Positions 1 to 47,228 of a stretch of 47,228 nucleotides of DNA are shown here, piece by piece. The position numbers and the translations under genes are program-made. The stretch is from Acidobacteriaceae bacterium (lineage in GTDB: Bacteria; Acidobacteriota; Terriglobia; Terriglobales; Acidobacteriaceae): NCBI GenBank assembly GCA_003139095.1, contig PLHW01000059.1, positions 1-47,228 on the forward strand. The letters run 5' to 3'. The first letter of the stretch is position 1; every line of letters begins with the position of its first letter. Below the pieces are notes generated by a model that saw nothing but the letters and a program-made list of their open reading frames with translations, searched no databases and was not told the origin of the DNA.

Positions 1-25
1 ACAACGTGTTGAAAGATCACAGGTG

Positions 26-74
26 CCCCATCCTTAACGTCGCGCTTTTTGCGACGTTAGGGTGGGGCTTTTGA
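26..74. repeat. 42-bp hairpin repeat, copy A
   Basis: Bases 26-67 form a near-perfect hairpin: CCCCATCCTTAACGTCGC on the left and GCGACGTTAGGGTGGGG on the right, with one unpaired T and one G-T pair. CTTTTGA follows at 68-74. The same 42-bp layout and flank recurs at 22800-22848 and, with a different inner stem, at 43887-43935. A terminator-like use is possible because of the T run, but the repetition points to a dispersed REP-like element. Confidence 0.85.
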
Positions 75-198
75 ATTGAGGCTTTCGACGACGACTCGCA
101 GCGATGGGGGATCAAGATGGACTTGACTGGCGAGTTTTTTGGGAATGCTTCTAGCCCTCCCCTTCTCCAATCCCCCACCTAAATCTACAATCAAACCC

Positions 199-783
199 AT
201 GCCCGCAGACTCGCCTTCGCTCCCGCCCCCGCCTCCCGATCCAGCCAAGCCCACTCCCACCGACTTCCACATCGGCGATGAATTCGGCACCGCCAAACGT
301 AATCTCCCACCCATTGGCATCGTCGTAATCGGCATCGCCGCCGTCGCCCTCGTCGTCGGCATCATCGCTTTCCACCAGCGCGCCCAGCCCCAGGGCGCCG
401 GCGCCGTCGATCTCGTCTCCTCCGCCGAAGTCCCCGGACAACATACGCTCCTCGTCGCCATCACGTTCACGCTCCACAACACGGCCGAAAAATCTCTCTG
501 GATTCGCAGCCTCAAGGCGCAACTCACCGCCGCCGACGGCCACACCTACGAAGACGAGGCCGCCTCCGCCGTCGATCTCGACCGCTATTACCAGCTTTTT
601 CCCGCGCTCAAGGAAAGTACCGAGCCGCCGCTCCCGCCCGAATCCAAGCTCCTCGCCGGAGCCTCCCAGAAGGCCACCATCGTCGTCAGCTTCCCCCTCA
701 CCAAAGAAGCCTTCGATCAGCGCAAATCTTTGGCCGTAACCATCCAACCCTACGACCAGCCCTTGCCCATTGTTTTGAAGTAA
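199..783 (+). CDS. Proline-rich membrane-anchored hypothetical protein
   Basis: I do not recognise a named family. The 194-residue product begins with a Ser/Pro-rich cytoplasmic segment (about residues 5-20), then one hydrophobic helix near residues 38-58 (IGIVVIGIAAVALVVGIIAF). The rest is an extracytoplasmic domain of about 135 residues with beta-rich text such as TLLVAITFTLHNTAEKSLWI and a closing TIQPYDQPLPIVLK. That pattern suits a single-pass protein with an Ig-like or DUF2393-like periplasmic domain; the family guess is inference. I chose ATG 199 because the open frame upstream, from TTG 139, has no ribosome site and runs into flanking repeat A. No clear Shine-Dalgarno is visible at 199 either. 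Codons are strongly C-ending, as in most genes here. Confidence 0.7.
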   Translation: MPADSPSLPPPPPDPAKPTPTDFHIGDEFGTAKRNLPPIGIVVIGIAAVALVVGIIAFHQRAQPQGAGAVDLVSSAEVPGQHTLLVAITFTLHNTAEKSLWIRSLKAQLTAADGHTYEDEAASAVDLDRYYQLFPALKESTEPPLPPESKLLAGASQKATIVVSFPLTKEAFDQRKSLAVTIQPYDQPLPIVLK

Positions 784-831
784 TTTTTGTTTTGAATTTA
801 CTTTGACGGCAGTGACGGCGTCTTGGATTTT

Positions 832-1251
832 CTAAGCGCGTACCCGTTCGCTGTTCCTCGAATGTGCGCGTGCCCCATTGCCTCGCGCATTGGCAACAAT
901 CCCTCGTCGTTTTGCCTTGCTCACGAATCTGGTTCCATTCGTCCTAGCCGCTTTTGGTAGAACGTCGGGATAAAGGGCGGTAATTACCGCAGCTGGGTTC
1001 CTGTCGATCACTGTGAGCAGCGTACGGGCTGGCGCCTCTGGCGTGCGGCGGCCGCCTTCCCAATGCTTGATCGCATCCAGACTGAAGCCGAAGGTCTCGG
1101 AAAAGCGGGACTGAGTCATATTAAGTCTCTGCCGGATGCTTTTCACATCCACTTCGTCCGGCACATGCACCTTCATTCCCTCGCGCTCTCCTGCAAGAAA
1201 CGCCTCTACTTCGTCCAGCCCAGACATGAGCTTTTCAAATGCGGTTTTCAA
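832..1251 (-). CDS. HTH antitoxin of a RelE/HigB-type TA pair
   Basis: A 139-residue protein with a Cro/C1-type helix-turn-helix around residues 39-72 (IRQRLNMTQSRFSETFGFSL then KHWEGGRRTPE). It follows the toxin gene by 18 bp on the same strand, the toxin-first order typical of HigBA/NadS-like pairs. By family knowledge it should neutralise the toxin by binding it and repress the shared promoter. The start is a TTG: AGGAG lies eight bases before it, and the next in-frame ATG (1227) has no comparable site. The C-terminal 35 residues are unusually basic and Arg/Asn-rich (for example SKAKRRGIVANARGNGARAH), longer than in most such antitoxins; this tail may contact DNA or may be a spurious extension. 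Confidence 0.85.
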   Translation of the reverse strand: MKTAFEKLMSGLDEVEAFLAGEREGMKVHVPDEVDVKSIRQRLNMTQSRFSETFGFSLDAIKHWEGGRRTPEAPARTLLTVIDRNPAAVITALYPDVLPKAARTNGTRFVSKAKRRGIVANARGNGARAHSRNSERVRA

Positions 1252-1269
1252 GATCGCTCTCCTGCCGCT

Positions 1270-1608
1270 CTAGCCCCGATAGCTCTCAAAAATAGCGTCG
1301 GAACGCTTCTTCAGGGCATTGCGTTCGGCTTTTGTCAGATTCCCCTTCTCGTTCTTCGGAAAAACTGTGATCAAGAAGACCGGGAATTTTTCGCTGCGCC
1401 AGATATACACCACCCGCGCCCCACCGCTTTTTCCCATGCCCGGACGCGCCACACGAACTTTCCGAAACCCACCCGTTCCGGCCATCACTTCCCCGCATTC
1501 GGGGTTCATCGCCACCATGTCCACAATCCGGTCTCGTTCCGCCTCGTCGAAGAGCTTGCCGGAAACTGCCGCATAGGATGGCATCTCGACTACCGTCTGC
1601 CGATTCAT
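1270..1608 (-). CDS. RelE/ParE/HigB-type toxin
   Basis: A 112-residue protein with the compact RelE/HigB2 pattern: an N-terminal helix (LFDEAERDRIVDMVAMNP), a central strand block GFRKVRVARPGMGKSGGARV (about residues 47-66) followed by VYIW, and TVFPKNEKGNLTKAE near residues 81-95. Family members are ribosome-dependent mRNA endonucleases that halt translation; the exact target here is unknown. ATG 1608 is chosen over the upstream GTG because TTGGAG lies directly ahead of it with good spacing. The HTH antitoxin gene follows 18 bp downstream, so the two are co-transcribed. Paired 12-bp repeats immediately upstream (1616-1661) are a candidate autoregulatory operator. Confidence 0.88.
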   Translation of the reverse strand: MNRQTVVEMPSYAAVSGKLFDEAERDRIVDMVAMNPECGEVMAGTGGFRKVRVARPGMGKSGGARVVYIWRSEKFPVFLITVFPKNEKGNLTKAERNALKKRSDAIFESYRG

Positions 1609-1615
1609 TTGTACT

Positions 1616-1661
1616 CCAATGGACACCTTCGGTCAAGTAAAATCGTATGCCATTGGACACC
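1616..1661 (-). promoter_or_regulatory. Candidate TA operator: paired 12-bp repeats
   Basis: Read on the minus strand, GGTGTCCAATGG (1661-1650) and GGTGTCCATTGG (1627-1616) are direct repeats with one mismatch, 22 bp apart. Each also holds a CCAATGG/CCATTGG core that is the reverse complement of the other, so the pair can be seen as direct or as inverted half-sites. They lie just before the toxin ribosome site, within the 73-bp gap after the ppk2 stop codon. This is where an HTH antitoxin would autoregulate. An AT-rich -10-like CATACGAT sits between them. Confidence 0.55.
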
Positions 1662-1681
1662 ATGGCCAGGTCGTCGAACTC

Positions 1682-2563
1682 TCACTCCCTCTCCAATTTC
1701 CTCCGCGCCTCCCCCAGCGCCTTCTTCTCGGCCCCGCTCACGATCGGATATTCCAGCTTCATCGCCTTCAACTCTTTCACCAGCGCCTGCGACACCACCA
1801 GCCGCGTAAACCATTTATGGTCCGCCGGAACCACATGCCACGGCGCATACTCCGTCGCCGTCGCCCGAATCGCCTCCTCATACGCTTCCTGGTACGCGTC
1901 CCAAAACCCCCGCTCCTTCACATCCGCCGCAGAAAATTTCCAGTTCTTGTCCGGAGTCTCCAGCCGCTCCATAAAACGCCGCTTCTGCTCTTTCTTCGAA
2001 AGATGCAGAAAAAACTTCACCACCGCAATTCCGTTCCGCGTCAAATAGCGCTCAAAGTTACAGATGTCTTCGTATCGCTCCTCCCAAATATCCTTGGTCA
2101 CCAGCCCCTTCGGCAGCTTCTCGCTCGTCAGCACCTCCGGATGCACCCGCACCACCAGCACCTCTTCGTAATATGACCGGTTAAAAATCCCGATCCGCCC
2201 GCGCGCCGGCGCATGCTGGCTCGTCCTCCACAAATATCCGTGGTTCCGCTCCTCCTCGGTCGGCACTTTGAACGACGTTACCTCCACGCCCTGCGGGTTC
2301 ACCCCCGACATCACGTGCTTGATCGTCCCGTCCTTCCCCGCCGCATCCATCGCCTGAAAAATTACCAGCAGCCCCCACAGATCCTGCGCCGCCAAAATAT
2401 CCTGCAACCGGCTCAACTCCTCCACGCCGTTCGCCAGCAGTTCCTTTGCCTCGTCCTTGTCCTCCGAATCCAAACCATGCGTATCCGCCGGATCGTGATC
2501 CTTCAGCCGAAAATGTTTCCCATGGTCCACCCGATACCGCTTCAACATCTTTTCAATTTTCAT
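1682..2563 (-). CDS. ppk2: Polyphosphate kinase 2 family protein
   Basis: A 293-residue member of the PPK2 family, which moves phosphate between polyphosphate and nucleoside mono- or diphosphates. The Walker-A-like loop is AMDAAGKDGTIKHV near residues 71-84, the Walker-B/Arg region is GRIGIFNRSYYEEVLVVRVH (about 122-141), and a lid segment follows (KFFLHLSKKEQKRRF). Length and the single kinase domain suit the short polyphosphate-dependent nucleotide phosphotransferases (classes I/III); I cannot decide substrate preference by eye. ATG 2563 is preferred over the TTG two codons earlier. The TA pair lies directly downstream on the same strand with its own candidate operator, so co-transcription is optional. 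A heptad array occupies the region upstream of the start. Confidence 0.93.
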   Translation of the reverse strand: MKIEKMLKRYRVDHGKHFRLKDHDPADTHGLDSEDKDEAKELLANGVEELSRLQDILAAQDLWGLLVIFQAMDAAGKDGTIKHVMSGVNPQGVEVTSFKVPTEEERNHGYLWRTSQHAPARGRIGIFNRSYYEEVLVVRVHPEVLTSEKLPKGLVTKDIWEERYEDICNFERYLTRNGIAVVKFFLHLSKKEQKRRFMERLETPDKNWKFSAADVKERGFWDAYQEAYEEAIRATATEYAPWHVVPADHKWFTRLVVSQALVKELKAMKLEYPIVSGAEKKALGEARRKLERE

Positions 2564-2607
2564 AAACAAATCTTCTCTCTCGCGGCAGGAAAAGGGAAAT
2601 CGGGGGA

Positions 2608-2653
2608 GTCGTTGGTCGTTGGTCGTTGTTCGACCGTCGTCAGTCGCTGGATT
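2608..2653. repeat. Degenerate heptad array (GTCGTTG)
   Basis: Three perfect GTCGTTG units at 2608-2628 decay into TTCGACC, GTCGTCA and GTCGCTG up to 2653. It lies in the 285-bp gap between the divergent ppk2 and 2849 genes, about 45 bp before the ppk2 start. No other feature is clear in this gap. Confidence 0.75.
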
Positions 2654-2848
2654 CCAATCGTCCGTCGTGAATGGCCTGACGTCAGTCGTAGTAGCTTGAA
2701 CTCCATCTTAGGGGCAGGTTGGGCAAGGCCTCCAGGTATCGAACACAGACCGGTGCGATCGGGGGATTTTGAGCGCAATCGGGATGTTACGACAACCGTC
2801 ACATGTCCCCGACTACTCTGCAACGTGCGCGGACGTACAATTGGCATC

Positions 2849-3496
2849 ATGAATAGACGCAGGATTGTTGTGCTTGCGTTGATCGTACTATGTGCCCACG
2901 TGGCTCCGTCGCAGTCAGTAAATCTTACGGGCGACGTTCGTTCGGGTGTTCCACATTTCCAAATTCACTACACCGGTGCAAAGGACGACGCGAACGGATT
3001 CGCGACTATTCATTCCATAACCATCCGGCAAAGCGGGAAGACGATACAAACGATTCGGTTTAGTGGTGAAGATGTGCCAAGGGTACGTGACTTCCGCAAA
3101 GCGGTTCAATTGCGCGACATCAATTGCGATGGCTACAAAGACCTACTCATCGAACATTTAACTGGCGTACATGGCGACTCTTGGTATCACCTGTATTTGT
3201 TTAATAGGAACTCGGGAATGTTCGTCGCGTACCCACAATTTTCTCAACTCGCCTTCAAACAGGTTGACTGCCGCACTCGAGAAATCACCACGTACGTAAA
3301 CAGTGGGCAAGCAGGTTGCGCATACGAGAGCGCTCTGTACAGATGGGTAAACGACAGCCTTACTCCTGTCCGTATTGAATCGCAAGAAGCGAGCGGCGAG
3401 CAGAACGACACATTCACACGAACAATTCAAATGTGGAGTGGTACAAAACGGGAGGTGCGCAAACTAAGAGTCCCCGCCGACGATTGTCATCGCTGA
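2849..3496 (+). CDS. Exported XAC2610-like hypothetical protein
   Basis: A 215-residue protein with a standard signal peptide (MNRRRIVVLALIVLCAHVAP, cleavage probably near residue 23). The mature part carries INCDGYKDLLIEHLTGVHGD (residues 91-110) followed by SWYHLYLFN. This acidic DxDGYxDL motif followed by a WYHLYLF strand is what I know from XAC2610-related secreted proteins, which resemble single FG-GAP/VCBS repeats. Function is unknown. Codon use is visibly less C-ending and more A/T-rich than the neighbours, which may mean recent transfer. The gene is followed by the MITE at 3520. Confidence 0.75.
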   Translation: MNRRRIVVLALIVLCAHVAPSQSVNLTGDVRSGVPHFQIHYTGAKDDANGFATIHSITIRQSGKTIQTIRFSGEDVPRVRDFRKAVQLRDINCDGYKDLLIEHLTGVHGDSWYHLYLFNRNSGMFVAYPQFSQLAFKQVDCRTREITTYVNSGQAGCAYESALYRWVNDSLTPVRIESQEASGEQNDTFTRTIQMWSGTKREVRKLRVPADDCHR

Positions 3497-3519
3497 CCGG
3501 CCAATTGGCGTTAGCAGGC

Positions 3520-3668
3520 GTGGTTGTTGAAAAACTCTTTTTCCTGAAATCTGCAAAAACTGATTTGCGTCGGGATGACTTATGAGCGACTTTCTCGACG
3601 CGGGTAGACATTTTCTACTCCCACATTTTAGGGTGTTTTTCTCGCAAATCGACTTTTTCAACAGCCAC
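3520..3668. mobile_element. 149-bp MITE with 18-bp terminal inverted repeats
   Basis: The ends are GTGGTTGTTGAAAAACTC (3520-3537) and, read inward from the right, GTGGCTGTTGAAAAAGTC (3668-3651): 16 of 18 match. AGGC directly flanks both ends (3516-3519 and 3669-3672), a plausible 4-bp target duplication. A longer direct repeat GGCGTTAGCA also flanks it (3507-3516 and 3670-3679). The inside is AT-rich and non-coding, with further inverted words GATTTGCG and CGCAAATC. GGCTGTTGAAAAAG-type ends are known from transposase-bearing elements in other bacteria, so this is probably a non-autonomous derivative moved in trans. Confidence 0.8.
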
Positions 3669-3731
3669 AGGCGTTAGCACTCAAAATCCCCAGTCGCGTG
3701 GTCGATGAGTGCTATCGCGATCTTTCGTTGA

Positions 3732-3959
3732 TTAGCGCCTGTCGCTTGATACCGACTGATCGCCCATCAGATGTACGGTGGAATCCCTGAGGGCAGAAGG
3801 CGCGTATCTCGTGTAGGGATGGACGATTCCCTGATTGACTCCCCACGCGGCGCAGGCCAATGCCAGAAAGACGAGGCTCCAATGCAAGCTGCGCTCACTC
3901 CCGATGAAGAAGGACAACCCCGCGTTTATGGATGCGAATCCGAAAACCAGTACAATCAA
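3732..3959 (-). CDS. Doubtful small membrane protein, possibly frameshifted
   Basis: A 75-codon frame with two hydrophobic helices (MIVLVFGFASINAGLSFFIG and SLVFLALACAAWGVNQGIV) and a short polar tail. It has only a TTG start directly after an in-frame stop. A better N-terminus, ATG 3993 followed by RVTSKKIRQ, exists in the neighbouring frame and would join the hydrophobic part after a single-base shift. Either this is a small membrane protein with a frameshift (real or from sequencing), or it is a chance ORF. No homologue is recognised. Confidence 0.3.
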   Translation of the reverse strand: MIVLVFGFASINAGLSFFIGSERSLHWSLVFLALACAAWGVNQGIVHPYTRYAPSALRDSTVHLMGDQSVSSDRR

Positions 3960-4176
3960 CTATTTGCCTGATCTTCTTTGAAGTGACGCGCATGACACGG
4001 CCAAGTCTACACGTGTTTTTTTTGTTTGGAGATCGGTGACTGTTGAGAGCAGGCGATTTCACAACTTTGCGCTGCTTGTTCTCGCCTCAGCCATTGCGCT
4101 CAGGAACCCAATTACGACCTGACAGTTACGACCCCTCCGACACCGTGGTGTGCAAGGTCAAGTCTTGGCTATCACA

Positions 4177-4204
4177 CGTCAGTCGTAAGTCGTCAGTCGC
4201 GAGT
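4177..4204. repeat. Heptad array (CGTCAGT)
   Basis: Four consecutive 7-bp units: CGTCAGT, CGTAAGT, CGTCAGT and CGCGAGT, then a decayed CAACCGT. It lies 3' of the cupredoxin gene. Confidence 0.75.
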
Positions 4205-4289
4205 CAACCGTTATCCGGAGAGCCGATAACCGCTTCTAAAATTGAAGATGCCCTAGCCCGCTCCCATCACCCCGAACGACCAACGACCC

Positions 4290-5135
4290 CTACCTCTGCT
4301 CATACACCGAACTCCCCGGCGTCGGCGCGTCATAATCCCGCCCATACTTATTCTTGTGCGCCATGTGCTGCCCGTTCGCCTCCGGCACGCGAATCACCCC
4401 CAGCGAAGTCGCGTTCTCCCCAATCGTCACTGCCCGCGACACCAACTTCTCGTTCTCCGGACCCATGCCCTCGCTCCACACATGCATCACATATCGCCCG
4501 TAGCCCACTCCCGCGATGCTCACCTGCCCGTCCGCGCTTGCGATCCCGTACAGCGGCGTCCCCATCGTGATCACCACCGCGTTCATCTCCGGATGAATGT
4601 TGCAGAAAATGTAGCTGATCCCCGGCCGATCAAAGCGCACCGTCCGCGATGTTCCCGCCTCGTACAATCCCAGGTCGAACCGCTTCCCTTCAAACAGCGA
4701 AAACACGTTGTGAAAAAAAGGATCGCGGTTCGGAAACTCCACCGTCGATCCCGCCGGAATCACCAGCAGATGCGGCTCGAAACTCTTGTTTTTCTGCACC
4801 AGTCGCGGATTCGGCGTCGCCGGCGCCGGCGGATCCACCAGCCCCTCCGATCCCGCTGCCGGCGTCAGCCACACCACCGTCGCCGGAATCGCCCCATGCC
4901 GCGACTTTGCCTCCCCCGCCTTGCCTTTCCCAGATTTGTTCGCGTCCGATTTGTTGTCGTCCGACTTCGTCTTGCGCGAGGTGTTTTCGTCCGCCTTCGC
5001 GATGCCCGATTTTTCTTCCGCCTGCGCCTCCTGCCCAACCTCAATGCGCCCGCGCACGGTAACAGTCTCGGCGCGCACAACCACCGCGCAAGCCAACAAC
5101 AAAACCAAGACCGCCACTTTGCTTCCGCGCGTCAT
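4290..5135 (-). CDS. Cupredoxin-domain (MauL-like) exported protein
   Basis: A 281-residue exported protein. After a signal peptide (residues 1-22) comes a highly charged Lys/Asp/Ala linker (about 38-80, for example ENTSRKTKSDDNKSDANKSG), then a plastocyanin-like fold. Probable copper ligands are His142 in PFFHNV and Cys178, His181 and Met184 in IFCNIHPEM, the classic type-1 copper set. A carboxypeptidase-regulatory-like beta domain follows (GVGYGRYVMHVW). By family it is a periplasmic blue-copper electron carrier or copper-binding protein. ATG 5135 starts at the signal peptide; the longer frame adds only 22 non-conserved residues. It is last in the row regulator-kinase-porin-cupredoxin, 107 bp after the porin, with a heptad array in the gap. 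Confidence 0.85.
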   Translation of the reverse strand: MTRGSKVAVLVLLLACAVVVRAETVTVRGRIEVGQEAQAEEKSGIAKADENTSRKTKSDDNKSDANKSGKGKAGEAKSRHGAIPATVVWLTPAAGSEGLVDPPAPATPNPRLVQKNKSFEPHLLVIPAGSTVEFPNRDPFFHNVFSLFEGKRFDLGLYEAGTSRTVRFDRPGISYIFCNIHPEMNAVVITMGTPLYGIASADGQVSIAGVGYGRYVMHVWSEGMGPENEKLVSRAVTIGENATSLGVIRVPEANGQHMAHKNKYGRDYDAPTPGSSVYEQR

Positions 5136-5216
5136 CTCTCGATTCTGAATTTCATCCCGGCGCTCAATCCCAGATCGTTGAGCCAAAGCATCCGGCCCCA
5201 ACCAACCAGCAACCCT

Positions 5217-5244
5217 ACCTCAAAGCTCCAAGCTCGTAGCTCCT
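5217..5244. repeat. Heptad array overlapping the porin stop codon
   Basis: Plus-strand units AGCTCCA (5224-5230), AGCTCGT (5231-5237) and AGCTCCT (5238-5244), with a decayed unit to 5217. The last unit overlaps the porin TAG (5245-5243), so in the coding direction the array begins at the stop codon. Confidence 0.7.
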
Positions 5245-6889
5245 AAAACAATACTCCCACACTCAAGTTCAAATGCCCCGCTCCGCTCGCTCCCGTCGTC
5301 AGCGCATTCGTCTCGATCCGTCTGTACTCCGCCGCAAACAGCAAATCCGACCGCGGCCGGTAAATCACGTTCGCAAATCCCGCGCGATTCCGCGTCAGCG
5401 CCGGATTGCCGTACGACTGCGGATACTGAAAGTATTCCAGATCGCTCGCATAAGGATTATCCATCCCGAATGCCCAGTTCAACTCCCACTTCGCGGCCGG
5501 ACGATACTTCAACTGCGCCCACCCGCCAATCGTGTTCAGCCCAATCACCTCGGTCGCGCGATTCGTCGGGTCGCCGCCAAACAGCGCACTCTGTCCCAGC
5601 CCTCCGTACAATCCTCCCAATCCTTTGCCCCGATAAAATTTCCCGCTCACCGCAAACCTCCCGCCCAGCGGCAGTTCCCAGTCGCTCATCGCCGCCCACG
5701 CATCCACGTTGCGCCCAAACCAGTAATTCTGCCGCTCATAAAACCCTCCCGCCCCCACCCGCAGCGGCTGTCCGAAAAAATTGTGCGTCCACGCCACCCG
5801 CGTCCCGTACCCCGGCTGCCGCGACTCCTCCCCCGGCCCCGGCTGTCGGTAATACGATGAGTACGGCACTTCCCCACTCACCGGATCGATAATTCCTCCC
5901 TCGATCAGCACATTCGACGACTCGCCGAGCGCAACCCTGTGCTCCACTCGTACCTGCGGCACCCAACTCCACAAATTCCCGGCGTACGACAGCGCCGGCT
6001 CGGCCAGCGTCGCAAATGACGTCGGCGAATTCGGCGAAAAGAAAATCCCATCCTGTCCCGCCACCACCGACGTGTTCTCCCAATCCATCCGCATTGTCGC
6101 CGTTCGCAGCCGCATCAGTCCCGCATTCACTCCGTTCGGCGCCGCCTCAAACCCGCCGCCCAGATCCAACTCCAGATCCGCTCTCGTCTTCGCTCCGCCC
6201 ACCCGCGGCCCAAAAACTTCAAACCCCAGTTGCGACTGCCGCAACGTCCCTCCAAAGCTCCCCGTCGCATAGCCCGCGGTCGTCGGATACGAGATCGCCG
6301 GCAAATCGATGTTATCCACCACTCCCTGATTGCTGAACAAATTCATCAGCACGATTCCGGAAATCCGCATCCGGTACTTCGATCCGCTCTCCACCTTCGT
6401 CTGATACTGATCGTCCACCTTCCCCGCCAACAGCTCATACTCCTCATCCAAACCAGCCGTCCGCCCAGCCTTCTTCTGTTCTTCCTGCCCGGCTACCGCC
6501 GCATTCCGATCTTGCGCGTCCTCCTTCGGCGACACATTCATCGCCGCCGCTGCATCTTTGCCGACTGTGCGCACTACCGCCTCCACCATCCCAGGCCTTG
6601 CGCCACCACCACCCCGCAACTCCTCCACCTCCCGCCGCAACTCCCGCCGCTCCGTCCGCTCCCGTTCCGCGTCCGCCCGCAGCTCCGCCACCGCCGCCCG
6701 CAGCTCGCGCACCTCATCCCTTAATTCGCGCACTGCCGCGCTCGCCTCGACCGTTGCATCGCCCGGCGAAGAACTCTCCGCCCGTTGCGCGCCCGTCTGC
6801 GCCATCGCCCCGCAGGAAACAAAAATCGCCAGCATCAACACTCCCAACCCCCGCTGGCCCAGCCACACGTATCTTTGCTTCCTGCTCAT
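5243..6889 (-). CDS. Outer-membrane porin with coiled-coil N-terminus (DcaP-like)
   Basis: A 548-residue protein. A signal peptide (MSRKQRYVWLGQRGLGVLML and on to AMAQ) is followed by a long coiled coil of ELR-rich heptads (residues about 45-90: VRELRDEVRELRAAVAELRA), as in DcaP-like porins. The remainder is a beta-barrel: alternating aromatic strands such as RMRISGIVLMNLFSN, RADLELDLGGGFE and ATMRMDWENTSVVAGQDGIF, ending in the outer-membrane signature LSVGVLF. ATG 6889 has GGAGG six bases upstream. The sensor kinase gene ends 57 bp upstream, suggesting one operon. Substrate is not deducible; DcaP relatives carry small anionic solutes and peptidoglycan-anchored trimers. Confidence 0.85.
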   Translation of the reverse strand: MSRKQRYVWLGQRGLGVLMLAIFVSCGAMAQTGAQRAESSSPGDATVEASAAVRELRDEVRELRAAVAELRADAERERTERRELRREVEELRGGGGARPGMVEAVVRTVGKDAAAAMNVSPKEDAQDRNAAVAGQEEQKKAGRTAGLDEEYELLAGKVDDQYQTKVESGSKYRMRISGIVLMNLFSNQGVVDNIDLPAISYPTTAGYATGSFGGTLRQSQLGFEVFGPRVGGAKTRADLELDLGGGFEAAPNGVNAGLMRLRTATMRMDWENTSVVAGQDGIFFSPNSPTSFATLAEPALSYAGNLWSWVPQVRVEHRVALGESSNVLIEGGIIDPVSGEVPYSSYYRQPGPGEESRQPGYGTRVAWTHNFFGQPLRVGAGGFYERQNYWFGRNVDAWAAMSDWELPLGGRFAVSGKFYRGKGLGGLYGGLGQSALFGGDPTNRATEVIGLNTIGGWAQLKYRPAAKWELNWAFGMDNPYASDLEYFQYPQSYGNPALTRNRAGFANVIYRPRSDLLFAAEYRRIETNALTTGASGAGHLNLSVGVLF

Positions 6890-6946
6890 CGTACCCTCCC
6901 ACACTGCCCAAGAATCGCGTTTCGCTCGCTAGGATTTCGAACAGAA

Positions 6947-8719
6947 TTAAGTCGCTTGCCTCTCATGCCGCGCCGGCGCATCCACCGGCGCCGGGCTCAA
7001 CGGCATCCGAATCCGAAACGTCGTCCCCGTCGCCGACGTCTGCTCCACCGCCACGTCCCCGCCATGATCCTGCACAATCTTCTGCACCACCGTCAGTCCC
7101 ATCCCCGTCCCATTTTCCTTGCCATGACTCACGAACGGATCGAACAGCTTCTCCCGCACGGCGTCCGCGATCCCCGGCCCGTTGTCCTCAATCCGCACTT
7201 CCAACTTTTCTCCCACCCGCCGCAGCCCCACTTCAATTCTCCCCGAGTCCGCCGGCACCGCCTCGCATGCATTCAGCACCAGGTTCTGCAGCGCCCGCTC
7301 CAGCTTCTTGAAGTCGAACCATCCCTCCGTCAATCCCTCGCTGGTAACCCGAATTCCTATCCGCTGAAATTCCGGATGCGCCTTCACCGACTGCACGGCC
7401 CGCTCCACCGCCGATCTCGCGTCTCCATACGACGGCCGCAGCGATTCCCGCGTCCGCGAAAATTCCAGCAGCGACTCGATCAAGTCCGTCATCTGGTTCA
7501 CCGCGATCCGTATCTCCGCATACAGATCCTCGCGCTGCGCCGGCGTCAGCCCGCTCTCGCACAAAAACTCCGCGTTCGCCACCACCGCCGCCAGCGAGTG
7601 ACGCAAGTCGTGCGAAATCGAGCTCGCCATCCGCCCAATCGTCGCCAGCCGCTCCGCATCCAGCAACTCGCGCTGCGTCTTTTGCAAATTCGTTCGCATG
7701 CGGTCGAACGCTCCCGTCACCTCCGCCACCTCGTCTCCGCCCCGCGCCTCCAGCGGATACGAATAATCTCCCTGCTCCAGCGCCCGCACGCCCGCCACTA
7801 AATTTTCCAGCGGCCGCGTGAATGTCAGCGAAATCACAAACACCAGCAGGCTCCCCGCTCCCAGCGCGGTTAGCCCCAGCGCCAGCAGCAGCTCATTCAG
7901 ATTCCGCAAAAACGCCGTCGCTTGGTCTAACGATTTCAGCACCCACAAATTCGGCCCCGTCCCGCCCGACGCCGGCAGCCCCACCGACGTCGCCAGAAAA
8001 CGTTCCTCGCCCAGCCGTATCTCGTCCGGCTCCCGCATCCCGCCCGCATCGCTCCGCGGCGTCGTCTTCAGCAACTCCGCTTCCTGCGCCGGTTTCAGCG
8101 TGCTCCTAACAATCGCGCCGCCATACTGAAATGCCACTTCGCTCGCCGAAATCCTGCTCAACTCCCGCGCAAACCGGTCGTCGATCTCATATCCCAGCAC
8201 CAGATATCCCAAAACCTTGTGCTCGCTCTTCGGTCCAAAATAAATGTCCTGTAAAAATACCTCGAATAAATGTCCTTCCACATACCACCAGTGCCGCGTC
8301 TCCTCCTGCGTCACCACCGATGGAAAAAATTCCTGCCCCTCCCGCGCGCTGATCTCCGGCGACGCCGCCTGCAATGCCATCACCCGCCCCGAACCGTCCG
8401 CCAGCAGCAGCAAGTCGCTCCCCGCCAAATGCCACAAATCCCGCGACGCGTCCTGAATCGTCGCCGCATCGCGCGTCGTCATCATCGCCCGCACATTCGG
8501 CAAGTCCGCCAGCAGCGCCGCCGAGCGCTCCAGCATCTCTTCTCGTTGTCGTTGGAAATTGTGAAACGCGGAAACGGAATTTTCGAGGTCCCGCTCGATC
8601 CCCACCCGCACCTGTTGCTGTACCGTGTGCTGCACGACCCAAAGCGTGGCGAACGTCAGCGTAGCCGACACCGCCACCATCGAAAGCAAAAACTTAGTCC
8701 GAAGCCGTATCCCATTCAT
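6947..8719 (-). CDS. Membrane sensor histidine kinase (HAMP)
   Basis: A 590-residue kinase: TM1 about residues 8-29, a periplasmic sensor of about 240 residues (single or double Cache-like, with HWWYVEGHLFEVFLQDIYFG), TM2 about 276-299, HAMP (300-352), and HisKA with phosphorylatable His370 in SSISHDLRHSLAAVV. The HATPase contains an N box NLVLNACEA (479-487), G1 DNGPGI (512-517) and G2 GTGMGL (537-542). It is the partner of the response regulator encoded 115 bp upstream; the gap holds an octad array. Downstream are the porin and cupredoxin, the likely targets by position. The ligand is unknown. Confidence 0.95.
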   Translation of the reverse strand: MNGIRLRTKFLLSMVAVSATLTFATLWVVQHTVQQQVRVGIERDLENSVSAFHNFQRQREEMLERSAALLADLPNVRAMMTTRDAATIQDASRDLWHLAGSDLLLLADGSGRVMALQAASPEISAREGQEFFPSVVTQEETRHWWYVEGHLFEVFLQDIYFGPKSEHKVLGYLVLGYEIDDRFARELSRISASEVAFQYGGAIVRSTLKPAQEAELLKTTPRSDAGGMREPDEIRLGEERFLATSVGLPASGGTGPNLWVLKSLDQATAFLRNLNELLLALGLTALGAGSLLVFVISLTFTRPLENLVAGVRALEQGDYSYPLEARGGDEVAEVTGAFDRMRTNLQKTQRELLDAERLATIGRMASSISHDLRHSLAAVVANAEFLCESGLTPAQREDLYAEIRIAVNQMTDLIESLLEFSRTRESLRPSYGDARSAVERAVQSVKAHPEFQRIGIRVTSEGLTEGWFDFKKLERALQNLVLNACEAVPADSGRIEVGLRRVGEKLEVRIEDNGPGIADAVREKLFDPFVSHGKENGTGMGLTVVQKIVQDHGGDVAVEQTSATGTTFRIRMPLSPAPVDAPARHERQAT

Positions 8720-8755
8720 GAGAGAAATGCAAGGTTCGAGCTTTCCAGGTTTTCA

Positions 8756-8831
8756 GGGTTTCAAAGTTTCAAGGTGGGCAACCTTTACCTGACACTTTGA
8801 AACCTTGAAACCCTGCAACCTTGAAACCTTG
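8756..8831. repeat. Octad array with inverted arms between regulator and kinase
   Basis: Units of eight bases: TTGAAACC (8797-8804), TTGAAACC, CTGCAACC, TTGAAACC, TTG (to 8831). The segment AGGGTTTCAAAGTTTCAAGG near 8756-8775 is the inverted form, so the two arms could pair over about 21 bp with two mismatches. The array begins three bases after the response-regulator stop codon, in the coding direction. The same AACCTTGA word recurs at 17419-17458. Confidence 0.8.
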
Positions 8832-8834
8832 CCC

Positions 8835-9566
8835 CTAGGGAACAAATTTATACCCCGCGCTGTGCACCGTCCGAAAATGCAGCGGATTCGCCGGATCCGC
8901 CTCCAGCTTCTGCCGCAGCCGCAATATGTGATTGTCCACCGTCCGCGTGCTCGGATAATTCCTGTACCCCCACACCTGGTTCAGCAACTCCTCGCGCGTT
9001 AGCACCCGCTCCGCATTCTGAATCATGAACTTCAGTACCTTAAATTCCTGCGACGTCATCGGCACCAACTCTCCGTCCCGCCGCAATTCCATGCGCGTAA
9101 AGTCCACTTTCACACCGCCAAAGCTATACGTCTCCGCCATCGGAGCCTGCGTCGCCCGGCGCCGCATGGCCGTCCGCACCCGCGCCAGCAGCTCTCGCGG
9201 ACTGAACGGCTTCGTCACGTAATCGTGTGCGCCCAACTCCAGCAGCAGCACTTTATCCATCACTTCCGTCCGCGCACTCAAAATAATAATCGGCAACGAC
9301 GGCGCCGCCTGGCTGATCTCCCGGCAAATATCCTGCCCCGGCGTCCCCGGCAAACTCAGGTCCAGCACCAGCACCGAAGGCGCCGCCGCCCGAAACCGCG
9401 CCAGCCCCTCCGTCCCATTCCCCGCAATCTCGACCAGAAATCCCTCCGCCTCGAACAACCTTCGCAGCGCCTTCTGCACCGCCAGGTCGTCCTCAATCAC
9501 CAATATTCTTTCGCCCACCGCCGGAGCCAGTTCCATCGTCGCCCCTTGTCCCGAACTTTTCACCAT
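8835..9566 (-). CDS. OmpR/PhoB-family response regulator
   Basis: A 243-residue regulator. The receiver domain shows the acidic pair in VIEDD, phospho-acceptor Asp69 in LVLDLSLPG, and Lys119 in YVTKPF. The winged-helix DNA-binding domain has the usual ending (TSQEFKVLKFMIQNAERVLT, then RTVDNHILRLRQKLEADPAN and the terminal HSAGYKFVP). It is first in the row regulator, kinase, porin, cupredoxin. Start choice: ATG 9566 follows a purine-rich GGGAG with good spacing; GTG 9578 and ATG 9536 are alternatives. Predicted to bind the operon promoter and others, in response to the kinase at 6947. Confidence 0.95.
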   Translation of the reverse strand: MVKSSGQGATMELAPAVGERILVIEDDLAVQKALRRLFEAEGFLVEIAGNGTEGLARFRAAAPSVLVLDLSLPGTPGQDICREISQAAPSLPIIILSARTEVMDKVLLLELGAHDYVTKPFSPRELLARVRTAMRRRATQAPMAETYSFGGVKVDFTRMELRRDGELVPMTSQEFKVLKFMIQNAERVLTREELLNQVWGYRNYPSTRTVDNHILRLRQKLEADPANPLHFRTVHSAGYKFVP

Positions 9567-10019
9567 CACGTCTCCCACCTAGTACTGAGTCCTAACTCTT
9601 CGGCCTCGCCGTCTTCCCTCTCGTTGACGCCCAGTATCTTACCCCGAAACCGTCCGCTAAACTCTAGCCTGATTTAGCCTTATTGACACATACAAGAACA
9701 TAAAGTGACAGCGATTTTACAATTCGTTGACATACCCCAAATCCCCACAATCGCCCTCAATCGAAGCCGCTTCCGACGATAACCCGCCGCCGCATAGCGC
9801 AGGCGCCCCCGCCCGCGGCCTTTGCTGTTGCTCTTGCCTTTGCCGTTGCTCTTGCTCTTGTGGGGCGGACACTCCTGTTCGCCGCCTTTGGGGTTGTTGT
9901 CTTCCCCCGTGCAGCCCGTGGTCGAAAGATTTCGCCTCCCCCGCGTCCCAACCTATCCGCGTCGCCCGCCCCAAAACCTGCTAAAATGGCTTCAGTTCTT
10001 TGCTGGCTATTCCCACAAT
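9567..10019. other. Intergenic region between regulator and tmRNA
   Basis: No convincing gene. An AT-rich patch (9665-9735) contains TTGACA at 9683 and 9727 on the plus strand and should hold the divergent promoters of the regulator operon. A hexad array is at 9822-9863. TAAAAT at 9982-9987 is a possible -10 box for tmRNA, with only a weak -35. ORFs called here are low-complexity Cys/Leu translations of the hexad array. Confidence 0.6.
9822..9863. repeat. Hexad array (TTGCTC)
   Basis: Seven 6-bp units: TTGCTG, TTGCTC, TTGCCT, TTGCCG, TTGCTC, TTGCTC, TTGTGG. The same unit forms an array at 41973-42008, over 30 kb away. Confidence 0.8.
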
Positions 10020-10415
10020 GGGGGCGTCCCGGATTCGACGGAGATGCTTGCGGCCAGGAGGCATGCCGGGGTGCACACACCCGTGATCGCGTGCAAAATG
10101 ATAATTGCCAATCAACAGATGGCATACGCAGCCTAATTAGTTAGGCAGCCGCTCTCCGCAGCTTCGCCCTCGGGCCGCGAAAGAGCGTCGCACTGGGGGC
10201 TGCTCTTCCCGTCTACGTCTGGGGCGGGAGGCTAAGATCTCAGGCTAGCGTCGACGGTTTCTTGTCCGTTCTGAGCCGCCGCCGCGAACGTCTTGGGGGA
10301 AGCCCGGCCGCGCAAGCGTCCGTGCCAAACGCCCGGGGCATGAACCGGAATAAGCATGTAGTCTCCTAGCCAGTAACATTTTCGGACGCGGGTTCAACTC
10401 CCGCCGCCTCCACCA
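10020..10415 (+). ncRNA. ssrA: Transfer-messenger RNA (tmRNA)
   Basis: The 5' end GGGGGCGTCCCGGATTCGAC and the 3' end GCGGGTTCAACTCCCGC followed by CGCCTCCACCA are the hallmark tRNA-like halves of tmRNA; GGGGGCG pairs with CGCCTCC (one G-U pair). The 3' CCA is encoded. The internal tag frame ends in a double stop (TAATTAG). The most plausible tag is ANQQMAYAA, from resume codon GCC at 10107 to TAA at 10134-10136, retaining the C-terminal Ala-Ala that ClpXP-type proteases read. The RNA rescues stalled ribosomes together with SmpB. The efflux operon begins 60 bp downstream. Confidence 0.96.
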
Positions 10416-10471
10416 ATTAACCATCCCATAAAATCCAACAACATCAACAGTGGGCCGCGATACGGGTAACA

Positions 10472-10499
10472 TTGCTTTCAATTGCTTGGTCTGTATAAT
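10472..10499 (+). promoter_or_regulatory. Sigma-70 promoter of the efflux operon
   Basis: TTGCTT (10472-10477), a 16-bp spacer, and a perfect TATAAT (10494-10499). The predicted start of transcription is near 10506. This rules out the TTG at 10482 as the start of the downstream small protein. Confidence 0.7.
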
Positions 10500-10589
10500 C
10501 GTGCTGAGGTTGGTGTGGGGAAAGCGGGAACAAGAGACGTTTCGGCTCGTTCGGCGCCCCGGTGGCATTGGGGGTTCGTCAGCGTGGTC

Positions 10590-10889
10590 ATGTTATCTCT
10601 CGTTGTTACGCTAGCGACGCGAACTTTCCACGACACAACTTTACAGTCTACAACTGTGCACTCCGACTCGCCGCAGTCTATGCGGCAGCACATGGAAAGC
10701 GATGCGATTGGTTGGACTTCTCCCGTGTCCAAGATTGCAGCGGAGCAGGCTCCCACGTTCTATGCCCGAGTGGTGCCGGCCGGCCCGCCTCTGCCAACTT
10801 TCCTGATCGAAGAGAATCTCTACAACCGACCGCCCCCGCCTGCTGATCTTCTTCTTCCTACGCTGTCAAGAGCTAGCTATTCCAACTGA
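10590..10889 (+). CDS. Small exported hypothetical protein leading the efflux operon
   Basis: A 99-residue product with a hydrophobic N-terminus (MLSLVVTLATRTF) and a Ser/Gln-rich then Pro-rich body ending in ENLYNRPPPPADLLLPTLSR. I do not recognise it. The frame opens upstream at TTG 10482, but the strong promoter at 10472-10499 places the transcript start beyond it, so a start at ATG 10590 (or GTG 10584, two codons earlier) is more likely. It precedes the RND adaptor by 115 bp on the same strand and is presumably in the same transcript. It could be a small accessory protein or a leader peptide; this is open. Confidence 0.5.
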   Translation: MLSLVVTLATRTFHDTTLQSTTVHSDSPQSMRQHMESDAIGWTSPVSKIAAEQAPTFYARVVPAGPPLPTFLIEENLYNRPPPPADLLLPTLSRASYSN

Positions 10890-11004
10890 ACTTTGACTCA
10901 GTCATCAATAATTGAGGCTGAGGAGATCTGCTACGTGTTTGGCTCTCTGCTTTCGCATGTCGGGTTTATCCAACTCGGAGCCGTGCAGATTTTAGAGTGA
11001 AAAA

Positions 11005-12261
11005 ATGACGCTGCAACGCAGACACATAGTAATTGGCGTGACGGTAGCGCTTGCCGCAGTGATCGCGACTACGCTGCTCGTGCATTCGCTCGGTGACGCG
11101 AAAACCGAGAAGGCCGATGAAACTCCGCAACGGCTCGCTCCGGTCGTCGTCGTCGCCCGTGGTTCACTCGAAAACATCATTACGCTCACAGGTGAATTCC
11201 GGCCGTTTCAGCAGGTCGATGTTCACGCCAAGGTGGCGGGCTACATCCGCCGCATCTTCGTGGATGTTGGGGACAAGGTCAGTACTGGGCAGGTGCTGGC
11301 TATTTTGGAGGTCCCCGAACTGAATGCGCAGGTCATGGGCGCGCAGGCGGACATCCGGCGCAGTCAAGATGCAATCCGACGTGCCCAAAGTGAAATCGAA
11401 CGAGCGGAGTCTACGCACCAGGCTTACCACGCGGCATATACGCGACTCAAGCAGGCTTCCGAGGAGCGTCCGGGGTTGGTCGCGGAGCAGGAACTGGACG
11501 ATTCGCTGGCAAAGGATCAAGAGACCGACGCCCAGATCCGCAGCACTCGCGCCGCTCTGGCTGAATCGCAGAACCAGCTTGGGATGGCGCAAGCCACTCT
11601 CGATCGCCTGTCGGCCCTGCAGGCTTATTCGCACATCACATCTCCCTTCGCGGGTGTGGTAACTAAACGGTACGTCGATACTGGCGCCCTGATTTCAGCC
11701 GGAACTTCATCGGAGACCCAATCCCAGCCTGTGGTGCAACTAGCGGAGTGGTCCCTGTTCAGGTTGGTGATTCCGGTTCCTGAATCCGCGGTGCCGATGA
11801 TCCATTTGGGCAGCATAGTGCAAGTCCATGTTCTCGATTTGAATCGAGACTTCCAGGGCCGCGTGTCCCGTTTCGCTGACGCACTCGATGATGAGACGCG
11901 AACCATGCACACCGAGATTGACGTGGAGAATCCGCAAGACACTCTGACAGCAGGCATGTACGCCGAGGTAAAGCTTGCGCTGCAGGGGAAAAAGGACGCG
12001 CTCACGCTTCCCGTCCAGGCCGTGGTTCAGGAAGGTAACGAGCATTACGTGCTGTCTCTCGACGATCAGAATCGCGTGCAGAAGCGGAACGTTGAGTTAG
12101 GAGAGCAAACCTCCACCACCGTGGAGATCCTTCACGGTCTCTCAGAAACGGATCGAGTGATCAGCGCCGGTCAGTCCGACTACGCGATCGGCGAAGTGGT
12201 AAAGCCCAAGCTGGAGCGAGGATCCAGCGCGAGCGAGGGTCGGACGGGAGAGCGAAAGTAA
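11005..12261 (+). CDS. RND efflux periplasmic adaptor subunit
   Basis: A 418-residue membrane-fusion protein. The N-terminal anchor (residues 8-26, IVIGVTVALAAVIATTLLV) is followed by a barrel/lipoyl half (VDVHAKVAGYIRRIFVDVGD and KVSTGQVLAILEVPELNAQV), a long alpha-hairpin (about residues 108-200, Gln/Ala/Glu-rich), the second lipoyl half ITSPFAGVVTKRYVDTGALI, and the beta-barrel and membrane-proximal domains. It links the inner-membrane pump to TolC. Its stop codon overlaps the pump start (TAATG), so translation is coupled. Ribosome site is weak (TAGAGTG). Confidence 0.94.
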   Translation: MTLQRRHIVIGVTVALAAVIATTLLVHSLGDAKTEKADETPQRLAPVVVVARGSLENIITLTGEFRPFQQVDVHAKVAGYIRRIFVDVGDKVSTGQVLAILEVPELNAQVMGAQADIRRSQDAIRRAQSEIERAESTHQAYHAAYTRLKQASEERPGLVAEQELDDSLAKDQETDAQIRSTRAALAESQNQLGMAQATLDRLSALQAYSHITSPFAGVVTKRYVDTGALISAGTSSETQSQPVVQLAEWSLFRLVIPVPESAVPMIHLGSIVQVHVLDLNRDFQGRVSRFADALDDETRTMHTEIDVENPQDTLTAGMYAEVKLALQGKKDALTLPVQAVVQEGNEHYVLSLDDQNRVQKRNVELGEQTSTTVEILHGLSETDRVISAGQSDYAIGEVVKPKLERGSSASEGRTGERK

Positions 12262-15200
12262 TGCCGAGATTCGCTTTGAAGTACCCGTTCTTTGTGATCA
12301 TGCTTTGCCTGGTAATCGCCGTGGTTGGTGTGACGACCGTGGTTCGGATGCCGGTGGATCTGTTCCCGCAGATCAAGATTCCGGTGGTTGTGGTTGCTAC
12401 CTTTTACGCGGGGATGCCGCCGGAACAAGTCGAAGCTGACATTACCGATACATTCGAGCGTTTTTTTACCCTCGGCAGCAACATTGACCACATTGAAAGC
12501 CGCTCTCTGACCGGCGTAAGCCTGATCAAGATTTACTTCAAGCCGGGGAGCGATGCCAACGCTGCCCTAAGTAATATTGCGAATCTTGCGATGGCAGACC
12601 TTCGTCGTCTGCCTCCAGGCACCTTACCGCCGGTGGTGCTCAAGTTCGATGCTTCGAGCCTTCCCGTTTGTCTGGTAACGCTGAAAGGCGAAGGCCTGGA
12701 TGAGACCCGGCTCAAAGATCTGGCGCAATTCCAGGTTCGCAACCAGATCGCAAACGTATCCGGCGCGTCGGTGCCGCAGCCCTTTGGCGGACGCTATCGC
12801 CAGATTATGGTTTATGTGGACCCGCTCAAGCTGGAAGCGCACCAGCTCAGCCTGATGGACGTGGTTCACGCGGTGAACGATTCCAACCTGATTCTTCCCG
12901 CGGGTGACGTTCGCATCGGCCCCAGAGACTACAACATCTATGCTAATGCGCAGTTGCCGGACGTGGAGGAAATCAACCGCATACCGCTGAAGACAGTGGG
13001 CAACGCGTCGGTGATGGTCGCCGATGTGGGTGAGGCCAAGGACTCCGGAGCAATCCAAACCAACATCGTCCGCATCGACGGACAGCAGTCCGTCTACATT
13101 CCGATCCTTAAACAAGGCGGCGACAGCAACACCATTGCCATTGTGAGCGGAATCAAGGCAGCGATTACGGACTTATTGGACATTCCGAAATCGCTCAAGA
13201 CGGCAGTGGTCTTCGATCAGTCCATCTTCGTGAAGAGTGCCATCAAAAACGTGATGAAGGAAGGCGGAATCGGGCTGCTGCTGACCGCACTCATGATTCT
13301 CGTCTTCCTGGGAAGTCCGCGAGCCACCGTTGCCGCGCTCCTCTCAATTCCCCTTTCTGTGCTCGTGTGCTTGTTGGTCATAAATGCAATGGGCGGATCG
13401 ATCAATGTCATGCTGCTGAGCGGTTTGGCGCTCGCCCTTTCCCGTCTCATCGACAACTCCGTCGTGGTGCTGGAAAACATTTTTCGTTACATGGAAATCG
13501 GCGAAACCCCGAAAATCGCCGCGGAAAAGGGAGGAATGGAAGTCTCGCTGGCTGTCCTGGCTGCGACCTTCACCACCTCCATCGTGTTTTTCCCCGTGAC
13601 ATCTTTCTACGGCGTCAGCCGATACCTCTTCATCGATCTTGCCCTGGGCGTGGTTCTGTCCATCTTTGCCTCCTACGTCTTGGCCATGACTGTGGTGCCG
13701 CTTTATTGTGCGCACTTTCTCCACCTCCCGGACGTGGAGGAGGAGATTGAACACGCGTCGGAGAACAGGCTCGTTTCACGATCCCTCTACATGAGGTTCC
13801 TTGGCCAGTTCAATGAGCTCTTCCAGAAGTTCTTGGAGTTTTATGAGCGTTGGGTGACGCGCTCTCTGGTCCGGCCGGGAAGAACCGTGGCATGGATTGC
13901 CGCGGGCATCGCCTTGGTACTCGTGGGAATTTTTCCCTTTATTGGGACGGCGTACTTTCCCCGCACCGACCCCGGCCAGTTCGTGATCAACGTCAAGGCG
14001 CCCAGCGGTTCCCGGCTTGAGGTCACCAATCAATACATCGCGCGCGTCGAGAACGATATCCACCAGGTGATCGGCCCTCACGACCTGGGAATGATCGTCT
14101 CCAATATCGGGATCACTCCCGACCTCTCCGCCATGTACACCAGCAACTCGTCCATGGATACCGCATTTGTCCAGGTCAGTTTGAAAGAAGACCACAAGTT
14201 CGGCAGCTATGAATACATGCGGCGCGTTCGCCGCAAACTGTCGGAAGACTTGCCGGAACTCGATACCTATTTTCAGGCGGGTGGACTGGTCGACGCGGTG
14301 ATCAACCTGGGATTACCCGCGCCCATCGATGTTCAGGTCCGAGGCAACGATCTTAACGGTGCTTATAAAGTGGCGACAAATATCGCCCAGCAGATCCGAA
14401 GCCGCAAGGGCGTGAGCAGCGTCCTGATTCCCCAAAATCTTCTTTATCCCGGTCTGCAGCTCAACATCGATCGCGAACGCGCCAGCCTGATTGGACTCAC
14501 GCCTAAGCAGGTGGTGGACAACGTGATCACTGCCCTTACTTCTAACGGCATGATTGAGCCCAGCTACTGGATCGATCCCAAGACAGGCAACAACTACATG
14601 CTCACGGTGCAGTACTTCGATAAGCAGATCCAGAACATGAGCATGGAAGATTTCAAACAGATTCCTTTGCGCGCTCCCGGTATCAAGAATTACACGCCCC
14701 TGCAATCCGTGGCTGACATTGTACCGATGAATACTCCGACCGAAGTCGACCATTATCAACTGCAGCGCGTCATCGACATCTATGTGATGCCCTCGGGCGA
14801 GGCCTTAGGTGGAATCAATCGCGAAGTCAACCACATCGTCAGCCATCTGACGTTACCGGAAAACACCCGGGTCGAAGTGCTCGGATCGGTGGTCGGCATG
14901 CAGGAATCGTTCAAGCGCTTTTCCATCGGTCTTGTGCTGGCCGTCGTGCTGGTCTATCTGATTTTGATGGCGCAGTTCACTTCTTTCATCGACCCGCTGA
15001 TCATTCTCGTTGCCATCCCTCCGGGATTGGCAGGGGTAGTGCTGATTCTTTTCCTCACGCACAGCACATTCAACATCATGTCGCTGATGGGCGTGATCAT
15101 GATGACGGGAATCGTTGTTTCCAACAGCATCCTGATCGTCGAGTTTGCGCGCCAACTGCGCAAGGAAGATTTCACATTGCAGGAAGCTCTGGTGCGGGCG

Positions 15201-15440
15201 TGCAAGATCAGGCTGCGCCCAATTCTCATGACCTCGCTCGCGACTTTGTTGGGCATGCTTCCGATGGCTCTCGGCATTGAGACAGGCAGCGAGCAATACG
15301 CTCCTCTGGCCCGCGCCGTGATCGGCGGCCTTGCGGTTTCGGTGGTCGTCACCGTTTTCCTCGTGCCTGCGGTCTATCTGATGGTTCACGGGAAAGATAC
15401 AGATAAGAAAAATGAGAATGAGGAGGAACAGCCGGCATGA
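12261..15440 (+). CDS. RND efflux permease with altered proton relay
   Basis: A 1059-residue HAE1-type pump: 12 predicted helices in two halves, two large periplasmic loops, and the usual N-terminus (FALKYPFFVIMLCLVIAVVG). In TM4 the canonical LVDDAIVVxEN reads LIDNSVVVLENI: Asp398 is kept and the second Asp is Asn399. In TM10 the Lys of the AcrB relay (GLSAKNAIL) reads GIVVSNSILIVEFA, with Ser954. So one of three relay residues remains; this subgroup may use another proton path. Substrate is not deducible. The stop codon overlaps the TolC gene start by ATGA. Confidence 0.94.
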   Translation: MPRFALKYPFFVIMLCLVIAVVGVTTVVRMPVDLFPQIKIPVVVVATFYAGMPPEQVEADITDTFERFFTLGSNIDHIESRSLTGVSLIKIYFKPGSDANAALSNIANLAMADLRRLPPGTLPPVVLKFDASSLPVCLVTLKGEGLDETRLKDLAQFQVRNQIANVSGASVPQPFGGRYRQIMVYVDPLKLEAHQLSLMDVVHAVNDSNLILPAGDVRIGPRDYNIYANAQLPDVEEINRIPLKTVGNASVMVADVGEAKDSGAIQTNIVRIDGQQSVYIPILKQGGDSNTIAIVSGIKAAITDLLDIPKSLKTAVVFDQSIFVKSAIKNVMKEGGIGLLLTALMILVFLGSPRATVAALLSIPLSVLVCLLVINAMGGSINVMLLSGLALALSRLIDNSVVVLENIFRYMEIGETPKIAAEKGGMEVSLAVLAATFTTSIVFFPVTSFYGVSRYLFIDLALGVVLSIFASYVLAMTVVPLYCAHFLHLPDVEEEIEHASENRLVSRSLYMRFLGQFNELFQKFLEFYERWVTRSLVRPGRTVAWIAAGIALVLVGIFPFIGTAYFPRTDPGQFVINVKAPSGSRLEVTNQYIARVENDIHQVIGPHDLGMIVSNIGITPDLSAMYTSNSSMDTAFVQVSLKEDHKFGSYEYMRRVRRKLSEDLPELDTYFQAGGLVDAVINLGLPAPIDVQVRGNDLNGAYKVATNIAQQIRSRKGVSSVLIPQNLLYPGLQLNIDRERASLIGLTPKQVVDNVITALTSNGMIEPSYWIDPKTGNNYMLTVQYFDKQIQNMSMEDFKQIPLRAPGIKNYTPLQSVADIVPMNTPTEVDHYQLQRVIDIYVMPSGEALGGINREVNHIVSHLTLPENTRVEVLGSVVGMQESFKRFSIGLVLAVVLVYLILMAQFTSFIDPLIILVAIPPGLAGVVLILFLTHSTFNIMSLMGVIMMTGIVVSNSILIVEFARQLRKEDFTLQEALVRACKIRLRPILMTSLATLLGMLPMALGIETGSEQYAPLARAVIGGLAVSVVVTVFLVPAVYLMVHGKDTDKKNENEEEQPA

Positions 15441-16762
15441 CGTGGAGACTGGCGCTTTTACGGGGCGTTCTCGCGCTCTCAATCCCCGCAACTCAATGTC
15501 TGGGGCAGTCGGTATCGGTCTTGCAGAATCCGCCGTCCTCGAACACTGTACGCCTCACCGTGAAGGACGCCGAGGCGCTCGCGCTGAAAAACAATCCAAC
15601 GATTTCTGTAGCACGGCTCAGTGCATTGGCTTCGGAGCAGGTGACACGGGAAGTGCGCTCGAATCTCTGGCCGCAAGCCTATGCCAACCTGACCGGAGTC
15701 GATGCCCGAAACAACAGCCGCATCACGGCTGGGGGATTGAACAATCCAACCGTCTACACCCGAGCCGCCGGTGGCGCTACGGTTACCCAACTCATCACGG
15801 ACTTTGGGCACACTACGAACCTGGTTGCCGGTGCTCGCCTTCAGGCAAGAGCCGACGAACAGAGCGCAGCCGCTACCAAAGAAGACGCTTTGTTGGCCGT
15901 GGACCAGGCTTTTTACAACGCGCTGCAGACACACGCTGTGCTGCGCGTAGCGGAGCAGACCGTAGCCTCGCGGCAGTTGTTATCCGACCAGGTCTCTGCT
16001 CTCACGAAGAGCAAATTGAAATCGGACTTGGACTTGAGCTTTGCTAATGTAAATTTGGCGCAAGCGAAGCTTCTCTACCTGGACGCGCTAAATAACGAGA
16101 AGGCTTCCCTGGCGGCCCTTTCGGCGATTCTGGGATACTCCACTCTCGAAGCGTTCGATTTGGTGAACGACACCCAACCGCTGGCGCCGCCCCCGCCCGA
16201 TGTGGACCCGTTGCTCGCCGAGGCTTTCGCCAAGCGTCCCGAGATTCTTGCGCTGGAATTTCAGTCCGAGTCCGCAGACAAGCTGCACCAGGCAGCGCAT
16301 GACCAGTTGTATCCGACGATCAGCGCCCTCGCAGCGTTCGGAGATTCTCCGGTACGTGACGATCGCATCTATGGGCCTTACGCTGCCGCGGGAGTGAACG
16401 TAGAGATTCCCGTCTTCAATGGATTCCTCTACTCCGCGAAGTCGCGCGAAGCGGACTTGCGCGCCCAGGCCACTCGGCAACGCCTGATCGATCTTCGCAA
16501 TCGGATCTCGCGAGATGTACGCACAAGCTGGCTGGCCGCCAGCACGGCATTCGACCGCGTGAGCGTGAGTGAGCAATTGTTGGCCCAGGCGAACCTGGCG
16601 CTCGATCTTGCCCAGACTCGATACAGGCTCGGTCTCAGTTCGATTGTAGAACTCAGCCAGGCACAGCTACAGCAGACCCAGGCCGAAATTGGAAATGCGC
16701 AGGCTGGATACGAATACCGGCTGGCTTTGGCTGTTTTGCGCTACCAGACTTCAGGTCTGTAG
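15437..16762 (+). CDS. TolC-family outer-membrane efflux protein
   Basis: A 441-residue protein with a signal peptide (LALLRGVLALSIPATQCLGQ) and two outer-membrane-efflux repeats of long helices: LTVKDAEALALKNNPTISVA starts the first, and SVSEQLLAQANLALDLAQTR lies in the second, followed by the characteristic YRLGLSSIVELSQAQLQQTQ. It forms the trimeric exit duct for the RND pump. It overlaps the pump gene by four bases and is followed by a strong terminator (16798-16853), which closes the operon. Confidence 0.94.
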   Translation: MTWRLALLRGVLALSIPATQCLGQSVSVLQNPPSSNTVRLTVKDAEALALKNNPTISVARLSALASEQVTREVRSNLWPQAYANLTGVDARNNSRITAGGLNNPTVYTRAAGGATVTQLITDFGHTTNLVAGARLQARADEQSAAATKEDALLAVDQAFYNALQTHAVLRVAEQTVASRQLLSDQVSALTKSKLKSDLDLSFANVNLAQAKLLYLDALNNEKASLAALSAILGYSTLEAFDLVNDTQPLAPPPPDVDPLLAEAFAKRPEILALEFQSESADKLHQAAHDQLYPTISALAAFGDSPVRDDRIYGPYAAAGVNVEIPVFNGFLYSAKSREADLRAQATRQRLIDLRNRISRDVRTSWLAASTAFDRVSVSEQLLAQANLALDLAQTRYRLGLSSIVELSQAQLQQTQAEIGNAQAGYEYRLALAVLRYQTSGL

Positions 16763-16797
16763 GCGATAACTCCCGGATTGTCGCTAGCCTTGATCGG

Positions 16798-16853
16798 AAA
16801 CGCCTCGGAGAGGCCGCTTCGGGTTGAAGTGAGATGCCGACCCGAGGCGTTTT
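16798..16853 (+). terminator. Rho-independent terminator of the efflux operon
   Basis: AAACGCCTCGG (16798-16808) pairs perfectly with CCGAGGCGTTT (16842-16852), followed by one more T. The 33-base loop contains a competing inner stem (CTTCGGGT with ACCCGAGG). It lies 35 bp after the tolC stop. Confidence 0.75.
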
Positions 16854-16894
16854 CGATAAGGAGAGTAAGCCGCGAAACGGCGCAAGAGTGCAGC

Positions 16895-16912
16895 CCACGG
16901 CGCAAGCCGTGG
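16895..16912. repeat. Short hairpin CCACGGC-GCAA-GCCGTGG
   Basis: A perfect 7-bp stem with a GCAA loop, flanked by GAGTGCAGC and ATAGAAAGTGG. I have seen similar CCCACGGCGCAAGCCGTGG words repeated in acidobacterial genomes, but only one copy is visible here. The rest of 16854-17055 shows nothing clear. Confidence 0.5.
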
Positions 16913-17055
16913 ATAGAAAGTGGAACATGACGAACCTCGGAGGGGGAGAAGAAACGGCTATGACACAGACTCCGCAGGGAAGACTGACCTCTCACCACAA
17001 GCCATCAGCCGCAAAACGCTGTAACGTTCTTTTTCCGACGCTCTCTAAATCCGAA

Positions 17056-17292
17056 TTACTCCACCGGCTTCTTCAACAGCGGCGATTCCGCCGCCGGCGC
17101 CCCTGGAAAATCCATCTGGAACATCGCCGCCTGCGCCGCGGCGGCCTCGTGCAGTTCATCCAGTTCCTGCGTGCCCGCGCCCTCCGGCTTGTCTTGCTTT
17201 CTTTGTTCCCGGCGCTCCGCTTTATCCCGCTGTTTCTGCTGTCGTGACTGTTCTTTCTGGCGCTTCGTAAACGTCGATCGGCCTCGTGGCAT
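17056..17292 (-). CDS. Small highly basic hypothetical protein
   Basis: A 78-residue protein whose first half is almost wholly Arg/Lys/Gln/Glu (PRGRSTFTKRQKEQSRQQKQ and then RDKAERREQRKQDK), followed by an Ala-rich acidic helix (LDELHEAAAAQAAMFQMDF) and a Pro tail. It looks like an RNA-associated or ribosome-associated small protein, but no family is recognised. GGAG lies eight bases before ATG 17292. It is downstream of the RRM gene on the same strand, separated by an octad array, and part of a cluster of small nucleic-acid-binding-type proteins. Confidence 0.75.
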   Translation of the reverse strand: MPRGRSTFTKRQKEQSRQQKQRDKAERREQRKQDKPEGAGTQELDELHEAAAAQAAMFQMDFPGAPAAESPLLKKPVE

Positions 17293-17418
17293 ACTGCATC
17301 TCCAAATTTTTAATTGTCCTTCGTCCGCCCCTATGATTGCTGCTTCAACGATTGCTGCTTCAACATTTCAAAGCAAAAGAATGCGTACCCGCCAACCCTC
17401 AACCGCATAGATCTTCGC

Positions 17419-17458
17419 AACCTTGAAACTCTGAAACCTTCAAACTTCAAAACTCTAC
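17419..17458. repeat. Octad array overlapping the RRM stop codon
   Basis: Five 8-bp units: AACCTTGA, AACTCTGA, AACCTTCA, AACTTCAA, AACTCTAC. The last one contains the RRM stop codon on the minus strand (17457-17455). The unit matches that at 8797-8831. Confidence 0.8.
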
Positions 17459-17811
17459 CAGCGCGGCTCCCGCGGTTGCCGCGGATGTCCTCGATAATCG
17501 TCCCGCCCGCGTCCACCGCCGCCGCCCCCGCCGCCAAAGCGCTGCCCATCGCCTTTCGGCCGGTCCGTCTTCGGTTTCGCTTCGTTGATCGTCAGCGGGC
17601 GTCCGCCCAGATCCGTCCCGTTCAACGCCGCGATCGCCTTATCCGCATCGCCCGCGTTCGTCATCTCCACAAACGCGAAACCGCGCGACCTTCCCGTATC
17701 GCGGTCCGTCACCAGTGTCACTTTGTCCACGGGTCCGTGCTTCTCGAAAACATCTCGCAGTTCGGCTTCGGTTGTGCTGTGCGGCAAGTTGCCAACGTAA
17801 AGGTTCTTCAT
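17455..17811 (-). CDS. RRM-domain RNA-binding protein
   Basis: A 118-residue single-RRM protein: RNP2 is LYVGNL (residues 4-9) and RNP1 is RGFAFVEM (about 44-51), with the beta-alpha-beta spacing intact and an aromatic pair in place. A glycine/arginine-rich tail (RFGGGGGGGGRGRDDYRGHP) follows, as in cyanobacterial and other bacterial cold-inducible RNA-binding proteins. It should bind single-stranded RNA in the cytoplasm. ATG 17811 has AGGAG six bases upstream, and its ATGA overlaps the stop of the pseudo-receiver gene, so translation is coupled. A longer upstream frame only reads through that gene. Confidence 0.92.
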   Translation of the reverse strand: MKNLYVGNLPHSTTEAELRDVFEKHGPVDKVTLVTDRDTGRSRGFAFVEMTNAGDADKAIAALNGTDLGGRPLTINEAKPKTDRPKGDGQRFGGGGGGGGRGRDDYRGHPRQPREPRW

Positions 17812-18410
17812 TGCATCTCCTGTATTGGTAAATCCTGCAAATTCGTCAATTCGCGCCTGTCCTCGACGCGCTGCCCTTCCGCATCTCTCACCGGCGCTGG
17901 CCTCTCCCGGATCGCTTGCGTCCGCGCGCTGCATGCCGACCGCACCGCCGAGATTCGCCGGGATGCTTCCAGCAACCCCCAGCGCTGCGTCAGCCCTTTC
18001 AAATTCAATGACAGCGCCTCCTTCACGTCTCCGCCCGTGCCCTGGTCCTCCGCGTTCATCACCGGCGCCAGTTCTTCTTCATTCGGCAAGTGCGCCAGAA
18101 ATTCCGGCCCACCCACCAGAAACGCCATTCGCTGCGGCGGCGTCGCCCCGCGAATGTCGTCACAAAACTTGTCCCGATGCCCCAGCCCTTTTTCCATATT
18201 GACCAGCACCAGGTCGTACAAATCCGCTCTCCACCACGCGCGCGCCTCTCCAATGTCGGCCGCACAATCCACTTCCATGCCGAGCTTCCGCATCACCTCG
18301 GCGCGCAAATCGCGCTTATGGGTCGATCGATCCACCAGCAGCACCCGTTTCTTTTTATCCGGAACCGGAATCATCACGGGCAGCGGCAACACCACCATTG
18401 GCATGTTCAT
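17808..18410 (-). CDS. Pseudo-receiver (CheY-like, Asp to Asn) protein
   Basis: A 200-residue protein. Residues about 20-110 follow the receiver fold: KKKRVLLVDRSTHKRDLRAE, then DLYDLVLVNMEKG, where the phospho-acceptor position is Asn71 rather than Asp. The acidic pocket is reduced to Asp27, and no conserved Lys is evident after AFLVGGPE. It probably cannot be phosphorylated in the normal way. The C-terminal about 90 residues (helical, SLNLKGLTQRWGLLEASRRI) are unrecognised. ATG 18410 overlaps the stop of the 52-aa gene by ATGA, and its own stop overlaps the RRM start. It may be a protein-protein adaptor for the RRM protein; that is inference. Confidence 0.75.
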   Translation of the reverse strand: MNMPMVVLPLPVMIPVPDKKKRVLLVDRSTHKRDLRAEVMRKLGMEVDCAADIGEARAWWRADLYDLVLVNMEKGLGHRDKFCDDIRGATPPQRMAFLVGGPEFLAHLPNEEELAPVMNAEDQGTGGDVKEALSLNLKGLTQRWGLLEASRRISAVRSACSARTQAIRERPAPVRDAEGQRVEDRRELTNLQDLPIQEMQ

Positions 18411-18565
18411 ACTGTCACCGGCGGCGCCTTGACGGCCATCGAACCGTGCGCCAATTTCGCCTGCATCGCCTCTGGGTTCAACAACTCGCGCGTTCGTTTC
18501 CGTCGCGCAATCTTCTGCTTGCGTTCCCGGTGAAATCTCGATCGGTCGCCATTCCGTGCGGACAT
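18407..18565 (-). CDS. 52-aa basic protein, first gene of the pseudo-receiver/RRM operon
   Basis: A short frame from ATG 18565 to TGA 18409-18407. The product begins MSARNGDRSRFHRERKQKIA, continues RRKRTRELLNPEAMQAKLAH and ends GSMAVKAPPVTV. Support for it being real: AGGAG eight bases before the ATG, an ATGA overlap with the next gene, and a strongly non-random basic composition. I have an impression of similar short proteins (ARNGDR.RF.RERKxKIARR) in other acidobacteria but cannot check. A nucleic-acid or ribosome contact is plausible. Confidence 0.75.
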   Translation of the reverse strand: MSARNGDRSRFHRERKQKIARRKRTRELLNPEAMQAKLAHGSMAVKAPPVTV

Positions 18566-18907
18566 AATTACGCTCCTGTCTTTCGACGGCTAACGGGGAT
18601 CACGGCCCACAGTAACTTCCTGCCCGCGCGCCGAGCGATCCGCCGCGTCAAAACCCGCGCTTTCGATCACTCTCTCCCTGGATCGGGGCGTAAATAAGGA
18701 TGGTTCCGTGCTGGTCGTTGGGACAAAGAGACGCCTCTCGATCTCTCAATCGCGAAGGCGCAAACACTTTATGGCAGGTCTTCGAGGTTAAGATCTCTAG
18801 TATAACGTGTTTGTCCCGCTCTTGCTCACCTTTCGAATTTCCGGTGCCGGCGCAGTTTGATTTCCACAAACATTACGCCCTCCCCGCCGATGCGCTAGAC
18901 TTCTTTC
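18566..18907. other. Divergent promoter region
   Basis: A 342-bp gap between the 52-aa gene (minus) and the CxxC small gene (plus). I see no gene. It contains an AT-rich TAGTATAACG near 18798-18807 that could serve as a -10 box on either strand, with no good -35. Confidence 0.5.
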
Positions 18908-19102
18908 ATGCCAAAACGCAATCTTCGGATCGTAAGAAGAGTCAGAAACATTCCGATCCTCGGAATCTGCGAACGATGCAACGCACAGTTCGGCGCAGAC
19001 CCTGAGCGGGGAAATGCACAATCCGCCATCCAGGGCCAGTTCAATGCCCATACCTGCAAGCCTCCGGACAGCACCGCGAAAAAAACCGTAAACCCGGAAT
19101 AA
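18908..19102 (+). CDS. Small CxxC...HxC putative zinc-binding protein
   Basis: A 64-residue protein: a basic start (MPKRNLRIVRRVRNIPILG), then ICERCNAQFG (Cys21 and Cys24) and, later, FNAHTCKPP (His and Cys near 49 and 51). The C-x2-C...H-x-C layout suits a small zinc ribbon. Function is unknown; DNA/RNA binding is the usual guess. There is no strong ribosome site at ATG 18908, so the start is moderately sure. Confidence 0.65.
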   Translation: MPKRNLRIVRRVRNIPILGICERCNAQFGADPERGNAQSAIQGQFNAHTCKPPDSTAKKTVNPE

Positions 19103-19468
19103 AACCGGCAGGCGATGCGGTTTCCTTGCCGATTACTCGGTCTGTCGACGCGAAAGACTTTTCTTTCGTCCCAGAGGCACGAATAAAATCGCGAGCCGCA
19201 ACGGTCTTCCTCCGTGTACCCTCGTGGCAATAAGGTTTTGCTTTACCCCCGTGTTCCTCCGTGCGCCCCGTGGTGATAAGGTTTTGCTTTGCCCCCGCGT
19301 CCCCGCATCGCCCGAATCTCCTTGTGAATCGCTCCCATTGCGCGTAACATCGATTTGTACGTTAGGCCGACTCGGTCGTGAGCAGTTCTCGCTTCAACAG
19401 CTAGTAACCTGCCTTCAGTACTTCCGAATCTCTCCAGCGTAAATCGATTCCAAAGGATCCCCACCTAT
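19103..19468. other. Long leader/upstream region of the cold-shock gene
   Basis: No gene seen in 366 bp. It holds the 47-bp tandem duplication (19207-19299) and then about 170 bp of AT-richer sequence before the cold-shock ATG. A long 5' UTR is usual for cspA-type genes and acts as an RNA thermosensor in E. coli; I cannot locate the transcription start here. Confidence 0.5.
19207..19299. repeat. 47-bp tandem duplication
   Basis: Copy 1 (19207-19253) and copy 2 (19254-19299) share TTCCTCCGTG, the invariant core ATAAGGTTTTGCTTT, and CCCCCG; they differ at a few bases and one deletion. The word CTCCGTG...CCGTGGTGA also occurs in the octad array at 37240-37263. Confidence 0.75.
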
Positions 19469-19672
19469 ATGGCAGAACAAGGAACAGTCAAGTGGTTCAA
19501 TGACGCCAAAGGCTACGGCTTCATCAGCCGTCAAAATGGCGAGGATGTTTTCGTGCATTTCTCCGCCATCCAGGCCGGCGGTTTCAAAAGCCTCCAGGAA
19601 GGCCAGACCGTCCAGTTCGACGTCACCAAGGGCCCCAAAGGCTGGCAAGCGGAAAACGTTCAACCGCTCTAA
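19469..19672 (+). CDS. Cold-shock protein (CspA family)
   Basis: A 67-residue single cold-shock domain of normal length. It carries both RNA-binding motifs, KGYGFISRQ (RNP1, about residues 15-23) and VFVHFSAI (RNP2, about 27-34), plus the KWFNDAKG start typical of the family. It is an RNA chaperone that melts secondary structure. AAAGGAT lies about ten bases before the ATG. The long AT-rich upstream region suggests post-transcriptional control. Confidence 0.97.
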
Positions 19673-19824
19673 CCCGGCCAATTCGCGTGCGGAGGCGATG
19701 TCTGCGGAGATCGCCCCTTCGCTCTCAACGGCCCGCAAAGCGCACGATCGGAACTGCGCAAGATCGGAACTGCGACAGTCTGCAACATGCTTACGAACCT
19801 CGACCCGCTGCAAATGGATTCCCT

Positions 19825-20139
19825 GTGAATCGCGACGACAATAACTCGACCTTCGCCATCATCCTCCACAACGTTCGCACCTATCGCTCCGCCGGAGTCA
19901 TCGAGGTTGTCCGCGGCATGCGCAAGGCCGAATTAACCCTGAAAGAATTCCAGTCTTCCCAAAACCCCGCCGAGTACCACGAGGGCTGGCGCTATTTCTT
20001 CGAAAAAACCGAACTCGCCGCCGGCACCGATCCCGCCCAGGCCACCCACCTCCGCCAGGCCGACCTCGAACTACGCGAGTCCAAACAGCCCCAGGAACCC
20101 AAGTTCACCATCCGCGCCTCCTCCAACCACCACAAGTAG
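19825..20139 (+). CDS. Conserved-looking hypothetical protein
   Basis: A 104-residue soluble protein; no family recognised. The text is clearly protein-like: TFAIILHNVRTYRSAGVIEV, then RGMRKAELTLKEFQSSQNPA, EYHEGWRYFFEKTELAAG, and a charged tail. Codon use is C-ending like the neighbours. The only in-frame start ahead of the conserved part with a ribosome-like GGA is GTG 19825; the frame is open further upstream but there it is out of character and overlaps sequence just after the csp gene. No operon partner is evident. Confidence 0.65.
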   Translation: MNRDDNNSTFAIILHNVRTYRSAGVIEVVRGMRKAELTLKEFQSSQNPAEYHEGWRYFFEKTELAAGTDPAQATHLRQADLELRESKQPQEPKFTIRASSNHHK

Positions 20140-20220
20140 CGCCGCCTCCCGTCCCCTCACGCACTTCCCCAAGAGTTTCCGCCACGCCCCCTCCGCATTA
20201 CCGCCAGTATTCGCGCACCC

Positions 20221-20249
20221 TTAAAATATCCATCCCAAGGTGGTATATT
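20221..20249 (+). promoter_or_regulatory. Promoter of the DUF433/PIN toxin-antitoxin operon
   Basis: TTAAAA (20221-20226), 17-bp spacer, TATATT (20244-20249). The -10 box is good and the -35 weak. CCATCCCAAGGTGG in the spacer is a near-palindrome and could be the antitoxin operator. Confidence 0.5.
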
Positions 20250-20264
20250 TAGAGTGAGGCCATT

Positions 20265-20882
20265 ATGACCGAATTGTTTTCCCTGAGCGAAGCCGCCGCC
20301 ATCGCCGAGATTCCCCTCGACACCGTCCGCACAGCTCTCGAAAAGAAAGCCGTAAAGCCCTCGCACAAGCGCAAGACCGGTAACTCCGTCCGCCACCAGT
20401 TTTCGGTCGGCGACGTCCTCTTCGTAAAGCTCCTCGCCGAGTTTCCCTTTCCGCTGAGCAAGCAAGATAAGAAGTCTCTTGCGCAAATCCTTGCTCGGGG
20501 CGATACCAGGTCGGCGCACTGGTCTTTGCAGGGGGCAAACCTCGTCTATCGTTCCGGCGACATGCGCATATCCATTCAATGCAAAGCATTCCGCCAAACC
20601 GTCGCCAGGAATCTTTCCGCCTACCGCTGGGGCAGCCGGCGCATCATGTCCTCGCCGCAAATCTTAGGCGGTGAGCCCGTTTTTCGCGGCACGCGAATTC
20701 CCCTCCAACATGTAGTCTCGCTCTGTCGCAAAAATGTTCCCGAACAGGAAATCACTCAGGATTTCCCCAGTCTCTCCGCTCGTGACTTGGCCTACGCGCG
20801 CCTCGTAGCGCGCCTCGGCCCCCGCCCGGGACGCCCCCGCAAGCCCCTCGCCTTTACCCGAGTGCACGGTCTCGCCCGGTGA
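20265..20882 (+). CDS. DUF433-type antitoxin (VapB45-like)
   Basis: A 205-residue protein. The N-terminal half resembles a MerR/HTH-like DNA-binding segment (LFSLSEAAAIAEIPLDTVRT). The C-terminal half is a DUF433 domain: SSPQILGGEPVFRGTRIPLQ, HVVSLCRKNVPEQEITQDFP and LSARDLAYARLVARLG. DUF433 proteins pair with DUF5615 PIN-like toxins, as in VapBC45, and that is the next gene, overlapping by GTGA. It should bind both the toxin and the promoter. The C-terminus ends with an Arg/Pro tail. Confidence 0.88.
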   Translation: MTELFSLSEAAAIAEIPLDTVRTALEKKAVKPSHKRKTGNSVRHQFSVGDVLFVKLLAEFPFPLSKQDKKSLAQILARGDTRSAHWSLQGANLVYRSGDMRISIQCKAFRQTVARNLSAYRWGSRRIMSSPQILGGEPVFRGTRIPLQHVVSLCRKNVPEQEITQDFPSLSARDLAYARLVARLGPRPGRPRKPLAFTRVHGLAR

Positions 20883-21271
20883 TCCGTCTCTTGTTGGACG
20901 AGAATATCTCGCCCACACTAGCCGGCAGACTCGCGGAGCTGGCGGTATTCGCCCAATCCGTCCCTCACGTAGGTTTGTCCGGTCGCCCGGATCACCACTT
21001 ATGGCAGTACGCGATTGACCACAATTTCGCCGTTGTCACAACCAACGCGCGCGATTTCATTCCCCTACTCAATGTCGAACTGCATCCTGGATTGATTGTG
21101 CTGCGCGACAGCGGCCTCACTCGCGATGAACAATGGGACCGTATCAAGCCCGTCATCGCGCATCTCAAGAACTCCCGCGATCCAAACTTTCTGGTCAACA
21201 AACTGATCGAGGTCAAGCCTGTTGGACGTTTCGAGATCCGGGAAATTCCGCCGCCCGCCTCGCGCCCGTAG
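20879..21271 (+). CDS. DUF5615 PIN-like toxin (VapC45-like)
   Basis: A 130-residue Mut7-C/PIN-like ribonuclease. Acidic active-site positions are Asp7 and Glu8 in LLLDENIS, the Asp of GRPDHHLW, and the Asp of TNARDFIPLL. GTG start at 20879 overlaps the antitoxin stop (GTGA), so translation is coupled. Family members cleave RNA; no target is deducible. The C-terminal about 25 residues (VKPVGRFEIREIPPPASRP) extend past the usual domain end. Confidence 0.88.
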   Translation: MIRLLLDENISPTLAGRLAELAVFAQSVPHVGLSGRPDHHLWQYAIDHNFAVVTTNARDFIPLLNVELHPGLIVLRDSGLTRDEQWDRIKPVIAHLKNSRDPNFLVNKLIEVKPVGRFEIREIPPPASRP

Positions 21272-21386
21272 TTCAACTCTCTCGGCCCTCCACCGCTCCA
21301 TCACGCCCCTCGGCACTTTCACGCCTCCCCAACGCGTCTCTCCGCCTGTTGCTTTTCTCCCCTCAGCAGAAGAGGATAGTACTCGA

Positions 21387-22772
21387 ATGATCGTGAACTT
21401 CGCCGAGCGCGCCCACAACCACAACTGGGAACTCGATCCCGTCATCCGCTCTCTCCTCGACACCGATTTCTACAAGCTCCTCATGCTTCAGTTCATCTGG
21501 AAGCACTATCCCACCACCCGCGTCCAGTTCTCCGTCATCAATCGCAGCGGCGCTCTCCGCCTTGCCGACATGTTTTCCCGCGAAGAGCTCGCCCACCAAC
21601 TCGAGCACGTCCGCCGCCTCCGCTTCCGCCGTTCCGAACTCGTCTGGCTCGCCGGCAACACCTTCTACGGCCGCCGCGGCATCTTCGAGCCTTCCTTCCT
21701 CGAGTGGCTCGAAGACGATTTCCGCCTCTCCGAATACTCCATCTCCGCCCACGACGGCCAGTACGATCTCACCTTCGATGGCCTCTGGTCCGCCACCACC
21801 ATGTGGGAGCTCTACATCCTCCCCATCATGTCCGAGCTCAAAACCCGCGCCAGCCTCAAAAGCCTTCGCGAGTTCGGCCTCGACATCCTCTACGCCCGCG
21901 CCAAAACCAAGCTCTGGAGCAAGATCGAGCGCCTCCGCGGCGTCCCCAACTTAAGCGTCGGCGACTTCGGCACCCGCCGCCGGCACAGTTTTCTCTGGCA
22001 GGAATATGTCGTCAGCGCCATGGCCGCCAACCTCGGCTCCGCCTTCATCGGCACCTCCAACGCCTATCTCGCCCACAAGCACGATCTCGAAGCCATCGGC
22101 ACCAACGCCCACGAAATTCCCATGGTCATGGCCGCCCTCGCCCCCGACGAGCAAGCCATGAAAGCCTCGCAATACCAAATGCTCGAGCTCTGGCAGCAGA
22201 CTTACCATGGCGCTCTCCGCGTCATGTTGCCTGACACCTTCGGCACCACCCAGTTCCTCGCCAACGCCCCCGACTGGGTCGCCGACTGGACCGGCCAGCG
22301 CATCGACAGCAAAAATCCCTACACCGCCGGCGACGAATACATCGAGTGGCTCCGGCGCCATCATCGCAATCCGCAGGAAAAACTCATCATCGCCTCCGAC
22401 GCTCTCGACGTCGACGAGATCCTCGGTCTCCACGCCTATTTCGATGGCGCCATCCTCGGCAACCACCTCCCCACCGACTTCACCAGCGCCGCCGATTTCT
22501 TAGACCGCAACAAATGGCGCCCCAATCGCCGCATCCGTCTCAGCACCGGCTGGGGAACTCTCTTAACCAACGATTTCCGCGATTGCGATCCCGCCGGCGG
22601 CAACGGCTTCGATCCCATCAGCCTCATCTGCAAAGTTTCCACCGCCGACGGTCGCCCCGCCGTCAAACTCTCCGACAACTACGCCAAAGCAGTCGGCGAC
22701 CCGGAAGAAATCAACCGTTACCGCCAAATCTTCGGCACCGCCGGAGTAAGCAACCTCCCAGTAATCGCCTAG
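21387..22772 (+). CDS. pncB: Nicotinate phosphoribosyltransferase
   Basis: A 461-residue enzyme that makes nicotinate mononucleotide from nicotinate and PRPP with ATP hydrolysis, the salvage route to NAD. The N-terminus (SLLDTDFYKLLMLQFIW) is diagnostic. The PRPP/phosphate site is SVGDFGTRRRHSF (about 190-202), and the phosphorylatable His is His242 in GTNAHEIPMV. A late KLSDNYAKAVGDPEEINRYR is also typical. ATG 21387 is chosen because residues before it in the open frame are unrelated. The 42-bp hairpin and a 12-bp-unit array follow its stop codon. Confidence 0.96.
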   Translation: MIVNFAERAHNHNWELDPVIRSLLDTDFYKLLMLQFIWKHYPTTRVQFSVINRSGALRLADMFSREELAHQLEHVRRLRFRRSELVWLAGNTFYGRRGIFEPSFLEWLEDDFRLSEYSISAHDGQYDLTFDGLWSATTMWELYILPIMSELKTRASLKSLREFGLDILYARAKTKLWSKIERLRGVPNLSVGDFGTRRRHSFLWQEYVVSAMAANLGSAFIGTSNAYLAHKHDLEAIGTNAHEIPMVMAALAPDEQAMKASQYQMLELWQQTYHGALRVMLPDTFGTTQFLANAPDWVADWTGQRIDSKNPYTAGDEYIEWLRRHHRNPQEKLIIASDALDVDEILGLHAYFDGAILGNHLPTDFTSAADFLDRNKWRPNRRIRLSTGWGTLLTNDFRDCDPAGGNGFDPISLICKVSTADGRPAVKLSDNYAKAVGDPEEINRYRQIFGTAGVSNLPVIA

Positions 22773-22799
22773 CACTCCGCGAAGAAATGCGCCCGGGTG

Positions 22800-22848
22800 C
22801 CCCATCCTTAACGTCGCGCATTTTGCGACGTTAGGGTGGGGCTTTTGA
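22800..22848. repeat. 42-bp hairpin repeat, copy B
   Basis: Identical layout and almost identical sequence to copy A (26-67); only the loop differs (GCATTTT against GCTTTTT). CTTTTGA follows. It lies 27 bp after the pncB stop and could serve as terminator. Confidence 0.85.
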
Positions 22849-22907
22849 CTTTGCTGTTGTTTTTGCTTTTGAACTTTGCTGTTGACTTTGCTGTTGTCGT
22901 TGCTCGT
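22847..22907. repeat. 12-bp unit array (GACTTTGCTGTT)
   Basis: Units GACTTTGCTGTT (22847), GTTTTTGCTTTT, GAACTTTGCTGTT (13 bp), GACTTTGCTGTT (22884) and GTCGTTGCTCGT. It continues directly out of hairpin copy B. Confidence 0.75.
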
Positions 22908-22992
22908 GTGGGCCGAATTCACTGGCGTTAAAACACAGCCCTACCGCTGTCCCCTGTTATCCTCAATAAATCACACCGCCGAGAGAGACCCT

Positions 22993-24006
22993 ATGTACAC
23001 TCCCGATCCCAACCGTTATAACTCCATGCCCTATCGCCGCTCCGGTCGCAGCGGCATCCAACTTCCCGCCGTCTCCCTCGGACTCTGGCACAACTTCGGC
23101 GGCATCGATAACTTCGAAAATTCCCGCGCCATGCTCCGCCGCGCCTTCGATCTCGGCATCACCCACTTCGATCTCGCCAATAACTACGGCCCTCCCTACG
23201 GATCGGCGGAAGAAACCTTCGGCCAGATCTTCAAAAAAGATTTCCTTCCCTATCGCGACGAGCTCATCGTCTCCACCAAGGCAGGCTGGGACATGTGGCC
23301 CGGCCCCTACGGAAATCTCGGCTCGCGCAAATATCTGCTCGCCAGCCTCGATCAGAGCCTTAAGCGCACGGGCCTTGCCTATGTCGACATCTTCTATCAT
23401 CATCGCCCCGACCCCGACACGCCCATGGAGGAATCTCTCGGCGCGCTCGACACCGCCGTGCGCTCCGGCCGCGCCCTCTATGCCGGCATTTCCGCCTACA
23501 ACGCCCAGCAGACCGCCGAGGCGCTAAACATTTTGCGCGCTCTCGGTACCCCCTGCCTCATTCATCAGCCCAAGTATTCGATGTTCGTGCGCGATCCCGA
23601 ACACGGCCTGCTCGACGTCCTCGAGAAAGATGGCGTCGGCGCCATCGTCTTCAGCCCCCTCGCTCAGGGACTCCTCTCCGATCGCTACCTCAAAGGCATT
23701 CCCGCCGATTCGCGCGCCGCCCGCGATACCTTCCTGAAGAAAAATGACATTACCGAAGACAAGCTAGCCAGGATTCGCGCTCTCCAGTCAATCGCAGTGC
23801 AGCGCGGCCAAACCCTCGCCGAGATGGCCGTCGCCTGGGTTCTCCGCGATCCCCGCGTCACCAGCGCCCTCGTCGGCGCCAGTAAAGTTTCCCAGCTCGA
23901 CGACAACGTAGCCGCGCTCCGCAATCTAAAATTCACCCCCGAAGAGTTGCGCGCAATCGACGCCGCCCTAACCCCCACCCCAATGACTAAATGGTTAAAT
24001 GATTAA
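22993..24006 (+). CDS. Aldo/keto reductase (YghZ / glyceraldehyde-3-P reductase-like)
   Basis: A 337-residue NADPH-dependent oxidoreductase. Catalytic tetrad: Asp60 and Tyr65 (HFDLANNYGPPYG), Lys96 (VSTKAGWDMWPGPYG), His137 (DIFYHHRPD). The segments GAIVFSPLAQGLLSDRYL and SALVGASKVSQLDDNV are the cofactor region. The motif set and PYGNLGSRKYLLASLDQSLK are close to E. coli YghZ, which reduces L-glyceraldehyde 3-phosphate and methylglyoxal. The last six residues (TKWLND) are encoded by an octad array (23981-24020), so the native C-terminus has probably been altered by the repeat. Confidence 0.93.
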   Translation: MYTPDPNRYNSMPYRRSGRSGIQLPAVSLGLWHNFGGIDNFENSRAMLRRAFDLGITHFDLANNYGPPYGSAEETFGQIFKKDFLPYRDELIVSTKAGWDMWPGPYGNLGSRKYLLASLDQSLKRTGLAYVDIFYHHRPDPDTPMEESLGALDTAVRSGRALYAGISAYNAQQTAEALNILRALGTPCLIHQPKYSMFVRDPEHGLLDVLEKDGVGAIVFSPLAQGLLSDRYLKGIPADSRAARDTFLKKNDITEDKLARIRALQSIAVQRGQTLAEMAVAWVLRDPRVTSALVGASKVSQLDDNVAALRNLKFTPEELRAIDAALTPTPMTKWLND

Positions 24007-24020
24007 ATGACTAAATACCC
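23981..24020. repeat. Octad array spanning the aldo/keto reductase stop codon
   Basis: Units CAATGACT, AAATGGTT, AAATGATT, AAATGACT and AAATACCC. The TAA stop at 24004-24006 lies within the array, and only 19 bp separate this gene from the convergent NfeD gene. Confidence 0.8.
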
Positions 24021-24025
24021 CGGAC

Positions 24026-25375
24026 TTATGCCAAGGCCGCGTGGGGCGCGGTAACTGGGTCTACTCTTAGGGTCAGGCCTTCTACTTGCCGCACGACTAC
24101 TCTTTCGCCGGCTTGGATATTCAGGGTGGAAACTGCGTCCCAGAGTTCGCCGTGGATGAAGACTTTGCCGCTGGGCGACAAAGCGGTTTCGGCGATGCCG
24201 ATTTCGCCGACTAACCCTTGCTGCCCGGTTACTACTTTGTTGCGGCGGGCGCGGACGGCGATGCTCATCAGGAACGCGGTAATTAGGCCTAGGGGAATGG
24301 CGACGGCTAGCGCGGTGGTAAGGCGGACGCGCATTTCCGGGATGGGTCCATCGACTAAGAGTAAACCGCCAATTACCAGGAGCGAGATGCCTCCAATGGT
24401 CAGGACGCCGTGGGTGGCGAATTTGGCTTCGAGCGCGAAGAGCGCGAAGGACCCGACGATGAGGACGAGCGCGGCGAAGCGGACGGGAAGAAGATTGAGC
24501 GCGAAGGCGGCGAGCAGGATGAAGACGACGCCAACCGTGCCGGGAATGACTGCGCCGGGATGATTGAATTCGGCGTAGAGCGCAAGCGCGCCGATGGCGA
24601 GCAGGATGAAGGCGACATTCGGATCCATGATGTAGGTCAGGATGCGCTGCTTGAGGGTCATGCGATAGTCGCGGATCGGCTGGCTGGTGAGATCGAGCGT
24701 AACCGTTGTGCCGTTGAAGCGCTTGAAGGATTTGCCGCTGAGCTGGCGGAAGAGATCCTGCTCGGTGGGAGCGATGTATTCGATGAGTTTTTTGTCGAGG
24801 GCTTCCTGATCGGTGAAGGATTTGGATTCGCGCACGGCGCTCTCGGCGAGTTCGACATTGCGGCCGCGTTTGGCGACGACCGAGCGCATGAGGGCGGCGG
24901 CATCGTTTTCCATTTTCATTTTCATCACGTCATCCATTTTGCCGCCGCCAATCGTCACGGGATGCGCGGCGCCGGTGTTGGTGCCGGGGGCCATGGCGGC
25001 GATGTCGGCGGACTCGAGGATGAAGAAGCCGGCGGAGGCGGCGCGGCTGCCGCTGGGCGTGACGTAGATGATGACGGGCACGGGAGAAGCGACAATTTTT
25101 TCGATGATGTCGCGAGTCGAGTCGACGAGGCCGCCGGGAGTGTTGATTTCGATGAGCACGGCCTGCGCGCGATGGGCGGCCGCGTCATCGAGGGCGCGGC
25201 CGATGTATTCGGCGGTGACGGGCTGGATGGCATCGTTGACGACGATTCTTAGAACGTCGGCGGAGGCGGAAACGGCGAGAACAAGAATTGCACAGAGCAC
25301 GGCCTGAAGCCAGAAAACCGGGCGCGTGCGCCTGAGGACTGAGAGCTGAGAGCTAAGAGCTAAGAGCTGTTTCAT
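24026..25375 (-). CDS. nfeD: NfeD-family membrane serine protease
   Basis: A 449-residue long-form NfeD protein: signal/anchor, ClpP-like protease domain with Ser114 (GSRAASAGFF) and probable Lys154 (MKMKMENDAA), four to five membrane helices (about 235-365), and a C-terminal OB-fold NfeD domain (GLVGEIGIAETALSPSGKVF, HGELWDAVS, IQAGERVVVRQVEGLTLRVD). Homologues cleave stomatin partners; a slipin gene is present at 35226 but not adjacent. ATG 25375 overlaps the TPR stop codon by ATGA. The first codons (KQLLALSSQLSVLRR) are encoded by a heptad array, so a functional start further in, near residue 27, cannot be excluded. Confidence 0.92.
   Translation of the reverse strand: MKQLLALSSQLSVLRRTRPVFWLQAVLCAILVLAVSASADVLRIVVNDAIQPVTAEYIGRALDDAAAHRAQAVLIEINTPGGLVDSTRDIIEKIVASPVPVIIYVTPSGSRAASAGFFILESADIAAMAPGTNTGAAHPVTIGGGKMDDVMKMKMENDAAALMRSVVAKRGRNVELAESAVRESKSFTDQEALDKKLIEYIAPTEQDLFRQLSGKSFKRFNGTTVTLDLTSQPIRDYRMTLKQRILTYIMDPNVAFILLAIGALALYAEFNHPGAVIPGTVGVVFILLAAFALNLLPVRFAALVLIVGSFALFALEAKFATHGVLTIGGISLLVIGGLLLVDGPIPEMRVRLTTALAVAIPLGLITAFLMSIAVRARRNKVVTGQQGLVGEIGIAETALSPSGKVFIHGELWDAVSTLNIQAGERVVVRQVEGLTLRVDPVTAPHAALA
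25334..25368. repeat. Heptad array inside the NfeD N-terminal codons
   Basis: Plus-strand units GAGGACT, GAGAGCT, GAGAGCT, AAGAGCT, AAGAGCT. It lies just after the TPR-gene stop codon in the coding direction and is read as codons 3-14 of nfeD. Confidence 0.8.
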
Positions 25376-27009
25376 GGCTGCGGCAGCGGCTGCGCTTTCT
25401 CCGCGAGCTTGGCTGCTAGGGTACGTTTTAAATCCTGAGCGGTAAGGTTGCGGGGCTCGAGTTGGAGGGCGCGCGCGATTTCGTCGGAGGCGGAGGCAGT
25501 GCGATTCTCGCGCAGATCGAGGCGGGCGAGAACCAGATAGGCGGCGGCGGATTCGTGCAGGTGCAGAGAGGCTTCGGCCTGCGTGCGAGCCTCTGCGGCA
25601 TCGCCACGCGCGTCGTACACCTCGGCCAGGGCCGCGAGCGGAGCGGGGCTGGCGGGATCGACTGTGGCCGCGTGGCGGAATTCGGCCTCGGCTTCCGTCG
25701 TGAACCCATGCGCCAGAAGCTCGTTACCGAGTTCGACATGATAGCGCGCGTGGGAGCGGGGATCGGAGCGCGCAAATCTTTGCTCGGCCCAACCCTGCAT
25801 CTGGGTCGTCATCTGGCGAAAAGCATTCTCCTGATACGTGCGAGTCAGGCGCTCGGCGGGAATTTTTGCGGGACTAGCGGGCGCGGCCTGTGCAGGGGCA
25901 CTGCTCGCGGTCGCAGTTTGCGCGGGCCCAGGCAGCGCTAGAGAGTCGAGAAAGTTCTTGGCTTCGGAATCGGTGGGGCGAGCGTCGAGGTCGAGGCGGA
26001 GTTCGCGTCCGGCTTTTGCTTTATCGCCGGCGCGCGCCAGCGTGACGCCGAGATTGAAATGGTAGTCGGGATTGCTGGGATCGTTTTCAATGGCTTTTTC
26101 AAAATCCTCGGCGGCTCGTCGTTGTCCGCCCGGCCCGCGACGCGCGGCGACCACTCCAAGGTTGTTATAGACCTCCGCCAGAGGCACGCGCGCGGCCACA
26201 AACTCGAAGGCCCGCTCAGCCTTGTCGAAGTCACCGTGAGCATAAGCGCTCAGTCCGAGATAGAAATTTGCTTCCCGCGCCAGGCGCGAGCTCGGAGGAA
26301 TTTTTTCAAACGCCGCGCCGGCCTGCTCGTAGGAGCGCTCGGCGAAGTAAGCCTTGCCGAGCGCGAGCCAGGCTTCGGGGAAAGAGAGATTGAGGCGCGT
26401 GGCCTCGCGATAGTTTTGAATTTTTTCTTCGGCGGTCGCGGCCAATACTCCGTGCGTGTAACTCTCCAGCGCGTCCAGCTGCATCGCCGGGAAACTGGAA
26501 ATGTACCGGTCTTTGGAGACGGTGAAATTGGGATGGATGGAATGCAGCAGATCCCAGGCGAGCGTCGACTGCACGATAGCGAGATCGAAGAGCGGCGCGG
26601 ATTCGGCGGCGGCGGGCAGCAGCTTTTGCGCGCGCATGTCGAGCAGTTGGGCCGTGGCCGTAAGGCGCGCCCCGTCGTACGAATACGAGCCAAAGACGGC
26701 AAAGTCGACGTCCATCTGCTCGGCGATGCGGTAGAGTGTGGCGCGCGAGGGATGCACGCCGGAGGGAACACCCTGGCGATCGTAGGCGCGGAGCCGCTCG
26801 TCGCGCGTGACAACATAGAGCACGGGCGAGTCGAGGTGGGATTCCAGGGCGGAGGGAAAACATTCGCCGAGCCATTCCAGGCTGGGACTGGAAGAGGTGT
26901 TGTCAAATGGAAATACGATGACGGTGTGGCCGGAAATGGGATCTTGCTGCGCGTAAACAGACGCGAAGAAAAAGCACGCGAAGAGGAAAGAGAAGACTGC
27001 TCGTTTCAC
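25372..27009 (-). CDS. Exported TPR-repeat protein
   Basis: A 545-residue protein with a signal peptide (MKRAVFSFLFACFFFASVYA). Residues 25-180 are a distinct domain (VIVFPFDNTSSSPSLEWLGE; GVHPSRATLYRIAEQMDVDF) that resembles the N-terminal ligand region of FlgO/TolB-like proteins. Then come at least seven TPR-like helical pairs: FPEAWLALGKAYFAERSYEQ, ANFYLGLSAYAHGDFDKAER, VYNNLGVVAARRGPGGQRRA, YHFNLGVTLARAGDKAKAGR, and four more near the C-terminus. A Pro/Ala linker separates the two TPR blocks. It overlaps nfeD by four bases, so the two are translated together. Likely a periplasmic scaffold. Confidence 0.88.
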   Translation of the reverse strand: MKRAVFSFLFACFFFASVYAQQDPISGHTVIVFPFDNTSSSPSLEWLGECFPSALESHLDSPVLYVVTRDERLRAYDRQGVPSGVHPSRATLYRIAEQMDVDFAVFGSYSYDGARLTATAQLLDMRAQKLLPAAAESAPLFDLAIVQSTLAWDLLHSIHPNFTVSKDRYISSFPAMQLDALESYTHGVLAATAEEKIQNYREATRLNLSFPEAWLALGKAYFAERSYEQAGAAFEKIPPSSRLAREANFYLGLSAYAHGDFDKAERAFEFVAARVPLAEVYNNLGVVAARRGPGGQRRAAEDFEKAIENDPSNPDYHFNLGVTLARAGDKAKAGRELRLDLDARPTDSEAKNFLDSLALPGPAQTATASSAPAQAAPASPAKIPAERLTRTYQENAFRQMTTQMQGWAEQRFARSDPRSHARYHVELGNELLAHGFTTEAEAEFRHAATVDPASPAPLAALAEVYDARGDAAEARTQAEASLHLHESAAAYLVLARLDLRENRTASASDEIARALQLEPRNLTAQDLKRTLAAKLAEKAQPLPQP

Positions 27010-27125
27010 GACAAGCTGATTATATCGGCAGCAGGGAGAGGGCGATCGGTTCTTGATCCGCGGAAAAGGTTTCGAGCCGCAGAGGCCGCGGACAGCGCGA
27101 ATACCAGTTGGGCGATCGGGCCTCT

Positions 27126-28454
27126 TCAGGCGCGCCGCCGGATCGAGATTTCTTTTGCGTCTTGCTGCGAGGGTTGCCTCTGCGCCGAGTTCCAGCCCGG
27201 GAGATCGTTGCTCCCCGTGATGAGGCGCGCGCCGCGCTCATACGTGAGATAGGCCCAGGCCCAGTTGATCATGACGACGATGCGATTGCGGAAACCGATG
27301 AGAAAAAGGATGTGAATGAAGAGCCAGGCCAGCCAGGCAAAATAGCCGGAGAGTTCGAAGCGGCCGATTTGCGCAACGGCGGCGGCACGGCCAATGGTGG
27401 CAAGGCTGCCTTTGTCGTGATAGTGAAAATTTTTTCTGGGCTGCCCGGCGAGGTCGCGGCCGATCGTCTGCGCTGCAAATTTTCCCTGTTGTATGGCGAC
27501 CTGCGCCACGCCGGGAAGCGGCGCGCCGTTATCGCCGTTGAGCGCGGCGAGATCGCCGATGACAAAGATATTGGGATGCGACTGGAGGCTCAGATCGGGC
27601 CGCACAAAAACGCGTCCCGCGCGATCCATGGGGACGTGCAGCTTGCCCCCGAGCGGCGAGGCCGCTACTCCGGCGGCCCACAGGATGACGGAGGCGGAAA
27701 TTTTTTGCGTGCCCACGCGAACCGCGCCCGGCTCCACTCCGGTTACGATTTGCGAAGTGCGAACCTCGACCCCGAGGCGGTTGAGTTGCTGCTCCGCTTT
27801 ACGTGACAGCTCTTCGGAGTAAGCGGGCAGCACGCGCGGGCCGCCTTCGAGCAGGAGAATGCGAGTTTGCTGCGGCTGGATCTTGCGGAACTGATGGGTC
27901 ATGGCATGGCGCGCGATTTCGGCGAGGGTTCCGGCGAGTTCGACGCCCGTGGGACCCGCCCCGACTACGACGAATTGCAAGGCCGGTTCGGTGTCGGATT
28001 GCGCGGCTTGGCGCTCGGCGAGTTCGAAGGCAAGTAGAACACGGCGGCGAATCTCAAGAGCATCTTCGATGGTCTTAAGGCCGGGCGCAAGCGGCTCCCA
28101 TTCTTCGTGGCCAAAATACGCGTGAGTAGCGCCGGAGGCGATGATGAGGTAATCAAACTCGAAAGACTGCTCGCGGGTGATCACCTTTTTTTCTTGCAGG
28201 TCGAAGTCGACAACTTCTTCAAGGAGAACCTCGATATTGGATTGCGATTTGAGAATCCAGCGGATGGGCGCGGCGATTTCTCCCGGAGAAAGGCCGGCGG
28301 TCGCGACTTGGTAAAGCAAGGGCTGAAACGTGTGATGATTGCGGCGATCGAGGAGAGTGACCTGGACGGGGAGGCGGGCGACTTCGCGAGCGGCCGTGAG
28401 CCCGCCAAAACCGGCGCCGATGATGACGACTCGCGGCTTGGAACTCATCGCCAT
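27126..28454 (-). CDS. ndh: Type II NADH dehydrogenase (NDH-2)
   Basis: A 442-residue single-subunit flavoprotein that passes electrons from NADH to quinone without pumping protons. The FAD-binding GAGFGG (residues 13-18) and NAD-binding FVVVGAGPTGVELAGTLAEI are both intact. The FQPLLYQVATAGLSPGEIA stretch is characteristic, as is the second FAD block IFVIGDLAALNGD. The C-terminal membrane-binding segment (WLAWLFIHILFLIGFRNR) suits a peripheral inner-membrane protein. It precedes the TPR-nfeD pair by 116 bp on the same strand. No strong ribosome site; ATG 28448 is an alternative start. Confidence 0.95.
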   Translation of the reverse strand: MAMSSKPRVVIIGAGFGGLTAAREVARLPVQVTLLDRRNHHTFQPLLYQVATAGLSPGEIAAPIRWILKSQSNIEVLLEEVVDFDLQEKKVITREQSFEFDYLIIASGATHAYFGHEEWEPLAPGLKTIEDALEIRRRVLLAFELAERQAAQSDTEPALQFVVVGAGPTGVELAGTLAEIARHAMTHQFRKIQPQQTRILLLEGGPRVLPAYSEELSRKAEQQLNRLGVEVRTSQIVTGVEPGAVRVGTQKISASVILWAAGVAASPLGGKLHVPMDRAGRVFVRPDLSLQSHPNIFVIGDLAALNGDNGAPLPGVAQVAIQQGKFAAQTIGRDLAGQPRKNFHYHDKGSLATIGRAAAVAQIGRFELSGYFAWLAWLFIHILFLIGFRNRIVVMINWAWAYLTYERGARLITGSNDLPGWNSAQRQPSQQDAKEISIRRRA

Positions 28455-28611
28455 TTAATCGGTTAGATTCGCGTAGCGAGGAAAAGTTTTAATTTTGGGA
28501 CGCGCGGCCACGATTACTGGCCGATTACTGGCCACGACTGCTGGCGCTCGCGCGGCAATCCGCTTACACTGCTTTTTCGTAAGGGCTGTCTCCCATGTCG
28601 CTCTTTTCCAG

Positions 28612-30222
28612 ATGACCAACGGCCAAGCGGAATTCGGAACTCGGGCTGACGCGCAAAGCCTTGCGCATGAGCGGGGTGCCATCGAATGGCTGGTGCCCTC
28701 GGTGCGCGACATGATTTTTATCTTCCTGCTGTGGTCCATCTTGGCGGGCACGCTGTCCAACCGGCCGCTGGCCGATCCCGATATTGGGTGGCACATTCGA
28801 ACCGGCGAATTGATTGTCTCGACGCACGTGATTCCGCGCACCGATCCTTTTTCTTCAACCATGTACGGGCAGCGGTGGTTCGCCTGGGAGTGGCTTTACG
28901 ATTTTGCGTTGGGAATTTTGTACCGTGGCGGCGGATTGAACGGGGTGGTTTGGCTGTGCGCGGTGATTGTGGCGGCGACGTTCATGTTATTGCTTTCATT
29001 GCTGATGCGGCGTGGGTGCGGCCTGCTGCTGGCGGTTGTGTTGATGTTGCTAGCGGAGGCGGCGGCGACTCTGCACTTGTTTGCCCGCCCGCACATTGTG
29101 AGTTGGCTCTTTGTTTTGTTGTGGTTCGCGGCACTGGAGCGATGGGCACGAGGCCAGTTGCCGCGCTGGGGGTTGTGGTTTTTTCCGGCTTCCACGTTGC
29201 TTTGGGTGAATTTGCATGGCGGGTGGATCTTTGGATTCGCCCTCCTGGCTTTGTATGGAGTCGCGGAAGTCATTGAATGGATTCGGGTTAAAGATGCGTT
29301 TGCGCGGGTGCGGTCGGCGCGGCGGGTGCGGGGGCTGATCTGGGCGGGGTTGGTTTCGGCTGTCGTGACCCTGGCCAATCCGTTCGGTTGGCAACTCCAT
29401 GTACATATTTATCGGTATCTTGGCGATGAATACCTGATGAACCGCATTGCCGAGTTTCGCTCGCCCGATTTTCATGGCTGGGCGCAGCGGTGTTTTGCAT
29501 TCATTCTGCTTATCTCATTGATTTCATTCGCTGCAAACCGGCGCCGGGTGCGGCTTCGCGAGATTCTGGTCGTGCTCTTGGCGGTTTATTCGGGCGTGCT
29601 GTCGTCGCGCAACGTCCCCATTTCGTCGCTGTTGCTGGTGCTGATCGTGGGCCCTATGTTATGGGAACAAATAGGTTTACTGGCGGATCGGCCGGGCGCC
29701 TGGGGATCGATGCGGTCGTGGTTGCGGCGGATAGTCGAGTTTTCGGGGCGGATGGAAGAGCAGGAATTTCGGTTGCGCGGGCATTTGTGGCCCGTTCTAG
29801 CCGCGGCAGTGGCGCTAACTATATGTTTCCATGGGGGATGGATTGGGTCACGCCGGGTGATAGACGCGCACTTTGACGCCCAGAGAGTGCCGGTCGCCGC
29901 GGCGAACTTTCTGGCCGCTGAAGGTGGAGTTGACCCCTTGTTTTCAACGGATTCCTGGGGTGGGTACCTGATTTACCGCCTCTATCCGGCTCGCCAAGTC
30001 GTGGTGGATGACCGCCATGATTTATATGGTCCAGACCGGATTCGGGAGCTGGTTACGGTCATGCAGGGCGAGACCGGCTGGCGGCACACTTTGGACGGTT
30101 GGCGGGTGCGGACGGCGGTCTTGCCGGCGGGCTCGACCCTCTCTAACTTGCTGCGGGAGCTGCCTTTAGAATGGCGGATTGTTTATGAGGACAAGGTCGC
30201 GGTAGTGTTTGAGAGGCTTTGA
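28612..30222 (+). CDS. Polytopic GT-C-like membrane protein
   Basis: A 536-residue protein with about ten hydrophobic helices beginning DMIFIFLLWSILAGTLS. Between TM1 and TM2 lies ADPDIGWHIRTGELIVSTHV then IPRTDPFSSTMYGQRW, a pattern of GT-C/oligosaccharyltransferase-like proteins with a catalytic acidic pair in the first external loop (DPD). The soluble C-terminal part (PVAAANFLAAEGGVDPLFST, DSWGGYLIYRLYPARQVVVD and DDRHDLYG) is shared with many acidobacterial and planctomycete membrane proteins of unknown function. I chose ATG 28612 because the residues upstream are not membrane-like. Sugar donor and acceptor are unknown. Confidence 0.75.
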   Translation: MTNGQAEFGTRADAQSLAHERGAIEWLVPSVRDMIFIFLLWSILAGTLSNRPLADPDIGWHIRTGELIVSTHVIPRTDPFSSTMYGQRWFAWEWLYDFALGILYRGGGLNGVVWLCAVIVAATFMLLLSLLMRRGCGLLLAVVLMLLAEAAATLHLFARPHIVSWLFVLLWFAALERWARGQLPRWGLWFFPASTLLWVNLHGGWIFGFALLALYGVAEVIEWIRVKDAFARVRSARRVRGLIWAGLVSAVVTLANPFGWQLHVHIYRYLGDEYLMNRIAEFRSPDFHGWAQRCFAFILLISLISFAANRRRVRLREILVVLLAVYSGVLSSRNVPISSLLLVLIVGPMLWEQIGLLADRPGAWGSMRSWLRRIVEFSGRMEEQEFRLRGHLWPVLAAAVALTICFHGGWIGSRRVIDAHFDAQRVPVAAANFLAAEGGVDPLFSTDSWGGYLIYRLYPARQVVVDDRHDLYGPDRIRELVTVMQGETGWRHTLDGWRVRTAVLPAGSTLSNLLRELPLEWRIVYEDKVAVVFERL

Positions 30223-30277
30223 GGGCGGAGTAGGGATTGGTCGAAAAAAAAACAACGCAAAAGCTGCCTGGATTCCA

Positions 30278-30374
30278 AATGCCTCAATGCCTCAATGCCC
30301 CAATGCCTCAATGCCCCAATGCCTCAATGCCCCAAATGACTCAATGCCCCAATGACTCAGTGACTCAATAATTC
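30278..30374. repeat. Octad array (AATGCCTC), 12 units
   Basis: Twelve nearly contiguous 8-bp units alternate AATGCCTC and AATGCCCC, then decay to AATGACTC, AGTGACTC and AATAATTC. It is the longest array in the window, with one extra A at 30334. It lies 55 bp after the GT-C gene stop. Confidence 0.88.
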
Positions 30375-30460
30375 ATTTCCCGCTGCCAGCAAAACCACCT
30401 AGTCCCCTCCCCATGACCCCATTTCCCCCCAAACGTCGCGCTTATCAATGAAGGGCAAGT

Positions 30461-30506
30461 ATGGCCGTTGGGATTTCACGTTCTCCTCTGTAATCCAAAC
30501 GGCCAT
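30461..30506 (+). promoter_or_regulatory. Leader hairpin before the GloVer gene
   Basis: ATGGCCGTTGGGATT (30461-30475) pairs with AATCCAAACGGCCAT (30492-30506): 14 of 15 positions with one G-A mismatch, loop 16 bases. It is 65 bp before the ATG and likely in the 5' UTR. Confidence 0.6.
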
Positions 30507-30571
30507 CCCACACCACCGGCTGAAGGCTAGGCCCTCCAATTCCAGCCGCCAAAAACTTCCAGGAGAATGTT

Positions 30572-32434
30572 ATGAAACGCATCAACTCTTCGTCGCAAGC
30601 AATCGCAAAAAAAACTATCACCCGCACGCGAACGCTCACCCTCATCACCCTGTTCTCGCTGCTAATCTGCGCCGCCCCAGCGGGCGCGCAATCCCGCAAC
30701 TTCAAACAGCTCGGTAGTTCCACGGGCATAGCCGGAAAGACGGAGGAAGCCCGCGCCCGCCACGGTCAGAAGGCGCACCCTGCCTATACCTACAACTATG
30801 GCATCCTCTACAACTTCTGCCCCGCCATTAACTATTGCCCAGACGGCGCGTACCCCCAAGCTGGTCTGATCTTGGATGCTGCAAACAACTTGTACGGCAC
30901 CACAAATGGAGGCGGCTACGGAGGTGTGGTCAACTCAGGCATCGTTGCCCGCCCCGGAGGCACGGTGTTCAAAATCGACAGCTCCGGTCACGAGTCGCCG
31001 CTCTATGCATTCAGCCCTGCCAATTACTTTACGGATGGCCTCTCCCCCGTTGCCGGTGTAATCCAGGACAGTGCTGGCAACCTCTACGGCACAACCCCAT
31101 ACGGCGGCGGTGGCTCCAATGGTCCCGCTGCAGGCACCGTCTTCGAACTCGACAGCGCGGGTGTGGAAACCGTGCTCTATCGTTTCTGTCCAACCGGGAC
31201 TTGCACGGACGGGGATTATCCTCTCGCGGGCCTGGTTCAGGACGCTTCCGGCAACCTGTACGGCACCACCGCCGGCGGAGGTAGCGGCACGTACGGCGCA
31301 GGGGGCACTGTCTTCCAGCTCGTACCGGGCAACCCCTGGACTGAGAATGTCCTTTACAGCTTCTGCTCTCTTCCCGGCTGCACCGACGGCGACTATCCCT
31401 CGGCCGGCCTCGTCCAGGACTCATTCGGCAATCTCTACGGCACCACCCAGGTTGGGGGTGCGAATACCGGTTTGGGCGCCGGCTACGGTGGAGGCGAAGT
31501 ATTCGTCCTCTGCGCTCCCGGCGTATCTTCAGCGGATATTCCCCCCTGCGCGGCCGGTCTCACAAGCTGGACTGAGTATGTGCTCTACAGCTTCTGCGCG
31601 AATTACAACTGCACCGACGGACGCGATCCCGTGGCCGGTCTCATCCAGGACTCGGTCGGCAACCTCTACGGCACTACGCAAGACGGCGGCGTGAACCTTT
31701 ACCCCGGTACGGTGTTCGTGCTCTGTGCCCCCGGTGTCGCCTCCGGCGACATTGCTCAGTGCCCGCTCAACGCTCCAAGCTGGACCGAGGTCGTCCTCTA
31801 TAGCTTCGGCTCATCTCCCGGAGATGGCTACCTTCCCGAGGCCGGAGTAATTCGGGACTCTTCCGGCAATCTGTACGGCACCACTGAGTTTGGCGGATCC
31901 AGCACCCAAGGCAACGTCTTCCAGTTAGATTCGTCGGGCAACTTGACTGTGTTGCACAGCTTCTGCACTCCGAACTGCTCCGATGGCTACAATCCCACCG
32001 CGGGTCTGGTTCAGGATTCCCACGGCAACCTGTTCGGCACCACCGAAGGCGGCGGCGCCTACACCCGAGGCACCGTTTTCGAGCTTAAGGTTTATTGCCC
32101 GCTGTGCCTCGTTGTTAACCCGTCCGAACTCAACTGGGGCGCGATCATCTTAGGTGAGATGGGCAAAGCCCAGTACGTGAAGGTCACCAACTCCAGCACC
32201 CAGGCCATCGAAATCGGCAGCATCGAAATCACCGGTGCTGACGCAGCCCAATTCAAGCTGGCGAAGGCTAAGAAGGGCGGCTGCGGCAGCGTTATCGCCC
32301 CCGGAGCCACCTGCCTCATCGGCGCCACCTTCAACCCCACTCAACTCGGGCTCCAAACCGGCACGATCACCATCACCGACAGCGCCACAAATAGTCCCCA
32401 AACCGTCTCCCTCTCCGGCACCGGAATCCAATAG
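30572..32434 (+). CDS. Exported GloVer-repeat protein with C-terminal choice-of-anchor D domain
   Basis: A 620-residue secreted protein. Signal peptide (LTLITLFSLLICAAPAGAQ) is followed by seven GloVer repeats, each with a GNLYGTT-type core (the last GNLFGTT) and preceded by a dG..P.AGLiqD strand. Five repeats carry an added Cys pair around the DG (FCPTGTCTDG, FCSLPGCTDG, FCANYNCTDG, FCTPNCSDG and FCPAINYCPDG). The C-terminal about 110 residues are an ASPM/Hydin-like Ig fold (VVNPSELNWGAIILGEMGKA; TFNPTQLGLQTGTITITDSA). This architecture is known from Acidobacteria and other soil bacteria as an exported beta-propeller; ligand unknown. AGGAG precedes the ATG. A strong terminator follows at 32463. 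Confidence 0.93.
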   Translation: MKRINSSSQAIAKKTITRTRTLTLITLFSLLICAAPAGAQSRNFKQLGSSTGIAGKTEEARARHGQKAHPAYTYNYGILYNFCPAINYCPDGAYPQAGLILDAANNLYGTTNGGGYGGVVNSGIVARPGGTVFKIDSSGHESPLYAFSPANYFTDGLSPVAGVIQDSAGNLYGTTPYGGGGSNGPAAGTVFELDSAGVETVLYRFCPTGTCTDGDYPLAGLVQDASGNLYGTTAGGGSGTYGAGGTVFQLVPGNPWTENVLYSFCSLPGCTDGDYPSAGLVQDSFGNLYGTTQVGGANTGLGAGYGGGEVFVLCAPGVSSADIPPCAAGLTSWTEYVLYSFCANYNCTDGRDPVAGLIQDSVGNLYGTTQDGGVNLYPGTVFVLCAPGVASGDIAQCPLNAPSWTEVVLYSFGSSPGDGYLPEAGVIRDSSGNLYGTTEFGGSSTQGNVFQLDSSGNLTVLHSFCTPNCSDGYNPTAGLVQDSHGNLFGTTEGGGAYTRGTVFELKVYCPLCLVVNPSELNWGAIILGEMGKAQYVKVTNSSTQAIEIGSIEITGADAAQFKLAKAKKGGCGSVIAPGATCLIGATFNPTQLGLQTGTITITDSATNSPQTVSLSGTGIQ

Positions 32435-32462
32435 CCGGAGCACATCGACCCTTTTCACTTAC

Positions 32463-32490
32463 GGGGCTGCGCCAGCAGCCCCTTTTTTTT
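32463..32490 (+). terminator. Rho-independent terminator
   Basis: GGGGCTGC, loop GCCA, GCAGCCCC, then eight T: an almost ideal intrinsic terminator 28 bp after the GloVer stop. Confidence 0.93.
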
Positions 32491-32530
32491 GGACGGCCAA
32501 TGGTTGACCAATTCCTACACCTGTGTTTCC

Positions 32531-32605
32531 GGCCCGTGACGCGTAAGCAGGGAAGGAACATCGTCGGGCCGCCCCGCTCAAGCCGTTTGCCTGGGCGGGG
32601 TTTTT
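32531..32605 (+). ncRNA. Candidate small RNA ending in a second terminator
   Basis: GGCCC(GT)GACG (32531-32541) can pair with CGTCGGGCC (32562-32570). Right after it, CCCCGCTCA (32572-32580) pairs with TGGGCGGGG (32592-32600) followed by five T. Since the first terminator lies only 40 bp upstream, this second one needs its own transcript or read-through. No promoter is evident, and I do not match it to a known riboswitch or SRP RNA. Confidence 0.4.
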
Positions 32606-33098
32606 CGTTCTCCTGGAAGTGCCAACTCAGCCACGCACCCTTTCCCAATCGCGACCTACGCGTCGCCACGCGGCACGCGAAAGGCACCATCCCAATAAAG
32701 TCACTCGCATAAGTGATGTAACTCACAGACATATGAAATGTTCTTTACTAACATGTGCAACGCGTCGCTTCTTCGAGTTACTCCCACCGAGGGGGGAGAC
32801 AGCCTACACTCCCTGAAGCGGTCGCTCAAGCCAGACAGCGATTCAGTCAACTTCCGCCGGCCAGAGCCGTCGCTTTGGCGCAACTTAGCTAACGCCTGGC
32901 TTCCGTTAGTGCTAAACCTCGCGTGGCAAGCGCGACGACAACTCTCTTCCCGAACGGCAACAGAAAGCGGTCGAGTCCTTGGGCAGTCGGGGTTGACTCT
33001 TCGACAGAACAACCCCCAACTTAACAGACCTCTGGCGCGTTCCTCATATTAGGACGCGCAAAGGCTTTCCTATGCTAACTCAATTAGGAGGATTGTTT
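32606..33098 (+). other. Hairpin-rich leader region before the 33099 gene
   Basis: No convincing protein; the ORFs called here lack codon character. Three hairpins lie in order: 32885-32914 (TTAGC-TAACG against CGTTA-GT-GCTAA, 2-base bulge), 32989-33016 (GGGGTTG with CAACCCC) and 33035-33059 (GCGCG-T-TCCT with AGGACGCGC, one bulge). The ribosome site AGGAGG follows at 33086. They suggest a structured 5' UTR. Confidence 0.5.
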
Positions 33099-33890
33099 AT
33101 GAGGAAAATGTTACTTGCCGGTTTTACACGCCTTTTCGTCCTGGTCGTTTTCCTGGGAGCGATGCTCGGTGCGCCGCCGAGCGCTTCAGCGCAATTCTAC
33201 GTCGACACCGCCATCATTAACGTTGGCACCCCGCAGGTTCCCGCGGGCTTGGGCATCGGCGTATTGGCGATCGAACTCTACGATGCCGCCTCCGGAAGCA
33301 CTTGCCTGGTGGATGTCTATGTCAAATCCGGAATGACGGCCGCGGTTAAGGCACAAAGGATGATTGAAGCGCTGCACAAGGAAATCAAGCACTGCGGGTG
33401 TCCATTCACAGTAGTCTGGATCAAGCCCACCACCATCAAAATCATCAACAAAAATCCCAACCGGACGACCTGGGCGGTACACATGAAGCCGCCTGACACA
33501 ACCGAGGAGGGGGACGTGATGACCATTCTCCCGCCCCGGAAGGGCACTTGGCAGTGGGCGTTTACCTTGTGGATTTACCCGAACACCATGACGCCGCCGG
33601 CCGGGACCGAGCTGTGGCTCACCGCGCAGGAGCCGAGCGGAACCACGTATTCGGTTGCCATCACTGCGGACGGCATGACGGACTCGTCTCAACTGCAGGA
33701 CATGGCAATTGCCCAGTTGGAGGCGCAGGGCATTGTCTTCACCAAGGTCCTGAATTCGATGACCGGAACGCATGGCTATCAGTCGCAGTGGTTCCCTGGG
33801 ACTTCAAGCAGCGGAACCGGCTGGGTCCAATGGACCTCGGGCTGGGCTTCGTATATCGGAACTTACGGAGTCCTGGCGAGTCCACAATAA
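33099..33890 (+). CDS. Secreted hypothetical protein
   Basis: A 263-residue exported protein; signal peptide of about 32 residues ending SASAQ. The mature part has short beta-rich blocks (FYVDTAIINVGTPQVPAGLG; LAIELYDAASGSTCLVDVYV), a CGCPF motif with a Cys near residue 75 (four Cys in all), then TELWLTAQEPSGTTYSVAIT and a Gly/Trp-rich end (GTGWVQWTSGWASYIGTYGV). I recognise no domain. ATG 33099 has a textbook AGGAGG at good spacing, so the earlier ATG 33072 is rejected. Codon use is balanced rather than C-ending, like the GloVer and NHL genes. Confidence 0.75.
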   Translation: MRKMLLAGFTRLFVLVVFLGAMLGAPPSASAQFYVDTAIINVGTPQVPAGLGIGVLAIELYDAASGSTCLVDVYVKSGMTAAVKAQRMIEALHKEIKHCGCPFTVVWIKPTTIKIINKNPNRTTWAVHMKPPDTTEEGDVMTILPPRKGTWQWAFTLWIYPNTMTPPAGTELWLTAQEPSGTTYSVAITADGMTDSSQLQDMAIAQLEAQGIVFTKVLNSMTGTHGYQSQWFPGTSSSGTGWVQWTSGWASYIGTYGVLASPQ

Positions 33891-33909
33891 GGCCGATCCA
33901 GCATTCCCT

Positions 33910-33976
33910 GAGCCGCTCGGAGTTAAGAGCGGCTCAGCTTCAACTCGCGGACGGATTCGCCCAAACGAATCCGTCT
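33910..33976 (+). terminator. Two tandem perfect 10-bp hairpins
   Basis: TGAGCCGCTC (33910-33919) pairs with GAGCGGCTCA (33928-33937), and GACGGATTCG (33951-33960) with CGAATCCGTC (33967-33976). They lie 20 and 61 bp after the secreted-protein stop. Neither has a strong T tract, so termination is possible but not certain; mRNA protection is an alternative. Confidence 0.6.
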
Positions 33977-34040
33977 GCCTCTAAGTAAGACTCCTGCACT
34001 TTTGCGCCACGAAAAATGCAGAGAGTAAGTTGGCGGGTGG

Positions 34041-34128
34041 CCCACTCAAGCCTTCTTTTGGCTTGAGTGGGGACGTTCTCGAAACCCAAAGCCGGCGTAC
34101 CCCACGTCTCGCGACTTTCGAGACGTGG
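34041..34128. repeat. Two dispersed-type hairpins
   Basis: CCCACTCAAGCC with GGCTTGAGTGGG (34041-34072) and CCACGTCTCG with CGAGACGTGG (34102-34128). The first is flanked by GGTGG and GACG, similar to the flank of hairpin copy C (43887), and may be a distant relative of that family. Confidence 0.55.
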
Positions 34129-34410
34129 ATATGTCGGTTGCTTCTGGAGTGTGCGTTCTAACCTCTCACATGGGTGGCCCGGCTTTCCCATCACCTACCG
34201 GCCACCCCAAAATCCCCAGTTTTCCCAACCCGACGCACTCACCGCCCTCCTCCGGAAGTCTTACTACCTTCGTAACCATTCCTCACCAACCTCTAGTACC
34301 AACGGTCACTGACTTTTCCCCCGCCCTGCGCCATCATCTCTAAATGCTTCGGTGTTATTTCAACAATTGCTCTTTTACCGAAGCAAACCCCAGAACGCAT
34401 CTTCAACAAA

Positions 34411-34498
34411 GTTCTCGGTCCTCGGTTCCCAGTTCTCAGTCTTCAGTGTGCGTCGGGCGCTCCAGCTTCTACTGACAACTGAGAACCGACAACTGACA
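34411..34498. repeat. Inverted pair of heptad arrays
   Basis: Left arm, 34411-34452: GTTCTCG, GTCCTCG, GTTCCCA, GTTCTCA, GTCTTCA, GTGTGCG. Right arm, 34471-34498: ACTGACA, ACTGAGA, ACCGACA, ACTGACA. The arms are reverse complements in type (GTTCTCAGT against ACTGAGAAC) and could fold together. It ends 36 bp before the next gene. Confidence 0.8.
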
Positions 34499-34533
34499 AC
34501 GTTTTTCAGCAGTCCGAATTTGAAAGGAGCTTT

Positions 34534-34971
34534 ATGAAACGTACCAGTCTTCTCGCTGCCATCCTCGTCGCCTTCCTCGCCTCCGCGGCCTGGGCTGGGC
34601 AACAATGTGATGCCTGCAAGTCAACCGCCCCCACTCAACCCACCGTCACCACCACTTCCGCCACGGCGGGCGTTGGCTGCAATAAAATCCAGGCCGTCGA
34701 TAATGGCCTCGCCCAGATCGGCGACAACTACTGCTTCGGCGCCAACAGCCCGCAATGTTCGGGCACCTGCAATAACCAGAACCTCTCCTGCCTCGCCACC
34801 GCCTCGCCCACCGACGTCGGCCCGCCCACCTTCCAGAAAGTCCCCGCGGTCGGCTGCAAAAACAATATGGGCGAGCAAGCCACCATCCCCGTCGGCATTT
34901 TCACTTGCTACTGCAAGTGCCGCCTGCCCCTCGGTGGAGGCACGGTCTCGCAATCTCCAGGGATCGAATAA
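34534..34971 (+). CDS. Cys-rich secreted hypothetical protein
   Basis: A 145-residue exported protein; signal peptide MKRTSLLAAILVAFLASAAW. The mature part has eleven Cys, including CDAC, CSGTC and a CYCKC near the end, suggesting a disulfide-stabilised small protein or metal binding. No domain is recognised. GGAGC lies six bases before ATG 34534. A long hairpin terminator follows at 35011. Strong Ala/Thr/Pro content otherwise. Confidence 0.75.
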   Translation: MKRTSLLAAILVAFLASAAWAGQQCDACKSTAPTQPTVTTTSATAGVGCNKIQAVDNGLAQIGDNYCFGANSPQCSGTCNNQNLSCLATASPTDVGPPTFQKVPAVGCKNNMGEQATIPVGIFTCYCKCRLPLGGGTVSQSPGIE

Positions 34972-35010
34972 CCGCGCGCGCCCGGCGCCACACTGCGACA
35001 CCAGTAACCA

Positions 35011-35065
35011 CGGGGCAGCAAAAAGGCCATCCCAACCAGGCCTTCACGCTGCCCCGCAATTTTCT
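35011..35065 (+). terminator. Long two-part hairpin terminator
   Basis: CGGGGCAGC (35011-35019) pairs with GCTGCCCCG (35048-35056), and inside it AAGGCC (35023-35028) pairs with GGCCTT (35039-35044). CAATTTTCTT follows. Confidence 0.75.
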
Positions 35066-35137
35066 TCGCCCAAATGATCAGCCCCCATTCCCACCCCAAG
35101 CCAGGCTCCTGAGATCTGCCCCGCTCCCCAAGACTCT

Positions 35138-35172
35138 AACTGAAAACTGAGAACCGGGAACTGAGAACTGGG
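35138..35172. repeat. Heptad array (AACTGAG)
   Basis: Units AACTGAA, AACTGAG, AACCGGG, AACTGAG, AACTGGG. The unit matches the right arm at 34471-34498, on the other side of the Cys-rich gene. Confidence 0.8.
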
Positions 35173-35225
35173 TTCTGCGCTACAATCCGCACATACCCTT
35201 TCCACCACGTTTCCTGGAGGCTCTC

Positions 35226-36017
35226 ATGCCGGATCTCGGGTTCCCCATCGCCGCTATCGCCGCCGTCATCTTCATCATCTATCTGCTCTCCTCCATCAAA
35301 ATCCTCGCCGAGTACGAGCGCGGCGTCATCTTCCGCCTCGGCCGCCTCCTCGGCACCGCCAAAGGCCCCGGCATCATTCTCGTCTTCGCCCCTATCGATC
35401 GCATCGTCCGCGTCTCCCTCCGTCAGGAAGCCCTCGAAGTTCCCCCGCAGGACATCATCACGCGCGATAACGTCACCCTGAAAGTCAACGCCGTCATCTT
35501 CCTCCGCGTCATCGATCCCAACAAAGCCGTCGTCGAAGTCTCCAACTACGTCTACCAGACTTCGCAGTTCGCGCAAACCACTCTGCGCTCCGTCCTCGGC
35601 GAGCAGGAACTCGACGAACTCCTCGCCCATCGCGAAAAAATCAATCTCCGCCTGCAAAGCATTCTCGACACGCACACCTCGCCCTGGGGAGTAAAGGTCA
35701 CCAACGTGGAAGTCAAACAGGTCGATATGCCCGAGTCCATGCTCCGCGCCATGGCCAAGCAGGCCGAAGCCGAGCGCGAAAAGCGCTCCAAGATCATCCA
35801 CGCCGAAGGCGAATTCTCCGCCGCCCAGCGCCTCGTCGACGCCGCTCACCTCCTCTCCACCGAGCCGGTCAGCGTCCAGCTCCGCTACCTCCAAACCCTA
35901 ACCGAAATCGGCGTCGAGAAAAACACCACGGTAGTCTTCCCCGTCCCCGTCGATTTCTACTCCGGCATCCAAAAACTATTAGCCGCAGTCCCCGACCCGG
36001 CCAAAACCAAATCATGA
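35226..36017 (+). CDS. Slipin (stomatin/SPFH family) membrane protein
   Basis: A 263-residue SPFH protein: one N-terminal membrane segment ([19 protein letters not shown], about residues 6-24), then the SPFH block ([60 protein letters not shown]) and a coiled-coil part ([20 protein letters not shown]). Such proteins form membrane rings or microdomains; the stomatin-cleaving NfeD protein is encoded at 24026, though here not adjacent as in many genomes. GGAGG lies about eight bases before ATG 35226. A degenerate repeat begins at its stop codon. Confidence 0.94.
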
Positions 36018-36110
36018 GTCGAGAGTAAGTTGTTAGTAAGTAAGAGCTACTGTAATTATGAGTGATGACAGTAATAATAGTTACGAGTAAGAGCCAAGGT
36101 AAGAGCTATG
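36016..36110. repeat. Degenerate GAGTAAG-type repeat at the slipin stop
   Basis: Words GAGTAAG, GTAAGTAAGAGC, GAGTAAGAGCC and GGTAAGAGC recur between 36016 and 36110 with poor periodicity. It starts at the slipin TGA. Weaker than the other arrays. Confidence 0.5.
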
Positions 36111-36284
36111 GCAATCTGTCCCACAAATCGCATGGGACAAGGCACGGCTTCGACAAAGACCGGCTCAACCGGCAAGGGAGCGAGTTCCACGCGCGCCAGT
36201 CCGTCTCCTCAAACGCGTCCGCGCTTTAGGGCCTGAGGGCGGCTGCTTTGGGACGGCACCCCTTCATGGCAGACTCTTCAGTGT

Positions 36285-36359
36285 GGGCGAGAGAACTGGC
36301 TTTTGCATGAAGGAGTGGAACAAAACCGCGTCAGTTCTCTCCCAAGGAGAACGACGCGG
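36285..36359 (+). promoter_or_regulatory. Leader with two mutually exclusive stems
   Basis: Stem 1: GAGAGAACTG (36289-36298) with CAGTTCTCTC (36332-36341). Stem 2: CCGCGTC (36326-36332) with GACGCGG (36353-36359), plus inner TTCTC (36335-36339) with GAGAA (36347-36351). Both use 36332-36339, so only one can form. It sits 80 bp before the SPOR gene. An attenuator-like RNA switch is the inference; neither stem is followed by a strong T tract. Confidence 0.5.
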
Positions 36360-36441
36360 TCGTTTACTCCCAAGGTTCCTTCTACCACCGCTCCCACGAA
36401 GGCTCACCGCAATTGTAGGATTAAGCTAAAGGTTCCTGACC

Positions 36442-37107
36442 ATGCCCACCTCGTCACCAGATACCGAAATCACCCTCGGCACCGGCCGAATGCTCGTCAT
36501 CTTCCTCGTCTTCGTCTTCGTCTGCGCCGTCTTTTTCTCCATCGGCTTTTCGCTTGGCAGAAAAACCAGCATGGCCGCCGCCGGCAACGTGAATGCCTCC
36601 GCCACCTCGCCCGCCGCCATCGTCCGCCCCTCCGCCGTCAAGCAACCCAGCGCCCCGCCCACGCCCCAGCCCGCCGATTTCAGCTTCTACAAAGCCGTAG
36701 GCGCCAAGGACACCAACACCGACCTCGCCCCGCCAGACGCCCAGTCCCAGCCCGCGCCTGTCGATCAAACGAAAACGTCCGCGCCATCCAAGACTCAAGA
36801 TCTCGCCAACAGCGCCAGGAACGAGGACCCTTCCAAAACAACGCCTCCGGCCGCCAATCAACCGCCAGTCGCCACTCCCGCCTCCACCCCCGGATATTTC
36901 GTCCAGGTTGCCGCCGTCACTCGCCAGGAAGATGCCAACTCCCTCGTCGAGGCCCTCAAGAAAAAACAGTATCCCGCCTTCACCGCCAGCAACTCCGCCG
37001 ACAAGTTCTACCACGTGCAGGTTGGCCCGTACGCCGACCTCAAAGAAGCCGAAGCCATGCGCACCCGCCTCGTCTCCGACGGCTACAACCCAATTGTGAA
37101 GAAGTAA
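36442..37107 (+). CDS. SPOR-domain inner-membrane protein
   Basis: A 221-residue bitopic protein: a short cytoplasmic start, one membrane helix (MLVIFLVFVFVCAVFFSIGF, about 17-36), a long Ala/Pro/Ser-rich periplasmic linker (about 45-145), and a C-terminal SPOR domain (GYFVQVAAVTRQEDANSLVE; QVGPYADLKEAEAMRTRLVS). SPOR domains bind denuded glycan strands at the septum, so a division or cell-wall role is likely. ATG 36442 is in the right frame with a weak AAAGG site. The larger overlapping frame at 36303 is a shadow. Confidence 0.92.
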   Translation: MPTSSPDTEITLGTGRMLVIFLVFVFVCAVFFSIGFSLGRKTSMAAAGNVNASATSPAAIVRPSAVKQPSAPPTPQPADFSFYKAVGAKDTNTDLAPPDAQSQPAPVDQTKTSAPSKTQDLANSARNEDPSKTTPPAANQPPVATPASTPGYFVQVAAVTRQEDANSLVEALKKKQYPAFTASNSADKFYHVQVGPYADLKEAEAMRTRLVSDGYNPIVKK

Positions 37108-37239
37108 ATCCCCTGTTGTCGATCCGTGTGGCAGATACCAGTAGCGCCGGCTGCCCGCCCCCGCTAAAACCGCATCCTCAACGATCCGAAAATGCCCGCG
37201 CGAACACCTGATGCCTTGATTTTGCAGGGAGAAGATTTT

Positions 37240-37263
37240 CTCCGTGCCTCCGTGACTCCGTGG
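37240..37263. repeat. Octad array (CTCCGTGN)
   Basis: CTCCGTGC, CTCCGTGA, CTCCGTGG in tandem, seven bases after the hybrid-kinase stop codon in the coding direction. The word recurs in the 19207-19299 duplication. Confidence 0.75.
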
Positions 37264-37270
37264 TGAAGAA

Positions 37271-40200
37271 CTACGCCCCCGCCCCCGCGCTCGCCGCCTT
37301 CTCCCCGCTCTGCGCCAGCAATCTCACCTGCCCAATCAAATCCCCCACGCCAAACGGCTTCGCCAGGATCGGCACATTCCGTTCCTGCAAAAATGTCCGC
37401 ACCGGCTCCTCCACCATGCTGGAGAACGTAAGCACCAGCCTCTTCTCCATGCCCGCCGCGTTCGCCGCGATCCATTCATACACTTCCTGCGCGCTCGCCT
37501 CGCCCGGCATCCGCCCGTTCATCACGACCGCGTCGAACCTCCCCGCCCGCAGCCGCTCTTTCGCCTCCTCCATCGTCGTCGACGCCGCCACCTCCGCGCC
37601 CGCCCCCGCCAGCACGTCCCGCTCAAACTCCAGCACCGCCTCTTCGTCTTCCACCAGCAGCACGCGCCCCATAATCATCGACTCCCGCCGCGCCGCTGCC
37701 GTCGTCTCCAACTCCGCCGGCTTCTCGCTCGCCGGCAATCGCACTTCAATCACAGCGCCCCCCTCCGGCCGGTTGCGCGCCACAATCTCTCCGCGATGCT
37801 CTTTCACAATCCCGTAGCAGATGCTCAGCCCCAGCCCCGTCCCTTTGCCCTGCGATTTCGTCGTATAAAACGGATCGAAAATCCGGCTCGGCTCCTTGAT
37901 CCCCGGCCCGTTGTCCTCAAACTCTACGCACACCTGCGCCTCTTTCCGCGTCACCCGCACCCGCAGAAACCCGCGCCCGCTGCCCTCTCCCACCGCATCC
38001 AGCGCATTATTAATAATGTTCAAAAACACCTGCTCCAACTGATGGCAATCGCCCACCACCGACGGCAAGTCGTTCGGGATCTCCCGCTCCAGCGCAATGT
38101 TGTTCACCTTCAGGTCGTACTCGCTCAGCGTCAGCGTCTCTTCCAGCACTTTCCGCAGATCCAATTCCTGTTTCTGCGGCTTGCGCTGCCGCGCGAACGA
38201 CAGCAAATTCTGCACGATCCGGTGCGTCCGCTGCGCCTGCTTGAACAGCTTGCCCACATAGTCTGCCGACCGCTCGTCCAGTCCCGCCCCCTCCAGCAAC
38301 TGCGCATATCCCAATATCGCCGTCAGCGGATTATTCAATTCATGCGCCACGCCCGAAATCAGCTGCCCGATCGCCGACATCTTTTCGCTTTGCAGCAATT
38401 GCTCCTGCGTCCGCCGCAAATCCTCGTACGCCCGCGACGTCTCTTCATACAGCAGCACCTTCTCCACCGTCATCGCCAGTTGCCGGCTGATCGCCACCAG
38501 CAGGTTCTCGTCGTTGCTCGAATACCGTCGGTCTTCATTGCTCGCCAGTCCCATCATGCCCAGCGGCTTGTCCTTGCTCCACAGCAATACCCAGATCCAG
38601 TACGGCAACCGGTCCGCGCAAATAAATTCCACCACCGCCGGCGGCAGATGCGGCAGAAATTCCTGCGTCACCACCTCGGCCCGCGACCGCATCACCAACT
38701 CGCCTAATCCCTCCGGAAATTCCGCCTCCGCAAACTTCATCCGCGCTTCGCTTCTTTGCCCCCACCCCGCCCGCCGCCGGAATATTCCATCCCCGGTGCC
38801 CGCCAGGTACACCGATCCCGTCTCCGCCCCAAACAGCGACACCACTTGCCGCAGCGTCAAATTCAAAATCTCGTCCAGATCGAACGATTGCGTCGCGATC
38901 ACCGCCATCGCATTCAGTGCGTTCAACTCGCGATTGCGCCGCCGCATCTCGTCTTCCGACCTCTTCTTCTCCGTGATGTCGAGCACAAATCCCTGATACC
39001 GCTCGATCCTCCCCGCCCCATCCCGCGTCGCAAAACAGCTCAGCGCCGCCATCAGCAGTGCCCCATCTTTGCGCCGCACCGTCATCTCAAAGTTGCGCGC
39101 GTAGTTGTGCGCCTCAATCTCGCTCCGGAACGCCTCCCGCTCCTCCGCCGTCGCTCCCAGCACGCCCGCCAGGTCCAGCGCCTTCAACTCGTCGCGGCTC
39201 CCATATCCCAGCATGGTTACAAACGCATCGTTGCAGTCCAGCAAGTCGCCTTCCAGCGTTGCCACAAACACGCCTTCCTGCGCCTGCTCGAACAGCATCC
39301 GGTATTTCTCTTCCGCCGCGTGCCGGTCCGTCGCATCCTGCACCACGTGGATCGTTCCCACCTGCTGTCCATGCTCCGCGTACGTCGACGTCGATACCAC
39401 CGACTGCCCGCCAAAACACGGGTCGATTCCTTCCGTCAGCCCCCCGCCTCGCTCGCAATACGGGCATCCGCTCCAGAATTCCTCCTTCGGCAGCACCGCC
39501 CCGCACGCGCTCCCCAGCACCTCCGCCGGCGACCTCCCCAACCGTTGCAGCAGCGCCTGGTTCGCTTTCAGGATCCGGTAATCCCCATCGTGCGCCAGAA
39601 TTAGATCCTGTATTGAATCGAACGTGTTCACCCATTGCAGTTGCGACCGCAGTACCTGCTCCAGCAGCTTCGCGTTCTCCGCTGAAATTCCCAGCTTCTG
39701 CGCCGCCGTCTCCAGAAATTCCAGCTCATCCCGCCCGTGCCGCCGCCGCCGCCCAAATCCCAGCGACAGCATCCCAATCGTCGATTCCTTCCCCACCACC
39801 GGCATCAGCACCACCTGCCGAATCCCGCGCCCCTTCAGCAGTTCCTGCGCCTCCGGCACTTCCGCCAGTCGCACCACCGCCGCACAGCCTCCTCCCACAA
39901 TCCGCGCCATCGTCGCGCCCATTTCCGTCTGCCCCATCCCCCGCAGCTCTTCTGGCGTCAATCCCACGCGCAGCGCCGGCTTCAGATTTCCTCCCTCCAT
40001 CCGGTGAAACCACGCCGCCTTCGCCTTCGTCGCCTGCGTCAACTGTCCCAGCGCCGCCTGCATAATCGTCGAGTGGCTCTGCCCGTGCGCAATCGTGCTC
40101 GACAAATCCGTCAGCACGCCCAGCCGGTGCGTGCGCACCCGCGAGTCATCCAGCGCCACCAGCAGCAGGCTCGAGCCAAATAAAATCTCCGCCAGCAAAT

Positions 40201-40771
40201 ACCCGTCGTTCGGAATTTGATTCGTGAATGGCGTCCACTTCCCGTGCAGCGTCACCAGTCCCGCCGCAAATAAAAATGGTCCCAGCCCCACTCGCCCCAG
40301 CCGCGCCAGCATCAACTCGATCGCCACCCCCGCCGCAATCACCCGGCACGCAATCTCCACGCCCGCATACGGAATCTCCGGATGATAGACCGGCGCAACC
40401 GCCGCGGCCATCAGCATTATCCATGCCATTCCCACCGGGATCGTCAGCATCGGCCGCGACTCCGCGCACATCAGCGCCGCCGCCGCAAACAGTCCCATCG
40501 CTAGCACTAAGTCCGCCTGCGTACATGCCGCCAGCGCCTTCGCCCCCGCATGCCCGGCGCTCGCCCGCACCAATGCCAGATACCCCGCGTACGCCGCCCA
40601 CCCCGCTCCCCACGCCACCAGGTAGCGCCGCCGGAATGATCGGAAGAAAACCAGGCTCACCGCCACCATCATTAGCGCCGCCGTCTCCCGCGCCGTCAGC
40701 CACACTGTCAACACGCCCACGGATTTCCCCACAACTCCCGCCGCACTCGTCAATAAACCCGGCAATGCCAC
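37271..40771 (-). CDS. Large hybrid histidine kinase with pseudo-receiver
   Basis: A 1166-residue kinase. The N-terminal part has about seven membrane helices (residues 20-205, MASE-like). Then come a GAF domain (215-375), PAS (375-480; with a CPYCERGG Cys pair), PAS/PAC (482-605), a second GAF (615-775), HisKA with His810 (SGVAHELNNPLTAILGYAQL), and HATPase (N box QVFLNIINNALDA; DNGPGI; GKGTGLGLSICYGIVKEHRG). The C-terminal receiver has Asn1085 where Asp is expected (VVMNGRMPG), so it cannot be phosphorylated normally. GTG 40771 follows GGAAGA. It is divergent from the HD-GYP regulator at 40888, a probable signalling pair. Confidence 0.93.
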   Translation of the reverse strand: MALPGLLTSAAGVVGKSVGVLTVWLTARETAALMMVAVSLVFFRSFRRRYLVAWGAGWAAYAGYLALVRASAGHAGAKALAACTQADLVLAMGLFAAAALMCAESRPMLTIPVGMAWIMLMAAAVAPVYHPEIPYAGVEIACRVIAAGVAIELMLARLGRVGLGPFLFAAGLVTLHGKWTPFTNQIPNDGYLLAEILFGSSLLLVALDDSRVRTHRLGVLTDLSSTIAHGQSHSTIMQAALGQLTQATKAKAAWFHRMEGGNLKPALRVGLTPEELRGMGQTEMGATMARIVGGGCAAVVRLAEVPEAQELLKGRGIRQVVLMPVVGKESTIGMLSLGFGRRRRHGRDELEFLETAAQKLGISAENAKLLEQVLRSQLQWVNTFDSIQDLILAHDGDYRILKANQALLQRLGRSPAEVLGSACGAVLPKEEFWSGCPYCERGGGLTEGIDPCFGGQSVVSTSTYAEHGQQVGTIHVVQDATDRHAAEEKYRMLFEQAQEGVFVATLEGDLLDCNDAFVTMLGYGSRDELKALDLAGVLGATAEEREAFRSEIEAHNYARNFEMTVRRKDGALLMAALSCFATRDGAGRIERYQGFVLDITEKKRSEDEMRRRNRELNALNAMAVIATQSFDLDEILNLTLRQVVSLFGAETGSVYLAGTGDGIFRRRAGWGQRSEARMKFAEAEFPEGLGELVMRSRAEVVTQEFLPHLPPAVVEFICADRLPYWIWVLLWSKDKPLGMMGLASNEDRRYSSNDENLLVAISRQLAMTVEKVLLYEETSRAYEDLRRTQEQLLQSEKMSAIGQLISGVAHELNNPLTAILGYAQLLEGAGLDERSADYVGKLFKQAQRTHRIVQNLLSFARQRKPQKQELDLRKVLEETLTLSEYDLKVNNIALEREIPNDLPSVVGDCHQLEQVFLNIINNALDAVGEGSGRGFLRVRVTRKEAQVCVEFEDNGPGIKEPSRIFDPFYTTKSQGKGTGLGLSICYGIVKEHRGEIVARNRPEGGAVIEVRLPASEKPAELETTAAARRESMIMGRVLLVEDEEAVLEFERDVLAGAGAEVAASTTMEEAKERLRAGRFDAVVMNGRMPGEASAQEVYEWIAANAAGMEKRLVLTFSSMVEEPVRTFLQERNVPILAKPFGVGDLIGQVRLLAQSGEKAASAGAGA

Positions 40772-40887
40772 GTCTTCCAGTATCCCGCGTGCATCCTTTC
40801 GCGTTACCTGATTTCCGCGTCCAACTGGTTACTTTCGGAATGTGGCAGCTCGCCCTAGAATGGCCGATATACTCACCCTGGAAAGTT
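40772..40887. promoter_or_regulatory. Divergent promoter region, hybrid kinase / HD-GYP
   Basis: A 116-bp gap with starts in opposite directions. GGAAAG precedes the HD-GYP ATG and GGAAGA the kinase GTG. No consensus promoter box stands out by eye. Confidence 0.45.
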
Positions 40888-41964
40888 ATGGCGAACGAAC
40901 GCATTCTCGTAGTCGACGACGAAGAAACTATCCGTGAAATCGTTTCCTCCATGCTCAAAGGCGCCAGCTTCCAGTCGCGCCAGGCCGGCAGCGGCATCGA
41001 AGCTCTCGCCATCCTCGAATCCGGCGATGTCTTCGATCTCGTTCTCTCCGACCTCATGATGGCCGAAATGGACGGCATCGCCCTCCTCGAGCATTCCAAG
41101 GAGCGCTTCCCCGACGTCCCCTTCGTCATGGTCACCGCCATGAACGACATTTCCGTCGCCCTCCAGGCCCTGCGCAACGGCGCTTACGATTACCTCCTCA
41201 AGCCCTTTGAGCGCGAGCAACTCCTCGCCACCGTCCGCCGCGCCCTCGAGCATCGCCGCCTCAAGCGCGAGAACGATGCCTATCGCACCAATCTCGAAGC
41301 CCTCGTCACCGCTCGCACCCAGCAGTGGAAAACTGCCCTCGCCAATCTCGAAAGGTCTTACGACATCACCCTCGAAGCCTTCGGCGACGCACTCGACCTC
41401 AAGGATGCCGAGACCGTCGGCCACTCCAAGCGCGTCACCGCCTTCACCATCGCCATCGCCCGCAAAATGGGGTTGTCCAAGGAGGAGATCAGCGTCATTG
41501 CCCGCGGCGCTTTCCTGCACGACATCGGCAAGATGGCCATTCCCGACGCCATTCTCCACAAACCCGGCAAGCTCAGCGAAGAGCAAACCGCCATCATGCG
41601 CGAGCACGCCTACGCCGGCTACAAAATTCTCAGCAAGATTCCCTTCCTCGCCGAGGCTGCCGAAATCGTCTACACCCACCAGGAGTGTTATGACGGATCC
41701 GGCTACCCGCGCGGCCTCAAGGGCGATGACATCCCCCTCGGCTCGCGCATTTTTTCCATCGCAGACACGCTCGACGCCATCACCTCCGACCGTCCCTATC
41801 GCCCCGCTCAGACCTTCACCGCCGCCCGCAAGGAAATCGAAGCCTGGGCCGGCCGCCAATTCGATCCCGCCATCGTAAGAGTTTTCCTCGAGATGCCCGA
41901 CAAAATCTGGGAAGACCTCCGCAAAGACATCAGCGGCCCCAACACCACCCCCACAACAGTCTGA
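40888..41964 (+). CDS. Response regulator with HD-GYP phosphodiesterase output
   Basis: A 358-residue protein: receiver (Asp55 in LVLSDLMMAEMDG, Lys105 in YLLKPF), a coiled linker (about 115-160) and an HD-GYP domain with His211-Asp212 (FLHDIGKMAIPD), THQECYDGSGYPRGLKGDDI and DAITSDRPYR. It should hydrolyse cyclic di-GMP to GMP when active, tying the divergent hybrid kinase to c-di-GMP turnover. The second HH of the usual HHExxDGxGYP reads HQE; the GYP itself is intact. ATG 40888 is chosen because it starts the receiver (MANERILVVDD). A hexad array follows eight bases after the stop. Confidence 0.95.
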   Translation: MANERILVVDDEETIREIVSSMLKGASFQSRQAGSGIEALAILESGDVFDLVLSDLMMAEMDGIALLEHSKERFPDVPFVMVTAMNDISVALQALRNGAYDYLLKPFEREQLLATVRRALEHRRLKRENDAYRTNLEALVTARTQQWKTALANLERSYDITLEAFGDALDLKDAETVGHSKRVTAFTIAIARKMGLSKEEISVIARGAFLHDIGKMAIPDAILHKPGKLSEEQTAIMREHAYAGYKILSKIPFLAEAAEIVYTHQECYDGSGYPRGLKGDDIPLGSRIFSIADTLDAITSDRPYRPAQTFTAARKEIEAWAGRQFDPAIVRVFLEMPDKIWEDLRKDISGPNTTPTTV

Positions 41965-41972
41965 CGATGTAA

Positions 41973-42008
41973 TTGCTCTTGCTCTTGCCCCTGCATTTGC
42001 TTTTGCCA
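41973..42008. repeat. Hexad array (TTGCTC) after the HD-GYP stop
   Basis: Units TTGCTC, TTGCTC, TTGCCC, CTGCAT, TTGCTT, TTGCCA. Same unit as at 9822-9863. Confidence 0.75.
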
Positions 42009-42069
42009 CCCCACGCAACTTTCCCCCACCCCACCGTTCTACCCATATAACATCCTTGCAGGAGGCCCC

Positions 42070-42783
42070 ATGAAACTCGCCCTTCTCCCTCTTCTCCTCA
42101 CCCTCACCTTCGCCGCAAACGCCCAGACCCCAACCGTCACCGCTCTCCCCAACACCGTCTACGTCGCCGCCGACGGCAAATTCGACACCGCCCCTGACAC
42201 CGCTCTCATCCAGTTCAACATTTCCGCCCAGGCCGCCACCGCCAAAGAGGCCTACGACCGCGCCTCCCAACAAGCCGAGGCCACGCGCCAGGTCCTCCGC
42301 GCCAACGGCATCGAGCCCAAAGCCGCCGAAATCGGCTTCTACTCCCTCAGCCCGCAATACGACTGGAAAAATCCCAAGCGCGCCGTCATCGGCTATCAGG
42401 TCTCGACCAGCGTCAGCCTCAAGCTCAAGGATTTCTCCAAGATCGCCCCCATCACCCAGCAACTCGCCGACGCCAGCGTCGGCCAAAGCCAATCTCTCAG
42501 TTACATCCTCGATAACCCCGAAGAGGCCAAGTCCAAAGCCGTCGCCGACGCCTTCCGCCACGCCCGCGCCTCCGCCCAAGCCCTCGCCGCCGCCGCCGGC
42601 CGCGTCCTCGGCGAACTCAACTACGCCTCCGTCGACGTCAACGAAAACATCCGCATCATGCCCTTAATGCACCGCGCCGCCATGCCCATGGCCGCGCAAG
42701 CTCTCCCTGCCCCCACCGAAGAATTCTCTCCCCAAAACGCCACCGTAACCGCCCACGTAAGCGCCATGTTCAATTTGAAATGA
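42070..42783 (+). CDS. SIMPL-domain (DUF541) periplasmic protein
   Basis: A 237-residue exported protein: signal peptide (MKLALLPLLLTLTFAANAQ), then the SIMPL pattern (DTALIQFNISAQAATAKEAY, then DRASQQAEATRQVLRANGIE, and GYQVSTSVSLKLKDFSKIAP). E. coli YggE is the best-known relative and lowers oxidative stress; BP26 of Brucella forms a periplasmic channel-like ring. GGAGG lies before ATG 42070. The last codons (AAT TTG AAA TGA) form part of a 20-bp repeat that continues downstream. Confidence 0.93.
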   Translation: MKLALLPLLLTLTFAANAQTPTVTALPNTVYVAADGKFDTAPDTALIQFNISAQAATAKEAYDRASQQAEATRQVLRANGIEPKAAEIGFYSLSPQYDWKNPKRAVIGYQVSTSVSLKLKDFSKIAPITQQLADASVGQSQSLSYILDNPEEAKSKAVADAFRHARASAQALAAAAGRVLGELNYASVDVNENIRIMPLMHRAAMPMAAQALPAPTEEFSPQNATVTAHVSAMFNLK

Positions 42784-42857
42784 GCAATTAGAACTTGAAA
42801 TTAGGTAACAAGAATTTGGAATGAGTATTCAGAATTTGAAATGAGTAACCAGAATCG
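42770..42857. repeat. 20-bp tandem repeat continuing the SIMPL gene end
   Basis: Units begin with AATTTGAAATGAGCAATTA (overlapping codons N-L-K-stop), then GAACTTGAAATTAGG, GAATTTGGAATGAGTATTCA and GAATTTGAAATGAGTAACCA, and a partial GAATCGGAAG. Confidence 0.75.
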
Positions 42858-42920
42858 GAAGATCTTCCAGCAGAAGTTAAAACAGGCACTAATCGGAAGG
42901 ATGAATTAGCATCTAAGCGA

Positions 42921-42963
42921 GACCTGAGACCTGAGACCTGAGACCTAAAGACCTGAGACCTGA
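42921..42963. repeat. Heptad array (GACCTGA)
   Basis: GACCTGA x3, GACCTAAA, GACCTGA x2. It lies ten bases after the stop of the 42973 gene in the coding direction. The unit recurs at the right edge of the window (47199-47228). Confidence 0.85.
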
Positions 42964-42972
42964 GAGCTGCCC

Positions 42973-43758
42973 CTACCTAACTCGCGCCCCATCCAACTCC
43001 ACGTCCCTCTGTATCTCCATCTCAATCGACGTCCCCGGCCCCAGCCGCACATCCGCTCCCCGCGACAGCATCGCCACCGCCAGTCCCGCCACGCCGCCCA
43101 CGCCCGCCCCAATCCCCGCGCCCTTCCCGCCGTTCGTCACCCCGCCAATCACCGCCCCCGTCGTCGCCCCGCCCGCCGCCTCGCGCGCCTTCCGCCCCGC
43201 ATCGCTGTCCTCGCGTATCGTTCCCTCCGAATCCTTCACCCTACTCCTCTCCGCATCCGGAGTGTTCTCAATCGATCCCCCCAGCATCACCGTATACCCG
43301 CTCGGATAAATCATCGACGTAAAGTGAATTAGTAACTCCGCCCGTCCCTTCACGTGTCCGCCCCGCTGCGTCCGCATGATCTTACCCTGCACATACGTCC
43401 CCGCCGGAATCACGATCCTGTCGTTCAGTACATAAGGGAATGCAGTCTCCGCATATACCGGATCGCCCTCCCGCGCCGTCTTAGTAGTAATCGCCTGCGT
43501 CAACGATAGCGGAACCTTAGTCCCCGCCGGAATTATCACCACCGACTTACTAACTCCAGCAGTCACACCCGCAGGTGCAGCAGTCGCAGCAGTCGCCGCA
43601 GGAGCCGCAGGCGCAGGGGTAGCCGCAGGCGGTTGAGCCGCAGCAGGCGCGGCAGCTCCAGGAGCAGTTCCAGGTTCAGCAGTCGCCGGCGCCGCCGTCT
43701 GCCCCGTCGCCACCGCACACCACAGCAACATCGCGATCATCCGCATGAAGAGCTTCAT
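42973..43758 (-). CDS. Envelope protein with Ala/Pro linker and glycine-zipper end
   Basis: A 261-residue exported protein. Signal peptide (MKLFMRMIAMLLWCAVATGQ), then a very Ala/Pro-rich linker (residues 21-66), a beta domain (VVIIPAGTKVPLSLTQAITT; KTAREGDPVYAETAFPYVLN; IVIPAGTYVQGKIMRTQRGG) that resembles the C-terminal part of TrbI/VirB10-like proteins, and a glycine-rich segment (GAVIGGVTNGGKGAGIGAGV) of the glycine-zipper type. Probably a cell-envelope structural protein; no conjugation genes are nearby. ATG 43758 is preferred over the start two codons earlier. The linker is coded by a GCAGGA-like imperfect repeat. Confidence 0.7.
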   Translation of the reverse strand: MKLFMRMIAMLLWCAVATGQTAAPATAEPGTAPGAAAPAAAQPPAATPAPAAPAATAATAAPAGVTAGVSKSVVIIPAGTKVPLSLTQAITTKTAREGDPVYAETAFPYVLNDRIVIPAGTYVQGKIMRTQRGGHVKGRAELLIHFTSMIYPSGYTVMLGGSIENTPDAERSRVKDSEGTIREDSDAGRKAREAAGGATTGAVIGGVTNGGKGAGIGAGVGGVAGLAVAMLSRGADVRLGPGTSIEMEIQRDVELDGARVR

Positions 43759-43886
43759 GCACAACCTGCCTATCGAAAAGTTTCGGAAGCTAACATCTCA
43801 GATGCGCCCCGCCCGCCGCCAAGTTACCCGCCATCCCCCGCAGCCCAAATCCAACTCTTCCCCCACCGAGTCCAATCCCGAGGGTG

Positions 43887-43935
43887 CCCCGTCCTTGTGT
43901 CTGCGTTCTTTGCAGACACAGGGCGGGGACTTTGA
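43887..43935. repeat. 42-bp hairpin repeat, copy C (variant stem)
   Basis: CCCCGTCCTTGTGTCTGC and GCAGACACAGGGCGGGG: same 42-bp length, same unpaired T and G-T pair as copies A and B. The inner stem is different, and the fifth pair is G-C instead of A-T. ACTTTGA follows. Confidence 0.8.
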
Positions 43936-43971
43936 CTTCCTAGGTCAACAAACATTCTGCAGTGAACGCAC

Positions 43972-44256
43972 CTATCCGCTCGCCCGCCCGCCGCTTTTCC
44001 GCCACCGGTTCGCCAGCACATTCCCCATAAACTGCGACTGCAATTTCTGCGCGCACCCCTCCCCGCACACATGCAGCGCCCCTTCCTGTACCGCCAGCTG
44101 TTCATCCCACTGCGCCAGGTGCATCACCGGAATCTTCCGCTCATCCAGCGAACTCCACATCACCCACCACCGGTCGCTGATCCCCTTCATCACCCCGCAA
44201 TTCGGCCCCGCACACCGATGCAACGCGCTCGGCACCTGCAAAATTTTGTCAGTCAT
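43972..44256 (-). CDS. Small Cys-motif hypothetical protein
   Basis: A 94-residue protein: RCAGPNCGVMKGISDRWWVM (CxxxxC), a middle WSSLDERKIPVMHLAQWDEQ, then HVCGEGCAQKLQSQFMG (CxxxC). The spaced Cys pairs suggest a small zinc-binding fold. I recognise no family, but the text and C-ending codons support a real gene. The ATG 44256 is the first in frame. Hairpin copy C lies 36 bp after its stop. Confidence 0.7.
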   Translation of the reverse strand: MTDKILQVPSALHRCAGPNCGVMKGISDRWWVMWSSLDERKIPVMHLAQWDEQLAVQEGALHVCGEGCAQKLQSQFMGNVLANRWRKSGGRASG

Positions 44257-44426
44257 TTTCGATTCCCAAACCGCCAGAAGAAATGTCCCACGCCCTCCAC
44301 CTCTCGAGAATGCATAGGCAGAGACACCTTCCCGCCTAGGGTCATCTCCAGATGGCGTCCAGACAGCAACATTCTAGCGCACCCCCCTGTGGACGACGAT
44401 GCATTCACTCACGTCCCTCAATCGTC

Positions 44427-44455
44427 TTGACACCGATGGGCCTGCAATCTATTCT
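44427..44455 (+). promoter_or_regulatory. Sigma-70 promoter of the NHL gene
   Basis: TTGACA (44427-44432), 17-bp spacer, TATTCT (44450-44455). The consensus -35 and spacing are ideal. It gives an 80-base leader to ATG 44543. Confidence 0.75.
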
Positions 44456-44542
44456 TCGTGCGTTCGTAATCCCTCGGCTTCACGGCTCGTGCCCAGTAAG
44501 GGGGAAATCCAGAGAACTTGCCCCACCGACAAAGGAGCCAAC

Positions 44543-46801
44543 ATGCTGCAGCTGCGTAAATGTGCAAGTGCGTCCAAATTTCCTGCCGTTTTGCTCTGCA
44601 TTGGAATGCTCTCTTTTTCCACTGGATCTCTTGCCCAAAAGGTCTACGACGTTGCCGGCGGCTATGTAGGTGACGGCGGCCAGGCCACCTCCTCGGATCT
44701 GGCGTACCCGCTGTTCGCCGCTTTCGATCAGACGGGCAACCTCTATATCAGCGACGATCTACATTGCCGACTCCGCAAGGTGGATACCCAAGGGAACATC
44801 TCAACCCTCGCTGGGACCGGAGTATGCGGATACAGCGGCGACGGGGGCCCGGCGAACCATGCCAAAATATCCCATTCATACGGGATTGCAGTAGATGCCG
44901 CAGGTGATGTTTTTTTTGTCGACAACTTGCGCATCCGGGAAGTTGACGCGTCCGGCAAGATCAGCACCGTCGCCGGCAAAGGCGTTGATGGCTACTGTGG
45001 CGACGGGGGCCCCGCGCTAAAAGCCTGCTTTGCATACCCTTGTTGTGGCTCGGACGGACTAGCAGTCTCTGGAAGCGACCTGTACATCGCCGACACCTAC
45101 AACAACCGCATACGAAAGGTCAGCGGAGGCGTCATCGCGACTGTCGCGGGTAATGGAGTAGAGGGGTACGCGGGCGATGGCGGACCGGCGACCCAAGCTT
45201 CGCTGAGCTCGCCTCAGGGCGTTGCTTTCTATTCGCCTACCCAAACGCTTTGGATCTCCGATTCCTCCAATAATGTGATACGTCGGGTGAATTCCGGTAC
45301 TATCTCGACCTGGTGGGGAGATGGTAACTGCGAATTTGATCTCCAGCATCTCTGTTATCCCGGAGGTATAGCTCTTGATTCGGGTGGCGACTTGTTTGTC
45401 GCCGACACCGAGAACAACCGGGTGCTCGGGGCGAAGGCCCAGGGCGGAATTGTGGTTCTGGAGGCAGGGGGACAAGGCCAGGGCTACAACGGCGATGGCA
45501 TCCCCGCCACGAGTGCGATGTTGAATCAACCAAATGATGTCGCGGTTGACGGCTCGGGCGACATTCTCACAGTCGACACTGGAAACTTTCGCGCCCGAAG
45601 CGGCGGCGCATTTCAGAACATCGCAACCGTCGCCGGTGGCTGTCTCGGGGACGGAGGGCAAGCGCTACAATCCGGCCTTAATACTTATTGGGGCGGAGCG
45701 ATTTCCTTTGATGCCGTCGGCAATCTGTACATCGCCGATAGCGCCGACTACCGCGTTCGCAAGGTGTTGCCTACAGGTATCATCACGACCTTTGCTGGCA
45801 CTGGGATCACAGGCTACTCGGGGGATGGTGGCCCAGCCACGGGCGCGACTATGAACGCTCCTGACGGAGTCGCATTAGACCAGTATGGCAATGTGTTTAT
45901 TTCTGACCGATTCAACAAGGTTGTGCGGAAAGTGGATTCGACGGGTACCATCACCTCGTTCGGGGGCCCGCCTTATGGCGAACTCAGCGGGCTCGCGCCA
46001 GACAGCTCGGGTAACGTCTACGTGGCGGCCGGCAGTTGCCTGGTATGGAAGATCACTCCTTCGGGTCTGTCTAGTATTGTGGCTGGAGTACCAAATCATT
46101 GCGGGTTCAACTCGGACGGTATTCCCGGCACTCAATCTTGGCTCAACCTCCCACAGGCGGTGGCACTCGATTCCGCAGGGAATTTGTACATCGCAGATCT
46201 ACTCAATTTCCGCATCCGCAAGGTCAACAGTCAGGGCATTATCTCCACTGTGGCCGGCGATGGTACGTTCGGTTGCGGAACTACAGGTGATGGTGGCCCC
46301 GCCACCGCTGCTCCGCTATGCGACCCTTCAGGCGTGGCACTGGATGCTGCGGGCAACCTCTACATTGCCGACTTGTTCAACATCCGCGTCGTGAGCAGTT
46401 CCGGGATCATTCAAACCCTGGTCAGCGAAAAGGCGAACACAGACGCTCATGCAATTGCTGTAAGCCCAAGTGGTGTCGTTCATTTCTTGGATTACCCTGG
46501 CTTGGTGCGAAAAGTCCAAACTGCGACCGCATCTGTCCTTGTTTCCTCTCAGAACCCATCAATGCAAGGCCAGCCCGTGACTTTTACAGCGACGGTTACG
46601 GGGAGCACAGGGACAAATCCGGTAGGTACGGTGGCCTTCAAAGCAGGGACAAAGTCACTGGGCAAGCAGACGTTAAGCGGCGGCAAGGCGAGCGTCACCA
46701 CATCAACACTCCCGAAGGGCGCTAACACAATCACGGCGACCTTCAATGGTGGGACCGACTTTGCCAGTAGTTCGGCATCACTTATACAGACCGTGAATTG
46801 A
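44543..46801 (+). CDS. Exported NHL beta-propeller protein with Ig-like C-terminus
   Basis: A 752-residue secreted protein. Signal peptide to about residue 32 (LLCIGMLSFSTGSLAQ). The body has nine repeats around GDGGPA (YSGDGGPANHA, YCGDGGPALKA, YAGDGGPATQA and others, with YNGDGIPATSA and FNSDGIPGTQS as variants), each with an NHL core such as GNLYIADLLNFRIRKVNSQG. The C-terminal about 95 residues are an Ig-like domain (QPVTFTATVTGSTGTNPVGT). Such proteins are abundant in Acidobacteria; their ligands are unknown. The earlier ATG 44399 is rejected because it lies before the promoter; AAAGGAG precedes ATG 44543. Confidence 0.93.
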   Translation: MLQLRKCASASKFPAVLLCIGMLSFSTGSLAQKVYDVAGGYVGDGGQATSSDLAYPLFAAFDQTGNLYISDDLHCRLRKVDTQGNISTLAGTGVCGYSGDGGPANHAKISHSYGIAVDAAGDVFFVDNLRIREVDASGKISTVAGKGVDGYCGDGGPALKACFAYPCCGSDGLAVSGSDLYIADTYNNRIRKVSGGVIATVAGNGVEGYAGDGGPATQASLSSPQGVAFYSPTQTLWISDSSNNVIRRVNSGTISTWWGDGNCEFDLQHLCYPGGIALDSGGDLFVADTENNRVLGAKAQGGIVVLEAGGQGQGYNGDGIPATSAMLNQPNDVAVDGSGDILTVDTGNFRARSGGAFQNIATVAGGCLGDGGQALQSGLNTYWGGAISFDAVGNLYIADSADYRVRKVLPTGIITTFAGTGITGYSGDGGPATGATMNAPDGVALDQYGNVFISDRFNKVVRKVDSTGTITSFGGPPYGELSGLAPDSSGNVYVAAGSCLVWKITPSGLSSIVAGVPNHCGFNSDGIPGTQSWLNLPQAVALDSAGNLYIADLLNFRIRKVNSQGIISTVAGDGTFGCGTTGDGGPATAAPLCDPSGVALDAAGNLYIADLFNIRVVSSSGIIQTLVSEKANTDAHAIAVSPSGVVHFLDYPGLVRKVQTATASVLVSSQNPSMQGQPVTFTATVTGSTGTNPVGTVAFKAGTKSLGKQTLSGGKASVTTSTLPKGANTITATFNGGTDFASSSASLIQTVN

Positions 46802-47228
46802 GCTGGAGGAGGCCGACCAGATAAACCGCGTCGGCTCCCAGGCCGCCGAGTAAAACTTGGTGCGCCCAAGCAACCAAGGCCCGGAGGAAAGAGCCGCGCA
46901 AATGAAGACTGCAAGGTGTGATTTATCCAATGCCGCAGATGACGGAATAGATAACAAATTACTCCGGGCGAGTTAACCACCTAATACCTAAAAACCAGCC
47001 CCGGCCCCCTCCCCGCCGGAATGTTGCTATATCACAAAACACCACCCCCAAGTGCTAATTAAATAGGTAAAAAATCAGACTATTTTTGTTAACCACTAAG
47101 TAATAATCACGCCGCGCAACTGAATTGAGGTCCCTAAGGGGCAAGGGTAGCCAGAAAGATTCGAAATGTTGACAATAAGTCTTTATTTATGTTTGCCTTA
47201 CCTGAGACCTGAGACCGACCTGAGACCG
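46802..47228. other. AT-rich intergenic end of window
   Basis: No gene seen. From about 47020 the GC content falls sharply (runs such as TTAAATAGGTAAAAAATC and TATTTTTGTTAACC), which contrasts with everything else here. TTGACA at 47169-47174 could be a -35 box but no good -10 follows. A heptad array closes the window. Confidence 0.6.
47199..47228. repeat. Heptad array (CCTGAGA), cut by window end
   Basis: ACCTGAG, ACCTGAG, ACCG, ACCTGAG, ACCG: same unit as the array at 42921-42963. It runs into the window boundary, so its full length is unknown. Confidence 0.8.

What the first reader, a model, noticed from the sequence alone, without database searches (positions are those of the whole stretch)
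5217..42963. Degenerate short tandem arrays sit directly at stop codons, at ten loci
Arrays of 6-8 bp (or 20 bp) units begin within about 10 bases of a stop codon after the porin (5244), response regulator (8831), RRM gene (17458), aldo/keto reductase (23981-24020), TPR gene (25368), slipin (36016), hybrid kinase (37263), HD-GYP (41973), SIMPL gene (42770) and the 42973 gene (42963). Unit sequence differs from locus to locus, yet position is the same. That suggests a process acting at gene ends, such as slippage, transcription-termination-linked mutagenesis or a selected role in termination or frame closure. The nearest concept I know is the heptanucleotide STRR family of cyanobacteria.
Basis: partly seen in the sequence, partly recalled or inferred. 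Interest (0 to 1): 0.82.

Follow-up and report, generated by a model that had tools for sequence, protein, structure and literature searches.

The report
Outward-facing short repeats at gene ends
This bacterial genome carries many short 7- and 8-letter repeat arrays that cluster just after genes and mostly point the same way, a loosely known but unexplained kind of DNA element that has been described only word by word in a few other bacteria.

Summary
Nine of the ten arrays are found by at least one detector; slipin by neither, HD-GYP only weakly. In 1.86 of 5.53 Mb of the same genome, 79 of 168 intergenic 7/8-nt arrays with a stop at an edge lie within 15 nt of it (29.7 +/- 4.5 expected); starts show no excess (28 of 163; 26.5 +/- 4.1). 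The strong excess is specific to periods 7 and 8. Two missed features matter more. Arrays belong to recurring word families. And orientation is fixed: each family has one outward strand, read just after stops and, reverse-complemented, just before starts. Forty convergent pairs all have the same arm order; 129 solo arrays obey it 61 to 12 within 30 nt of a gene. One gene gap holds different families in different sister species. Paired arrays fold as hairpins, solo ones do not. Frame closure and termination-linked mutagenesis are not supported. Xanthomonas GGGAATC repeats, Geobacter metallireducens paired sites and Beggiatoa TAACTGA repeats show parts of the same design, so this is a new variant of a known, poorly understood kind. 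Best reading: dispersed gene-border elements, grown by slippage and oriented by sequence-specific recognition; the recogniser is unknown.

The parts
5219..5242 (-). heptamer array (GAGCTNC family on the sense strand) touching the stop of the 5243-6904 gene
   Evidence: not in the TRF list
8735..8772 (.). octamer array, left arm (CAAGGTTT type) of a convergent pair, 15 nt from the start of the kinase gene
8790..8831 (.). octamer array, right arm (AAACCTTG type), 3 nt from the response-regulator stop; pairs with 8735-8772
17419..17453 (-). octamer array just after the stop of the RRM-domain gene (17455-17934); TRF score 42, not in my period-7/8 list
23982..24016 (.). octamer array (AATGACTA) containing the stop of the aldo/keto reductase gene; the stop of the convergent NfeD-family gene is 9 nt away
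25332..25369 (-). heptamer array (CAGCTCT/TAGCTCT) just after the TPR gene stop and inside the first codons of the overlapping NfeD-family ORF
36018..36042 (+). weak, degenerate array after the slipin stop; found by neither detector
   Evidence: reading
37240..37262 (-). octamer array (CACGGAG-type on the sense strand) 8 nt after the hybrid kinase stop
   Evidence: sequence
41973..42006 (+). weak hexamer array (TTGCTC) after the HD-GYP gene; outside the period 7/8 class
42772..42855 (+). 20-nt unit array straddling the SIMPL-domain gene stop; outside the period 7/8 class
42919..42969 (-). heptamer array (CAGGTCT on the sense strand) 3 nt after the stop of the 42973-43764 gene
34425..34500 (.). 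convergent heptamer pair (GTTCTCA ... ACTGACA) upstream of the 34534 gene; same class, not at a stop
35138..35170 (+). heptamer array (AACTGAG) upstream of the slipin gene; none seen at this place in the 8 orthologous loci that could be read
30278..30375 (+). octamer array (AATGCCTC, then AATGACTC), 55 nt beyond a stop

Best explanation
The arrays belong to a genome-wide class of dispersed gene-border elements built of 7- or 8-nt words. An element is either a solo arm or two arms of one word family facing each other (left arm, loop, right arm). Arms grow and shrink by slippage, and families spread to new gaps by an unknown copying route. Elements survive mainly in the free slack straight after a stop codon, because insertions in genes or in promoter and ribosome-binding regions are removed. 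The strand is fixed for each family: the left-arm word reads away from the gene at both gene ends. I infer that the words are recognised in one orientation, by a DNA- or RNA-binding factor, and that they mark or insulate gene borders; the paired form also makes an RNA hairpin that could protect or end transcripts in both directions. Shown: periods, stop enrichment, polarity, pairing, dispersal, family replacement at one site, folding of paired forms. Inferred: recognition factor, border function, copying route, removal by selection.
For: Only periods 7 and 8 are in strong excess, and in intergenic DNA. Stop-side enrichment 79 of 168 against 29.7 +/- 4.5, no start-side excess; it holds for solo arrays (56 of 109 against 20.0 +/- 3.5) and for arrays in pairs (23 of 59 against 9.7 +/- 2.8). 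Density per kb of gap: tandem 0.82, convergent 0.59, divergent 0.30. In the first sample 41 of 137 arrays have an inverted partner at 85% identity within 150 nt, against 14 direct copies and 6 and 0 for two nulls. Arm order is invariant: 40 of 40 paired elements agree with units from other elements only; octamer family 10 left-right, 0 right-left of 23 clusters; a second family in sister species 21 to 0 of 33 clusters. 129 of 193 arrays are solo; within 30 nt they obey the order 40 to 9 after stops (16 unassigned) and 21 to 3 before starts (5 unassigned). One motif is in 23 of 24 same-genus genomes, control near zero. At the response-regulator/kinase gap six loci in five genomes carry another family whose arms are 93% and 92% identical while third codon positions are 63% and the loop 53%. 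Paired forms fold: median z -3.7, 35 of 40 below -2.
Against: No binding factor or mobilising enzyme was identified or searched for. Solo arrays at stops do not fold (65 arrays, median z 0.07, 8 below -2; 60 array-free stops: median -0.51, 17 below -2), so a hairpin role cannot explain most copies. More than 30 nt from a gene, solo arrays near stops do not obey the order (3 to 5; near starts 10 to 2). An arm is not more like its own partner than like other partners of its family (4 of 19), and the conserved arms show one two-sided change in 32 pairs, so precise pairing is not maintained. Neighbouring gaps share families more than chance (15 of 54 against 9%), which may mean local copying rather than function. 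Conservation of arms could be homogenisation between copies instead of selection. Across phyla the mechanical count at stops is only 18 to 10.
Confidence: 0.5

Rival explanations
1. RNA hairpins selected as bidirectional terminators or as REP-like 3'-end protectors; the arrays are simply the stem halves.
For: Paired forms fold strongly (35 of 40 with z below -2); T-rich 12-mers beyond paired arms 12 of 54 against 5.3% background; lowest density between divergent genes.
Against: 129 of 193 arrays are solo and those at stops do not fold; A-rich tails are also seen (5 of 54); a hairpin is about equally stable in either arm order, so it does not explain the fixed order (inference); one convergent gap has its arms about 430 bp apart (L338).
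Confidence: 0.2
2. Local replication slippage, or mutagenesis tied to transcription termination, makes each array where it stands.
For: Very pure heptamer stretches exist; at the TPR/NfeD junction the unit drifts between species (CAGCTCT, CAGTTCT, CAGGTGT).
Against: The same words recur at unrelated loci, species and phyla; only periods 7 and 8 are in strong excess; orientation follows the side of the gap, not transcription.
Confidence: 0.1
3. Rho-utilisation sites: the left-arm strand supplies TC dinucleotides every 7-8 nt on RNA leaving a gene in either direction.
For: TC exceeds GA on the outward strand at both stops and starts; would explain outward polarity at both gene ends.
Against: GT, AG and (at stops) TT asymmetries are larger than TC; the TAATTTG unit has no TC; cyanobacteria, which lack Rho (PMC13289151, abstract start and passages), lean outward too (within 100 nt, stops 14 to 5, starts 16 to 0).
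Confidence: 0.07
4. Templated 3'-end extension at breaks in intergenic DNA, telomere-like, adds the words to both ends before joining; resection stops at the gene edge because cells that lose more die.
For: Would give the outward order, the same family on both sides (23 of 40 same-gap array pairs against 9% for random pairs), arms no closer to each other than to others, and edge placement.
Against: No such bacterial enzyme is known to me (recall); loops between arms are often long and unexplained; not tested directly.
Confidence: 0.06
5. Artefact of gene calling or of choosing arrays near stops.
For: Genes are my own calls; start positions are uncertain, and the right-arm strand of most families holds stop codons that limit ORF extension, which can inflate start-side polarity.
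Against: Arm order in pairs needs no gene calls (40 of 40); after stops the same artefact would favour the opposite orientation; arrays not overlapping genes still show the stop excess.
Confidence: 0.04

Closest known systems
(GGGANTN)n heptamer repeats of Xanthomonas and GGGGA(C/T)T of Nostoc (PMC4692102; abstract, sections 10, 13, 15 and passages read)
   Same: Heptamer arrays with fixed and free positions; mostly intergenic; within 50 bp, G-rich strand on the sense strand after stops and on the antisense strand upstream of ORFs; 70 and 75 convergent pairs in two Xanthomonas genomes; few between divergent ORFs; [quoted passage not shown]
   Different: One G-rich word per group, discussed there as G-quadruplexes; here tens of mostly non-G4 words of 7 and 8 nt obey the same rule.
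Paired multicopy sites of Geobacter metallireducens, classes 1-3 (PMC2700814; passages read)
   Same: Tandem octamers (GTTGCTYN, TCTCCGTS[Y]) and heptamers (MTYCTGA) in pairs on opposite strands at variable distance; TCTCCGTS matches the window's 37240 unit and MTYCTGA my CAGAAGT family; the proBA gap holds a different element in the sister species.
   Different: 24, 21 and 8 pairs in three classes; no rule for stops or orientation in the passages read; proposed there as IHF/HU or global-regulator sites, as a hypothesis.
TAACTGA direct repeats of Beggiatoaceae, Cyanobacteria and Bacteroidetes (PMC4679880; abstract, sections 7 and 10 read)
   Same: Heptamer of the ANAACTG family; in one genome 147 of 170 sets face a start codon, the orientation my rule predicts for starts.
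   Different: One word, near starts rather than stops, one inverted pair only; in a sample of 24 Microcystis sets the orientation was mixed.
STRR heptanucleotides of cyanobacteria (recalled; Calothrix heptanucleotides mentioned in PMC4692102)
   Same: Dispersed heptamer arrays, several words per genome.
   Different: Orientation and stop proximity not known to me for STRR.
REP/BIME palindromes (recalled)
   Same: Dispersed inverted repeats near gene 3' ends.
   Different: No tandem 7/8-nt words; most copies here are solo arms without a stem.

Membership tests
Convergent heptamer pairs of the Xanthomonas GGGANTN type | period-7 (or 8) tandem array with fixed and free unit positions | tested here: met
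Convergent heptamer pairs of the Xanthomonas GGGANTN type | strand bias: one strand after stops, the other before starts | tested here: met
   61 to 12 for solo arrays within 30 nt, 21 more unassigned
Convergent heptamer pairs of the Xanthomonas GGGANTN type | convergent inverted pairs | tested here: met
   40 elements, one order only;
Convergent heptamer pairs of the Xanthomonas GGGANTN type | G-rich unit able to form G-quadruplexes | tested here: not met
   of the nine unit profiles made only the ATCGGG words (7 arrays) carry a GGG run; other units were not profiled
G. metallireducens paired sites (classes 1-3) | tandem 7/8-mers paired on opposite strands at variable distance | tested here: met
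   but 129 of 193 arrays are unpaired
G. metallireducens paired sites (classes 1-3) | binding by IHF/HU-type protein | not testable with these tools
   hypothesis of that paper
Cyanobacterial STRR | dispersed intergenic heptanucleotide arrays | tested here: met
Cyanobacterial STRR | same unit words as Calothrix STRR | not tested
   words recalled only
REP/BIME | compact palindrome in every copy | tested here: not met
   129 of 193 arrays are solo; solo arrays at stops do not fold
Intrinsic terminator | hairpin followed by a U-tract | tested here: inconclusive
   paired forms fold; T-rich tail in 12 of 54
Phase-variable SSR | pure short repeat in a promoter or reading frame of surface genes | not tested
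   function classes of neighbours not surveyed

The most novel reading that the evidence does not exclude
A single conserved process, shared by this genome and by cyanobacterial, Bacteroidota and gamma-proteobacterial genomes, writes outward-facing 7/8-nt words at gene borders. The words, their free positions and their strand are properties of that process (a templated end-extension or a border-recognising factor) and not of the local gene, so the arrays are a bacterial gene-border mark.
Probability: 0.1. Interest if true: 0.92.

Novelty: new variant of a known kind. Interest (0 to 1): 0.64.

Why it matters
Reports on GGGAATC, TAACTGA and the Geobacter paired sites each discuss their own words in terms of one chemistry (G-quadruplex, translation regulator, IHF/HU). 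A genome in which tens of unrelated words obey one placement and strand rule suggests that the rule does not rest on any one word. It makes an old question, what heptamer repeats do in bacteria, testable with simple deletions and transcript-end maps.

Tried and rejected
Foldback or terminal-repeat copies of a master element: unit order inside arms is not clearly conserved in this genome (permutation P from the outer end 0.12, 0.44, 0.33, 0.61, 0.03, 0.79 for six families; from the inner end the octamer gives 0.04) and loops look unrelated by eye. The AGATTGC-bearing heptamer family in sister species looks more ordered but was not tested formally. Inverted duplication of one arm: own partner better than the family mean in 4 of 19. 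Target-site duplications: looked for by eye, none evident. mRNA 5'-3' pairing across one gene: same-family flanks in 15 of 54 array pairs against 9%, but same-gap pairs are higher (23 of 40), so gap pairing or local copying explains it better. GT-richness alone as the rule: among unpaired-flag arrays within 30 nt of a stop 43 are GT-rich and 24 AC-rich. Stops across phyla: 18 outward, 10 opposite, not significant; 7 of the 10 overlap the ORF end, and without overlaps it is 16 to 3 (my count from the printed rows). Pairs outside this genus: by my reading of listed places, 12 plus-then-minus pairs under 200 bp in a genome titled Acidobacteriaceae (G065), with one minus-then-plus spacing between two neighbouring pairs; none in the listed places of a Fulvivirga (G062, part list), a planctomycete or a Microcystis genome (about the first 100 places each), so pairing is not general. 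Earlier solo figures (139 solo, 67 to 12, 70 folded) counted some partners of pairs as solo; one search corrects them to 129, 61 to 12 and 65. Literature: no paper stating the orientation rule for many words came up in searches; most subscription papers are not held.
Full report
WHAT IS THERE. The window is contig C59 of an unnamed 5.53 Mb, 75-contig genome; I did not identify the organism (Acidobacteriota is a guess from recall). Of the ten reported arrays four are found by both detectors, four by Tandem Repeats Finder only (one of them, HD-GYP, weak), one by my scan only, and slipin by neither.

GENOME-WIDE TEST. I sampled 1.07 Mb, later 1.86 Mb, called genes with a frame-posterior caller of my own, and detected arrays by period. 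In 190,577 intergenic bases periods 7 and 8 gave 141 and 51 arrays against 4.7 and 0.7 for a Markov null, and 7.6 and 1.5 scaled from coding DNA; period 6 gave 18 against 5.7, periods 9-12 one to three each. In the larger sample 193 of 243 arrays lie in gaps between genes. Of 168 in gaps with a stop edge, 79 are within 15 nt of it; placing each at random in its own gap gives 29.7 +/- 4.5. Without arrays overlapping a gene it is 64 of 151 against 25.9 +/- 4.2. For starts it is 28 of 163 against 26.5 +/- 4.1. Density per kb is 0.82 in tandem, 0.59 in convergent and 0.30 in divergent gaps. A first run with Tandem Repeats Finder, periods 5-25, score 45 or more, gave 54 of 141 against 23.0 +/- 3.6.

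WORD FAMILIES. In the first sample 93 heptamer arrays use 39 canonical units and 44 octamer arrays 19. Pooled profiles show fixed and free positions: CAG[TCG]T[CG]T, AGAAGTN, GAGCT[TAG][CG], GTCGTTN, CAA[GA]GTTT. Within arrays, mismatches pile up in one column more than a simple null gives (share 0.47 against 0.36; 46 of 63 arrays). Unit order along an arm shows little or no signal.

ORIENTATION. Forty elements have two facing arms of one family; all 40 have the arm order predicted from units of other elements. In the first sample the excess of inverted partners over controls is clear (41 of 137 against 14 direct, 6 and 0). The octamer gives 10 left-right, 0 right-left, 8 right only and 5 left only in 23 clusters; the AGATTGC heptamer in 30 sister-species loci gives 21, 0, 6 and 6. 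129 of 193 arrays are solo. Within 30 nt they follow the order 40 to 9 after stops (16 unassigned) and 21 to 3 before starts (5 unassigned); further away 10 to 2 near starts and 3 to 5 near stops (15 unassigned). So near genes the left-arm strand reads out of the gene at both ends. A hairpin is about equally stable in either order, so stability does not set it (inference); that needs a sequence-specific reader, a polar origin, or descent.

FOLDING. 40 paired elements: median z -3.7, 35 below -2. 65 solo arrays at stops with 70 nt of flank: median 0.07, 8 below -2; sixty array-free stops: -0.51, 17 below -2. Hairpins exist, but most copies are not hairpins.

SISTER SPECIES. The octamer is in 20 of 61 genomes searched (own included), 0-45 hits each, reversed-pattern control 0. 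AGGTCAGATTGCAGARGT is in 23 of 24 same-genus genomes (own included), 8-138 hits where present, control 0-1 per strand. At the response-regulator/kinase gap, of 22 rows read by eye, the own genome has the octamer pair; six loci in five genomes (G004, G009, G011, G014 twice, G016) have an AGAGGTN pair; G021 has a GAGCTNC-like pair; one row is truncated; the rest have other sequence, in part REP-like hairpins, or short gaps. In those six loci the arms are 93% and 92% identical, third codon positions of the regulator 63%, loop 53%, downstream flank 72%; this means constraint or homogenisation. Paired cells 180 of 192, one column with a two-sided change, two one-sided. After the TPR stop, 10 of 18 rows including the own genome have a CAGNTNT array by eye, one is doubtful, seven have none. 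At the slipin gene none of 8 readable loci shows such arrays. At the HD-GYP stop one sister of 23 (L309) has a TTTCTKG array by eye.

OTHER PHYLA. With longest-ORF calls, 8 of 91 arrays lie in ORFs; arrays nearest a start within 30 nt are outward 27 to 1; nearest a stop 18 to 10, or 16 to 3 without overlaps. The start figure may be inflated because the right-arm strand carries stop codons that limit ORF extension. Planctomycetota do not follow it at stops (0 to 3 within 100 nt). A further small set gave 10 to 3 at stops and 5 to 1 at starts. Pairs are common in a genome titled Acidobacteriaceae but absent from the listed places of a planctomycete and a Microcystis.

WHAT IT IS NOT. Frame closure: 68 of 91 arrays near stops lack a stop codon in the sense unit. 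Terminators: T-rich tails 12 of 54, A-rich 5 of 54. Rho sites: cyanobacteria lack Rho (PMC13289151, abstract start and passages) yet lean outward.

KNOWN RELATIVES. Xanthomonas (GGGANTN)n shows the same strand rule, convergent pairs and closeness to stops (PMC4692102). Geobacter metallireducens has paired tandem 7/8-mers, including two words found here (PMC2700814, passages). Beggiatoa TAACTGA faces starts as the rule predicts (PMC4679880). The class is therefore known in pieces. What I add is one genome with tens of words under one rule, same-site family replacement, and the finding that solo arms obey the rule without folding.

MECHANISM. I favour dispersed border elements, spread in trans by an unknown route, tuned by slippage, kept where they do no harm, and read in one orientation by an unknown factor. 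Family similarity between gaps is raised within 3 kb (18 of 81 against 9%), which hints at short-range copying. The polar end-extension idea is bolder, fits several odd facts, and is untested.

Noticed in passing
L072, L074, L082 (slipin downstream) and L119, L129 (response-regulator/kinase gap): A dispersed two-hairpin element (GCCCCTAAAGGGGC ... GGCATCGCTGAAGCGATGCC, or its reverse complement) lies soon after stop codons in several sister species, a REP-like family separate from the arrays.
   Followed up: no
window 47200-47228; G000:C45:223476-223503 of 223529: Two contigs end in or next to heptamer arrays, so arrays may break the assembly and be under-counted.
   Followed up: no
window 25332-25369; L092, L094, L096-L099, L108-L110: The array after the TPR stop lies in the first codons of the overlapping NfeD-family ORF in the window, so a heptamer array may encode part of a signal peptide; nine sister loci have an array at the same junction.
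   Followed up: partly
L092, L104, L109: A further repeat (GTGTGGGGACGGGCG...CCGAGCAAAGCTCGGCAG) is inserted near the 5' end of the NfeD-family gene in several sister species.
   Followed up: no
G061 and G064 (cyanobacteria): The reversed control pattern GACTNTTGACTNTTGAC is itself abundant (255+222 and 277+237 hits), showing another heptamer family, TTGACTN.
   Followed up: no
L309 after the HD-GYP stop: A sister species has a (TTTCTKG) array 17 nt after the same stop at which the window has a weak TTGCTC array.
   Followed up: no
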